Assembly (NCBI GenBank): GCA_033964015.1
Contig: CM066912.1
Span: 8,458,371-8,522,370, forward strand
Source of the DNA: Scolanthus callimorphus
Lineage: Eukaryota; Cnidaria; Anthozoa; Actiniaria; Edwardsiidae
Length of the DNA: 64,000 bases
Direction of reading: 5' to 3'
The notes under the pieces are model-generated. The model did no database searches. It saw only the letters and a program-made list of their open reading frames with translations, and had not been told where the DNA came from. Shown piece by piece: positions 1-64,000 of the stretch; position 1 is the first letter of the stretch; the number at the start of each line of letters is the position of its first letter. The position numbers were made by a program, and so were the translations under genes.

Positions 1-360
1 CCCTTCACGAGATATTGATTTTTCCAGCATAGATGACGTCATCGATTACGTCACATCACGTGACAACTTCATTTCGCTCATCTGGTGACCTAGACTACAC
101 TTCCCAAGTTTGGTTGTTTTAGAGTCTTCCTTTCATGAGATATTCATTTTTGAAGCATAGATGACGTCATCGATGACGTCACATCACGTGTCCGGGTTAC
201 AGCACCCCCCTTGTGGCATAGACAAAATATCCCAAGCATGGTTGTCTTAGCGTGTTCCCTTGAGGAGATATAATTTTTTCTTTGCATACCACAGGGTTCC
301 CATGTGTACACGGACGACGGACGGACGGACGGACGGACGGACGGCGTACGCTATAGGTTT
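1..360. repeat. Degenerate ~130-bp tandem repeat and GACG microsatellite
   Basis: Three degraded copies begin near 3, 131 and 257 (GAGATATTGATTTTT-like starts). Two carry TGACGTCA palindromes, which resemble cAMP-response elements but here belong to the repeat. A GGAC/GACG tract follows at about 305-345. Confidence 0.75.
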
Positions 361-1597
361 AATACCAGAAAAATAAAGAAAAAATCATATCTCCCGAAGG
401 GTAGCTTCTATAGAAGCCAAACTTGGACAAACTTTCAAAGACCATAAGAGGAACTCTATACCAAGGTCACATGCCCTTACGTCATCAATGACGTCATCAA
501 AATGATCCATAATGCCCGTGACGTTCAAAAATCAACTCGATAGTATACACTATACGTTTTTTCCTTAGGTATGGTGCTCCGCTAGCGCGGGCCTTCGGCC
601 GCGCAGGAGCTCCGCTACAAACAATTGTTCCCAATGCGGAATGCAGCTCGTACAGATGTTTAATGCGAAGTGGTTGTTAAGCAGAAAATAAAAATAAAAA
701 GCAGTTACCGTTGTTTTCAGAATACTTTTCCAGATCACGTTGCGAAGTTGGTTCCCTGTTTCCAACTAAGTTGCCAAGTTCGCAACCAAGTTCCCACTAA
801 GTTCGTAACTTCGCATCTATGTTGGGAAATTTTGTTTCGAAAACTCCAACGTTAGCTGCTTAGGCTTCTTTGGCAGTGATCTGTGAATATTGAAAGGTTT
901 TGTCTGTTTTGTCTTTTTTTAATCTGAATTTTTCATCTGAGCTGCCAAATTACCATGTTAGTTGGGAACTTGGTTGCAAACTTAGGAAACCTAGTTGTGA
1001 ACACGGGAACCAAATTTGCAGCTTGGCGTGGAAAAGTATTGCGAAAACAACTGTAAGGCGCCGATTGTTCCATTTCTGTTGATAATTTCCTCAAATTTGA
1101 ATTGCTAAGCCATCAGGAAAATAAGCTTGAAAACATTTTTGTCAAAATTTTAATTGACTTCTTTGCTAACAGAAATTGCAAACGTCAACATTCCGTAGGA
1201 ACTGCGAAGAAATCACGGCTTCATGGAGCGAAAAATAGCCACGTTCTTTCCAAAATTAAATACTTGGAACTCGAAGCATTATATAATGCTTACATTTTAG
1301 AGTTGTTTCTAATGCAATTCGGGAGACAAAACTAGCAATGCGAAAACCTTCGAAAATCAGAAACGCATTTTGAAGCGAGAAACTATTTTCCCGCCATTTT
1401 TGGTAAGCGCGCGTCAACCACAGGAAGCCCACAACCCTAACATAAAAGAGAAGAACAGGGTGACAAACAAGGCAAACAAGCACGTGTCTAGCACAGGAAG
1501 CCCGCCACCTTGCAACATCGTGGCTAGCAATAAGTCGGCAACCACGTGTCATATCACCAGTTGATGATCTAGAATCTCTGGAATGTGAGATGAGTGA
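361..1597. other. Left-edge intronic sequence, no exon found
   Basis: I looked for the DNAH1 exon after Walker B and did not find it. The stretch holds a GC-rich hairpin (GCGCGGGCCTTCGGCCGCGC, about 576-605) and several GTTGGGAACTTGGTTGC-like degenerate repeats (730-1030). Nothing else is recognised. Confidence 0.5.
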
Positions 1598-2975
1598 ATC
1601 ACGTGCTTACCCTAGCCTCAAGAGCTTGCTGTATAGTTGAGATCACGTGCTTACCCTAGCCTCTAGCGCTTGCTGTATAGTTGAGATCACGTGCTTACCC
1701 TAGCCTCTAGCTCTTGCTGTATAGTTGAGATCACGTGCTTACCCGAGCCTCTAACGCTTGCTGTATAGTTGAGATCACGTGCTTACCCGAGCCTCTAGCG
1801 CTTGCTGTATAGTTGAGATCACGTGCTTACCCTAATCTCTAGCGCTTGCTGTATAGTTGAGATCACGTGCTTACCCTAACCTCTAGAGCTTGCTGTATAG
1901 TTGAGATCACGTGCTTACCCGAGCCTCTAGCGCTTGCTGTATAGTTGAGATCACGTGCTTACCCGAGCCTCTAGCGCTTGCTGTATAGTTGTGATCACGT
2001 GCTTACCCTAGCCTCTAGCGCTTGCTGTATAGTTGAGATCACGTGCTTACCCGAGCCTCAAGAGCTTGCTGTATAGTTGAGATCACGTGCTTACCCGAGC
2101 CTCTAGGGCTTGCTGTATAGTTGAGATCACGTGCTTACCCGAGCCTCTAGGGCTTGCTGTATAGTTGAGATCACGTGCTTACCCGAGCCTCTAGGGCTTG
2201 CTGTATAGTTGAGATCACGTGCTTACACTAGCCTCTAGCGCTTGCTGTATAGTTGAGATCACGTGCTTACCCGAGCCTCTAGAGCTTGCTGTATAGTTGA
2301 GATCACGTGCTTACCCTAGCCTCTAGAGCTTCCTGTATAGTTGAGATCACGTGCTTACCCGAGCCTCTAGCGCTTGCTGTATAGTTGAGATCACGTGCTT
2401 ACCCGAGCCTCTAGCGCTTGCTGTATAGTTGAGATCACGTGCTTACCCTAGCCTCTAGGGCTTGCTGTATAGTTGAGATCACGTGCTTACCCTAGCCTCT
2501 AGCGCTTGCTGTATAGTTGAGATCACGTGCTTACCCGAGCCTCTAGGGCTTGCTGTATAGTTGAGATCACGTGCTTACCCGAGCCTCTAGCGCTTGCTGT
2601 ATAGTTGAGATCACGTGCTTACCCTAGCCTCTAGAGCTTGCTGTATAGTTGAGATCACGTGCTTACCCTAGCCTCTAGCGCTTGCTGTATAGTTGAGATC
2701 ACGTGCTTACCCGAGCCTCTAGTGCTTGCTGTATAGTTGAGATCACGTGCTTACCCGAGCCTCTAGCGCTTGCTGTATAGTTGAGATCACGTGCTTACCC
2801 TAGCCTCTAGCGCTTGCTGTATAGTTGAGATCACGTGCTTACCCGAGCCTCTAGGGCTTGCTGTATAGTTGAGATCACGTGCTTACCCGAGCCTCTAGCG
2901 CTTGCTGTATAGTTGAGATCACGTGCTTACCCTAGCCTCTAGAGCTTGCTGTATAGTTGAGATCACGTGCTTACC
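1598..2975. repeat. 44-bp tandem array derived from the exon 28 junction, left block
   Basis: About 31 units with a 44-bp period. On the minus strand each unit carries the tail of DNAH1 exon 28 and its 5' splice site, GAGGCTAGG|GTAAGCACG. Variation is mostly single substitutions (CTAG or CGAG in the exon part, and the base before GCTTG). The block ends at the target-site duplication of the element at 2976-4994. Confidence 0.95.
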
Positions 2976-4994
2976 CTAGCCTGCTAGCAGGCGTTGGAGG
3001 CTGTTTTTATCGGCGAAAACCCGGAGTTCGTACTCGCGAGCGCCATCTTGGATTTTTGGGCCGAGTGACAATGGGGCGAGTGACAAAACGAGGGGGGGGG
3101 GGGCGGGAGAGAGGCGGAAAGAACGCCTGCAAGGAAACTATGCATTTTTGAGTAGCTAATTAAATTCCCGTCCACCAGCAGACGGGAATTATGATTGGCT
3201 AATCGGTCAATATGTCAATCATCTCCGAGCGTGTTGGGGTCACACATTCTGAAACGGAAACTCAACAAATAAATATAGCAGTCGATTCGGCAGAAGCAAG
3301 TAATTTCGCGTGCGCCTTCTTCGGTTCCAAGTCAAAAGAAATTGCTCGAGCTAGGAGCTGGCGATCAAAGGCCTGCTTGAAGGGCGAGATGGCAGTTTTT
3401 TGAGATGGCAGTTTTTCCGACTGGCTTCGGCAAAACTATGATTTTCACTGTGTTTTGTATCGCGAAGAGAGGAGTGATGGAAAGCGTCCCGCTTCGGTTT
3501 ATATAGTAATATATCTCTACTCAAAAGCCTAACTGCTGACCAAACGGATGAGATCGAATCTATCGAATGTACAATGAGGGATTTAACTGCGGAAATGTTT
3601 GAAGAAAACCCTCCTCAGCCTGGTTCTATCCGGCGTGATAGTTGTTGAAACATGCCGCTTGATTCTCATCACCGGCTTTTCTTCGCCACAGCGTCCTTCT
3701 TCTCCTCTCACACAGCGATCTCGATTACTTAAAATATCTGCGAGTGTGGCTTAGTTTCCTTCTGCAGGTTTTACTAAATACGAGACGAAATATTCACAGT
3801 GTTTTCGAGTTCAAAGGCTAGCGTTCTTGCACAACTCAGCGAGCGTATGCGAATCATTCTTTCCAACTTTATACCGGTCCCTGGATATTTGCGAAGTTTG
3901 TAATAAATCGCTTCTATATATATAAATAAAAAGAATGCCATAAACTTAAACGGTAAAATAATACTGTTGAAGAAAGTCTCTTTATACAGAAGAATTTATT
4001 TCGAAGTAAATTAACCGCAAACTCGCTGTAAAATGTGCATTATTTACGCACAACTTCGCACCTAAAACTGCACGCATCGTTGTTTCAAGCAACCTATCTT
4101 TTGTCGTTCTTGGTAGATTAGAGAAGTGTGATATGTAAGTTGATCGCCAGCTCCTAGCTCGAGCGATTTCTTTTGACTTAAGTAATGGTCCGTATAAGAA
4201 CTAGGCAAGCCAACGGCAAAGCATGCTGGAATGCAATTAATTTCTATTGAAAATATAGGCAATTTCATTGGCTTAGACATGAAAATCAGTAAATTCACTA
4301 TACTAGAAAGACTTGTCTGAGGATTTTTAGGGAGACATAAGCACTTGTGGTACTCACAAACAGGATATGCAATTTGTAAAGACTTTGTATGTGGGGAACC
4401 TAGCGTAAAATGCTGATTCTCACTCCTTTGTTCTTCTTTAATCTGATTGGTCTAGAGACTTTTCGTTGCCATATGTTCTCAAAGCAAGTCGAAATCTATC
4501 AATTTTTCACTCTTATTATGTTACTAGTCATGATAACTTACTGTGGTAAAAAAATAGGACATATCCTACGTGGGTAACCTTCAATGCCGTAGAACAATGG
4601 AGGTTTGCCTAGTTCTTGCATGGATGATTACTTAATAGAACCGAAGTAAGAAAGCGCTCGCGAAATTACTTGCTTCTGCCGAATCGACCGCTATATTTAT
4701 TTGTTGAGTTTCCGTTTGAGAATGTGTGACCCCAACACGCTCGGAGATGATTGACATATTGACCGATTAGCCAATCATAATTCCCGTCTGCTGGTGGACG
4801 GGAATTTAATTAGCGACTCAAAAATGCATAGTTTCCTTGCAGGCGTTCTTTCCGCCTCTCTCCCGCCCCCCACCCCCTCGTTTTGTCACTCGCCCCATTG
4901 TCACTCGGCCAAAAAATCCAAGATGGCGGCTCGCGAGTACGAACTCCGGGTTTTCGCCGATAAAAACAGCCTCCAACGCCTGCTAGCAGGCTAG
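2976..4994. mobile_element. 2.0-kb non-autonomous inverted-repeat DNA transposon inside the 44-bp array
   Basis: Both ends read CTAGCCTGCTAGCAGGCG inward, and the inverted repeat continues for about 350 bp (left to about 3325, right from about 4645). It is flanked by the 8-bp direct duplication TGCTTACC (2968-2975 and 4995-5002). A second inner inverted match lies around 3340-3370 and 4139-4175. No transposase frame is visible. An 8-bp duplication fits hAT or P-like elements, but the ends are not typical hAT. Related ends occur at 47560-47575 and 61815-61835. Confidence 0.85.
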
Positions 4995-7900
4995 TGCTTA
5001 CCCTAGCCTCTAGCGCTTGCTGTATAGTTGAGATCACGTGCTTACCCGAGCCTCTAGTGCTTGCTGTATAGTTGAGATCACGTGCTTACCCGAGCCTCTA
5101 GCGCTTGCTGTATAGTTGAGATCACGTGCTTACCCTAGCCTCTAGGGCTTGCTGTATAGTTGAGATCACGTGCTTACCCTAGCCTCTAGCGCTTGCTGTA
5201 TAGTTGAGATCACGTGCTTACCCTAGCCTCTAGCGCTTGCTGTATAGTTGAGATCACGTGCTTACCCGAGCCTCTAGGGCTTGCTGTATAGTTGAGATCA
5301 CGTGCTTACCCTAGCCTCTAGCGCTTGCTGTATAGTTGAGATCACGTGCTTACCCTAGCCTCTAGCGCTTGCTGTATAGTTGAGATCACGTGCTTACCCT
5401 AGCCTCTAGCGCTTGCTGTATAGTTGAGATCACGTGCTTACCCTAGCCTCTAGCGCTTGCTGTATAGTTGAGATCACGTGCTTACCCTAGCCTCTAGCGC
5501 TTGCTGTATAGTTGAGATCACGTGCTTACCCGAGCCTCTAGGGCTTGCTGTATAGTTGAGATCACGTGCTTAGCCGAGCCTCTAGAGCTTGCTGTATAGT
5601 TGAGATCACGTGCTTACCCGAGCCTCTAGCGCTTGCTGTATAGTTGAGATCACGTGCTTACCCTAGCCTCTAGCGCTTGCTGTATAGTTGAGATCACGTG
5701 CTTACCCTAGCCTCTAGCGCTTGCTGTATAGTTGAGATCACGTGCTTACCCTAGCCTCTAGCGCTTGCTGTATAGTTGAGATCACGTGCTTACCCGAGCC
5801 TCTAGGGCTTGCTGTATAGTTGAGATCACGTGCTTACCCGAGCCTCTAGAGCTTGCTGTATAGTTGAGATCACGTGCTTACCCTAGCCTCTAGGGCTTGC
5901 TGTATAGTTGAGATCACGTGCTTACCCTAGCCTCTAGGGCTTGCTGTATAGTTGAGATCACGTGCTTACCCGAGCCTCTAGGGCTTGCTGTATAGTTGAG
6001 ATCACGTGCTTACCCGAGCCTCTAGGGCTTGCTGTATAGTTGAGATCACGTGCTTACCCTAGCCTCTAGCGCTTGCTGTATAGTTGAGATCACGTGCTTA
6101 CCCGAGCCTCTAGAGCTTGCTGTATAGTTGAGATCACGTGCTTACCCTAGCCTCTAGAGCTTGCTGTATAGTTGAGATCACGTGCTTACCCGAGCCTCTA
6201 GCGCTTGCTGTATAGTTGAGATCACGTGCTTACCCTAGCCTCTAGCGCTTGCTGTATAGTTTAGATCACGTGCTTACCCTAGCCTCTAGCGCTTGCTGTA
6301 TAGTTGAGATCACGTGCTTACCCGAGCCTCTAGAGCTTGCTGTATAGTTGAGATCACGTGCTTACCCTAGCCTCTAGAGCTTGCTGTATAGTTGAGATCA
6401 CGTGCTTACCCTAGCCTCTAGCGCTTGCTGTATAGTTGAGATCACGTGCTTACCCGAGCCTCTAGCGCTTGCTGTATAGTTGAGATCACGTGCTTACCCG
6501 AGCCTCTAGCGCTTGCTGTATAGTTGAGATCACGTGCTTACCCGAGCCTCTAGCGCTTGCTGTATAGTTGAGATCACGTGCTTACCCGAGCCTCTAGCGC
6601 TTGCTGTATAGTTGAGATCACGTGCTTATCACGTGCTTACCCGAGCCTCTAGGGCTTGCTGTATAGTTGAGATCACGTGCTTACCCTAGCCTCTAGCGCT
6701 TGCTGTATAGTTGAGATCACGTGCTTACCCGAGCCTCTAGAGCTTGCTGTATAGTTGAGATCACGTGCTTACCCTAGTCTCTAGAGCTTGCTGTATAGTT
6801 GAGATCACGTGCTTACCCTAGCCTCTAGGGCTTGCTGTATAGTTGAGATCACGTGCTTACCCGAGCCTCTAGCGCTTGCTGTATAGTTGAGATCACGTGC
6901 TTACCCGAGCCTCTAGCGCTTGCTGTATAGTTGAGATCACGTGCTTACCCGAGCCTCTAGGGCTTGCTGTATAGTTGAGATCACGTGCTTACCCGAGCCT
7001 CTAGTGCTTGCTGTATAGTTGAGATCACGTGCTTACCCGAGGCTCTAGGGCTTGCTGTATAGTTGAGATCACGTGCTTACCCGAGCCTCTAGTGCTTGCT
7101 GTATAGTTGAGATCACGTGCTTACCCGAGCCTCTAGGGCTTGCTGTATAGTTGAGATCACGTGCTTACCCGAGCCTCTAGGGCTTGCTGTATAGTTGAGA
7201 TCACGTGCTTACCCTAGCCTCTAGAGCTTGCTGTATAGTTGAGATCACGTGCTTACCCTAGCCTCTAGCGCTTGCTGTATAGTTGAGATCACGTGCTTAC
7301 CCGAGCCTCTAGGGCTTGCTGTATAGTTGAGATCACGTGCTTACCCTAGCCTCTAGGGCTTGCTGTATAGTTGAGATCACGTGCTTACCCGAGCCTCTAG
7401 GGCTTGCTGTATAGTTGAGATCACGTGCTTACCCGAGCCTCTAGTGCTTGCTGTATAGTTGAGATCACGTGCTTACCCGAGCCTCTAGGGCTTGCTGTAT
7501 AGTTGAGATCACGTGCTTACCCTAGCCTCTAGCGCTTGCTGTATAGTTGAGATCACGTGCTTACCCGAGCCTCTAGGGCTTGCTGTATAGTTGAGATCAC
7601 GTGCTTACCCGAGCCTCTAGCGCTTGCTGTATAGTTGAGATCACGTGCTTACCCTAGCCTCTAGAGCTTGCTGTATAGTTGAGATCACGTGCTTACCCTA
7701 GCCTCTAGCGCTTGCTGTATAGTTGAGATCACGTGCTTACCCGAGCCTCTAGTGCTTGCTGTATAGTTGAGATCACGTGCTTACCCGAACCTCTAGCGCT
7801 TGCTGTATAGTTGAGATCACGTGCTTACCCTAGCCTCTAGGGCTTGCTGTATAGTTGAGATCACGTGCTTACCCTAGCCTCTAGCGCTTGCTGTATAGTT

Positions 7901-9182
7901 GAGATCACGTGCTTACCCTAGCCTCTAGCGCTTGCTGTATAGTTGAGATCACGTGCTTACCCGAGCCTCTAGGGCTTGCTGTATAGTTGAGATCACGTGC
8001 TTACCCTAGCCTCTAGCGCTTGCTGTATAGTTGAGATCACGTGCTTACCCTAGCCTCTAGCGCTTGCTGTATAGTTGAGATCACGTGCTTACCCTAGCCT
8101 CTAGCGCTTGCTGTATAGTTGAGATCACGTGCTTACCCGAGCCTCTAGCGCTTGCTGTATAGTTGAGATCACGTGCTTACCCTAGCCTCTAGCGCTTGCT
8201 GTATAGTTGAGATCACGTGCTTACCCTAGCCTCTAGCGCTTGCTGTATAGTTGAGATCACGTGCTTACCCGAGCCTCTAGGGCTTGCTGTATAGTTGAGA
8301 TCACGTGCTTACCCGAGCCTCTAGAGCTTGCTGTATAGTTGAGATCACGTGCTTACCCGAGCCTCTAGCGCTTGCTGTATAGTTGAGATCACGTGCTTAC
8401 CCTAGCCTCTAGCGCTTGCTGTATAGTTGAGATCACGTGCTTACCCTAGCCTCTAGCGCTTGCTGTATAGTTGAGATCACGTGCTTACCCTAGCCTCTAG
8501 CGCTTGCTGTATAGTTGAGATCACGTGCTTACCCGAGCCTCTAGGGCTTGCTGTATAGTTGAGATCACGTGCTTACCCGAGCCTCTAGAGCTTGCTGTAT
8601 AGTTGAGATCACGTGCTTACCCTAGCCTCTAGGGCTTGCTGTATAGTTGAGATCACGTGCTTACCCTAGCCTCTAGGGCTTGCTGTATAGTTGAGATCAC
8701 GTGCTTACCCGAGCCTCTAGGGCTTGCTGTATAGTTGAGATCACGTGCTTACCCTAGCCTCTAGGGCTTGCTGTATAGTTGAGATCACGTGCTTACCCTA
8801 GCCTCTAGCGCTTGCTGTATAGTTAAGATCACGTGCTTACCCGAGCCTCTAGCGCTTGCTGTATAGTTGAGATCACGTGCTTACCCGAGCCTCTAGCGCT
8901 TGCTGTATAGTTGAGATCACGTGCTTACCCTAGCCTCTAGGGCTTGCTGTATAGTTGAGATCACGTGCTTACCCTAGCCTCAAGAGCTTGCTGTATAGTT
9001 GAGATCACGTGCTTACCCGAGCCTCTAGGGCTTGCTGTATAGTTGAGATCACGTGCTTACCCGAGCCTCTAGCGCTTGCTGTATAGTTGAGATCACGTGC
9101 TTACCCGAGCCTCTAGTGCTTGCTGTATAGTTGAGATCACGTGCTTACCCTAGCCTCTAGCGCTTGCTGTATAGTTGAGATC
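4995..9182. repeat. 44-bp tandem array derived from the exon 28 junction, right block
   Basis: About 95 units that run without a break into the true exon 28, whose donor is at 9148. The unit holds 34 bp of coding sequence and 10 bp of intron. The GTAAGC donor core is kept in nearly all units; one exception is near 5572. A small internal duplication near 6625 disturbs the period. Confidence 0.96.
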
Positions 9183-9254
9183 TGCTGCGCGACCACAGAC
9201 AACACTTCAACGTCGATACGGTTGAACTCATCGAAACACGCCCACGCGCCCGCA
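9149..9254 (-). CDS. DNAH1: DNAH1 exon 28: AAA1 Walker B; seed of the 44-bp array
   Basis: About residues 1579-1614: [20 protein letters not shown] then [20 protein letters not shown] is the Walker B motif that activates water for ATP hydrolysis. The acceptor is TTGTTCCTAG and the donor AGG|GTAAGC. Its last 34 bp plus 10 bp of intron are the unit of the 44-bp array. The next dynein exon is not in the window. Confidence 0.95.
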
Positions 9255-12200
9255 CTAGGAACAAATTATATAAAAATAATAATAAAGGACATTTATATAG
9301 AGCGGTTTTCACATGACTGTCGTGAAAACAATTGCAATTGAGCAATAACTAGCCAATCAGAATCGAGATAAATCATGACTTGCTCCTAAATGGCTTTTTT
9401 CTTAGCCAATTGCAAGCCGAACCAATTACTAAGTAATTACACAATTGTATTTACTACAGAATTTGATTGGCTGAGAAAAATGAGTAGCCAATGAGAACGC
9501 AAAGCAATCGCAATTACATAACAAGTCTTGACAGTCATGTGAAATCCGCTCTAGTGCAGTATGCACTATTCAAAATGACTATGTCATCGTCGGGAAAGAC
9601 TTGGTGACAGCCATAAGCGCCTGCGCGGATTTCAATAGAAAGGAACACTGCATCAACCAGCAACCAGCGTTACAAGAGGCGAAACGGGCACTTGACGACA
9701 TATCGCCATGCTACTTGTGCTCAACAGCGTCAAATAAGGCCCTTACGATTGAAGATGGAAGCATGGACAAAAATCGGGGATATGAGAGCACGATTCAGGG
9801 CTTGAAATTGCGCCCGATACAGGCATAAATACGTCTACACAATTTCCTTTTACGCTTACCATTTTAGACTTATTATGTTTTTAGTTTCTACAGTGTTCTC
9901 CTAGTGGATTTACGCCTACATTTTGATGAATTACACGCCCTGCCGATTTCGCGTTCTTTTTTTCGTGCACGTCTGTCCGTCTCGTCGTTTCTAAATCGCT
10001 AACATAGATGCAGCGCGCGCGATAACTGCACTTTAAAGTCCTTAATTCTCCATAATCCCGCCACCATTCACAGGAATTTCTACAGAAAGTTGAATTTCCA
10101 ACGGTAGAAGAATGACGATCCATGTGAATTCCGAACACTTCCCATGCGTTTACCTTGGGAAAGTCAGATTTTCCCATGGATGGGTTTCTGCAGAAATTCC
10201 CTGTGATTATAGCTGGAATCATCCATTTGTAGAACATTAAGCCTTACCTGGCTAAACCTTTGAAAAATTTCCCCATCGCCATGAAGTCGAGTTGATCAGA
10301 ACAGTTGAAAACCACGCACTGGACAGCCATAGCTTTACCTAAATCCTGCATAATAAGAGAGAAGCCACGTCAGCTTGAGCTTATGAATAAAGCACTTGAC
10401 AAGGAAACTTGACCGCGTCGTTGAGCAACAAATATTTGCCGTAAGTGATCTGTTTTTAAACGCCAAGATGATTGCTCATCAGCAGACATACACAACACAA
10501 ACAAGGAATAATTGTCAAGGAACAATCGCTCATGTAGACAGAGGCCGTCATCATCTTGGTCGCAGTACCCGTGAGTGCATATGGGGCTTGGGAACTAATG
10601 ACGACGTCATGAAATCTTGTCAGTTTTTCTTTGAGCCTACTCTTGACAATATTTCAAAGATAAATATCTGCAGATAAGCCATGCCATCACATTGACAAAA
10701 CATTGATGAGAAAAACACGTAAGTATGGTGAAACATGTAGCACGCGAGTGTCACTAACGAGTAGCGGTACAAAAAAAAGGACCATATTTGGAAAAGGATG
10801 AATGTCGCGCGAGTCGCGGCAATATTTCTCGCACGTACGCGTCAACTCAAATCACTAATGTAAAGTAATGCCACTCGGCGCGACCGACCGCAATTTTTGT
10901 CGCGTGATGTCCGAAACTCTTTACAACTTGATGCGATTTGAAGAAGAGAGAGCACAGAAATCGCACCGCATTTGCATCTCGTTTACACTAGAGAGTTGGA
11001 ACTGCAACTCGGGCGACAAAAATCGCCGCGACAAATGCAAAAATCGCAAGTGTAAACCGGCCTTTAAAGGCTGGTTTCCATATAGTCTTATCTGTCGTGT
11101 GAAAAAAAATCTCTATATGGAAATGACTCGTAAGACAGTCCAATACGACAGATACCACGGTCGTATCACTGTCGCATGAGATAGAAAAGACAGATAAGAC
11201 AGTCGTTAAGTCTAGTTTCCATAAATCTGTCGTATCAGTCAACCGTGAAACAAAAGAATAATTCCAATTTTCATTGTTTCACGGTCGACTGATGCGACAG
11301 ATACGACAGATACGACTATATGGAAACCAGCCTTAAGGCAACATTTTTTTAATGGAAAGCATCACGTACGACGATGTGACTGGTACGACATAATATATCC
11401 CATAAATGCACTTCTTTGTTTTCAACATGGCGGCGAACGGGAAAGCAGAAGCGACAGATACGACATGTGGAAAGAGACTGTCGCATGAGTCTTACGCGAG
11501 TCGCACCAGTCGTATGTACACTGTGGGGGGGGGGGGGGGGGGGGCTGGTCTCATGAGACAGATACGGCAGATAAGACTTTATGGAAAACAGGCTTTACGC
11601 ACAACAATGAAACCCAGCAGCCGTTCAAAACGGCAGATATAACTTATACCTTTGTCGTCTCCGTCTTGCCAGTGCCAGCAGGCCCCGCCGGAGCGCCACC
11701 AAACTTGAGATGCAGAGCTCCCGTGAGTGTTAAGTAACAACGGTCGGTTAGAGGGGTGATCACTAGTCTGCCCGTATTACCGAGGTATTCGTAGCCATAG
11801 TCAAACTGGGCGTTCACTGCACGGATAACCATGTTATCCTCTTCCCAATAGTATCTACGATAGTATAATAACACGTGATAAGCATAAACTACTCGTAGCC
11901 ATAGTCAAACTGGGCGTTCACTGCACGGATAACCATGTTATCCTCTTCCCAATAGTATCTATGATAGTATAATAACACGTGATAAGCATAAACTATTCGT
12001 AGCCATAGTCAAACTGGGCGTTCACTGCACGGATAACCATGTTATCGTCTTCCCAATAGTATCTACGATAGTATAATAACACGTGATAAGCATAAACTAC
12101 TCGTAGTCATAGTCAAACTGGGCGTTCACTGCACGGATAACCATGTTATCGTCTTCCCAATAGTATCTACGATAGTATAATAACACGTGATAAGCATAAA

Positions 12201-15200
12201 CTACTCGTAGTCATAGTCAAACTGGGCGTTCACTGCACGGATAACCATGTTATCGTCTTCCCAGTAGTATCTATGATAGTATAATAACACGTGATAAGCA
12301 TAAACTACTCGTAGCCATAGTCAAACTGGGCGTTCACTGCACGGATAACCATGTTATCCTCTTCCCAATAGTATCTACGATAGTATAATAACACGTGATA
12401 AGCATAAACTATTCGTAGCCATAGTCAAACTGGGCGTTCACTGCACGGATAACCATGTTATCCTCTTCCCAGTAGTATCTACGATAGTATAATCATAACA
12501 GGTGATGAGTAAAACTATTTTTTTTTTCGAAGAAGGTTAGGATGGATCCCTGTGGTGATCCTATCCACAGGTGTCCCATAAGTACTTTTGTGCTGTATCA
12601 CTACTGCCTCTGAAAGCAACTGAGGAAAAAGTTGGCTGATTTCCGCAGCGGGGGTCGAAGACCATGGAAAAATTCCAGGGGGAAGGGTCTATCTAAGCCC
12701 TGGAAATTCTAAGGGACGGGGGTCTATCTGGACTCTGGAAATTTCTAGGGGGAGCCGTCGAGGACCCCTGAAAATCCTGGAAATTCCAGGGGGGTCTAAG
12801 CTGTGGGAAAGAGGGTGTTTAGGCAACCTAGAAATTCCAAGGGATGGGGTGTTCAAATTCCAGAGGAGGGGGGTGTTAGGCCCTCCTCTGGAATTGGGGG
12901 GTGTGGAAGACCTCTAGAAATTCCAGGGAAGGGGGGTCATCAAATGGTAAGGTCCTCGACCCTGCGTTGTGGAAAAAAATTCGATCAGCCGTTTCGAAGG
13001 ACCTTTGCAGTTAAAGTACACGAGCCATAGCCGTAAGGGTATTGTTTGCTTCTGTTGTCCATATGGTAACGAATTCTGTGCGCTGATTGGTTCTTAGAGC
13101 GTGCGCGTTCTGCCCCGAATTCCCTATTTCTCACCATGCTGACCTCCACTGGTAGTTTTTATATTTTTTTATATTTCCACCCTAGCGCATAAATGCTGGG
13201 AGGCTTGTATGAAGTTTGTGATGTAGTCCGGCCCCTTTTTATCTACCTGAGTTGGCTGATCCATTCAAAGTCATTCGCGGACTTGACGCCTTCCGTGTTC
13301 ATCTTTGCGATCACATCACAAGCGTGCACCTGGAAAAACAACACGGACAACATCACTCTCAACCAGAACAACAGAACAACAACGGCAGCAACAACAACAG
13401 CAGCAAAAACAGCAACAACAACAGCAACAGCTGTAACAGCATTAGCAACAGCCGCAGCAACAACAACAGCAACAAGAACAACAGCAACAGCTGTAACGGC
13501 AACAACAACAGCAGCAGCAACAGCAGCGACAACAGCAGCAAGAACAGCAGCAGCAGTACAAACAGCAACAGCAACAACAACAGCAACAATAACAACAGCA
13601 ACAGCTGTAACAGCATTAGCAACAGCAGCAGCAACAACAACAGCAATAGGAACAACAGCAACAGCTGTAACGGCAACAACAACAGCAGCAGCAGCAACAG
13701 CAGCAACAACAGCAGCAAGAACAGCAGCAGCAACAGCAGCAACAGTACAAACAGCAACAGCAACAACAACAGCAGCTCAAACAGCAACAGCAACAATAAC
13801 AACAGCAACAGCTGTAACAGCATTAGCAACAGCAGCAGCAACAACAACAGCAATAGGAACAACAGCAACAGCTGTAACGGCAACAACAACAGCAGCAGCA
13901 GCAGCAACAACAGCAGCAAGAACAGCAGCAGCAACAGCAGCAGCAGTACAAACAGCAACAGCAACAGCAACAACAACAGCAGCAGTAACAACAGCAATTT
14001 TATTTGCGCTTTCAAAGTCCTAGAATAACGGCGGAAAGGTAATCGAGCAAGGGCATCATTTAGAATCCCCCCCCTTTTTTCCACTCCACCTTTTTCCCAC
14101 TCCCCCACCACCAACCCCTTTGTCTTGTTTTATTGGCTGGGGTTCCTGGACGTGTCTTACCTCAATAACAATAAGAGCACCAAGAATGAGCCTGGCTAAT
14201 TTACTGAGGTCTCCCCTCACCAACGTCACAAGGCCACTAAGCTGAAAAGGTGAACAGAATAATCAAGGCAATGATCTGTTAGACAGTATCAACAGTACTG
14301 TGGCCTTCGCGGCGAAAGCAAGTATTGCGCGCCAGAGATACATTGGACTTACTTCCAGGAGTGATACAGCTTCTCGGAAGATCTTGTGTGATTCGAGAGG
14401 CAGAACAAAGCATCCCATTGTTTCCTCGTTCTATTGTATGACCCTCTATGGGCTAAGATCTTACAAGAGCTGTATCATGCCCCTTGTTTTTAAAGTCATT
14501 CCCTTAGGATATAGATAAAAAGCGAACGATGCGAGCTGAAATGAGTCACGACGTGAGCTTTTAAACCACGCGAAGAGGAGGGACTCGGCAAAAGTCTAGG
14601 ACGCAACAACACTATAAGAGACGCCGAGAGACGCCGAGAGACGGCAAGAGACAGCAAGAAACGCCGAGATGCCGAGAGACGCCGAGAGACGCCAAGAGAT
14701 GCCGAGAGACGCCAAGAGATGCCAAGAGACGCCAAGAGACTATGTCTTGGGAAACATTCCTTACTGTTTCCCTTGGGAGAAGTCACAAGGGGCTCTTCAC
14801 ATGATTTCGGAATGACTTTCATTCTGGAATGAGATCATTTCATACCCGTAAGACTTCTATATATGATACCTGAACGAAAATTTGCTCCTGTGTAGGCTAT
14901 TCCGGAATGAGTTCAATCCGGTTTTTAATCGGAATGAAAACCTCGTCCCTATGAAGTTTCATTCTGGAATCATGTGAACTGAGATCGAACTTCGTTCTGG
15001 GATGGAAATCACAAACCGTGAAGTCTGGAGCGAGTGGCGCATGCGTGAATGCGAACACTTACGGGCGCCCTGTGTGTTTTTTTATTTGGCGCCAAAACCT
15101 GGAACTGATTGCCCACGCCATGTGAATGTAGTACGAACTTCATTCCGAAATGAAACTGGTTCTGGAATGAAACTCATTCCAGAGTCATGCAAAGAGGCCC

Positions 15201-18200
15201 TAAGTGCATAATGTTCCATGGTTCCCAACCAATAAGAATTCGACAACTCGGCAACCTACCTGTTCATATAAGGTCTTCTCTAGCTCTTGTAGCGAGTTTT
15301 CATGTAGCGCTTCAGTGACCTCCTTTGTCCAGAAAGTCTGACATCCAGCAATGGCAACTTGTCCCGGCCACTGAAGGACCCACTCAGTTCGAGGAATCTG
15401 AAATACAGAGTGAGATAAAAGTAAATATATCTTATTAGATGTTTTTCCATGTAATATGGGCGGAGTTGCGGACGTATTTTCCGAGCCCCTCAGGGGTGAG
15501 GAAAAATGCGAGTAACGAGTAAAATGTCCGCCAGGATAACATGAAAAAACATCTAATGAGATATTTATTATGCGACAAACAAAACTTTTTTCTTTTCTTT
15601 CAAGATCCACTAGAAAACGTACGTGATTTGAGTAGCACACGATCGCGGGAAGCCATTCAACTGCGCGCGCAAAACCGGTTCTACAGTGTAATACGGCTTT
15701 TGCCGTGTACTACGGCTCCATATCTGCACTCAAGTTTGACCTTATATGGTAAAATGACGTCACAGTCGTATAATAAAGTTGTGTATTTACCATATCCAAA
15801 ATCCGTGGTTATTCATTTAATTTATTTCTTTTGCTTAAAAGACATCACATCATTTACTTGAGCAAGCCAAAATAATAATAATAATCCAAAATATTTTCAC
15901 GTATTTCGTTCCGTCGGCCAAATACGAAAAATATTTTCTCCCAACTAGTCGTGGAAAACTTGTGGTATTGCCGTCTCATAATCGTAATTAGTTTTATAAT
16001 AGACTGCCTGTATAATGTGATATCTTCATACCGTGGGATAGACCTCCAGTGCTTTACGTAGAGTATCTCTTAGACTGCCTGTACGATGTGATATTACATA
16101 CCGTGGGATAGACCTCTAGTGCTTTACGCAGAGTATCTCTTAGACTGTCTGTACGATGTGATATCTACATACCGTAGGATAGACCTCTAGTGCTTTACGT
16201 AGAGTATCCCTTAGACTGCCTGTACGATGTGATATCTACATACCGTGGGACAGACCTGTAGTGCTTTACGTAGAGTATCTCTTAGACTGTCTGTACGATG
16301 TGATATCTACATACCGTGGGATAGACCTCTAGTGCTTTACGTAGAGTATCCCTTAGACTGTGTGTACGATGTGATATCTACATACCGTGGGATAGACCTC
16401 TAGTGCTTTACGTAGAGTATCCCTCAGACTGTCTGTACGATGTGATATCTACATACAGTGGGATAGACCTCCAGTGCTTTACGTAGAGTATCCCTTAGAC
16501 TGTCTGTACGATGTGATATCTACATACCGTTGGATAGACCTCCAGTGCTTTACGTAGAGTATCTCTTAGACTGTCTGTACGATGTGATATCTACATACCG
16601 TTGGATAGACCTCTAGTGCTTTACGTAGAGTATCCCTTAGACTGTCTGTACGATGCGATATCTACATACCGTGGGACAGACCTCCAGTGCTTTACACAGA
16701 GTATCCCTCAGACTGTCTGTACGATGTGATATCTACATACCGTGGGATAGACCTCTAGTGCTTTACGTAGAGTATCCCTTAGACTGTCTGTACGATGTGA
16801 TATCTACATACCGTGGATAGACCTCTAGTGCTTTACGTAGAGTATCCCTTAGACTGTCTGTACGATGTGATATCTACATACCGTGGGATAGACCTCTAGT
16901 GCTTTACGTAGAGTATCCCTCAGACTGTCTGTACGATGTGATATCTACATACCGTGGGATAGACCTCTAGTGCTTTACGTAGAGTATCCCTTAGACTGTC
17001 TGTACGATGCGATATCTACATACCGTGGGACAGACCTCCAGTGCTTTACACAGAGTATCCCTCAGACTGTCTGTACGATGTGATATCTACATACCGTGGG
17101 ATAGACCTCTAGTGCTTTACGTAGAGTATCCCTTAGACTGTCTGTACGATGTGATATCTACATACCGTGGGATAGACCTCTAGTGCTTTACGTAGAGTAT
17201 CCCTTAGACTGTCTGTACGATGTGATATCTACATACCGTGGGATAGACCTCTAGTGCATTGTGTAGAGTATCTCTTAGACTGTCTGTACGATGTGATATC
17301 TACATACCGTGGGATAGACCTCTAGTGCTTTACGTAGAGTATCCTTAGACTGTCTGTACGATGTGATATCTACATACCGTGGGGTAGACCTCTAGTGCTT
17401 TACGTAGAGTATCCCTTAGACTGTCTATACGATGTGATATCTACATACCGTGGGATAGACCTCCCGTGCTTTACGTAGAGTATCCCTTAGACTGTCTGTA
17501 CGATGTGATATCTACATACCGTGGGGTAGACCTCTAGTGCTTTACGTAGAGTATCTCTTAGACTGCCTGTACGATGTGATATCTACATTCCGTGGTTTAG
17601 ACCTCTAGTGCTTTACACAGAGTATCCCTTAGACTGTCTGTACGATGTGATATCTACATACCGTGGGATAGACCTCTAGTGCTTTACGTAGAGTATCCCT
17701 TAGACTGTCTGTACGATGTGATATCTACATACCGTGGGATAGACCTCTAGTGCTTTACGTAGAGTATCTCTTAGACTGTCTGTACGATGCGATATCTACA
17801 TACCGTGGGATAGACCTCCAGTGCTTTACGTAGAGTATCCCTCAGACTGCCTGTACGATGTGATATCTACATACCGTGGGATAGACCTCCAGTGCTTTAC
17901 GTAGAGTATCCCTCAGACTGCCTGTACGATGTGATATCTACATACCGTGGGATAGACCTCTAGTGCTTTACGTAGAGTATCTCTTAGACTGTCTGTACGA
18001 TGCGATATCTACATACCGTGGGATAGACCTCTAGTGCTTTACGTAGAGTATCTCTTAGACTGTCTGTACGATGTGATATCTACATACCGTGGGATAGACC
18101 TCCAGTGCTTTACACAGAGTATCCCTTAGACTGTCTGTACGATGCGATATCTACATACCGTGGGATAGACCTCCAGTGCTTTACGTAGAGTATCTCTTAG

Positions 18201-21200
18201 ACTGTCTGTACGATGTGATATCTACATACCGTGGAATAGACCTCTAGTGCTTTACGTAGAGTATCTCTTAGACTGTCTGTACGATGCGATATCTACATAC
18301 CGTGGGATAGACCTCCAGTGCTTTACGTAGAGTATCTCTTAGACTGTCTGTACGATGCGATATCTACATACCGTGGGATAGACCTCCCGTGCTTTACGTA
18401 GAGTATCTCTTAGACTGTCTGTACGATGTGATATCTACATACCGTGGGATAGACCTCTAGTGCTTTACGTAGAGTATCTCTTAGACTGTCTGTACGATGT
18501 GATATCTACATACCGTGGGATAGACCGCCAGTGCATTGTGTAGAGTATCTCTTAGACTGTCTGTACGATGCGATATCTACATACCGTGGGATAGACCTCT
18601 AGTGCTTTACGTAGAGTATCCCTTAGACTGTCTGTACGATGTGATATCTACATACCGTGGGATAGACCTCTAGTGCTTTACGTAGAGTATCTCTTAGACT
18701 GTCTGTACGATGCGATATCTACATACCGTGGGATAGACCTCCAGTGCTTTACGTAGAGTATCCCTTAGACTGTCTGTACGATGTGATATCTACATACCGT
18801 GGGATAGACCGCCAGTGCATTGTGTAGAGTATCCCTTAGACTGTCTGTACGATGCGATATCTACATACCGTGGGATAGACCTCTAGTGCTTTACGTAGAG
18901 TATCCCTTAGACTGTCTGTACGATGTGATATCTACATACCGTGGGATAGACCGCCAGTGCATTGTGTAGAGTATCTCTTAGACTGTCTGTACGATGCAAT
19001 ATCTACATACCGTGGGATAGACCTCTAGTGCTTTACGTAGAGTATCCCTTAGACTGTCTGTACGATGTGATATCTACATACCGTGGGATAGACCGCCAGT
19101 GCATTGTGTAGAGTATCTCTTAGACTGTCTGTACGATGTGATATCTACATACCGTGGGATAGACCTCCAGTGCTTTACGTAGAGTATCTCTTAGACTGCC
19201 TGTATAATGTGATATCTACATACCGTGGGATAGACCTCCAGTGCTTTACACAGAGTATCCCTTAGACTGTCTGTACGATGCGATATCTACATACCGTGGG
19301 ATAGACCTCTAGTGCTTTACGTAGAGTATCTCTTAGACTGTCTGTACGATGTGATATCTACATACCGTGGGATAGACCTCCAGTGCTTTACGTAGAGTAT
19401 CTCTTAGACTGTCTGTACGATGCGATATCTACATACCGTGGGATAGACCTCTAGTGCTTTACGCAGAGTATATCTTAGACTGTCTGTACGATGTGATATC
19501 TACATACCGTGGGATAGACCTCCAGTGCTTTACGTAGAGTATCTCTTAGACTGTCTGTACGATGCGATATCTACATACCGTGGGATAGACCTCTAGTGCT
19601 TTACGTAGAGTATCCCTTAGACTGTCTGTACGATGTGATATCTACATACCGTGGGATAGACCTCTAGTGCTTTACGCAGAGTATATCTTAGACTGCCTGT
19701 ACGATGCGATATCTACATACCGTGGGATAGACCTCTAGTGCTTTACGCAGAGTATATCTTAGACTGTCTGTACGATGCGATATCTACATACCGTGGGATA
19801 GACCTCTAGTGCTTTACGCAGAGTATATCTTAGACTGCCTGTACGATGCGATATCTACATACCGTGGGATAGACCTCTAGTGCTTTACGTAGAGTATCTC
19901 TTAGACTGTCTGTACGATGTGATATCTACATACCGTGGGATAGACCTCTAGTGCTTTACGTAGAGTATCTCTTAGACTGTCTGTACGATGTGATATCTAC
20001 ATACCGTGGGATAGACCTCCAGTGCTTTACGTAGAGTATCCCTTAGACTGTCTGTACGATGTGATATCTACATACCGTGGGATAGACCTCTAGTGCTTTA
20101 CGTAGAGTATCCTTAGACTGTCTGTACGATGTGATATCTACATACCGTGGGATAGACCTCTAGTGCTTTACGTAGAGTATCCCTTAGACTGTCTGTACGA
20201 TGTGATATCTACATACCGTGGGATAGACCTCTAGTGCTTTACGTAGAGTATCTCTTAGACTGTCTGTACGATGTGATATCTACATACCGTGGGATAGACC
20301 TCCAGTGCTTTACGTAGAGTATCCCTTAGACTGTCTGTACGATGTGATATCTACATACCGTGGGATAGACCTCTAGTGCTTTACGTAGAGTATCCCTTAG
20401 ACTGTCTGTACGATGTGATATCTACATACCGTGGGATAGACCTCTAGTGCTTTACGTAGAGTATCCCTTAGACTGTCTGTACGATGTGATATCTACATAC
20501 CGTGGGATAGACCTCTAGTGCTTTACGTAGAGTATCTCTTAGACTGTCTGTACGATGTGATATCTACATACCGTGGGATAGACCTCCAGTGCTTTACGTA
20601 GAGTATCCTTAGACTGTCTGTACGATGTGATATCTACATACCGTGGGATAGACCTCTAGTGCTTTACGTAGAGTATCTCTTAGACTGTCTGTACGATGTG
20701 ATATCTACATACCGTGGGATAGACCTCTAGTGCTTTACGTAGAGTATCTCTTAGACTGTCTGTACGATGTGATATCTACATACCGTGGGATAGACCTCCA
20801 GTGCTTTACGTAGAGTATCCCTTAGACTGTCTGTACGATGTGATATCTACATACCGTGGGATAGACCTCTAGTGCTTTACGTAGAGTATCTCTTAGACTG
20901 TCTGTACGATGTGATATCTACATACCGTGGGATAGACCTCTAGTGCTTTACGTAGAGTATCTCTTAGACTGTCTGTACGATGTGATATCTACATACCGTG
21001 GGATAGACCTCTAGTGCTTTACGTAGAGTATCTCTTAGACTGTCTGTACGATGTGATATCTACATACCGTGGGATAGACCTCTAGTGCTTTACGTAGAGT
21101 ATCTCTTAGACTGTCTGTACGATGTGATATCTACATACCGTGGGACAGACCTCCAGTGCTTTACGTAGAGTATCCCTTAGACTGTCTGTACGATGTGATA

Positions 21201-24200
21201 TCTACATACCGTGGGATAGACCTCTAGTGCTTTACGTAGAGTATCTCTTAGACTGTCTGTACGATGTGATATCTACATACCGTGGGATAGACCTCTAGTG
21301 CTTTACGTAGAGTATCCCTTAGACTGTCTGTACGATGTGATATCTACATACCGTGGGATAGACCTCTAGTGCTTTACGTAGAGTATCTCTTAGACTGTCT
21401 GTACGATGTGATATCTACATACCGTGGGATAGACCTCTAGTGCTTTACGTAGAGTATCCTTAGACTGTCTGTACGATGTGATATCTACATACCGTGGGAT
21501 AGACCTCTAGTGCTTTACGTAGAGTATCTCTTAGACTGTCTGTACGATGTGATATCTACATACCGTGGGATAGACCTCTAGTGCTTTACGTAGAGTATCC
21601 CTTAGACTGTCTGTACGATGTGATATCTACATACCGTGGGATAGACCTCTAGTGCTTTACGTAGAGTATCTCTTAGACTGTCTGTACGATGTGATATCTA
21701 CATACCGTGGGATAGACCTCTAGTGCTTTACGTAGAGTATCCCTTAGACTGTCTGTACGATGTGATATCTACATACCGTGGGATAGACCTCTAGTGCTTT
21801 ACGTAGAGTATCTCTTAGACTGTCTGTACGATGTGATATCTACATACCGTGGGATAGACCTCTAGTGCTTTACGTAGAGTATCTCTTAGACTGTCTGTAC
21901 GATGTGATATCTACATACCGTGGGATAGACCTCTAGTGCTTTACGTAGAGTATCTCTTAGACTGTCTGTACGATGTGATATCTACATACCGTGGGATAGA
22001 CCTCTAGTGCTTTACGTAGAGTATCTCTTAGACTGTCTGTACGATGTGATATCTACATACCGTGGGACAGACCTCCAGTGCTTTACGTAGAGTATCCCTT
22101 AGACTGTCTGTACGATGTGATATCTACATACCGTGGGATAGACCTCTAGTGCTTTACGTAGAGTATCTCTTAGACTGTCTGTACGATGTGATATCTACAT
22201 ACCGTGGGATAGACCTCTAGTGCTTTACGTAGAGTATCTCTTAGACTGTCTGTACGATGTGATATCTACATACCGTGGGATAGACCTCTAGTGCTTTACG
22301 TAGAGTATCCCTCAGACTGTCTGTACGATGTGATATCTACATACCGTGGGATAGACCTCTAGTGCTTTACGTAGAGTATCCCTTAGACTGTCTGTACGAT
22401 GTGATATCTACATACCATGGGTAGACCTCTAGTGCTTTACGTAGAGTATCCCTTAGACTGTCTGTACGATGTGATATCTACATACCGTGGGGTAGACCTC
22501 TAGTGCTTTACGCAGAGTATCTCTTAGATTGTCTGTACGATGTGATATCTACATACCGTGGGATAGACCTCTAGTGCTTTACGCAGAGTATCTCTTAGAC
22601 TGTCTGTACGATGTGATATCTACATACCGTGGGATAGACCTCCAGTGCTTTACGTAGAGTATCCTATAGACTGTCTGTACGATTTGATATCTACATGCCG
22701 TGGAATAGACCTCCAGTGCTTTACGTAGAGTATCCCTTAGACTGTCTGTACGATGTGATATCTACATACCGTGGGATAGACCTCCAGTGCTTTACGTAGA
22801 GTATCTCTTAGACTGCCTGTACGATGTGATATCTACATACCGTGGAATAGACCTCGAGTGCTTTACGTAGAGTATCCCTTAGACTGCCTGTATAATGTGA
22901 TATCTTCATACCGTGGGATAGACCTCCAGTGCTTTACGCAGAGTATCTCTTAGACTGTCTGTACGATGGTGTTATCTACATACCGTGGGGTAGACCTCCA
23001 GTGCTTTACGTAGAGTATCTCTTAGACTGTCTGTACGATGTGATATCTACATACCGTGGGATAGACCTCTAGTGCTTTACGCAGAGTATCTCATAGACTG
23101 CCTGTACGATGTGATATCTACATACCGTGGGATAGACCTCTAGTGCTTTACGTAGAGTATCTCTTAGACTGTCTGTACGATGTGATATCTACATACCGTG
23201 GGATAGACCTCCAGTGCATTGTGTAGAGTATCTCTTAGACTGTCTGTACGATGTGATATCTACATACCGTGGGATAGACCTCTAGTGCTTTACGTAGAGT
23301 ATCTCTTAGACTTTCTGTACGATGTGATATCTACATACCGTGGGATAGACCTCTAGTGCTTTACGTAGAGTATCTCTTAGACTGTCTGTACGATGTGATA
23401 TCTACATACCGTGCAATAGACCTCCAGCGCTTTACGTAGAGTATCTCTTAGACTGTCTGTACGATGTGATATCTACATACCGTGGAATAGACCTCCAGCG
23501 CTTTACGTAGAGTATCTCTTAGACTGTCTGTACGATGTGATATCTACATACCGTGGGATAGACCTCTAGTGCTTTACGTGGAGTATCTCTTAGACTGTCT
23601 GTACGATGTGATATCTACATACCGTGGGACAGACCTCTAGTGCTTTACGTAGAGTATCTCTTAGACTGCCTGTACGATGTGATATCTACATACCGTGGGA
23701 TAGACCTCCAGTGCTTTACACAGAGTATCCCTTAGACTGTCTGTACGATGTGATATCTACATACCGTGGGATAGACCTCCAGTGCTTTACGTAGAGTATC
23801 TCTTAGACTGTCTGTACGATGTGATATCTACATACCGTGGGATAGACCTCTAGTGCTTTACGCAGAGTATCCCTTAGACTGTCTGTAGGATGTGATATCT
23901 ACATACCGTGGGATAGACCTCTAGTGCTTTACGTAGAGTATCCCTTAGACTGCCTGTACGATGTGATATCTACATACCGTGGGATAGACCTCTAGTGCTT
24001 TACGTAGAGTATCCCTTAGACTGTCTGTACGATGTGATATCTACATACCGTGGGATAGACCTCTAGTGCTTTACGTAGAGTATCTCTTAGACTGTCTGTA
24101 CGATGTGATATCTACATACCGTGGGATAGACCTCTAGTGCTTTACGCAGAGTATCCCTTAGACTGTCTGTAGGATGTGATATCTACATACCGTGGGATAG

Positions 24201-27200
24201 ACCTCTAGTGCTTTACGTAGAGTATCCCTTAGACTGCCTGTACGATGTGATATCTACATACCGTGGGATAGACCTCTAGTGCTTTACGTAGAGTATCCCT
24301 TAGACTGTCTGTACGATGTGATATCTACATACCGTGGGATAGACCTCCAGTGCTTTACGTAGAGTATCCCTTAGACTGTCTGTACGATGTGATATCTACA
24401 TACCGTGGGGTAGACCTCCAGTGCTTTACGTAGAGTATCCCTTAGACTGTCTGTACGATGTGATATCTACATACCGTGGGGTAGACCTCCAGTGCTTTAC
24501 GTAGAGTATCTCTTAGACTGTCTGTACGATGTGATATCTACATACCGTGGGATAGACCTCTAGTGCTTTACGCAGAGTATCTCTTAGATTGTCTGTACGA
24601 TGTGATATCTACATACCGTGGGATAGGCCTCTAGTGCTTTACGCAGAGTATCTCTTAGACTGTCTGTACGATGTGATATCTACATACCGTGGGATAGACC
24701 TCCAGTGCTTTACGTAGAGTATCCTATAGACTGCCTGTACGATGTGATATCTACATACCGTGGGATAGACCTCTAGTGCTTTACGTAGAGTATCTCTTAG
24801 ACTGTCTGTACGATGTGATATCTACATACCGTGGGATAGACCTCCAGTGCTTTACGTAGAGTATCCCTTAGACTGTCTGTACGATGTGATATCTACATAC
24901 CGTGGGATAGACCTCCAGTGCTTTACGTAGAGTATCTCTTAGACTGCCTGTACGATGTGATATCTACATACCGTGGAATAGACCTCGAGTGCTTTACGTA
25001 GAGTATCCCTTAGACTGCCTGTATAATGTGATATCTCATACCGTGGGATAGACCTCCAGTGCTTTACGCAGAGTATCTCTTAGACTGTCTGTACGATGTG
25101 ATATCTACATACCGTGGGGTAGACCTCCAGTGCTTTACGTAGAGTATCTCTTAGACTGTCTGTACGATGTGATATCTACATACCGTGGGATAGACCTCTA
25201 GTGCTTTACGCAGAGTATCTCTTAGACTGCCTGTACGATGTGATATCTACATACCGTGGGATAGACCTCTAGTGCTTTACGTAGAGTATCTCTTAGACTG
25301 TCTGTACGATGTGATATCTACATACCGTGGGATAGACCTCCAGTGCATTGTGTAGAGTATCTCTTAGACTGTCTGTACGATGTGATATCTACATACCGTG
25401 GGATAGACCTCTAGTGCTTTACGTAGAGTATCTCTTAGACTGTCTGTACGATGTGATATCTACATACCGTGGGATAGACCTCTAGTGCTTTACGTAGAGT
25501 ATCTCTTAGACTGTCTGTACGATGTGATATCTACATACCGTGCAATAGACCTCCAGCGCTTTACGTAGAGTATCTCTTAGACTGTCTGTACGATGTGATA
25601 TCTACATACCGTGGAATAGACCTCCAGCGCTTTACGTAGAGTATCTCATAGACTGTCTGTACGATGTGATATCTACATACCGTGGGATAGACCTCTAGTG
25701 CTTTACGTGGAGTATCTCTTAGACTGTCTGTACGATGTGATATCTACATACCGTGGGACAGACCTCTAGTGCTTTACGTAGAGTATCTCTTAGACTGCCT
25801 GTACGATGTGATATCTACATACCGTGGGATAGACCTCCAGTGCTTTACACAGAGTATCCCTTAGACTGTCTGTACGATGTGATATCTACATACCGTGGGA
25901 TAGACCTCCAGTGCTTTACGTAGAGTATCTCTTAGACTGTCTGTACGATGTGATATCTACATACCGTGGGATAGACCTCTAGTGCTTTACGCAGAGTATC
26001 CTTAGACTGTCTGTAGGATGTGATATCTACATACCGTGGGATAGACCTCTAGTGCTTTACGTAGAGTATCCCTTAGACTGTCTGTACGATGTGATATCTA
26101 CATACCGTGGGATAGACCTCTAGTGCTTTACGTAGAGTATCTCTTAGACTGTCTGTACGATGTGATATCTACATACCGTGGAATAGACCTCCAGCGCTTT
26201 ACGTAGAGTATCTCTTAGACTGTCTGTACGATGTGATATCTACATACCGTGGGATAGACCTCTAGTGCTTTACGTGGAGTATCTCTTAGACTGTCTGTAC
26301 GATGTGATATCTACATACCGTGGGACAGACCTCTAGTGCTTTACGTAGAGTATCTCTTAGACTGCCTGTACGATGTGATATCTACATACCGTGGGATAGA
26401 CCTCCAGTGCTTTACACAGAGTATCCCTTAGACTGTCTGTACGATGTGATATCTACATACCGTGGGATAGACCTCCAGTGCTTTACGTAGAGTATCTCTT
26501 AGACTGTCTGTACGATGTGATATCTACATACCGTGGGATAGACCTCTAGTGCTTTACGCAGAGTATCCCTTAGACTGTCTGTAGGATGTGATATCTACGT
26601 ACCGTGGGATAGACCTCTAGTGCTTTACGTAGAGTATCCCTTAGACTGTCTGTACGATGTGATATCTACATACCGTGGGATAGACCTCTAGTGCTTTACG
26701 TAGAGTATCTCTTAGACTGTCTGTACGATGTGATATCTACATACCGTGGGATAGACCTCTAGTGCTTTACGTAGAGTATCTCTTAGACTGTCTGTACGAT
26801 GTGATATCTACATACCGTGGGATAGACCTCTAGTGCTTTACGTAGAGTATCTCTTAGACTGTCTGTACGATGTGATATCTACATACCGTGGGATAGACCT
26901 CTAGTGCTTTACGTAGAGTATCCCTTAGACTGTCTGTACGATGTGATATCTACATACCGTGGGATAGACCTCTAGTGCTTTACGTAGAGTATCCCTTAGA
27001 CTGTCTGTACGATGTGATATCTACATACCGTGGGATAGACCTCTAGTGCTTTACGTAGAGTATCCCTTAGACTGTCTGTACGATGTGATATCTACATACC
27101 GTGGGATAGACCTCTAGTGCTTTACGTAGAGTATCCCTTAGACTGTCTGTACGATGTGATATCTACATACCGTGGTAGTGCTTTACGCAGAGTATCCCTT

Positions 27201-30200
27201 AGACTGCCTGTACGATGTGATATCTACATACCGTGGGATAGACCTCTAGTGCTTTACGTAGAGTATCTCTTAGACTGCCTGTACGATGTGATATCTACAT
27301 ACCGTGGGACAGACCTCTAGTGCTTTACGTAGAGTATCCCTTAGACTGTCTGTACGATGTGATATCTACATACCGTGGGATAGACCTCCAGTGCTTTACG
27401 TAGAGTATCTCTTAGACTGTCTGTACGATGTGATATCTACATACCGTGGGATAGACCTCTAGTGCTTTACGTAGAGTATCCCTTAGACTGTCTGTACGAT
27501 GTGATATCTACATACCGTGGGATAGACCTCTAGTGCTTTACGTAGAGTATCCCTTAGACTGTCTGTACGATGTGATATCTACATACCGTGGGATAGACCT
27601 CTAGTGCTTTACGTAGAGTATCCCTTAGACTGTCTGTACGATGTGATATCTACATACCGTGGGATAGACCTCTAGTGCTTTACGTAGAGTATCCCTTAGA
27701 CTGTCTGTACGATGTGATATCTACATACCGTGGTAGTGCTTTACGCAGAGTATCCCTTAGACTGTCTGTACGATGTGATATCTACATACCGTGGGATAGA
27801 CCTCTAGTGCTTTACGTAGAGTATCCCTTAGACTGTCTGTACGATGTGATATCTACATACCGTGGGATAGACCTCTAGTGCTTTACGTAGAGTATCCCTT
27901 AGACTGTCTGTACGATGTGATATCTACATACCGTGGGATAGACCTCTAGTGCTTTACGTAGAGTATCCCTTAGACTGTCTGTACGATGTGATATCTACAT
28001 ACCGTGGTAGTGCTTTACGCAGAGTATCCCTTAGACTGTCTGTACGATGTGATATCTACATACCGTGGGATAGACCTCTAGTGCTTTACGTAGAGTATCT
28101 CTTAGACTGTCTGTACGATGCGATATCTACATACCGTGGGATAGACCTCTAGTGCTTTACGTAGAGTATCTCTTAGACTGTCTGTACGATGCGATATCTA
28201 CATACCGTGGGATAGACCTCTAGTGCTTTACGTAGAGTATCCCTTAGACTGTCTGTACGATGTGATATCTACATACCGTGGGATAGACCTCTAGTGCTTT
28301 ACGTAGAGTATCTCTTAGACTGTCTGTACGATGCGATATCTACATACCGTGGGATAGACCTCTAGTGCTTTACGTAGAGTATCTCTTAGACTGTCTGTAC
28401 GATGTGATATCTACATACCGTGGGATAGACCTCTAGTGCTTTACGTAGAGTATCTCTTAGACTGTCTGTACGATGTGATATCTACATACCGTGGGATAGA
28501 CCTCTAGTGCTTTACGTAGAGTATCTCTTAGACTGTCTGTACGATGCGATATCTACATACCGTGGGATAGACCTCTAGTGCTTTACGTAGAGTATCTCTT
28601 AGACTGTCTGTACGATGTGATATCTACATACCGTGGGATAGACCTCTAGTGCTTTACGTAGAGTATCTCTTAGACTGTCTGTACGATGTGATATCTACAT
28701 ACCGTGGGATAGACCTCCAGTGCTTTACGTAGAGTATCTCTTAGACTGTCTGTACGATGGGATATCTACATACCGTGGGATAGACCTCTAGTGCTTTACG
28801 TAGAGTATCTCTTAGACTGTCTGTACGATGTGATATCTACATACCGTGGGATAGACCTCCAGTGCTTTACGTAGAGTATCTCTTAGACTGTCTGTACGAT
28901 GGGATATCTACATACCGTGGGATAGACCTCTAGTGCTTTACGTAGAGTATCTCTTAGACTGTCTGTACGATGTGATATCTACATACCGTGGGATAGACCT
29001 GCAGTGCTTTACGCAGAGTATCCCTTAGATTGTCTGTACGATGTGATATCTACATACCGTGGGATAGACCTCCAGTGCATTGTGTAGAGTATCCTTAGAT
29101 TGTCTGTACGATGTGATATCTACATACCGTGGGATAGACCTCCAGTGCTTTACGTAGAGTATCCCTTAGACTGTCTGTACGATGTGATATCTACATACCG
29201 TGGGATAGACCTCCAGTGCTTTACGTAGAGTATCCCTTAGACTATCTGTACGATGCGATATCTACATACCGTGGGATAGACCTCTAGTGCTTTACGTAGA
29301 GTATCCCTTAGATTGTCTGTACGATGTGATATCTACATACCGTGGGATAGACCTCTAGTGCTTTACGTAGAGTATCCCTTAGACTGTCTGTACGATGCGA
29401 TATCTACATACCGTGGGATAGGCCTCCAGTGCTTTACGTAGAGTATCCCTTAGACTATCTGTACGGTGTGATATCTACATACCGTGGGATAGGCCTCCAG
29501 TGCTTTACGTAGAGTATCCCTTAGACTGTCTGTACGATGTGATATCTACATACCGTGGGATAGACCTCTAGTGCTTTACGTAGAGTATCTCTTAGACTGT
29601 CTGTACGATGTGATATCTACATAGACCTCTAGTGCTTTACGTAGAGTATCTCTTAGACTGCCTGTACGATGTGATATCTACATACCGTGGGTTAGACCTC
29701 CAATGCTTTACGTAGAGTATCCCTTAGACTGCCTGTACGATGTGATATCTACATACCGTGGGATAGACCTCTAGTGCTTTACGCAGAGTATCCCTTAGAT
29801 TGTCTGTACGATGTGATATCTACATACCGTGGGATAGACCTCCAGTGCATTGTGTAGAGTATCCCTTAGATTGTCTGTACGATGTGATATCTACATACCG
29901 TGGGATAGACCTCCAGTGCTTTACGTAGAGTATCCCTTAGACTATCTGTACGATGTGATATCTACATACCGTGGGATAGACCTCTAGTGCTTTACGTAGA
30001 GTATCTCTTAGATTGTCTGTACGATGTGACATCTACATACCGTGGGATAGACCTCTATTGCTTTACGCAGAGTATGCCTTAGACTGTCTGTACGATGTGA
30101 TATCTACATACCGTGGGATAGACCTCTAGTGCTCTACGTAGAGTATTCCTCAGACTGCCTGTACGATGGGATATCTACATACCGTGGGATAGACCTCTAG

Positions 30201-33200
30201 TGCTTTACGCAGAGTATTCCTTAGATTGTCTGTACGATGGGATATCTACATACCGTGGGATAGACCTCTAGTGCTTTACGTAGAGTATCTCTTAGACTGT
30301 CTGTACGATGTGATATCTACATACCGTGGGATAGACTCTAGTGCTTTACACAGAGTATCCCTTAGACTGTCTGTACGATGTGATATCTACATACCGTGGG
30401 ATAGACCTCCAGTGCTTTACGTAGAGTATCCCTTAGACTGTCTGTACGATGTGATATCTACATACCGTGGGATAGACCTCCAGTGCTTTACGTAGAGTAT
30501 CCCTTAGACTGCCTGTACGATGCGATATCTACATACCGTGGGATAGACCTCTAGTGCTTTACGCAGAGTATCCCTTAGACTGTTTGTATGATGGGATATC
30601 TACATACCGTGGTAGTGCTTTACGCAGAGTATCCCTTAGACTGTCTGTACGATGTGATATCTACATACCGTGGGATAGACCTGTAGTGCTTTACACAGAG
30701 TATCTCTTAGACTGCCTGTACGATGTGATATCTACATACCGTGGGATAGACCTCTAGTGCTTTACGTAGAGTATTCCTTAGACTGTTTGTATGATGTGAT
30801 ATCTACATACCGTGGGATAGACCTCCAGTGCTTTACGTAGAGTATCTCTTAGACTGCCTGTACGATGTGATATCTACATACCGTGGGTTAGACCTCCAGT
30901 GCTTTACGTAGAGTATCCCTTAGATTGTCTGTACGATGTGATATCTACATACCGTGGGATAGACCTCTAGTGCTTTACGTAGAGTATCCCTTAGACTGTC
31001 TGTACGATGTGATATCTACATACCGTGGGATAGACCTCTAGTGCTTTACGTAGAGTATCTCTTAGACTGCCTGTACGATGTGATATCTACATACCGTGGG
31101 ATAGACCTCTAGTGCTTTACGTAGAGTATCCCTTAGACTGTCTGTACGATGTGATATCTACATACCGTGGGATAGACCTCCAGTGCTTTACGTAGAGTAT
31201 CTCTTAGACTGTCTGTACGATGTGATATCTACATACCGTGGGATAGACCTCTAGTGCTTTACGTAGAGTATCCCTTAGACTGTCTGTACGATGTGATATC
31301 TACATACCGTGGGATAGACCTCTAGTGCTTTACGTAGAGTATCTCTAGACTGTCTGTACGATGTGATATCTACATACCGTGGGATAGACCTCCAGTGCTT
31401 TACGCAGAGTATCCCTTAGACTGTCTGTACGATGTGATATCTACATACCGTGGGATAGACCTCCAGTGCTTTACGTAGAGTATCCCTTAGACTGTCTGTA
31501 CGATGTGATATCTACATACCGTGGGATAGACCTCCAGTGCTTTACACAGAGTATCCCTTAGACTGTCTGTACGATGTGATATCTACATACCGTGGGATAG
31601 ACCTCTAGTGCTTTACGTAGAGTATCTCTTAGACTGTCTGTACGATGTGATATCTACATACCGTGGGATAGACCTCCAGTGCTTTACGTAGAGTATCCCT
31701 TAGATTGTCTGTACGATGTGATATCTACATACCGTGGGATAGACCTCCAGTGCTTTACGTAGACTATCCCTTAGACTGTCTGTACGATGTGATATCTACA
31801 TACCGTGGGATAGACCTCCAGTGCTTTACGTAGACTATCCTTAGACTGTCTGTACGATGTGATATCTACATACCGTGGGATAGACCTCTAGTGCTTTACG
31901 TAGAGTATCTCTTAGACTGTCTGTACGATGTGATATCTACATACCGTGGGATAGACCTCTAGTGCTTTACGTAGAGTATCTCTTAGACTGTCTGTACGAT
32001 GTGATATCTACATACCGTGGGATAGACCTCTAGTGCTTTACGTAGAGTATCTCTTAGACTGCCTGTACGATGTGATATCTACATACCGTGGGATAGACCT
32101 CTAGTGCTTTACGTAGAGTATCTCTTAGACTGTCTGTACGATGTGATATCTACATACCGTGGGATAGACCTCCAGTGCTTTACGTAGAGTATCCCTTAGA
32201 CTGTCTGTACGATGTGATATCTACATACCGTGGGATAGACCTCCAGTGCTTTACGTAGACTATCCCTTAGACTGTCTGTACGATGTGATATCTACATACC
32301 GTGGGATAGACCTCTAGTGCTTTACGTAGAGTATCTCTTAGACTGTCTGTACGATGTGATATCTACATACCGTGGGATAGACCTCTAGTGCTTTACGTAG
32401 AGTATCTCTTAGACTGTCTGTACGATGTGATATCTACATACCGTGGGATAGACCTCTAGTGCTTTACGTAGAGTATCTCTTAGACTGTCTGTACGATGTG
32501 ATATCTACATACCGTGGGATAGACCTCTAGTGCTTTACGTAGAGTATCCTTAGACTGCATGTACGATGTGATATCTACATACCGTGGGATAGACCTCTAG
32601 TGCTTTACGCAGAGTATCCCTTAGACTGTCTGTACGATGTGATATCTACATACCGTGGGATAGACCTCTAGTGCTTTACGCAGAGTATCCCTTAGACTGT
32701 CTGTACGATGGGATATCTACATACCGTGGGATAGACCACTAGTGCTTTACGTAGAGTATCCTATAGACTGCCTGTACGATGTGATATCTACATACCGTGG
32801 GATAGACCTCTAGTGCTTTACGCAGAGTATCCCTTAGACTGTCTGTACGATGTGATATCTACATACCGTGGGATAGACCTCTAGTGCTTTACGCAGAGTA
32901 TCCCTTAGACTGCCTGTACGATGTGATATCTACATACCGTGGGATAGACCTCTAGTGCTTTACGCAGAGTATCCCTTAGACTGCCTGTACGATGTGATAT
33001 CTACATACCGTGGGATAGACCTCTAGTGCTTTACGTAGAGTATCTCTTAGACTGTCTGTACGATGTGATATCTACATACCGTGGGATAGACCTCCAGTGC
33101 TTTACACAGAGTATCCCTTAGACTGTCTGTACGATGTGATATCTACATACCGTGGGATAGACCTCTAGTGCTTTACGTAGAGTATCTCTTAGACTGTCTG

Positions 33201-36200
33201 TACGATGTGATATCTACATACCGTGGGATAGACCTCCAGTGCTTTACGTAGAGTATCTCTTAGACTGTCTGTACGATGTGATATCTACATACCGTGGGAT
33301 AGACCTCTAGTGCTTTACGTAGAGTATCTCTTAGACTGTCTGTACGATGTGATATCTACATACCGTGGGATAGACCTCTAGTGCTTTACGTAGAGTATCT
33401 CTTAGACTGTCTGTACGATGTGATATCTACATACCGTGGGATAGACCTCTAGTGCTTTACGTAGAGTATCTCTTAGACTGTCTGTACGATGTGATATCTA
33501 CATACCGTGGGATAGACCTCTAGTGCTTTACGTAGAGTATCTCTTAGACTGTCTGTACGATGTGATATCTACATACCGTGGGATAGACCTCCAGTGCTTT
33601 ACGTAGAGTATCGCTTAGACTGTCTGTACGATGTGATATCTACATACCGTGGGATAGACCTCTAGTGCTTTACGTAGAGTATCTCTTAGACTGTCTGTAC
33701 GATGCGATATCTACATACCGTGGGATAGACCTCTAGTGCTTTACGTAGAGTATCCCTTAGACTGTCTGTACGATGTGATATCTACATACCGTGGGATAGA
33801 CCTCTAGTGCTTTACGTAGAGTATCTCTTAGACTGTCTGTACGATGTGATATCTACATACCGTGGGATAGACCTCCAGTGCTTTACGTAGAGTATCTCTT
33901 AGACTGTCTGTACGATGGGATATCTACATACCGTGGGATAGACCTCTAGTGCTTTACGTAGAGTATCTCTTAGACTGTCTGTACGATGTGATATCTACAT
34001 ACCGTGGGATAGACCTCCAGTGCTTTACGTAGAGTATCTCTTAGACTGTCTGTACGATGGGATATCTACATACCGTGGGATAGACCTCTAGTGCTTTACG
34101 TAGAGTATCTCTTAGACTGTCTGTACGATGTGATATCTACATACCGTGGGATAGACCTGCAGTGCTTTACGCAGAGTATCCCTTAGATTGTCTGTACGAT
34201 GTGATATCTACATACCGTGGGATAGACCTCCAGTGCATTGTGTAGAGTATCCCTTAGATTGTCTGTACGATGTGATATCTACATACCGTGGGATAGACCT
34301 CCAGTGCTTTACGTAGAGTATCCCTTAGACTGTCTGTACGATGTGATATCTACATACCGTGGGATAGACCTCCAGTGCTTTACGTAGAGTATCCCTTAGA
34401 CTATCTGTACGATGCGATATCTACATACCGTGGGATAGACCTCTAGTGCTTTACGTAGAGTATCCCTTAGATTGTCTGTACGATGTGATATCTACATACC
34501 GTGGGATAGACCTCTAGTGCTTTACGTAGAGTATCCCTTAGACTGTCTGTACGATGCGATATCTACATACCGTGGGATAGGCCTCCAGTGCTTTACGTAG
34601 AGTATCCCTTAGACTATCTGTACGGTGTGATATCTACATACCGTGGGATAGGCCTCCAGTGCTTTACGTAGAGTATCCCTTAGACTGTCTGTACGATGTG
34701 ATATCTACATACCGTGGGATAGACCTCTAGTGCTTTACGTAGAGTATCTCTTAGACTGTTTGTACGATGTGATATCTACATAGACCTCTAGTGCTTTACG
34801 TAGAGTATCTCTTAGACTGCCTGTACGATGTGATATCTACATACCGTGGGTTAGACCTCCAATGCTTTACGTAGAGTATCCCTTAGACTGCCTGTACGAT
34901 GTGATATCTACATACCGTGGGATAGACCTCTAGTGCTTTACGCAGAGTATCCCTTAGATTGTCTGTACGATGTGATATCTACATACCGTGGGATAGACCT
35001 CCAGTGCATTGTGTAGAGTATCCCTTAGATTGTCTGTACGATGTGATATCTACATACCGTGGGATAGACCTCCAGTGCTTTACGTAGAGTATCCCTTAGA
35101 CTATCTGTACGATGTGATATCTACATACCGTGGGATAGACCTCTAGTGCTTTACGTAGAGTATCTCTTAGATTGTCTGTACGATGTGACATCTACATACC
35201 GTGGGATAGACCTCTATTGCTTTACGCAGAGTATGCCTTAGACTGTCTGTACGATGTGATATCTACATACCGTGGGATAGACCTCTAGTGCTCTACGTAG
35301 AGTATTCCTCAGACTGCCTGTACGATGGGATATCTACATACCGTGGATAGACCTCTAGTGCTTTACGCAGAGTATTCCTTAGATTGTCTGTACGATGGGA
35401 TATCTACATACCGTGGGATAGACCTCTAGTGCTCTACGTAGAGTATCCCTTAGACTGTCTGTACGATGTGATATCTACATACCGTGGGATAGACCTCTAT
35501 TGCTTTACGCAGAGTATGCCTTAGACTGTCTGTACGATGTGATATCTACATACCGTGGGATAGACCTCTAGTGCTTTACGTAGAGTATCCCTTAGACTGT
35601 CTGTACGATGCGATATCTACATACCGTGGGATAGGCCTCCAGTGCTTTACGTAGAGTATCCCTTAGATTGTCTGTACGATGTGATATCTACATACCGTGG
35701 GATAGACCTCTAGTGCTTTACGTAGAGTATCTCTTAGACTGTCTGTACGATGTGATATCTACATACCGTGGGATAGACCTCCAGTGCTTTACGTAGAGTA
35801 TCTCTTAGACTGCCTGTACGATGTGATATCTACATACCGTGGGATAGACCTCTAGTGCTTTACGTAGAGTATCCCTTAGACTGTCTGTACGATGTGATAT
35901 CTACATACCGTGGGATAGACCTCTAGTGCTTTACGTAGAGTATCCCTTAGACTGTCTGTACGATGTGATATCTACATACCGTGGGATAGACCTCCAGTGC
36001 TTTACACAGAGTATCCCTTAGACTGTCTGTACGATGCGATATCTACATAGACCTCTAGTGCTTTACGTAGAGTATCTCTTAGACTGCCTGTACGATGCGA
36101 TATCTACATACCGTAGGATAGGCCTCTAGTGCTCTACGTAGAGTATCCCTCAGACTGCCTGTACGATGTGATATCTACATACCGTGGTAGTGCTTTACGC

Positions 36201-39200
36201 AGAGTATCCCTTAGACTGTCTGTACGATGCGATATCTACATAGACCTCTAGTGCTTTACGTAGAGTATCTCTTAGACTGTCTGTACGATGGGATATCTAC
36301 ATACCGTGGGATAGACCTCTAGTGCTTTACGCAGAGTATTCCTTAGATTGTCTGTACGATGTGATATCTACATACCGGGATAGACCTCTAGTGCTTTACG
36401 TAGAGTATCTCTTAGACTGTCTGTACGATGTGATATCTACATACCGTGGGATAGACCTCCAGTGCTTTACGCAGAGTATCTCTTAGATTGTCTGTACGAT
36501 GTGATATCTACATACCGTGGGATAGACCTCCAGTGCTTTACGTAGAGTATCTCTTAGATTGTCTGTACGATGTGATATCTACATACCGTGGGATAGACCT
36601 CCAGTGCTTTACGCAGAGTATCTCTTAGACTGTTCTTCATGGTGTTTTCCACCTCCAGTAACCAGTCTTCAACGTTACCAGTCGGGTACAAATTGGTGGA
36701 GAATGCAACATTCTCGCCTTCACCGGAGAACATGGAAGAAATACGCAGGTCCTCTTCGAATGACAACTGAGATATAGAAAGAAAAGAAAGTCAAGTTGAA
36801 GCTCAATAAAGGGGCACTCGCACGCTTTCCAGACAAGCAAAAAATTATAATCCAATTCCGTCCTCTTGATAACAGATAAAAATACTATAGATTTGTATCG
36901 ATTTAAAAACAAACCTGGTCTGTTGTTTGGTTATTATCGGTAAACTGAAATGTATTTTTGGTAATTAGAATTAGAATTATTTTGTTGACCAATCTTTCAT
37001 TGACAACTTCACCGTGTAGTCGGGCAACAAATATTTGCCGTAAGTGGTCTGTTTTTAAGCGTCAACGATGATTTTGTCATAGACATACGCGCGTCTACAC
37101 GGTAAAGTTTCCTTGTCAAGGACAAATTGCTCGTGTACAGGGCGTTATCCATATGCCGCATTTGGTGGAAATAATTCAGATTCATAGGGAAAGGCAAACC
37201 TCCCTGGACACCTTACTTGAAGTAATAAAATATAGTCCCCTTCTTTTCACTCAGGGTTCGCACGTTTGTTAGCAAATAAAATATCATAAACTTCCTTGAA
37301 AACTCCTGGAATTCGGAAAGTTTATGGGCGTACAAACCCTACTTAAAGCGTGAATTCGTCTATACCCTTTTTTATAAGAACCTTTTTATAACGTTCGGCA
37401 AGAAGTTTACCCAAATTTTAAGAACATGCCCGAGGCTCGGATGGGCTCGGATAGGAGCAAAATAATGTAATGCGTGTTATTATATCAACACCAATGAAAT
37501 ACCGGGTGATCTCCCGCGCGAAAACTTGATATCTTCACACGTGAAAATATCACACTTGCCTTTGCTGAATGCTCGATTTTTAAGCTTTACTCAAATAAAA
37601 TTTGAATATGGCATTTCATTGATGTTTATATAATAAACAGGGACTCACTCGTGAGATAAATTTTCGACCCTCGAAGATAAAATTCGTATCCCCGCGTGGC
37701 CATGTAATATCCTCTATATATGGTGAACTGAGTGCTGATACAAGCATATCCTGCTATGTCTAATAATAATAATAATGTCCATCATGTCTATCACATGTTT
37801 ATCATGTTTCAGGTTGCGAAGTCACTGAAATTTAAGAACATCCGTAAGAACATTTTCAGTCTCAAACTGCTCCATAAATAAGAACGGCCCAGCCTCAACT
37901 GAAAATTAGACGTTCTATTAATAAAGTGTATACGAAAACCGAAAAATACGAAAATAGTCCTCCTTACCCTGGCAATGTTCTCGAAGCACTTCCGGAGATG
38001 TGGTTGGACAGCAGTTGGGTCTTTAGTCTGCGACAGAATCTCCAACAACTCATCATCGGACAGGAAGTAGAACCGCGGGAACGCAGTGCGCTTGGTCTCT
38101 AGATATTCACTAAGACCTTTCTGGACTTGTTCGAGGAGTTTGTTACACTCACGGAGGCTCTCCAGTAATCTCGGGTCGGGGCACAGGGAGATCACCTAGG
38201 CAAGGGTATTGCAGTAATAGAATGTTAATGAAATCAACTGTGTGCCTTGGAATAATTCATTCCATAAGGCGCACACCCTACTAAGAGTCAGGTAACCCAA
38301 CACGAACTCTAGGAAAAACCTATCGCTCTTCAAAACAAGACTACCATGCATGTATGGCATTCCCTGTACTTCGCAATGATCCTTGTGGTATGCGATCCGC
38401 TTCACAATTTTTTGGCTCTATACTCTGTCACCAACGGGGTCAAGGAAGGCAAAGAAAACCTCTCTAACCTGTGGGTTACTCTTGGCAGAGTTCATGACCT
38501 TTCTCCAGATCCTCTCCATGGTCTGGTACCTCTTGCTCTCCACTGGCAGCTGTCGGTTGATGTCCTCAGAGCTGAAAATGGGCTCGAGGTAGAGCCAGTT
38601 ACGCTGACACTGCAACCATTCATCCATCACATCCTAGGAATGACACAACTCAAATGAATATAGAATCGTCATAGCGCGAATTTCACATGACTGTAGTGTT
38701 CAAAACCAATCGCAAAGTAATTACACCAATTCTGAATAAAACCTATAGGAGTAATTACAAAGCAATTGGGAATTACTCTCGACAGTCATCTGAAATCCGC
38801 TCTATCATCGCCAGCCGTTTACACAATTCGAACATGGTATAAAAGATAAAATAAGTTATTTACGCCTCTTGCAGTGCAAGCACTGAATAGGCCATTTGCA
38901 CTGACTGGGTCACGTGACCCAAATCCCATACATTCTGAATAAAATCTTGAAAATTCAACTCGCTGCCATTTGCTCCAGGTTAGACATTTTAAGCTGAAAC
39001 TTGAGTTTCTGACTAATATCGGTTAGTTCTTTGTATTTCTGGAATTGGTTTTGACAAAACATCTCGTTAAGAAGTAGTTGGGGTCACGTGACCCAGTTAG
39101 TGTAAGTGGCCTATTGCAGGCGGTGGTATCGCCATTAGATCGCTGGTGAAATCACACCTCAAATCGCAACATTTTGAGGACTCCTCAGAACGCGCTCTTA

Positions 39201-42200
39201 CCTGTGTCATGACGAGTTTGCCCTCCCAAGTGTTGATGCGATCCTCGAATGGCTTCTTGAATGGCGAGAAGGACATGCTTTGCGTCATGACGATGTGATC
39301 GTCAAGCAGCTGAGAGCAGTCGTCGCTGACTTTCATGATAAACGTACCAGTTTCCTTGTATGGCAAGACCTCGAGGAGCAAAGGCTTCCATTCACTCTCC
39401 ATCTTATCTAGGCCTGTGGTGCAAAACAAGACTGGGTGTAAATACAAACTGCAAAACGAACTGCAAAACACCTATTGAAACGCAAGAAACATTTATGTAT
39501 CAAATCAAATTTTCCTGTCTTTTGCATTTGTCCTCCACACATACAGACCTATTCAACGGAGTATTCTTTGTCGGGAATATCTCTCAATCGACAATGGGAC
39601 AGAACAAAACGGATGTAAAATTATCCAGGATGTTTTACCCTTGGGCTCGTTTTTTGAAAAACCTTAGCATAATGCTGACTCCGAAAAGTGTTGCCTATAA
39701 AAAAATTAGTTAGGCTTCTCCGGAATAGGCCATTCGCAGCTGATCAGTCATGTGCTTGTTATATCGCTAGGAGCCTTGATGTCTTGTCTCATTAAATTAT
39801 TATTTTCTTTTATACTCACTCAAGTTCAAAGACAAAAGATAATTTCATGAGAGTAAGGCAACAAGGGCCAAAAAGTCACCATTTGGGAAAAAGGAATATG
39901 GACGTCAGGATTTCCAAGAGAGGGTCAAGCAATGACTGAGGGCAAACAAACGTTTTAGCTGACTTTAAATTGAACTGATAACGTGGCATATTCGAAGGTA
40001 ATTGACCAAATTGTTTATAAGCACTTTTTGATAATAACTCTAAGCGATTGGTAACTCTCGAAAGTAGTAATTATGTAAAGTACCTTGGTGTCTTAATTGA
40101 TAGCAATTTAAACTGGAAGAATCATATTAACCATGTTACATTGAAAATTAGTAAAACTGTAGGTATCATCTCTAGATAAGGCACACAGTACCACTAAGCG
40201 TTTTGATGAGCCTTTACAGGTCGTTAATTCTACCTTACCTCTCTTACGGTATTGTTGCTTGGGGGCGTGCTGCTAATAAGTACATAAATAAACTACTTGT
40301 TCTTCAAAAAACGGCTTTGAGACTAATGCATTTTGCGCATAGACAGCAACACGCAATTCCCCTTTTCCTGGCAACTGATTTTTTGCCTATTCACATGATT
40401 TATTTTAAAAAGACGGCATGTCTTATGCACGACATCTCAAACAATACCGCCCCAGTTTTAATACAAAATCTATTTACCAAATCCCATGATGTGCATAACT
40501 ACAACACGCGATCTGCTTCTAGTGGAAATTTTCAGATTCAGTCTTCTAGACTTGAATTACAAAAAATTGTCATTTTCTCGATCCGGTCCTGTTCTATGGA
40601 ATTCTTTGCCAGTAAATTTGCGCAATCAAACTAAGAAAACCTTCAAAAATGATTTACATGTCTTGCTTACAAAACTATTTTTATCGGAGGATATGTATAT
40701 TGGTGTCCAGGATATCGTTTCAAAAATACAGAAAATGAGATAAATTATTTAATAATATTAACAAAATACAATTACTGAAAAAAAAAATGAAAAGAAAAAG
40801 AAAGAGAAAGGAAAGAATTGATAAATTTAGGTAGATAAGACGAAAGAGACGAAATACGAGAGGAATAATGTAATAATATGATCTGTTATTATTATTTTTT
40901 TTCTCCAGCTTCCCGCCCCGATTAGCTTTATGCTATTTGCGGGTTGACTGATTACTATATTATATGTTTTATATTGGAAATAATAAAATATTGTATTATT
41001 GTAGCACGTCAAAATATTACAGATCAGATACGTTTCATTTTTTTTTTTTTTGCTCTTCAGCCACGTGACAGACGAACTGCAAAAGGTCTATTAAAACGCC
41101 AGAAAAAAGTATGTATCACATTTTCCTGACTTTTACCCTAGTCGTCCACACCCACACACATCTCCCCATACAGACCTGTTCAGCCAAGTACTCTTTGCCG
41201 GCACTATCTCGAATCGACACTTATCAACATCACACATCTCTCCATACAGACCTGTTCAATGGAGTACTCTTTGCCGGCACTATCTCGAATCGACACTTAT
41301 CAACATCACACATCTCCCCATACTGACCTCTTCAGCCAAGTACTCTTTGCCGGCACTATCTCGAATCGACACTTATCAACATCACACATCTCCCCATACT
41401 GACCTGTTCAATGGAGTACTCTTTGCCAGCAATCTCTCCAATCTTAGCAATCACATCAATGTGTTCTGTAGACCCATGTCCAGGCATTTTGTGAAGGTGA
41501 GCTGGGCATTGGCGACCACAGGGAAACCAAGGTCCTTGGAGAGCTGTGAAAAATGTTGAGAGTTAGTACGTCGCTCGATGACACCGGTGTAACCATTCTT
41601 GACAAAAGGTCCACCATGCAAACGATTGGTAAAGTCACCTCTCACTATTTTCACCGAGGAATTTACCGCGAAGATTAAACGTGCGAAGTTAAACATGCTT
41701 GTAACTCCCAAGGGTAATCAGTAGTTTATTTGCGAGCAGCCACGTCAGTCTTTCTTGCCTATATAAAGGATTTCTGACATGAATTCAGGTCTTTTCGACA
41801 CATCTTCGCAAACCGGTAAGTCCTAAAATCTTTTCTCCCATACGTTTTGCCAGCGCTACGTCGCCGAAGCCTCTAGGCGGTCTTATTTTGCCTTATGTGT
41901 GGGTTCTTATGTCTATGTCTTTTAAGCGTGGTTCTACAGAGCGTTAAACTTCGAACATACTCCAACAGTGCATGCAATATTATTATTCTCGTATTCTCGC
42001 GCTTGTTATTTTCGCTCTGACTCCTCTCTCTTTAGTTTTAGGTCAGTTTGATGAGCATGTGGATCATTATCTGGAAGCTTTAGCGGCAGCACCAGCTCCT
42101 GGTGAAGCTGCCGCCGTTGCTCCACAAAACCTTCCACCGGTAGAGAATAATAACGAGGTAATTTCGTTCATGGACTTCGCCCTCGTATTTTAGCCCGTTT

Positions 42201-42538
42201 ATTTCCACGTGTTATCTGTTTTGCATCGTCAGGCCCTTCGCTCTTACATCCTCTTTAGCCCACAATTTCTACTCCGTTTATGACTTCCTTACGCGTCCAG
42301 TTTTTAAAATGTTTACTCATAACGCTGTTCTTTAGTTTCATACGATTTTGTATAAGGAAAGTGTTGGGCCTCAGTTATAAGGCAACATGTATGTTATGTA
42401 TGAAACGTTATTTAGACATATAACTTTTAATCCCCCCACTCCTACCAGTCCATCACCCTATCCCCTCTACCCATCACCCCCCCCCCCTACCTACCCATCA
42501 CCCCCCCCCTACCTACCCATCCCCCTCCCCCCTACCCT

Positions 42539-42586
<48 letters not shown>

Positions 42587-45500
42587 TACCACTCGAAGTC
42601 TTAGGCATGTTAGAAGGCAAGTGTCGGACCTGTCAGAAGGCGACGTGATTGAGACAATACTCCACCCACCTACCCCTTGAGGTACGAGGCCTGTGAGAAG
42701 GCAATTATCGGACCTGTTAGAAGGCGACGTGATTGAGACAATACTCCACCCACCTACCCTTTGAGGTACGAGGCCTGTGAGAAGGCAAGTGTCGGACCTG
42801 TTAGAAGCCGACGTGAAAACCATAACATCCCCCCCCCACCTCAAAAGTAAAAGTATGAGGCTGTGAGAAGGCAAATGTCGGACCTGTCAGAAGGCGACGC
42901 ATTACGATCCCCCCCTTCCTCCCCCCTCAATTAGAGGCCTGTTAGTAGGCAATTGTTGGCCCTAATATAAGCAACGCTTACCCCCTCCCTACTTTTTTCC
43001 CCTACTATTTTCACCGAGGAATTTACCGCGAAGATTAAACGTGCGAAGTTAAACATGCTTGTAACTCCCAAGGGTAATCAGTAGTTTATTTGCGAGCAGC
43101 CACGTCAGTCTTTCTTGCCTATATAAAGGATTTCTGACATGAATTCAGGGCTTTTCGACACATCTTCGCAAACCGGTAAGTCCTAAAATCTTTTCGACCC
43201 TCCCACCTCCCCTTCGGCGACGTAGCACTCGCACCACTAGTCTCCTAGCTGCTCATTGCCTCGACAAAATCGGTTTCCCATAACTTAACATCGCCGAGAC
43301 AATGAGTGGCGGATTTATCGGTGAAAATGGTTTACTATTTAAATCTAAGCTTTCTCAGTTCTTGTTAGGCAGACAATAATCATTTTTCTTTTTTCCTTTT
43401 TTCTTATCTGTCTTCTGTCCTCTGTACTTTAACAAACAAACAAACAAACAAACAAACAAACAAACAAACAAACAAACAAAACAAACAAGAGGCAAGCACC
43501 ATAACACTGTGCCACGTATGCTCTCCTACTGAATGGGGTCACTATATCACTTGCGTCGCTAACATACCTGTTCCCAATGCCTGCTTCTCATGCCTGGATT
43601 CCTCAAGGCCTGGATCAACGGGACGTACGGCTTGAAAGCGTCTATCTTATCTTTCACTTCCTGAGCCACTTGCTGACATGCTGGAATCTCCTTGAAGTGC
43701 TTGTAGCACTTGAATATGGTCTTGAAGGAGTTGCTGACGTTCTGTAAAAAAATAGGCACGCAAAGCATGCACGTGGCTTATTGGTATTTGGTTTATCATG
43801 ACCGCAGCTAGCCGGGGCAGATTGTCTCCACGCTTTATCGCAACGAAACAACGAAAAATTCCCACGAAACGTAGTTGAGCGGAAAGTTGTTGACTTCGAG
43901 TAATTTAGCGCTGCTGACGAATTTCACGACTGTCTCGCTTCCAGGCAGATGTTACACGAGACAACTTTTAAGATATTCGTCATTTTGTGTTGCAAGATTT
44001 TGACGTGGCTTAATGTTGCCGAGTGAAATGTTGCGCGGAAAGTTGTCTGGTGCCAAATACTACCATTTGCGTCCATCCATGAAGCATGACGATTTTTTCG
44101 CGAAGGTTTACTTCTCAAACGTGCACGTTTTGCCGAGAAGTAGTCACGTTTCTCGCTCACTGATTGGCTGACAAATGACGGACGAATGACGGTCAAATCT
44201 GCAGCCAACCAGCGAGCGAGAAACGCGACAACTTTTCCACAAAAACTGCACGTTTGAAAAGTAACCCTTCGCGAAAAAATCGTCAAGCTTCATGGATTTG
44301 GGCAAATGGTAGTATTACAAGGCAAACGACGTTTCGCACAACAACGTATCGAGGAAAGTTTTTGTTGCGAGTTGTCCCGTGTAACATTGTGCTACATGCA
44401 TGACACAAACAGTACCTGCTCAAGTTGTTCGGCATCGATAGTGGTCAGAGGGTCATTCATCCAGCTGTCGTACCATTTCTGCCAGTCAGACGCCGTAAGC
44501 CACATGTTCTTGAAAGGCTCGAAGTCTTTGATAAGGCGACCAAGCTTTTCGTACTATAAAGGAGAGTAAAACAAAACAATTATCAATAGCAACTAAAAAC
44601 AAGTAACGAAACAATACGATTTGAGGTAAACAGCAGATGAACGGTGACCAAAGATATGAATCTCACGAGGAGCGTAGTCAAATGCAGGACATGGCTATGT
44701 TTTATAAGATAAACTTCGGCCTAGTGGGAATACCCTTCCCTGTTGACATTCAAGAGCCCATGTCAGCCACTCCTTTGTTATTGTTTTCGTTCAATTTAGA
44801 AGACAAATTGCGTGTAGAAATCTCTAAATAATCTCTAAACAACATTTCAGATTTGATTTACCAAATTAAATCGAGAACATTGCTCTATATTCTCTAAATC
44901 AGCCGATGGAAATGGATGCTTTCTCCGACTTGGTATGTTGCTATACTGTCAAAATGGCGGCTGACACAGGCTCTTTCAGCCGGCTCAGCCCGCTCATATT
45001 GACGACCTAACACTACTGTAAATGCACATACGATTTCGTTCTTTGTTAGGTCTGTTGGAAGCAGCATGGAAAAGCCTCCCGCAATGTTTCTTCCTCGACC
45101 CTCCTTTCATGAGCTTTAAAGAGGCACTCACACGCTTGCCCGACAAGCAAATAATTCAAATCGCAATCCAATTCCATCCTCTTCACAATAGATAGACACT
45201 ATGATTTTAATAAACCTGGAGAGTTATTTTGTTATTGCCGGTAAACTTAATGTATTCTTGGTGATTAGAATTAGACTTATTTTTGACAGGTTGTACAAAA
45301 ATTAAGCGTGCGAGTGCCCCTTTAATACGTACCGAGGTAACGGGTAGGTTGAATAGCCTCTCTCTGTTGTTGTAGGTCTGCGCAAGCTGTTGACACTCCT
45401 TGAGTTGCTTCACAAGCCGCCTCACTTCATTCCCAACCTCGTGCGCTTTGCTTATGTCCGTGTGCGCAGCAAACCCGGCCACAGCCATGTTAAGCGAGTC

Positions 45501-48500
45501 AAGCCTGTCTTGGAATGTATTCTGATCAGAAAGGAGGTTCTTCTGAAAGCGTTCCTCGTCAGCTTCGAGGGCCTGTTCCGTAGCCTCCATTTGTTGGTTG
45601 ATCTTGTGTGGCCAGCCAATACATGTCCACCTTTGGAATAAAATGTCCAAGGGAGGATAAGCACTAGGTAATAATCAATCTAGGCAATAGAGTACTCAAG
45701 TGATGACGTCACACACAAAAAAAACAAATTTTCGATTTAGCAGTATTTGTCCATTGATTTAGAAAGGACATATCGAATGAATGCTACACACCAAAAATAA
45801 GGCAAATCGGTTGCAACGACCGAGATATGGCCCGCTGAATACATAATTTTCTTCAACAAATCACTGTATTTTTGGTTCTGTTCATAAAGTTTTGAACTGT
45901 GTCTGAAATGCAGTGATTTGTTAAAGAAAATTATGTATTCAGCGTGCCATATCTCGGTCGCGTTTCAACCGATTCGCCTCATTTTTTGCATGCATCGTTC
46001 TTTGGAGCTGGTCTTTCATTATTTGTGGACTAAAATCTGAATGTAGAAATTTTTCAAATTTGTGACGTCACACTTGAGTACTCTATAGATTAGCTTTGGA
46101 CACGGACTGGCTATCTGAAATATATCGGCACCACTGGAAAGAGCGTCCCTGACTGGAATAACCTACCTGACCATCTACGCAATGTCCACTAAAACCTTAT
46201 TTGAGGCCTAATTGGCTAAGATCGACATTGCAGCCCTTATCTCTCATAGCCACTACTACGATTGAGGTGACGGGCGCCCAAAAACTAATGCTTCAATTTT
46301 TGCTGCTGTGAGAGAGCGCCTAACTCTAGTGATACGAGGGACATACTTAGCCGAGAAGTCATCCGCTGATATGTTATAGTTGAACTCCTCGATGAGTTCA
46401 TAATCAACCATAGCCTTGTCGATCAGCTCTTGGTTCTTCTTCAACAAGTCCGGGATGGTCTTCATGTATTCCCTCTGCTCCGCCAGCTCCTCGATGCTGT
46501 TTGGTTTATCGTACAAGCGTCGGGCAATGAACTTGAACTCCTCGCATACCTGCAAGAACAGGAACACTTGGAAAAGGATGCACTGCCTTTGTAAAATCGT
46601 GAATAATACTACGGATCTCACCGAACTGTCGCACTGCCTTGAAAATTCACGCCGCCACCACACCCACAAACGTCAGCGACTCCGCCTACATTCGTCCGTG
46701 TTTTGTCTAGATTGTAACATAACTGTTTTGTCTGGTGTCGTTTTTTGGCGGTGAATGTTGCTGAATGTGTTCAGAGATTGAAATTAACTTATTTTCTTTG
46801 TCGCCAGCTGGCGACAAAGTGCTAACAACCGGTCGCCTGAACTATAACTTTTGGTCGCCAGGTGTCATAACTGGTCGCCGGAACATAACTTTTGGTCGCC
46901 AGGTGTCATCAAACTTGAAAAGAGTACACAATATATTTGGTCGCCATTCAATTTTTGTCGCCAAATTTTTGTCGCCCAGCACTGATGCAACCACGTGGTC
47001 GCAATTCCAGCCCTGAGTGTCTCGTTTCGACACTCATCTGAAACCCGCTCTAAATTTACAAACACACGCCAAAGAGTCAAAACGTCATCAGTGTATACCT
47101 CATCTGCCTGTTTCCTGAGTTTCTTTGCCAGGAGTTCAATCACAGCATTAGCCAGAGACTTTCTCTTCTTGGCCAGGTTTTTCTTGATCCCGTCTGTAAG
47201 TACCCAGTACGGACCAATCACAATACTGGACGGCAGGGTGTTCTCCAGGGCCTCCTTGTCGTTCAGATGGCGCTCGATCTCTTGTTTGACTTCAGCTGCC
47301 GAGTGTTCCTCAGAGTCGTACTCCCTAGGGACAAAAACAGGAAAAACCTGTCAACTAGCCTGCTTGTCGGCAACCAATCTTTATTTACACAAAAACTCCT
47401 AAGGATTTTAAAACTAAACATTTATATTAAGGAGAGGATTTTTGCGCTTGCCGGAGTTTCCCGCGATAAAAAGGTTTTCCCGCGATAAATAAGGTTTTCC
47501 CGCGATAAAAAGGGTTTCCAGCGACAAAAAGGGTTTCCCGCGATACAATACCATCTATCGCCTGCAAGCAGGCTGATCGTACCCGTCAATCCACTGAATG
47601 ATTTTGAAATGTGACCTCCAACTTTACATTCAAGTATTTTCTTGATTTTATTTCAATAGCAGCTTAACTTTTCAATGTCTCCAATTTCTCACGGACAAGA
47701 GATTGAAAGTAGACTTTCTATTCGTAGCTTAGCAAATTTCGCGTGTCACACGCCAAAAAAGGCGGAAACTTAGGCGGGAAAAATTCAGATTTGTTCAGTT
47801 GAGGGTAGAGATTGATCTTTGTCAGCATTATTTTCGACTGGGGGAAACCTTATATTAAGCCGGGAAAATACGAGGCACAAAATTCCTCAACTTGCCGCGC
47901 AATATTGTTGCGTTGCAAGTCCTCTATTTGTCTTCTATTTTCATCAAATGATCATCAAATGATCACACATGCGAGCCCAGGTTGATTTTGCCCCTTAACA
48001 TCTCATTTCTACCGGCAAAATGTTGCCCGACAAGTTGTGTGTTTGATAAAAAACGAGCAACAAAGCCAGAATGTGTGGCTCAAAGTAGACCTGCGCTCTA
48101 CTTCCCGCAAGAACTTTTACAACTTGAAACAAATGTTTTTGTTGCATGACAAGTTGTGGCGTGAGTGAAAAACGCGCGACATCGATCCAAAACTTGCAAC
48201 CAACAGTGTTGCGCGACAAGTTGAGGGATTTTGTGTCTCGTATTTCCCCGGCTTTAGCCACTTACTCGAGGTACTGATTGATGTCCAGGTTGTGCAGGTC
48301 AAGGTATTTCTCGTACTGTTTAGCATACGCCCTGAGCGGAACAAGAGACTTCTTCATTGCATCCCGTACTGCCTCTCTCAGTCGTACCACCTCGGGCTCG
48401 TTCTCCCCTACAGACTCCAGCAAGGGCGTGCCACTCCAAAACAAGCCTTCTAGAACCATCTTCTCAAGCTGAGGAACGTTCTGAAACAAAACCGTGATGC

Positions 48501-51500
48501 ATGTTGCTTAGACCAAATACGCCTAGCCAATCATATACGAGAGAAATAACAAGTTGCAGCTGAATGGTTTCCCCGTTAGCCAATTACAATCCAAGTAAAA
48601 CCACTAGCACGCGGAGAACACGTTTCTTTGTAATCAAGCCAAGTACAATAACTGTCACGCGGCGAGCACGTGATCACTAAATACAAAGCCACTACCACCC
48701 AATGAACACGTGACTGGTGTCTTTGTGATCAAAGCCAAGTACAATAACTATCACGCGGTGAGCACGTGATCACTAAACACACACCGCGCTTGGTGCAAAA
48801 TGTGATAGAAATGAGCGAATGTTGTTGTTTATGATTATGAATATCATCAGAAAACTTTCTTATTTTCGTTGCTAACCTACCTTTGTCGCCAAGATGCCCT
48901 TGTCAAACAAGGTGATGATGGTACGACAGAAGGTGTCCAAATCGGTGCTGTAGGTGACAGTGCCCTTCTCCATCATCAGATCCAACATGAAAGCGCATTC
49001 TTCTTTGGCCTTGAAAAGGATTAACACATGTATGAGTGACGGATAGCAGAATAGAGCGGATTGTAGAGGAGTGTTAAATACTAAACGCAAAATAAATGGA
49101 AGATTCCACCTCGCGCGCCAGGGTCCTCGCCTCACCTCCCCCAGGGGAAGGAGGAAAGGGACCCTGGATTGAGGGGGTGGGGGGTATATTCACATGCCCA
49201 AGCCGTGTCCCACAACTACCAGAATGCAGCGCGCGCTTTTTTAACAGTTTGCTCGACAAATGTCCCACATCTACCGACATGCAGCGCGCGCGTGCGTGCG
49301 TTATAGCTGGAATCGTCCAATTCACCCTTTCTCCGCCTTGGTGTGTTGCTATGCTGTGAAAATGGCGGCTGACACAGGCTCTTTAACCTACCAGATTGTT
49401 ACAAATTTAGAGTATTTCGGGGTCTTTCTTGGTGTTGCAAGATGTATTGTATTTTTGATTGGAGCTATTTTATTCCATCTTATTGTTTCGTTCTACGGTT
49501 TTTTGTCTTCTAATGTTTTTATGCCTCTGGTGCCTTGCAACACCAAGAAAGAGCCGTATTTCGTATATTATCGAGCGGATGGAGTTGGATTGCGAATTGA
49601 TTAGTCTACTGGTAAGGATGAACAGTTTTCAAACTTTCAAACTCAACCCAAGCAGCAGTAGAAAAGTTCCTAGTAAACCAAGCCGGGAATCGAAAGCCAG
49701 ACACAGAGATGAGAGGCAAACGGCTCAGACCATTCAGCCACACGTGCTTCCCAGAACAGAAACTGATGTTGCGTTATTGTTACAACTAAACCGTTGCATC
49801 GCCACCCACGTTTTCAAAAACCTCAAATTTTGTCTTGATTTTTGACTTTGCTGTTCCGACAATCAAACTATCTGAGCCAATGAAACTCTTGCCCTGTTTC
49901 GCCTAGTGCAGTGAACTGGTTTCCCTCTGAACTAAAACCAGACAACGTCGCGACGGAAAGCCAGGCTACTGCACTAGGCGAAACAGGGCAAGAATCTGAT
50001 TGGGTTATAAGATTTGACTGGCGGAACAGCAAAGTCAAAAACAAATAGATGTTTTGAAAGCGCGGACCGCGATGCAACGATTTTAAGCAATTATTGGATG
50101 AGGTTTTGTGATCTCCAGAATAAACAATGTCGAGACAGGTGGAATCAGGCGAGGCCGTGAGGCCGAGCCTGATTCCACTTGGCGAGACATTGTTTACTCT
50201 GGAGATCACAAAAACCGAATTCAATAATTGTTTTATTATACATTGATTCAGTAAAAATACTTTTTTTTCTGACAAGCAATTTATTTTACACAAGCGCCTT
50301 GTTAGAATAGGGAAAGTGCTCTAGTCCCATGATGCATTGCGCGCGTATCAAGAATCAGCTAGCTGATTCTTGAAGAATCAGCATGCTGATTCTTGAAGAC
50401 CCTCAAAGTGCGTGATTCCCAAAGTAAAGCGTGCGCTCTTAGCCAATCAGAATCGATATAGCGAGTACAATGTATAATAATAGCTGTAAAAGACTTACTT
50501 GTAAGGGCTAGTTAGAATGTCAGTGCCCCAGTCCAAATCATCAGCGAGTTCGATTGTACTGATGCATGCATCCATGATCATATTAGTGAAAGCAGCCAGG
50601 GAGTCTTGGACAAGGTACCGTAGAGAATCCTAATTAAGAGAGATTGTTTTAGAACTTCGAGCAATTTGAACAAGAAGCGGCAAAAATATTGTTACTCAAA
50701 AGAAAGCAATCTTTTGATTTGGCTTCGATAATTTTTTCGTCCCTCCAAACAATTCTCATGGGAATCGGAGAAATTAAAATTCAAAGTTCATAGAAATGTT
50801 GCATTTAGCAGGATCTTTTTTGCGAATGGCAATCCTTTATATATATCTGTATTGTTTTAGAAAACTGGTTAACGGTCCAAGGAATAGTTTTCTATCTAAC
50901 CGAAAGATGCTCATTTTATCATTGCACTTTCGTCCGCTCTTTGCTGTTTACTACCATTTTGATCTACCGTGATGCGTGACGCTAACTAGGTTTTGAAAAG
51001 TTTACATCGCGGAACTTTCAAAGTAGAACAATCATATTCAATAACGACAAAGGGGGCGGGGAGGAACTATAATGTTTCACGTGGGAAAAATCTACATCTT
51101 CAGTGGGCAAAGCGTTTACGTGCCGATAGAAAAGTTTCCATCGGTGTACATCACATCAAAACTTCAGTACATGCCACAATTGATTGCAGTAATGGGGCTT
51201 CCAAAAATTAATAACGGCTGAAAGAAAGCTAGGAACGGCATCTTCGAAATAGTAGTACGCCTTTGTTCCTTGCCCGTTAGCATACGTAGAAATTGCGTCA
51301 AGAGCGCGCAAATGAAAAAATATACAAACGAAGGCCGGGAATCCATGAAGATGTCCCGTATCTTTGATCATTCCGAGCTTAGTGTTACCCAGGTGATATG
51401 CTTCATAAAGCCCTTGTGAGTGTTACTCCAGGCCTGACCGCAGTCATGCCTAAGGTGTCATGCTTCATGAAGCATTTGTGAAAGACAGAATACAAAACAA

Positions 51501-54500
51501 AATACAGACCTGCATGGCAAACTTAACGAGTTCCATAAACTTAGACAGCTTGGAGATCTTGTAGACCTCCCAGTTTCTCTCATCCATGTTGAACCAGCCT
51601 TTTCCCACGTCAAGAAGACTGCTCCTTATGGCCGTACGGAGGGTGTTCAACCAGCTGTCGCGTAGAAAGATCTGAACCTGAGGAACCAGACATTCCAAGT
51701 ATCTCAGCAAAGGCCGGTTTACACTTTTTGTGCATTTGTCGTGGCGATTTTTCTCGCGCAAGTCGCAATTCCAACTCTCTTGTGTGAACAAATGCAAATC
51801 CGGTGGCGGTGCGATTTCTGTGCTCTCTTTTCTTCAATTCGCATGAAGTTGCAAAGAGTTTCGAACATTTGAAATCTTCGCGACATCACGCGACAAAAAT
51901 CGCCGCAGATCGCGCCGAGTTGCATTTAGTTTACATCAGTGATTTTGAGTAGGCGCGAGCGTGCATTAAAAATCGCCGCGAATCGCGCGACAAAAAATGT
52001 AGCAAAAGTTGGGCTTTGAACCTTGAAGTGCCACTCAAGGCAGAAATCAAGCACATTTCATCAAAAAGATCCATTATCCAAGGGAACAGTAGCGAAAAAA
52101 GTGTTTTGCGCGCGCCGTGAATATTTTATTGATTTTTTAATATATCCGATTGGCGTTTTTTTTGGTTCAACTATGCACGATGGGTCTTGGGGGAGAAGTT
52201 CTTCAGAACAAGGTCTTTGTTCTTTTTTCTTCTTTCTTTGTCTTGTTGTTACGTCACAGGAACCATTGTTCATCCCACAAGATGCAGCGTGCATAGTTGA
52301 ACGAAAAAATATATATGTAAATTATTTTTGGATTTTTTACTTTGTTGTTCCGCCAATCAAACTATCTGAGCCAATGAAACTCTTGCCCTGTTTCACCTAG
52401 TGCAGTCAACTGGCTTCCCTAACTAAAACCAGACAACGCCGTGACGGAAAGCCATTTGACTGCACTAGGCGAAACAGAGCAAGAATCTGATTGGCTCATA
52501 AGATTTGACTGGCGGAACAGAAAAGCCAAACACAAATCGATGTTTTGAAAACGCGGGTCGCGATGCAACGATTTTAGCTGTAATGGCACAAAACTGATTG
52601 TTCAAATTACCTGTGAGCTGACTTGTGATTGTGTCTGTTCAAACTCCTCTAATTTCATACTCTTGGTGACAGGAACTTGAAAGACTGACATTTGCGACAC
52701 CTTGTTACATTCCGTGATAACCTTGCCCATGGCTACGATAGCTTCCTCTCTTGTCAGCAATGAATTGAAGGCAAAGTTGTCAAACTTCTCATCAAATGGG
52801 TAGGCGGGTACATCTGGATAAAAACCTGTCAAGTAGAAAATTTATCAGAGCAGATCTCGTAAAGTACGAAATGTTCTAGTTCCTCTTGTGCTGTGACTGT
52901 CCCCACACGTTGTGCAGGAATTGGGTAGGTCATGTCTTTAGACAGGCCAGATAGAAGGCTTGCAGAAATCCCGAAAAAAAAAATGCACAAGCTTCTGAGC
53001 TAGAAAAATAAATCCCTGCAAGCCGGACAGGCAGAAGAAAACAACAGATTCGGCTCACACAAAACAATTTCCTCAAAATTCCAGGACTTTCCAGTATAAA
53101 GGAAAAGAAAATCCAGGATATTCCAGGCTGCGTACAAACCCTTCATAGAAAGCCATTGTGACTGACCTCTCTCTGGTATGACCTCTTCTTCCTTCTGTTG
53201 TATGGTAACAAATGGGTACTCTTCTGGTTTAGATGACACCACGCGATCAAATGTAATTCTGTTCATGCTACGTGTGAAATCAATTTGTACCTCCTTGCAA
53301 AGCACTCGCAGTTGCTCTTCCAAACTAAAAGAAATGAAGACAGAATTAACTGTAGTCTGCTAGCTTGCTAGCCATATATAAGTACACTTTTTATTTTGAC
53401 AAATGGATTTCATTTATCTATCATATCATCCCACTTGAGTTTGTCAGCCAATCTCAAACAAAATCTACCGTCCTGATATTCTACCGTATCGGGTCACTGG
53501 CCTGATATACATTGTACGATTAAATATCAGGAACAGTTCATCGATTTTCTTTGGTAAAATAATTAGAATAAATATAGTTCGCGTCAAAATAGTTTTCTGT
53601 CATTCGACAGCACAATGATTAGTTCATCTTTACAAAAACGCAATAGTTTTTAGTTTTTAGTACATTAAGGTGGTGTTACACGGGACAACTTGCAACAAAA
53701 ACTTTCCTCGCAACATTGTTGCGCGAAAAGTTTTTACCGTGTAACATGTGGCACAAGACAACTTTTCGCGCAACATTTCACTCGGCAACATGTTGCGAGT
53801 TTTTGACTTGGCTTCAAAAACTTGCAACACAAAATGACGAATATCTTAAATGTTGTCTCGTGTAACATGTGTCCAACAACTTTCCGCGCAACATTTTTGT
53901 CTGGAAGCGAGGCAAGAATGAAATTCGTCATCAGCTCGAGCTAAAAGTTGTTTTAACGGTCGTGTATCAGATGTTGTTGCGCTAAAAGTTTTCTCGTGTA
54001 ACATGCCCGTTGCTGAATGACTCGACGTCAGGAACTTTTCGCGCAACAATGTTGCGCGGAAAGTTTTTGTTGCGAGTTATCCCGTGTAACATCGCCTTAA
54101 GTTTCTTTAGTTGGATGTTGAGGTGGGATGATAAAAATAATCTGGCAAATTTAGTTTCATTCTGCAAAATATCAGAGCTTGTTTGGTCTCGCCATGGATA
54201 CCATGGCTCGACCAAACTCGCCTGATATTTTACTGAATCAAACCAAATTTGCACGATTATAGTATATACCATAAGTATATACCATGTTATGGCCTTTGAA
54301 TCCTTGCCATTTACCCCTGGGGGATGCCCCTATCAGACCTTTTAGGGGGTAAAATTCGAAAACTTTAAAAAAACAATTCCAGATACTAGGTACATACCTC
54401 TTAGGGGTCCATTCTAGCAAACCAAGCAACAATGGTTATATCAATATCACACTTGTTGGTACCTTTTAGGGGTCAAAGTCGACTAAGCCACACCCTTTTT

Positions 54501-57500
54501 GGTACCCTTTAGGGGTAATATTGTCAGTTCCTGACAAGCATCCCCACTCAAGAATAGGGGAGTTCCCCCTTCCTGGGGATTTACCAGCCATTTGATCCTG
54601 AAATAGATCACTTACTTGTCATCTCTCCTTAACGGCCGAGTGTCCTTAGCCCAGAAAACCATCTTGTCTAGTGAGCTTGTGTCGAGTCTGGGAACACCAT
54701 CCATAGGCATACAATCAACGTACAGATTGTACCTCAACAGCGCCTCAGTCTCGCGACGCAGCTCAAATGCCTTAGCCACTCTCTCGGCAAACACCATGGG
54801 GTCCTCAGCATTAAATAGCAGTCTTATCCTCGGCACATAAAACTGGGTTTCACTTTCCTCCATTTTCTTCTTTTTCTTAGGAGGTTTCTCTTCAAGCTCT
54901 TCACTGACCCTTGCTCGGATCTGTATTTCTTCTGGGACAACATTGTGTTGGAGTCCATTCGTGCCTACAACTTGAACAAGGTAGAGTTCCTTGTCTTTGT
55001 CATAGTCTAAAGCACCCACATCTATCCATTCATATTCTTTGACTCCGTCCTTCACTTTTCCTGAAACAACAAAAACAACTTAAGATGATCAGCTTGAGAC
55101 ACTCCCTGGAACTTTCTTAGTAACCAATCGCAGGATGAGCTGTCTATGGGGAGTTTGCAGGTGTTGCGTGACATTTTGAATTTTGATCCCAGTAAAATAG
55201 AAACTACCACTGACATTTGAAAAAAGCTCGCCAAAATAATGTGAAATTGCAAAATATGAGGTTTTGATAAGAAACACAGAAGTTATGAGCGTCAGAAGTT
55301 GGTTGTTTTCCTATAGGTTTAATGTTGTGGTGGGCAACCTATAGAGAAACAGCCTACTTCAGGGGCCAATTATTTTACCCAAATTAACTCCAATTTTCCA
55401 ATTTCGGCAAGCTCTTTTTAAATATGGTATTTTCATTTTATTGGGATCAAAATTCAAAATGTCACACAACACCTGCAAACTTTCCATTGACCTCTTGAGG
55501 GCAGCAAAAATTAGCTCTATTAACCAATCACAACTGAGTCAGTGAAAAATTGACCAATAGAACACATGCCAATATTGCACTCCTATCAGGGGACTGGGTG
55601 AGGCTTTTTTGTGCTCTCCTATCTGTGGGTGGGTTAGGCTTTTTTTGTGGCTGCCAACTAGCAACAATACCTGTAGGCAGAAGGGCCTTTCCTGGCACAG
55701 GCTTCCTGATCCCATCGACCACACCCAGATTAATCCATTCCGCTGCTGTCCTTGAGTCATACTCTGTGTCGTCAAATATATGGAGAGGTAGGAATGCTGG
55801 GAATGGAGCTGGCTGGCCATTAGTAAGCCCTGTCAGGTTGACAGACATGTTATAGTCCTCCCGCGGCATTAGGTCTGAGGTATTGACACCATACTCCTCT
55901 AGCAGATTGTTGATGTCTTGTTTTGCATAGATCCTCTTTCGTCTATAGCAGTTAATATTTCGTCAGTATCAGATAATATCTAAAAGCCATTACCACTGTA
56001 TGCGACCTCAAAATTCAATGTGAGATTGGCGATTTTAATCATGAAAATTGTAATGAGAATTTCCTTCAACAGAACTTTAGTTTATACATTCTTGACAAAA
56101 AAGCCAAAGGATAGCTTAATATCATTTTGATTGATTTTGCAATCAATACCGACCCAATGAAGCAGCCAAATCCAGCATTTTAGTTTGATTGACAGCCAAA
56201 AATTGCCCACTGCCACAGATTGAATTTTGAGGTCATGTAGCAATGCATACAGTGGTAACATTATGTGTACAAATTGGGTCTGACAGGTCACAGGGGTGAC
56301 ATAGGTTAATTCCATTGTTTTTGTTTTGAGAAACTTGCATGAGCACAAAAGGAAATCACACTGGTGCCGTAAAAAATCAGTTCTGAACATCAAAATGGGT
56401 GATAGATAAAATATACCTAGAAAATTTAAAATTGATAATAGCTTTTAAATTTTAAGTCCAAGTTAATGATTAATAGAAATCTTATGGGCTAGTATGTTTA
56501 TTGTCCTCGCCCCACCCACAGTAATTGCAAACAATGCAACTTTTAGAATTAGAGCAGATTTCATATGACTGAAAAGTTCAGCGACAAAGTTTTGCCATGC
56601 ATAGACAACACAATTTCATTTGGTACCGTATCTACAGCAGGCCAACAGCAGGCCAGATTCCATGCCAAGACCGTGACAGTGACATGCTATGTCGCAACAC
56701 TATTCACAGTTATATGAAATCTGCTCTATGCTGGGTTCCAGTAGTGTAACTGGCAACCATGTTCGTATTTTGCGAAAGAGAAAAATTCTGGTCACTTTTG
56801 CAACTGATGTGGCTCACGAGTTGTAAGTCCTGTACAATGTACTGGGTATGTGTCTGGGAGTTTAGTCACTGCTTGGGCAAGTAAAATAAGAAGATAAATT
56901 TAATGTGAAGATCTATTTCTGAAAAGGCTGGACCACTGCAAAAAAATTATGCTATCCATTATGCTCAATTTTTCAGATTATACAGGACTTGCGGTGAAAC
57001 CAAATTACCGACATGCACTTCCGCTCCACACATAATTGTGAGGGCCCTACCGGTATCTCATTTAATAGTTATGATGGCGCAACCTTTTCTGAAATAGGTG
57101 TTATTTAGCCTACCTTTCAATTTCAATCTTGCGTGGTACTTGACCTGGCTCGGCATGATAAGGTAGTTGGACTTTGGGCTCCCATGCCTTGCTGGGAAAG
57201 TCCTGCAAATGAATTAGTAAATATTTACACAGAGTGCACATTTTCGCGTTTCGTTGTACACAATAACCTAATAGCAGGGAACATATGCTCATAAAATATA
57301 TTGCCTACACAGGGAAGATCCACTGAACAGGGTAGCTGGGTTTTTGAGCCTCTGGTCAAAAACAGGGTATACATTTTCCGGATATTTGAGTCTGTGGTCA
57401 CAAACAGGGTATTGATTTGTCAAAACTTCTAGTTTCATGTCATGGCAATGGCATTCATTTTCCGATATTTTGTGCCTTTTGCCATAAACAAGGTAAGAAA

Positions 57501-59848
57501 ATTAGCATATTTTCTGTTATAAACAAGGTCACATTTTGCAAGCTTGAACGGAACACCCCCCCCCCCCCCCCCCCCCCATGGGGTAAAAGGCAGAAACAAC
57601 TACTCACCGATACAGTAATCGGAGCTGTGGTTGGTCCATGTTGTTGTTTCTTCAGTACTTCATGAAAGGAGTCAGCATTCTGAGGCCCCTCAAATGTTGT
57701 GACTGGAAAGACATTACAAGAAATTATAGTCTGAGGATAATAATAATTCAAACATGTGTGGGCTCTGTGATTCATATTTCATGTTTGGGAATACAGTTAC
57801 ACACAAAAGACATCATCTTCAAGGCTTAAAAAAGTCTCTGAATTCTTTCAACATTTCAAATGCCTATCACAAGAGTTTAAAAATATGGTACAGGGTCTAT
57901 CGACCTAAACCTCTTAAATGACGTCTTCACACGGTGTGGTTTTAGATGTGATTTCTTTTGCAATGCCACAACAAGAGGTGCGAAAGACATAATCTCCCTT
58001 GCAATACTTCACTGCAATGGAGGTGAGATTTTTCTGAGATTGCAAAACCAATATTGCAGTGCAGTTGCTCGCTGTAGTTGTTTCCTAGGAGTTTCAGACA
58101 CTTTCAAAACAGGAGAGCCCACGGAATTCCCCATTTCTGTGATGGGTTTGTTTTGAATAGTGAATTGGATAGTGAATTACTCATAAATTGCTTTCATAAC
58201 AGTCATGCGAAAACCTCTCTAATGCTATTTGAATTTGTTTTGCGCTGGTTTCTCATTGGATGCCCCTGAGCTCCTACATCAAACATGAGTCTATCAGGAG
58301 AAGAATCAAAGTAAAGTAAAGTATATTCCCACCTTTTGGTGTGTGCTTTACTTTTCCAGCTTTCCACAAAGTGCTCTGAGCTGCAGATGGTCCAATGGTT
58401 ACATTCTAGAGAATATGTATAAATGCAATTATCATACTATTTTCAACAACAATAAGCTCAAAGGCCAGCACAGACAAGTCCTAGGTCAGGGGCGTAACCA
58501 GGGGGTCCAGGCCCCCGCCTTTCTCTGAAATTTTCCCAAACATTTACTGTATTTGCTGGAGAAAATTTTTTTTGTGCATTTTCGTCCCATGTTTTCACTA
58601 TCCGCCCCCCCCCCCCCTCCAGAAATTCCTGGCTACGCCGCTGTAGGTACAGTTGTGGGGATGAGTCCCCAAGTGTGAGTGTGTAAGGGACAAGTCCCCG
58701 AAACAAGTCCCACATACTGACACACTACTGGGGAATTTGCTGGGACCAAAATGATTGGTAAGTTTTCATTGGCTAGAATTACCTGCTGGGATGCAGGAAC
58801 AAGTCCCTCAAACCATACACACAGGAAAAAAATGCACAATTTGTCCCAGGGACAAGCCCCAGGATCAAACTGAAAAATTCCATGCAAAAACTAGGGAGAA
58901 CACACTAGGTAGGGGACTTGTCCGTGACAGCGGCGTAGCCAGGAATTTCTGAAGGGGGGGCTGGATAGTGAAAACATGGGACGAAAATGTGCAAATTTTC
59001 TCCAGCAAATACAGTAAATGTATGGGAAAATATCAGAGAAGGGGGGGGGGCTGGACCCCCCTGGCTACGCCCCTGCATGAAGCAGGTTCGTGGGACAGAT
59101 CCCTGGGCATTGTCTACTAGTCTGTGCCAGCCTTACCACTGTATGCATTGCTACGCGACCTCAAAATTCAATGCTGCGATGGGCGATTGGCGATTTTTAG
59201 CCGTCAATCAAACCAAAACATTAGATTCGGCTACTTCAGAGGGCCGACACTGATTGCAAAATCAACCAAATTGGTTTAAGCTATCCATTGGTTTCCTTGC
59301 CTCGAAGGTTTAACTTTCTGGTTCAAGAAAATTGACATTACAATTTTCTTGCGTAAAATCGCCAATCGCCCAACAGTGAATTTTGAGGTCGCGTAGCAAT
59401 GCATACAGTGGTAATCTGCAAAGATCACCCACATGAATCGATGATGCCAGTATGTAAGCTTACTTATTTGGGAACTGCGAATCAAGGAGTATAATTGTTA
59501 TACAAAGGACACTGCCAACTGAAACCTGAGATATCAATTAAGAACTCTGATTCCTATACAGCAAAGAAATAAAATAAAATTGACACTGAAAACTGCAGTC
59601 TAAAGTTGTTGTCTTCTTCTTGAAGAACCTTAAACTTTCTGAGGACGATATAAATCCGCGGTATAACAACTTACGTGGATATCATTGCTCGCTCCTTCCG
59701 CCAGAATATCCGAATAGTATCCTCTCTGCTTGATGTTAGGGTAACTAAGCCCAGCAGAAGGCGGTGATCGCGGAGAAACACTTCTTCTTCCCGTTGGAGA
59801 CCTCACTGACATATGAAAGTTGGACGACCGCGCGTGACCGTTTTGCAT
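9149..59848 (-). CDS. DNAH1: Axonemal dynein heavy chain 1 (DNAH1-like), N-terminal part, 28 exons, 3' end outside the window
   Basis: Axonemal dynein heavy chains are ATP-driven minus-end motors of cilia and flagella; DNAH1 belongs to the inner-arm group. I joined 28 exons with GT-AG borders and matching phases, giving about 1,614 of the roughly 4,200-4,300 residues usual for the family. In order they give the N-terminal tail (about residues 1-800), the linker (about 800-1,430, including [18 protein letters not shown]), then AAA1 with Walker A GPAGTGKT (about 1535-1542) and Walker B CFDEF (about 1585-1589). DNAH1 rather than another paralogue is suggested by [10 protein letters not shown] near the start, EPKVQLP and PRKIEIER in exon 4, and [18 protein letters not shown] in AAA1; this paralogue call rests on remembered family sequence, not a search. 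The gene runs off the left edge after exon 28. Three single-base losses (exons 11, 18, 19) break the frame as written. Large junction-derived arrays fill introns 22 and 28. Confidence 0.92.
9298..9553. mobile_element. Miniature inverted-repeat element, TAGAGCGG family
   Basis: The ends are TAGAGCGGTTTTCACATGAC and its inverted partner finishing GAAATCCGCTCTA. There is no coding capacity. Related copies are at 38671-38805 and 56550-56728. It lies in intron 27 next to exon 28. Confidence 0.8.
10248..10345 (-). CDS. DNAH1: DNAH1 exon 27
   Basis: About residues 1547-1579: [20 protein letters not shown] then [12 protein letters not shown], the conserved AAA1 stretch between Walker A and Walker B. 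The acceptor is TATGCAG and the donor AG|GTAAGG. Confidence 0.95.
10800..11066. mobile_element. Miniature element, GGCCGGTTTACACTT family, copy 1
   Basis: Ends AAATCGCAAGTGTAAACCGG at the right. The interior (GACAAAAATCGCCGCGACAA and similar) matches the inverted copy at 51712-52000. The left limit is approximate. It is followed directly by another inverted-repeat element. Confidence 0.75.
11067..11335. mobile_element. Miniature inverted-repeat element, AAGGCTGGTTTCC family
   Basis: Terminal inverted repeats AAGGCTGGTTTCCATATAGT and CTATATGGAAACCAGCCTT enclose repeats of CGACAGATACGAC. A degraded relative ends near 11600 (TTTATGGAAAACAGGCTTTA). Confidence 0.8.
11400..11600. repeat. Degraded relative of the AAGGCTGGTTTCC element with a poly-G tract
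   Basis: Contains CGACAGATACGACATG and ends ACTTTATGGAAAACAGGC. A G run lies at about 11524-11544. No gene is seen. Confidence 0.55.
11650..11854 (-). CDS. DNAH1: DNAH1 exon 26: AAA1 Walker A; seed of a 104-bp array
   Basis: About residues 1478-1546. Contains [40 protein letters not shown] and the P-loop [12 protein letters not shown], which binds ATP in the main motor site. The donor is AAG|GTATAAG. Seven copies of the acceptor region exist upstream. The one at 11854 is taken as real because only it continues into the rest of the exon. Confidence 0.96.
11787..12515. repeat. 104-bp tandem array (7 units) derived from the exon 26 acceptor
   Basis: CGTAGCC landmarks at 11790, 11894, 11998, 12102, 12206, 12310 and 12414 give an exact 104-bp period. 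Each unit contains, on the minus strand, the 3' splice site ACTATCGTAG, the first 68 bp of exon 26 and 36 bp of intron. The lowest unit is the real exon head. Differences between units are few (for example CTCTTCCC or GTCTTCCC). Confidence 0.95.
12620..12995. repeat. Degenerate CTGGAAATTCCAGG repeats within a weak inverted repeat
   Basis: Imperfect repeats of TGGAAATTCCAGGGGG occur with variable spacing between GGCTGATTTCCGCAGCGGGG and its diverged inverse near 12965-13000. It is in intron 25. Confidence 0.6.
13247..13329 (-). CDS. DNAH1: DNAH1 exon 25
   Basis: About residues 1451-1478: [20 protein letters not shown] then FEWISQL. The acceptor TTTTTCCAG lies next to the long CTG/TTG tract of the upstream intron. 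The donor AG|GTAGAT leaves AG, completed to Arg by A from exon 26. Confidence 0.92.
13360..13995. repeat. CAG/CAA (minus strand CTG/TTG) tract with a ~190-bp higher-order repeat
   Basis: About 630 bp of mixed CAACAG and CAGCAG triplets. Inside it the block AACAGCTGTAACAGCATTAG recurs about three times, so triplet expansion and block duplication both acted. It lies in intron 24 next to exon 25's acceptor. Every triplet frame is open, which yields misleading long reading frames. Confidence 0.9.
14161..14241 (-). CDS. DNAH1: DNAH1 exon 24
   Basis: 27 codons, about residues 1424-1450: [19 protein letters not shown] followed by LGALIVIE. The acceptor is CTTTTCAG and the donor GAG|GTAAGA. It is short and was found from the translation next to its splice sites. 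Confidence 0.93.
14610..14745. repeat. ~10-bp tandem repeat (ACGCCGAGAG)
   Basis: Imperfect repeats of GAGACGCCGAGAGACGCC and CAAGAGATGCC. It is in intron 23. Confidence 0.85.
14787..15201. mobile_element. Miniature inverted-repeat element with GGAATGA motifs
   Basis: Ends AGGGGCTCTTCACATGATTT and GTCATGCAAAGAGGCCCT are imperfect inverses. The interior has several ATTCCGGAATGA-like inverted motifs. It lies in intron 23, close to the end of exon 23. Confidence 0.7.
15260..15397 (-). CDS. DNAH1: DNAH1 exon 23
   Basis: 46 codons, about residues 1378-1423. Contains [20 protein letters not shown] and [11 protein letters not shown], the conserved end of the linker. The acceptor is TATTTCAG and the donor CAG|GTAGGT. 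It is separated from exon 22 by a 21-kb intron that is almost entirely array. Confidence 0.96.
15398..16002. other. Unique intronic sequence between exon 23 and the 71-bp array
   Basis: No conserved coding sequence is seen. It includes an AAATATTTTC-rich stretch and a short AATAATAAT run near 15870. It contains the branch region and acceptor for exon 23. Confidence 0.5.
16003..36633. repeat. 71-bp tandem array (about 290 units) derived from the exon 22 junction
   Basis: A 20.6-kb array with a 71-bp period fills intron 22. On the minus strand each unit carries 47 bp matching the end of exon 22 and the donor CCCACG|GTATGTAG plus 24 bp of intron. The top unit is the real exon end. Units differ by substitutions at a few recurrent positions and by occasional deletions, for example shortened units near 27170, 27730 and 28004. 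Larger blocks of units are themselves duplicated. Confidence 0.97.
36587..36766 (-). CDS. DNAH1: DNAH1 exon 22; seed of the 20.6-kb array
   Basis: 60 codons, about residues 1318-1377. Contains [39 protein letters not shown] and [10 protein letters not shown]. The acceptor is ATATCTCAG and the donor CCCACG|GTATGTAG. Its last 47 bp (36587-36633) together with 24 bp of intron form the 71-bp unit that is repeated down to 16003. Confidence 0.95.
36808..36985. mobile_element. Miniature element, GGGGCACTCGCACGCTT family, partial copy
   Basis: Starts AAAGGGGCACTCGCACGCTT and shares interior sequence with 45119-45323, but the second end is missing. Confidence 0.6.
37010..37200. other. Sequence shared with intron 26
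   Basis: CAACAAATATTTGCCGTAAG and CTGTTTTTAA-type segments also occur at 10428-10545, in the same order with ACAATTGCTCGTGTAC-like sequence. It is probably a dispersed repeat of unknown class. Confidence 0.55.
37480..37720. repeat. Dispersed repeat shared with 61060-61390
   Basis: Contains GAAATACCGGGTGATCTCCC, CGCGCGAAAACTTGATATC, ATGCTCGATTTTTAAGCTT and GATAAAATTCGTATCCCC, all found in opposite orientation near 61060-61390. Confidence 0.8.
37968..38195 (-). CDS. DNAH1: DNAH1 exon 21
   Basis: 76 codons, about residues 1242-1317. Contains [40 protein letters not shown] and [16 protein letters not shown], among the most conserved linker sequence in dyneins. The acceptor is TTGCCTAG and the donor AGG|GTAAGG. 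Confidence 0.97.
38469..38633 (-). CDS. DNAH1: DNAH1 exon 20
   Basis: 55 codons, about residues 1187-1241. Contains [39 protein letters not shown] and IWRKVM, a hallmark of axonemal dynein linkers. The acceptor is TTCCTAG and the donor CAG|GTTAGAG. Confidence 0.96.
38671..38805. mobile_element. Miniature inverted-repeat element, TAGAGCGG family
   Basis: A short copy with ends ATAGCGCGAATTTCACATGA and CTGAAATCCGCTCTA. It lies in intron 19 just beyond exon 20's acceptor. Confidence 0.75.
39202..39413 (-). CDS. DNAH1: DNAH1 exon 19, one base short at its start
   Basis: About residues 1116-1186. Contains [38 protein letters not shown] and [15 protein letters not shown]. From the acceptor CCACAG the phase-0 reading is GCC TAG, a stop; the conserved ALDKM start needs one more base. 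The donor is CAG|GTAAGAG. Confidence 0.9.
39536..39600. repeat. Dispersed relic of the exon 18 junction repeat
   Basis: Sequence resembling the 76-bp unit (ACATACAGACCTATTCAACG then GAGTATTCTTTG) lies 1.6 kb from the array, in the same intron and orientation. It is diverged and looks like an older copy. Confidence 0.65.
40020..40745 (+). pseudogene. LINE reverse-transcriptase 3' fragment, broken
   Basis: Plus-strand translation gives [20 protein letters not shown], a stop (ISR*), then [18 protein letters not shown] and [12 protein letters not shown]. After an A run near 40560 it shifts frame to [20 protein letters not shown]. This order is the end of the reverse transcriptase of jockey, L2 or CR1-type LINEs. 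At least one stop and one frameshift make it inactive. It is truncated at the 5' end and is followed by an A-rich tail (about 40775-40820). It lies in intron 18, antisense to DNAH1. Confidence 0.85.
41173..41430. repeat. 76-bp tandem array (4 units) derived from the exon 18 junction
   Basis: Units begin at 41173, 41249, 41325 and 41401; the last is the true exon 18 end. Each carries, on the minus strand, the exon tail TACTCCATTGAACAG-like sequence and a GTCTGT or GTCAGT donor. Two of the copies have CAGCCAAGTAC in place of CAATGGAGTAC. Confidence 0.9.
41404..41543 (-). CDS. DNAH1: DNAH1 exon 18, one base short; seed of a 76-bp array
   Basis: About residues 1069-1115. The first 26 codons (to CLDMGLQ) are in frame, then the written sequence reaches a stop at LM*. 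One frame over, [19 protein letters not shown] continues to the donor CAG|GTCAGT. The codons between are 5 bases where 6 are needed (41461-41465). The exon's tail and donor are repeated downstream in the intron with a 76-bp period. Confidence 0.9.
41644..41835 (+). promoter_or_regulatory. TATA-containing region, copy 1, upstream of the nested frame
   Basis: 192 bp containing TATATAAAG (41760) and CCGGTAAGTCC. It is nearly identical to 43004-43195, with one mismatch noticed. The TATA, a 5' exon-like stretch and the donor are all inside the duplicated segment. Confidence 0.45.
41972..42193 (+). CDS. Candidate small secreted-protein exon nested in DNAH1 intron 17
   Basis: An ATG opens a 73-codon frame. 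Residues 1 to about 24 look like a signal peptide (basic Arg7, then a hydrophobic core [17 protein letters not shown]), followed by an acidic, Ala/Pro-rich segment. After residue 62 the frame crosses GAG|GTAATTTCG, a possible donor, so the coding exon may end at 42157. Upstream are a TATATAAAG at 41760, a possible 5' UTR exon ending CCG|GTAAGTCC (donor at 41816) and an acceptor CCAACAG just before 41968. No cysteine-rich or other known domain is seen, and I do not recognise the product. It could be a chance frame. Confidence 0.35.
   Translation: MQYYYSRILALVIFALTPLSLVLGQFDEHVDHYLEALAAAPAPGEAAAVAPQNLPPVENNNEVISFMDFALVF
42470..42590. repeat. Poly-C tract with CCCCTACC repeats
   Basis: A long C run (about 42541-42583) is preceded by CCATCACCCCC and CCTACCTA repeats. 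The length may be unreliable in the assembly. Confidence 0.9.
42600..42960. repeat. ~85-bp imperfect tandem repeat (4 copies)
   Basis: The motif GAAGGCAAGTGTCGGACCTG recurs near 42615, 42699, 42780 and 42866, with AGAAGGCGACGTGATTGAGA between. It lies in intron 17. Confidence 0.8.
43004..43195 (+). repeat. TATA-containing region, copy 2
   Basis: Direct repeat of 41644-41835 at an offset of 1,360 bp. The sequences diverge right after AAAATCTTTT. No copy of the signal-peptide frame follows. LTRs are unlikely because the ends are not TG...CA and no retroelement frame lies between. Confidence 0.85.
43432..43490. repeat. CAAA microsatellite
   Basis: About 14 uninterrupted AAAC repeats. Confidence 0.95.
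43568..43741 (-). CDS. DNAH1: DNAH1 exon 17
   Basis: 58 codons, about residues 1011-1068. Contains [35 protein letters not shown] and RHWEQ, the conserved linker motif. The acceptor is TTTTTACAG and the donor CAG|GTATGT. Confidence 0.95.
43945..44392. mobile_element. Miniature inverted-repeat element, TGTTACACGGGACAACT family
   Basis: Left end ATGTTACACGAGACAACTTT, right end GTTGCGAGTTGTCCCGTGTA. Inside, AAGCATGACGATTTTTTCGC is mirrored by GCGAAAAAATCGTCAAGCTT, which suggests a second hairpin element nested within (about 44070-44310). The family is shared with 53665-54100. Confidence 0.8.
44416..44553 (-). CDS. DNAH1: DNAH1 exon 16
   Basis: 46 codons, about residues 965-1010. Contains [33 protein letters not shown] and IDAEQLEQ. 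The acceptor is CTTTATAG and the donor CAG|GTACTG. A transposon copy ends about 20 bp inside the downstream intron. Confidence 0.94.
45119..45323. mobile_element. Miniature element, GGGGCACTCGCACGCTT family, complete copy
   Basis: Inverted ends AAAGAGGCACTCACACGCTT and AAGCGTGCGAGTGCCCCTTT bound 205 bp without coding capacity. It ends 10 bp from exon 15's donor. Confidence 0.8.
45333..45630 (-). CDS. DNAH1: DNAH1 exon 15
   Basis: About residues 865-964. Contains [37 protein letters not shown] and [14 protein letters not shown], a strongly conserved linker segment. The acceptor is ATTCCAAAG and the donor TCG|GTACGT. Confidence 0.95.
45688..46086. mobile_element. Miniature inverted-repeat element, TAGAGTACTCAAGTG family
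   Basis: TAGAGTACTCAAGTGATGAC and GTCACACTTGAGTACTCTA are terminal inverses. An inner pair, GAATACATAATTTTCTTCAA and TTAAAGAAAATTATGTATTC, makes nearly the whole element a hairpin. It lies in intron 14. Confidence 0.85.
46347..46549 (-). CDS. DNAH1: DNAH1 exon 14
   Basis: About residues 798-865, at the start of the linker region. Contains [36 protein letters not shown] and [15 protein letters not shown]. The acceptor is TTCTTGCAG and the donor GCTAA|GTATGT. Confidence 0.94.
46795..46985. repeat. TTGGTCGCCAGGTGTCAT repeats
   Basis: Clustered copies of AACTTTTGGTCGCCAGGTGT and shorter TTGTCGCCA units, starting with the palindrome GTCGCCAGCTGGCGAC. It lies in intron 13. Confidence 0.75.
47099..47324 (-). 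CDS. DNAH1: DNAH1 exon 13
   Basis: About residues 722-797. Contains [18 protein letters not shown] and [18 protein letters not shown]. The acceptor is TTGTCCCTAG and the donor GAG|GTATAC. It ends in phase 0 at about the tail-linker border. Confidence 0.93.
47430..47575. mobile_element. Fragment related to the 2-kb inverted-repeat transposon
   Basis: About five imperfect repeats of GGTTTTCCCGCGATAAA lead into an end, CTATCGCCTGCAAGCAGGCT, that resembles the terminus of the element at 2976-4994. Confidence 0.6.
47858..48255. mobile_element. Miniature inverted-repeat element, AAGCCGGGAAAATACGAG family
   Basis: Ends AAGCCGGGAAAATACGAGGC and CTCGTATTTCCCCGGCTT are inverted, followed inward by CACAAAATTCCTCAACTTG and its inverse. 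The right end is 10 bp from exon 12's donor. Confidence 0.85.
48266..48480 (-). CDS. DNAH1: DNAH1 exon 12
   Basis: About residues 651-722. Contains [47 protein letters not shown] and NLDINQYL. The acceptor is TTTGTTTCAG and the donor CTCGA|GTAAGT. A transposon-like inverted-repeat element (47858-48255) begins 10 bp inside the downstream intron. Confidence 0.93.
48610..48790. repeat. Imperfect tandem duplication in intron 11
   Basis: CAAGTACAATAACTGTCACG at about 48641 and CAAGTACAATAACTATCACG near 48735 share flanking GAGCACGTGATCACTAAA. No gene is seen. Confidence 0.7.
48881..49009 (-). CDS. DNAH1: DNAH1 exon 11, one base short
   Basis: About residues 607-650. Read from the normal splice junction it starts KPKKNAL, then hits a stop after a few codons. 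From the next base onward another frame gives [16 protein letters not shown] and FDKGILATK, the expected sequence. One T appears to be missing from the T run at 48990-48992. The length is 129 bp where the phases need 130. Confidence 0.88.
49849..50080. mobile_element. Miniature hairpin element, GTTCCGCCAATCAAACT family, copy 1
   Basis: CCCTGTTTCGCCTAGTGCAG near the left is mirrored by CTGCACTAGGCGAAACAGGG on the right. It matches 52320-52578 along its length in the same orientation. Confidence 0.85.
50089..50230. repeat. Near-perfect hairpin in intron 10
   Basis: TTTTGTGATCTCCAGAATAA and GTGGAATCAGGC on the left are mirrored by GCCTGATTCCAC and GTGATCTCCAGAGTAAACAA (reverse complement) on the right, around a short loop near 50155. 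It is probably a foldback element. Confidence 0.85.
50499..50629 (-). CDS. DNAH1: DNAH1 exon 10
   Basis: About residues 564-607. Contains [18 protein letters not shown] and [16 protein letters not shown]. The donor TACAA|GTAAGT leaves AA, which with G from exon 11 makes Lys. Confidence 0.9.
51510..51677 (-). CDS. DNAH1: DNAH1 exon 9
   Basis: 56 whole codons, about residues 508-563. Contains [34 protein letters not shown] and [14 protein letters not shown]. The acceptor is GGTTCCTCAG and the donor CAG|GTCTGT. A DNA transposon copy begins about 35 bp upstream, at 51712. Confidence 0.93.
51712..52000. mobile_element. Miniature element, GGCCGGTTTACACTT family, copy 2
   Basis: Begins AAAGGCCGGTTTACACTTTT and shares most of its length, in opposite orientation, with 10800-11066. 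It lies just upstream of exon 9's acceptor. The right limit is approximate. Confidence 0.75.
52320..52578. mobile_element. Miniature hairpin element, GTTCCGCCAATCAAACT family, copy 2
   Basis: Starts near TTGTTCCGCCAATCAAACTA and ends near GTCGCGATGCAACGATTTTA, with the same internal hairpin as copy 1. It lies in intron 8, 30 bp from exon 8's donor. Confidence 0.85.
52611..52825 (-). CDS. DNAH1: DNAH1 exon 8
   Basis: About residues 436-507. Contains [32 protein letters not shown] and [14 protein letters not shown]. The acceptor is CTTGACAG and the donor CAG|GTAATT. It ends in phase 0. Confidence 0.92.
53167..53324 (-). CDS. DNAH1: DNAH1 exon 7
   Basis: About residues 383-436. Contains [34 protein letters not shown] and [12 protein letters not shown]. 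The acceptor is TTCTTTTAG and the donor AGAG|GTCAGT. One leftover base joins GT from exon 8 to make Gly. Confidence 0.92.
53665..54100. mobile_element. Miniature inverted-repeat element, TGTTACACGGGACAACT family
   Basis: Ends TTAAGGTGGTGTTACACGGG and CCCGTGTAACATCGCCTTAA are inverted. The interior has many GTTGCGCG and CAACTTTTCGCG motifs. It has no coding capacity. Confidence 0.85.
54275..54600. repeat. Dispersed repeat with GGTACCTTTTAGGGGTCA units
   Basis: Contains TATCACACTTGTTGGTACCT, a GGTACCCTTTAGGGGTAA unit and AATAGGGGAGTTCCCCC. The same modules occur at 63400-63515 and 63937-64000. Confidence 0.75.
54616..55060 (-). CDS. DNAH1: DNAH1 exon 6
   Basis: The largest exon here (445 bp, about residues 235-383). 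It contains [17 protein letters not shown], a Lys-rich insert ([10 protein letters not shown]) and then [20 protein letters not shown] and [15 protein letters not shown]. The acceptor is TTGTTTCAG and the donor GACAA|GTAAGT. Confidence 0.93.
55150..55490. mobile_element. Inverted-repeat element in intron 5
   Basis: GTTTGCAGGTGTTGCGTGAC then ATTTTGAATTTTGATCCCA on the left are mirrored by TGGGATCAAAATTCAAAATG and CACACAACACCTGCAAAC on the right. Coding capacity was not seen. The outer limits are uncertain. Confidence 0.75.
55671..55942 (-). CDS. DNAH1: DNAH1 exon 5
   Basis: A 272-bp exon, about residues 144-235. It contains [31 protein letters not shown] and [11 protein letters not shown], which match the DNAH1 tail in order. 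The acceptor is CTGCTATAG and the donor ACAG|GTATTG. Confidence 0.92.
55990..56258. mobile_element. Miniature inverted-repeat element, TTACCACTGTATGC family, copy 1
   Basis: Starts TTACCACTGTATGCGACCTC and ends GCATACAGTGGTAA. The left arm lacks the ATTGCTACG segment present in copy 2. Confidence 0.8.
56550..56728. mobile_element. Miniature inverted-repeat element, TAGAGCGG family
   Basis: Ends TAGAGCAGATTTCATATGAC and ATGAAATCTGCTCTA, in intron 4. Confidence 0.75.
57114..57202 (-). CDS. DNAH1: DNAH1 exon 4
   Basis: About residues 115-144. It carries [15 protein letters not shown] and VPRKIEIER, a block well conserved in DNAH1 N-termini. The acceptor is CATTTGCAG and the donor AG|GTAGGC. 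It ends two bases into an Arg codon completed by exon 5. Confidence 0.9.
57608..57702 (-). CDS. DNAH1: DNAH1 exon 3
   Basis: About residues 83-114, starting [20 protein letters not shown]. The acceptor is TCTTTCCAG and the donor TCG|GTGAGTAG. A poly-C run (57556-57577) lies just inside the downstream intron. Confidence 0.82.
58333..58405 (-). CDS. DNAH1: DNAH1 exon 2
   Basis: A 73-bp exon encoding about residues 59-83 ([20 protein letters not shown] and following). The acceptor is TTCTCTAG and the donor AAAG|GTGGGAAT. It leaves one base of a codon, which joins TC from exon 3 to make Val. It was called from splice sites, phase and position, and has weak sequence conservation. Confidence 0.75.
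58487..59075. mobile_element. Two inverted GGGGCGTAGCCAGG elements around a GGGACAAGTCCC core
   Basis: 58487-58643 starts CAGGGGCGTAACCAGG and ends CCTGGCTACGCCGCTG. 58928-59075 is its inverse (CAGCGGCGTAGCCAGG to CCTGGCTACGCCCCTG). CAGGGGCGTAGCCAGG-type ends are typical of hAT-like non-autonomous elements. Between them 58644-58927 carries inverted GGGACAAGTCCC motifs, so the whole may be one composite insertion. Confidence 0.75.
59133..59414. mobile_element. Miniature inverted-repeat element, TTACCACTGTATGC family, copy 2
   Basis: Perfect-looking inverted ends TTACCACTGTATGCATTGCT and AGCAATGCATACAGTGGTAA, then CGACCTCAAAATTCA on both arms. It lies in intron 1. Confidence 0.85.
59675..59848 (-). 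CDS. DNAH1: DNAH1 exon 1 (start codon)
   Basis: Residues 1-58. I chose the ATG at 59848 because it is the first ATG in the open frame, has A at -3 (GCCAAAATGC), and the upstream extension of the frame begins only with GTG. The exon is rich in Ser, Arg and Pro and ends with the conserved [10 protein letters not shown] block. The donor is CAC|GTAAGTTG. It ends in phase 0. Confidence 0.85.
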
Positions 59849-60180
59849 TTTGGCGCGAGTTTCCACGTAAAATTAGAACGAATTCTTCAATTCTATGAGT
59901 CAGTTCGACTTCTAAGCAAAGTGCAGTCTTCGTTGAGGGCCTCTGCAGCTTTAAATATTTTCAAATTATGTTACTTTCTCCATAAATAACACTTTTCCAG
60001 GCGTCATTTTACGAAGCCTTACAGTATTTTGACGGAGAACTGTCTTGAAGCGTTCCTATGGCGACCTGGTAACGAGAGAACCCGGATGTAGCCCGCCATT
60101 TTCCCCAAAGCATTGTGGGTAGATTTACGTGTGCGTTTGCGGTGCGCGGAAGTTCGCGGGGACATTAAAACCTGAACAAC
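59849..60180 (-). promoter_or_regulatory. DNAH1 5' UTR and proximal promoter
   Basis: Upstream of the start codon lies sequence without a TATA box that contains the X-box, an AAAATGGCGGG motif resembling a YY1 site, and ACCCACAATGC. The transcription start cannot be set from sequence. A forkhead-type TGTAAACA occurs further up at 60524-60531; its relevance is uncertain. Confidence 0.4.
60052..60065 (-). promoter_or_regulatory. RFX X-box in the DNAH1 promoter
   Basis: On the minus strand the 14 bases GTCGCCATAGGAAC fit the RFX consensus RYYNYY-NN-RRNRAC at every position, and the reverse strand also fits. It lies about 204 bp upstream of the DNAH1 start codon. RFX factors switch on cilium genes through such sites close to start codons, so both place and gene identity support the call. 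Confidence 0.65.
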
Positions 60181-60604
60181 AACAACCAAAGGTTATATAT
60201 TATTTATGTTAAACGCCGCGGAGAAATAGTGTTTTGCTGACGTTTCGAGCGTTAGCCCTTCATGTTTTCTTGTTCGAGTTTTTTGTACTTGTATTTCATT
60301 TTGCTTTCGCATGTACTCGTCGTGAAGTCTTTTCTGTGCTTTTCCCCTCTTTGTCTTCAACACACAATCTAGTACCATCAGTGTTTCCTATTTTCTCTCG
60401 ATGCAATGCAATTTGGCTCGATTAGCCTAGTGTTACTCTAGGTTGCCTGTACAAATTGTTTTATGTCAGATTTTGCACCTTATATTAACTGCATGCCTTA
60501 CCTTTAATTTTCATTATCAAGAATGTAAACAATATCGACAATAGAAAAGTACAAATAAAGATTGTTATTGTTCGTCTATTTATCTATTAGGGACCGCTCA
60601 TTTT

Positions 60605-60610
60605 TTATCA

Positions 60611-60643
<33 letters not shown>

Positions 60644-60745
60644 CTGGTGGAAATGAGGGGGGGGGGGGGGGGGCACCCAAAAAAATACGGCCTCAAAGGG
60701 GGGCCACCATAAAAAATACGCCCCTAAAGGGGGGGGGGGGGTCGC
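60605..60745. repeat. Poly-G tracts with AAAAAATACG units
   Basis: G runs at about 60611-60643 and 60657-60673 are followed by GGGG-CACCCAAAAAAATACG-like repeats. Run lengths may be unreliable. Confidence 0.9.
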
Positions 60746-61059
60746 CAAAAAAATAGAAGCACATAACAGGGAGGGAACGAAAAGTTGGTACAAATTTTTC
60801 TTGTTCTGGAGAGGGTCGTAATTTTTTCAGCAAGATTTGGACAATGAAGAGAGCGAAACAGCTACAGATAGTAGTTATTCCAGCAACTTCTCTATCATAT
60901 GCATTTTTCTACTTAACTTCACCAGAAACATCTAGCTTACTTGAAACATGTAACGGCGAACCATGCTGTGGATTATTCGTGGCAAGTTTATGACCATATT
61001 CATTAAATGAACTCTCGCCTGCTTACCCAATCAGGTTTTCTTTTGTGATAAATAGAGGA

Positions 61060-61390
61060 TATTAAATGGCCGCGCGGAGATACGAATTTTATCTTCGAGT
61101 GTTGAAAATTTATCTCACGAGTGAGCGCAGCAAACGAGTGAGATCAATTTTTGACACGAGAAGATAAAATTCGTATCTCCAAGCGGTCATGTAATGTTCT
61201 GTTTATTATATAAACATCAATGAAATACCAAATTCAAATTTTATTTGAATTAAGCTTAAAAATCGAGCATTCAGCAAAGGCAAGTGTGTTATTTTCACAT
61301 GTGAAAATAACATGTATTTTCACGTGTGAAGATATCAAGTTTTCGCGCGGGAGATCACCTGGTATTTCATTGGTGTTTATATAATAATAA
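61060..61390. repeat. Dispersed repeat shared with 37480-37720
   Basis: The longer copy, with internal inverted motifs (AGATAAAATTCGTATCTCC against AGATACGAATTTTATCTTC). It is probably a non-autonomous DNA element; terminal duplications were not resolved. Confidence 0.75.
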
Positions 61391-62984
61391 GTGATAACGT
61401 CCAGCAACAACATTTTTTTCAAAATCTGTTCAATTTTTTACTCTGCGAATATTTCGCAGCTTGGTACTAAAGCTGACTTCAGTCAATACTTAATAAAAAT
61501 TTTGGCGCGCTTCGCGCGCACGAAGAATAACATCTAATATGCGTTTTGAGTTTTTTGACGAGAAAAAATAAGCCCTCCCTACAATGATAGTCCTGCCAGG
61601 CAATCTCTATTTTCGAAAGAAGACCCCTTAGGTAAGCGTGAGTTCAACGTTTGCTTACAAGCATAGAAATTCGTCATTTGGGCCGCGCTTCACCCACATG
61701 GATAATAATAAGTTCGTCATTTGCGGCGCATAGTTGCGCGCATGAAAAATATGACCTAAAGGCTCAGGAGCCCTTCACTAGGAGCTTTCATCATAGTTAG
61801 CGTATTTAATTCCTGGGTAGCCTGCTTGCAGGCGGTAGATAGTGATTTTTTCCGTGAAGAAAGCCGAGTTTCATATCGCCGGGCGCCATCTTGGATATTT
61901 TGGTCGCGCGGCCTGGGATCGAACAAAAAATACGAAGGGTAGGGGGGTCGGAAAGAAAAAGGAATCAGAAACCCCGTCTGCTGGTGGACGGGATTCAAAA
62001 AATAAAACTGAAAATTCCCCGCCCCCGGGCTGGCAAAAATGCAAAATATCCCACGGCGGGGAACACAAAAAGCGGAAAAATGCCCCACCCCCGGGACGAG
62101 AAAAAGACAGTAAGATTCCATCGACTCTTCTGTGTGACAAAGCTTCACAACAAAAACTTTAACTCAATTTATACTGTCCGAGCATTTATAATTCGTTTTT
62201 AAATGTACTTTAGTCTTCTCGTCTTTGAACGAGTATATATATAAATAAAGAAGTGAAACTAAGGTATTAGTACAATATCGGTAGCCATTCCTAGGCCATT
62301 CGCGGTTGTAGCCATGCTTTGGCCGGAATCTCTCAATGCGAAATTTACCCTTTATTCTATTTGCAGAGCAACTATTTCACAGTTATGTTACTTGACTTTT
62401 GCGAAATTGGAACTCTGTTTATAGTGTCAATTCATTTTTATGTTTTTCCACTGAGACGAAATTGCGAAATCTGTTTCTTCTCTATAGAAGACGTTAACTG
62501 CGAAATGTGCAAATGTGTCTTCCCCAAACGTGGTGTATACGGGCCATGCTCTGCAGTATATTTTATGACGTTAATTTCTGTTAAAATGGGACATTGTAAC
62601 TGCCGTTACTAAGTTAAGTATATGCTTGTTTTCTTTTAATGAACCAGTTTCAAAAAAATGTAGCCGAGTTCAGTTAGTCTGAAATAATGTCTTACTTTTA
62701 CTTACTTTCTTATGTCTAAACTCTAGGGGCGTAGCTAAAGGAAGGGGAGGGGGAAAGGGAGGGGGAAGGGGTCCTCGGGTGGATGGTTTTGAGACGAAAA
62801 ATAAAACAAACATTAAAGAAACAATCAACAAAAAATGTTAGGGCCATCATAAATTTTCAGTGGTTGTGACCCCCACCACCCCTCCCACCATTCCCCCTCC
62901 CCATTTCTCAAATGCTAGCTACGAAACAGCTACGAAACTCCACAGTTCATAAAGCACTATTACTTCACTTTCGCTGCCCAACAA

Positions 62985-63225
62985 AAAGAGCCTATATTGT
63001 CAGCCACCATTTTGACAGCATAGCAACATACCAAGTCGGAGAAAGCATCCATTTCCATCAGTTGATTTAGAGAATATAGAGCAATTGTCTCGATTGAATT
63101 TGGGAAATCAAATCTGAAACTTTGTTTTTGACTCTTGATTTAGAGATTTCTACACGTAATTCATCTTCTAATACTGAATGGAAACAATAACAAAGGAGTG
63201 GCTGACACAGGCTCTTTAAACCACT
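62985..63225. repeat. Dispersed repeat shared with 44870-45000 and 49320-49385
   Basis: CACCATTTTGACAGCATAGC and CAAGTCGGAGAAAGCATCCA appear in inverse form near 44915-44965. GGCTGACACAGGCTCTTTA occurs here and at about 49370. It is probably a dispersed non-autonomous element. Confidence 0.75.
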
Positions 63226-63240
63226 AGCTAATACAACAGT

Positions 63241-63342
63241 TCACAAGGCCTGTTCACTTGGTGTTGTGAGTCCTGGTTGAAGGCTTGGTGTGGCTCCACT
63301 GCTACTCATGCTCATCAGCAAGTCTTCCATTATGTTGAAGCC
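63241..63342 (-). CDS. Terminal coding exon of an unidentified upstream gene
   Basis: A minus-strand acceptor with a pyrimidine tract (CTTCAATTTCCCTAG) opens a frame that reads GFNIMEDLLMSMSSSGATPS and then LQPGLTTPSEQAL before a TGA at 63241-63243. The last 34 residues are low-complexity and rich in Ser, Pro and Thr, as is common at protein C-termini. I do not recognise the gene. The rest lies to the right of the window. No clear polyadenylation signal was found just downstream. Confidence 0.5.
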   Translation of the reverse strand, partial: GFNIMEDLLMSMSSSGATPSLQPGLTTPSEQAL

Positions 63343-63515
63343 CTAGGGAAATTGAAGAACAAAAGTTATTTTAAATTTTACTATTAAAATAATAACAAGG
63401 GGGGTCAAGCGATGGTACTCTGGGGGTACTCCTCTCCACCCCCAACAATATCACACTTGTTGGTACCTTTAAGGGGTCAAAATCAACTAAGTCACACCCT
63501 TTTTGATACCTTTTA

Positions 63516-63935
63516 GGGAGCGTTCATTATTTAGAGGCAGGGAGGGGGTGGATGATTTTAAGGAGGGTTATTGATTTTTGGTAGGCGCCCAAGGAGGGGT
63601 TATGAAATATCCACACTGAAAAAAGGAGGGGTCATCGAAAGTATAAGATGATTCTTTCATTTTACTAAACTACGATTTTCTTTATTAAAGTCAGAGATTT
63701 TGCTTAGTTTTAGACACTTTCTATAGTGGAACGGGCTCCGCCATGTGGTAGCCAGGCGAGCAGATGCTCAATTCAAAATGCTGTTATTTGAAAGGAGGGG
63801 TTATCAGATTTTGTGCAACAGTAGAGGAGGAGTCACAGAAAGCTACCACCTGGAGGAGAGGGGGTTATGCACTAATGCTGTTTGAAGCTACAAAATCATC
63901 CACCCCCACCCTGCCTCTAAATAATGAACACTCCC
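63516..63935. mobile_element. PIF/Harbinger-like miniature element nested in another repeat
   Basis: Ends GGGAGCGTTCATTATTTAGA and TAAATAATGAACACTCCC are inverted and flanked by TTA on both sides. A 3-bp TTA duplication with GGG-starting ends is the pattern of PIF/Harbinger elements. It interrupts a repeat whose uninterrupted form is seen at 54440-54590. Confidence 0.8.
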
Positions 63936-64000
63936 TTAGGGGTAAAAACAAAAGTCTCCAAGGAGCACCCCTGCCAAAAAATAGGGGAGTCCCCCCACCC

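Follow-up and report, generated by a model that had tools for sequence, protein, structure and literature searches.

Mirage-type tandem arrays across splice junctions of a dynein heavy chain gene in a sea anemone

Four tandem arrays, with periods of 76, 71, 104 and 44 bp, were found in one gene of the sea anemone Scolanthus callimorphus, the ortholog of axonemal dynein heavy chain 1 (DNAH1), and the unit of each array spans a real splice junction, as verified by TRF, by reading of the minus strand and by the match to the DNAH1 protein. The arrays are of a known kind, the mirage, here in a new phylum and at a new scale. They are very probably best explained as mirage-type minisatellites, in which a duplication straddling a junction was followed by growth, tolerated as the extra copies fall in the intron. 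The window, meaning the whole stretch of DNA under analysis, comprises 64,000 nucleotides (C2:8458371-8522370), and the genome searched comprises 597 Mb in 302 contigs; positions below are those of the window unless preceded by a contig.

The gene lies on the minus strand. Its concatenated exon translations, when compared with the PDB, matched the DNAH1 chain 9d2f_U with an E value of 0 and 1515.7 bits, and the top three PDB sequences were all DNAH1 (1508–1516 bits), the next being DHC2 with 908. In the genome's table of AAA_6 matches, no second copy of the DNAH1 locus was seen. Outside the window, DNAH1 was examined over C2:8398371-8458370, a span that leaves out the 3' end of the gene, and in all 48 coding blocks were mapped and two more were read, which is not every exon. 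As an observation on the assembly, contig C1 carries at its end three copies of COX1, spaced at 16,446 bases, and reading it with code 4 gives a protein of 528 residues. Among the best 120 of 7999 matches to this protein, the nearest named relatives were the sea anemones Galatheanthemum (95%) and Exaiptasia (96%), followed by Zoanthus (92%), and amphioxus was rejected as the host on this basis.

All four arrays, on the minus strand, consist of head-to-tail units laid across an exon–intron boundary, with unit lengths of 44–104 bp, as in minisatellites. The 76 bp array (41155..41443; 3.8 copies, by TRF and reading) crosses the 5' splice site of a coding block whose 3' end, terminating in KEYSIEQ, occupies 41404..41457; the last exon base is 41404 and the donor GTCAGT begins at 41403, so that the junction reads ...CATTGAACAG|GTCAGT at 41404/41403. 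The 71 bp array is by far the longest, with 292 copies (292.1 by TRF) over 20.6 kb at 16000..36633, and is likewise seated on a 5' splice site, that of the coding block at 36587..36766 with the donor GTATGT from 36586 (...TATCCCACG|GTATGT at 36587/36586), each unit comprising 47 nt of exon and 24 nt of intron. The 104 bp array (11789..12493; 6.8 copies by TRF) crosses a 3' splice site. Upstream of it lies the coding block VHACDVIAK...FEWISQL, placed by similarity at approximately 13243..13330 and ending in CTCAG|GTAGAT; the acceptor has its last intron base at 11855 and the junction TATCGTAG|ATACTATTGG falls at 11855/11854, where the authentic exon, an AAA1 coding block ending in TGKTETTK, begins (11650..11854; AAA_6 match C2:8470017-8470169). 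The 44 bp array adjoins another AAA1 coding block, ending in IQQALEAR (9149..9250; AAA_6 match C2:8467510-8467653), whose donor GTAAGC starts at 9148, giving the junction ...GAGGCTAGG|GTAAGC at 9149/9148; its unit takes 33 nt from the exon and 11 nt from the intron at this 5' splice site. The first block of this array extends over 4994..9182 (95 copies by TRF, 94 by reading) and the second over 1598..2988 (31.6 copies by TRF, 31 by reading). Between them, with approximate ends at 2976..4994 and no strand assigned, lies an insertion of about 2 kb bearing near-perfect inverted ends (66 nt at 100%, 281 nt at 98%; arms 2976-3321 and 4648-4994), and the two blocks are one array of about 126 copies split by this insertion. 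The periods of the 76, 71, 104 and 44 bp arrays leave remainders of 1, 2, 2 and 2 on division by three.

The protein is continuous past these arrays. The joins following the 76 bp and 71 bp arrays (query 866/867 and 1127/1128) fall inside one DNAH1 alignment block of ungapped length, in which query 759-1163 corresponds to chain 1040-1443. Where the 104 bp array intervenes, the exon before it closes with SQL plus AG, and the reading frame is taken up again as R-YYWEED from the authentic acceptor. For the 44 bp array, the paralogs on C11 and C13 continue into the next block, VERFLFEG, after gaps of 3 and 9 nt. The four-array observation of the preliminary description is confirmed, since the exon-proximal copies are real junctions, the exons match DNAH1 and the joins are continuous or in frame. 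Reading through from the exon frame, a stop is met within about 50 nt of the donor in the three donor arrays of the window (in the first copy of the 76 bp array the open frame ends at 41356), and soon past the donor in all six 5' splice site arrays of DNAH1 (76, 71, 44, 30, 99 and 17 bp). The exon-proximal copy of each array is the authentic splice junction, and its position together with the protein continuity suggests that it is also the one used in splicing; regular splicing despite the extra copies would fit both this continuity and the in-frame stops.

Under the preferred reading, each array would have started as a short local tandem duplication that reached across a splice junction; its ends may have been set by short shared bases, of which about 8 nt were noted by eye at the ends of the 71 bp array and 3 at those of the 44 and 30 bp arrays. 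Judging from position and protein continuity, splicing would keep the exon-proximal copy, leaving the extra copies, their exon-derived part included, intronic. We propose that the duplication would be harmless because splicing stays with the exon-proximal copy, and that copy number, the extra copies being intronic, would therefore be free to climb, here to 292.

The same arrangement recurs in DNAH1 outside the window. Three further donors carry a 30 bp array of 74 copies (C2:8450030-8452251; 23 nt of exon and 7 nt of intron per unit), a 99 bp array of 5.4 copies (C2:8425559-8426097) and a 17 bp duplication of 2.4 copies (C2:8420457-8420496), and a 51 bp duplication of 2.1 copies lies across a 3' splice site (C2:8418610-8418713). 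Together with the four arrays of the window, this makes eight duplications across junctions of DNAH1, for which 48 coding blocks were mapped; six of them involve donors and two involve acceptors. Eleven other dynein loci, represented by three 40 kb stretches and eight short ones, made up the paralog set, in which a 23 bp duplication of two copies crosses a donor (C3) and a 393 bp duplication of two copies with 99% match crosses an acceptor (L054). Other arrays begin at or beside intron position +1 and contain no exon sequence, namely 30 bp x54, 117 bp x3 and 25 bp x2 on C11, 41 bp x2 on C13 and 18 bp x4.8 at L054 (C12). Dispersed repeats of 127-128 bp also occur in several dynein loci. For myosin, reading of 20 exons with 400 bases on each side revealed no array across or starting at a donor; at the myosin locus L048, a 23 bp array of 2.3 copies ends where the exon match begins.

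Whether 5' splice sites are special was addressed by two enrichment tests. The first compared the number of arrays overlapping a mapped exon ±10 bp with random placement of one unit at four dynein loci; its filter excluded the 71 and 51 bp arrays and, through the period limit, the 17 bp array, and it counted the second 44 bp block separately. Over all four loci the overlap was not significant (6/37 against 4.99 expected, p=0.38), and no excess appeared in the paralogs (1/15 against 2.6) or outside the window (3/26 against 3.81). For DNAH1 the count was 5/22 against 2.38 (p=0.08), for all arrays of at least three copies 5/16 against 2.29 (p=0.066), and for DNAH1 arrays of at least three copies, window included, 5 of 9 against 1.04 (p=0.0017).

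The second test, designed post hoc after the arrays had been read, counted arrays whose sense-strand start lay within -60..+30 of a called donor. It covered 75 arrays with a period of 15 or more in 12 dynein loci, 61 of them outside the window, and donors called by score at 102 sites in 179 exon blocks. The second 44 bp block was left out because it belongs to one array with the first, and sites called inside the 104 bp copies were excluded. Two donors were added by hand where arrays had been read, and the test was re-run without them (102 donors). With the hand-added donors, 13 of the 75 starts were donor-proximal (3.07 expected, p=9e-6), seven of them upstream of the donor, four within 3 bases and two at +18 and +29; the corresponding figures were 10/61 outside the window (2.6 expected, p=2e-4) and 6/40 in the paralogs (1.89 expected, p=0.01). 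Without them, 11/75 starts remained overall (3.03 expected, p=1.9e-4) and, again post hoc, 8/61 outside the window (2.56 expected, p=0.0037), and the paralogs alone showed no significant excess (4/40 against 1.86, p=0.11). These donor counts are rough, because the donors were called by score and that of the 18 bp array at L054 was missed. The flanking bins outside the window held no excess (1 start against 2.55 at +31..+121; none against 2.67 at -151..-61). Acceptors outside the window likewise had none (3/61 against 4.09), a weak test since for the 104 bp exon the caller chose an acceptor in the wrong copy and the 393 bp unit exceeds the limit, so that both were missed; with these two cases added, the count was 5/75 against 4.82, still no excess. 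A fresh sample of 20 unseen dynein donors, for which a prior hand estimate gave about 0.46 arrays by chance and 1.9 under enrichment, contained three arrays within the period and copy limits, one of them near a donor (21 bp x8 at L072, about 12 bases after it). At L070 an imperfect two-copy duplication at +1, absent from the TRF list, was also seen.

These results bear on the proposal of the preliminary description that a mechanism tied to the boundary may be at work. The post hoc enrichment of array starts near donors would perhaps favor it; acceptors show no excess, and the exon overlap over all loci is not significant. Whether the boundary plays any part in starting the duplications is evenly balanced for us against plain chance and tolerance, by which duplications may occur at any point of a gene rich in arrays, with survival of those that happen to catch a junction. 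With 75 arrays in 12 dynein loci the region is indeed array-rich, and the non-significant exon overlap over all loci, the 0 of 20 myosin exons and the acceptor starts (3/61 against 4.1) all speak for chance and tolerance. However, tolerance only removes events, and the starts outside the window cluster at donors while the flanks show no excess; the exon overlap of the DNAH1 arrays of at least three copies, window included, also speaks against it. The tests suggest that the initial duplications are perhaps commoner at 5' splice sites than elsewhere, and a donor-tied hot spot is a possible cause of the arrays. In its general form, namely that the 5' splice sites of this genome act as hot spots for tandem duplication, with a donor-tied process starting duplications at or just upstream of +1, we hold this idea only tentatively and judge it rather doubtful. 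Candidates for such a process would be polymerase pausing, R-loop formation or breakage at the edge of the exon, and the +1 arrays that contain no exon part (C11 30 bp x54, C13 41 bp x2, C12 18 bp x4.8) would represent the same event with its end displaced by several bases. Since tolerance by itself cannot bring starts together at donors, a mutational process linked to the donor will have to be invoked should the excess hold up in a genome-wide test with annotation. Alternatively, the locus may simply be prone to slippage.

We regard it as very unlikely that the arrays are new introns, gained when an exonic segment bearing AGGT was duplicated in tandem, as in the Rogers model. The units do bear splice signals, and in tblastn blocks some paralogs cross the matching point with a gap of 3-9 nt (C11 and C3 at the 71 bp site, C11 and C13 at the 44 bp site), and therefore the introns at the 71 and 44 bp sites are not common to all dyneins. 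The dynein paralogs are ancient, however, and their intron positions may differ anyway. The 3' part of the unit is intron sequence that is absent from the start of the next exon, and the arrays end in unrelated intron, the 71 bp array stopping some 600 bp short of the coding block mapped next; the arrays thus misfit this form of intron gain because their unit runs into an existing intron.

Variation among the copies is informative about growth after the initial duplication. The 292 copies of the 71 bp array comprise 116 distinct sequences, and variants are intermixed along the arrays. A mutation gradient was considered and rejected, as near copies were no more similar than far ones and identity was flat with lag. 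When runs of identical consecutive copies at long lag were compared with the largest of 50 shuffles, the longest runs were 7 against 5 in the 71 bp array, 9 against 7 in the first 44 bp block and 13 against 6 in the 30 bp array, with no excess in the second 44 bp block (4 against 4). Such mixing, together with the long-range identical blocks, would fit growth by block duplication or unequal exchange, and under the mirage reading the duplicated junction would have expanded by further events of this sort. Under this reading the arrays would be of local origin, and their length may be unstable.

Also very unlikely in our judgment is that selection keeps the arrays as decoy splice sites or splicing enhancers. 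The GT is kept in 286/292, 93/94, 31/31 and 73/74 copies, slightly above the mean for all dinucleotides, but other dinucleotides are nearly as well kept (means 0.93-0.95), and when distinct variants are counted, the intron part shows no greater constancy than the exon part for three sets out of four (p=0.78, 0.31, 0.046 and 1.0). A stronger constraint on the intron part was accordingly rejected: the frequency difference in the 71 bp array (0.045 against 0.011) is produced by a few common variants and vanishes in three of the four sets once each variant is counted once.

As far as the genome searches reach, the 71, 44, 104 and 76 bp units occur only in this gene. A 36-base pattern from the 71 bp unit, allowing up to 3 mismatches, returned 276 matches genome-wide, and all 276 lie within the window. 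A joint genome query with the 71, 44, 104 and 76 bp units reported 67 matches, all of them in C2:8459968-8499813. These counts are lower bounds, since very common words were skipped and only the best candidates were scored; the skipping of common words also left the 71 bp unit unreported there. The four units are mutually unrelated and, within the reach of these searches, each was found only at its own junction and nowhere else in the genome; with the four further cases in DNAH1, this agrees with the earlier suggestion that the arrays are separate events of one kind. That one pre-existing satellite or mobile element seeded all of them is hardly credible, for even with the 2 kb inverted-ended insertion inside one array and the dispersed 127-128 bp repeats in its favor, such a seed would have to account for unrelated units that, within the reach of the searches, occur only in this gene and whose authentic copy is coding sequence.

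Among known systems, the portions available of a report on intron gain by tandem duplication (Hellsten; potato RdRp) describe, as here, a tandem duplication within a gene that involves splice signals (PMC4974935); in the classical model the exonic duplicate supplies both ends of the new intron, whereas here the 3' part of the unit is drawn from an intron already present and has no continuation into the following exon. Closer in form are the human variable internal tandem repeats, which, as far as the source is available, are minisatellites at exon–intron boundaries in segmental duplications and can be spliced out (PMC2812944); they average 30 bp in four copies, belong to recent primate paralogs and are defined by variation between paralogs, whereas the arrays described here are much larger and sit in a conserved gene. 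The closest counterparts come from amphioxus. The preliminary description knew of no named class for such repeats, but this does not hold, as they had already been named mirages in that animal, where the accessible parts of the reports describe minisatellite-like tandem repeats across a 5' or 3' exon–intron boundary, many of their copies with splice signals, in Adh3, troponin C, the globins BflGb6 and BflGb9 and PGBD5 (PMC3087553, PMC3902484). According to the same parts, units measure 10-72 bp in Adh3, 150-160 bp in the globins and 60 and 108 bp in PGBD5, splicing is apparently regular and length is unstable at some loci (PMC3087553, PMC3902484). Among the open-licence literature matches listed, judged by title and the start of the abstract, none concerned boundary-spanning minisatellites of a cnidarian or sea anemone. 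The DNAH1 arrays share with the amphioxus mirages, so far as these sources describe them, the head-to-tail units spanning a boundary and similar unit lengths. They differ in their host, a sea anemone and not a chordate, in the concentration of eight cases in one gene and in copy number, which reaches 292 over 20.6 kb here and, in the text available, 6 and 3 in two haplotypes of BflGb6. With an annotated version of the genome it could be tested whether splice junctions are mutational hot spots for tandem duplication and whether introns grow or are gained as a result. In a long conserved gene, a single donor can be present in hundreds of copies, and the presence of boundary-spanning minisatellites in a cnidarian means that the mirages of amphioxus are not a cephalochordate oddity.

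A tandem duplication of 393 bp was found in the dynein paralog on contig C12 (L054, sense positions 1546-2330; TRF match of 99%), in which the duplicated segment includes a 3' splice site together with part of a conserved exon encoding AAA1. This is a young event in a dynein gene other than DNAH1.

Within DNAH1 itself, the 44 bp array is split by an insertion of ~2 kb (window 2976-4994), whose inverted ends are long and complementary at 98-100%. An interrupted CAA/CAG-type array of 0.6 kb (window 13369-13997) lies in the intron that separates the 13.3 kb coding block from the one at 14.2 kb. Open frames on the plus strand at window 40176-40743 appear similar to the terminal part of a reverse transcriptase of LINE type.

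On contig C1, three copies of COX1 spaced by 16,446 b were located at the end of the 44 Mb contig (L029-L031, C1:44074334-44108563), representing either a mitochondrial genome in tandem joined to a nuclear contig by assembly error or a nuclear insertion.

A further tandem repeat, with a period of 127-128 bp, occupies window 1-278, running on from C2:8458096, and is also present in the C3, C11, and C13 stretches; the core ...ATGACGTCATCGATGACGTCAT... is seen at several of these sites. Given its recurrence in several dynein loci, this repeat looks like a dispersed minisatellite family.
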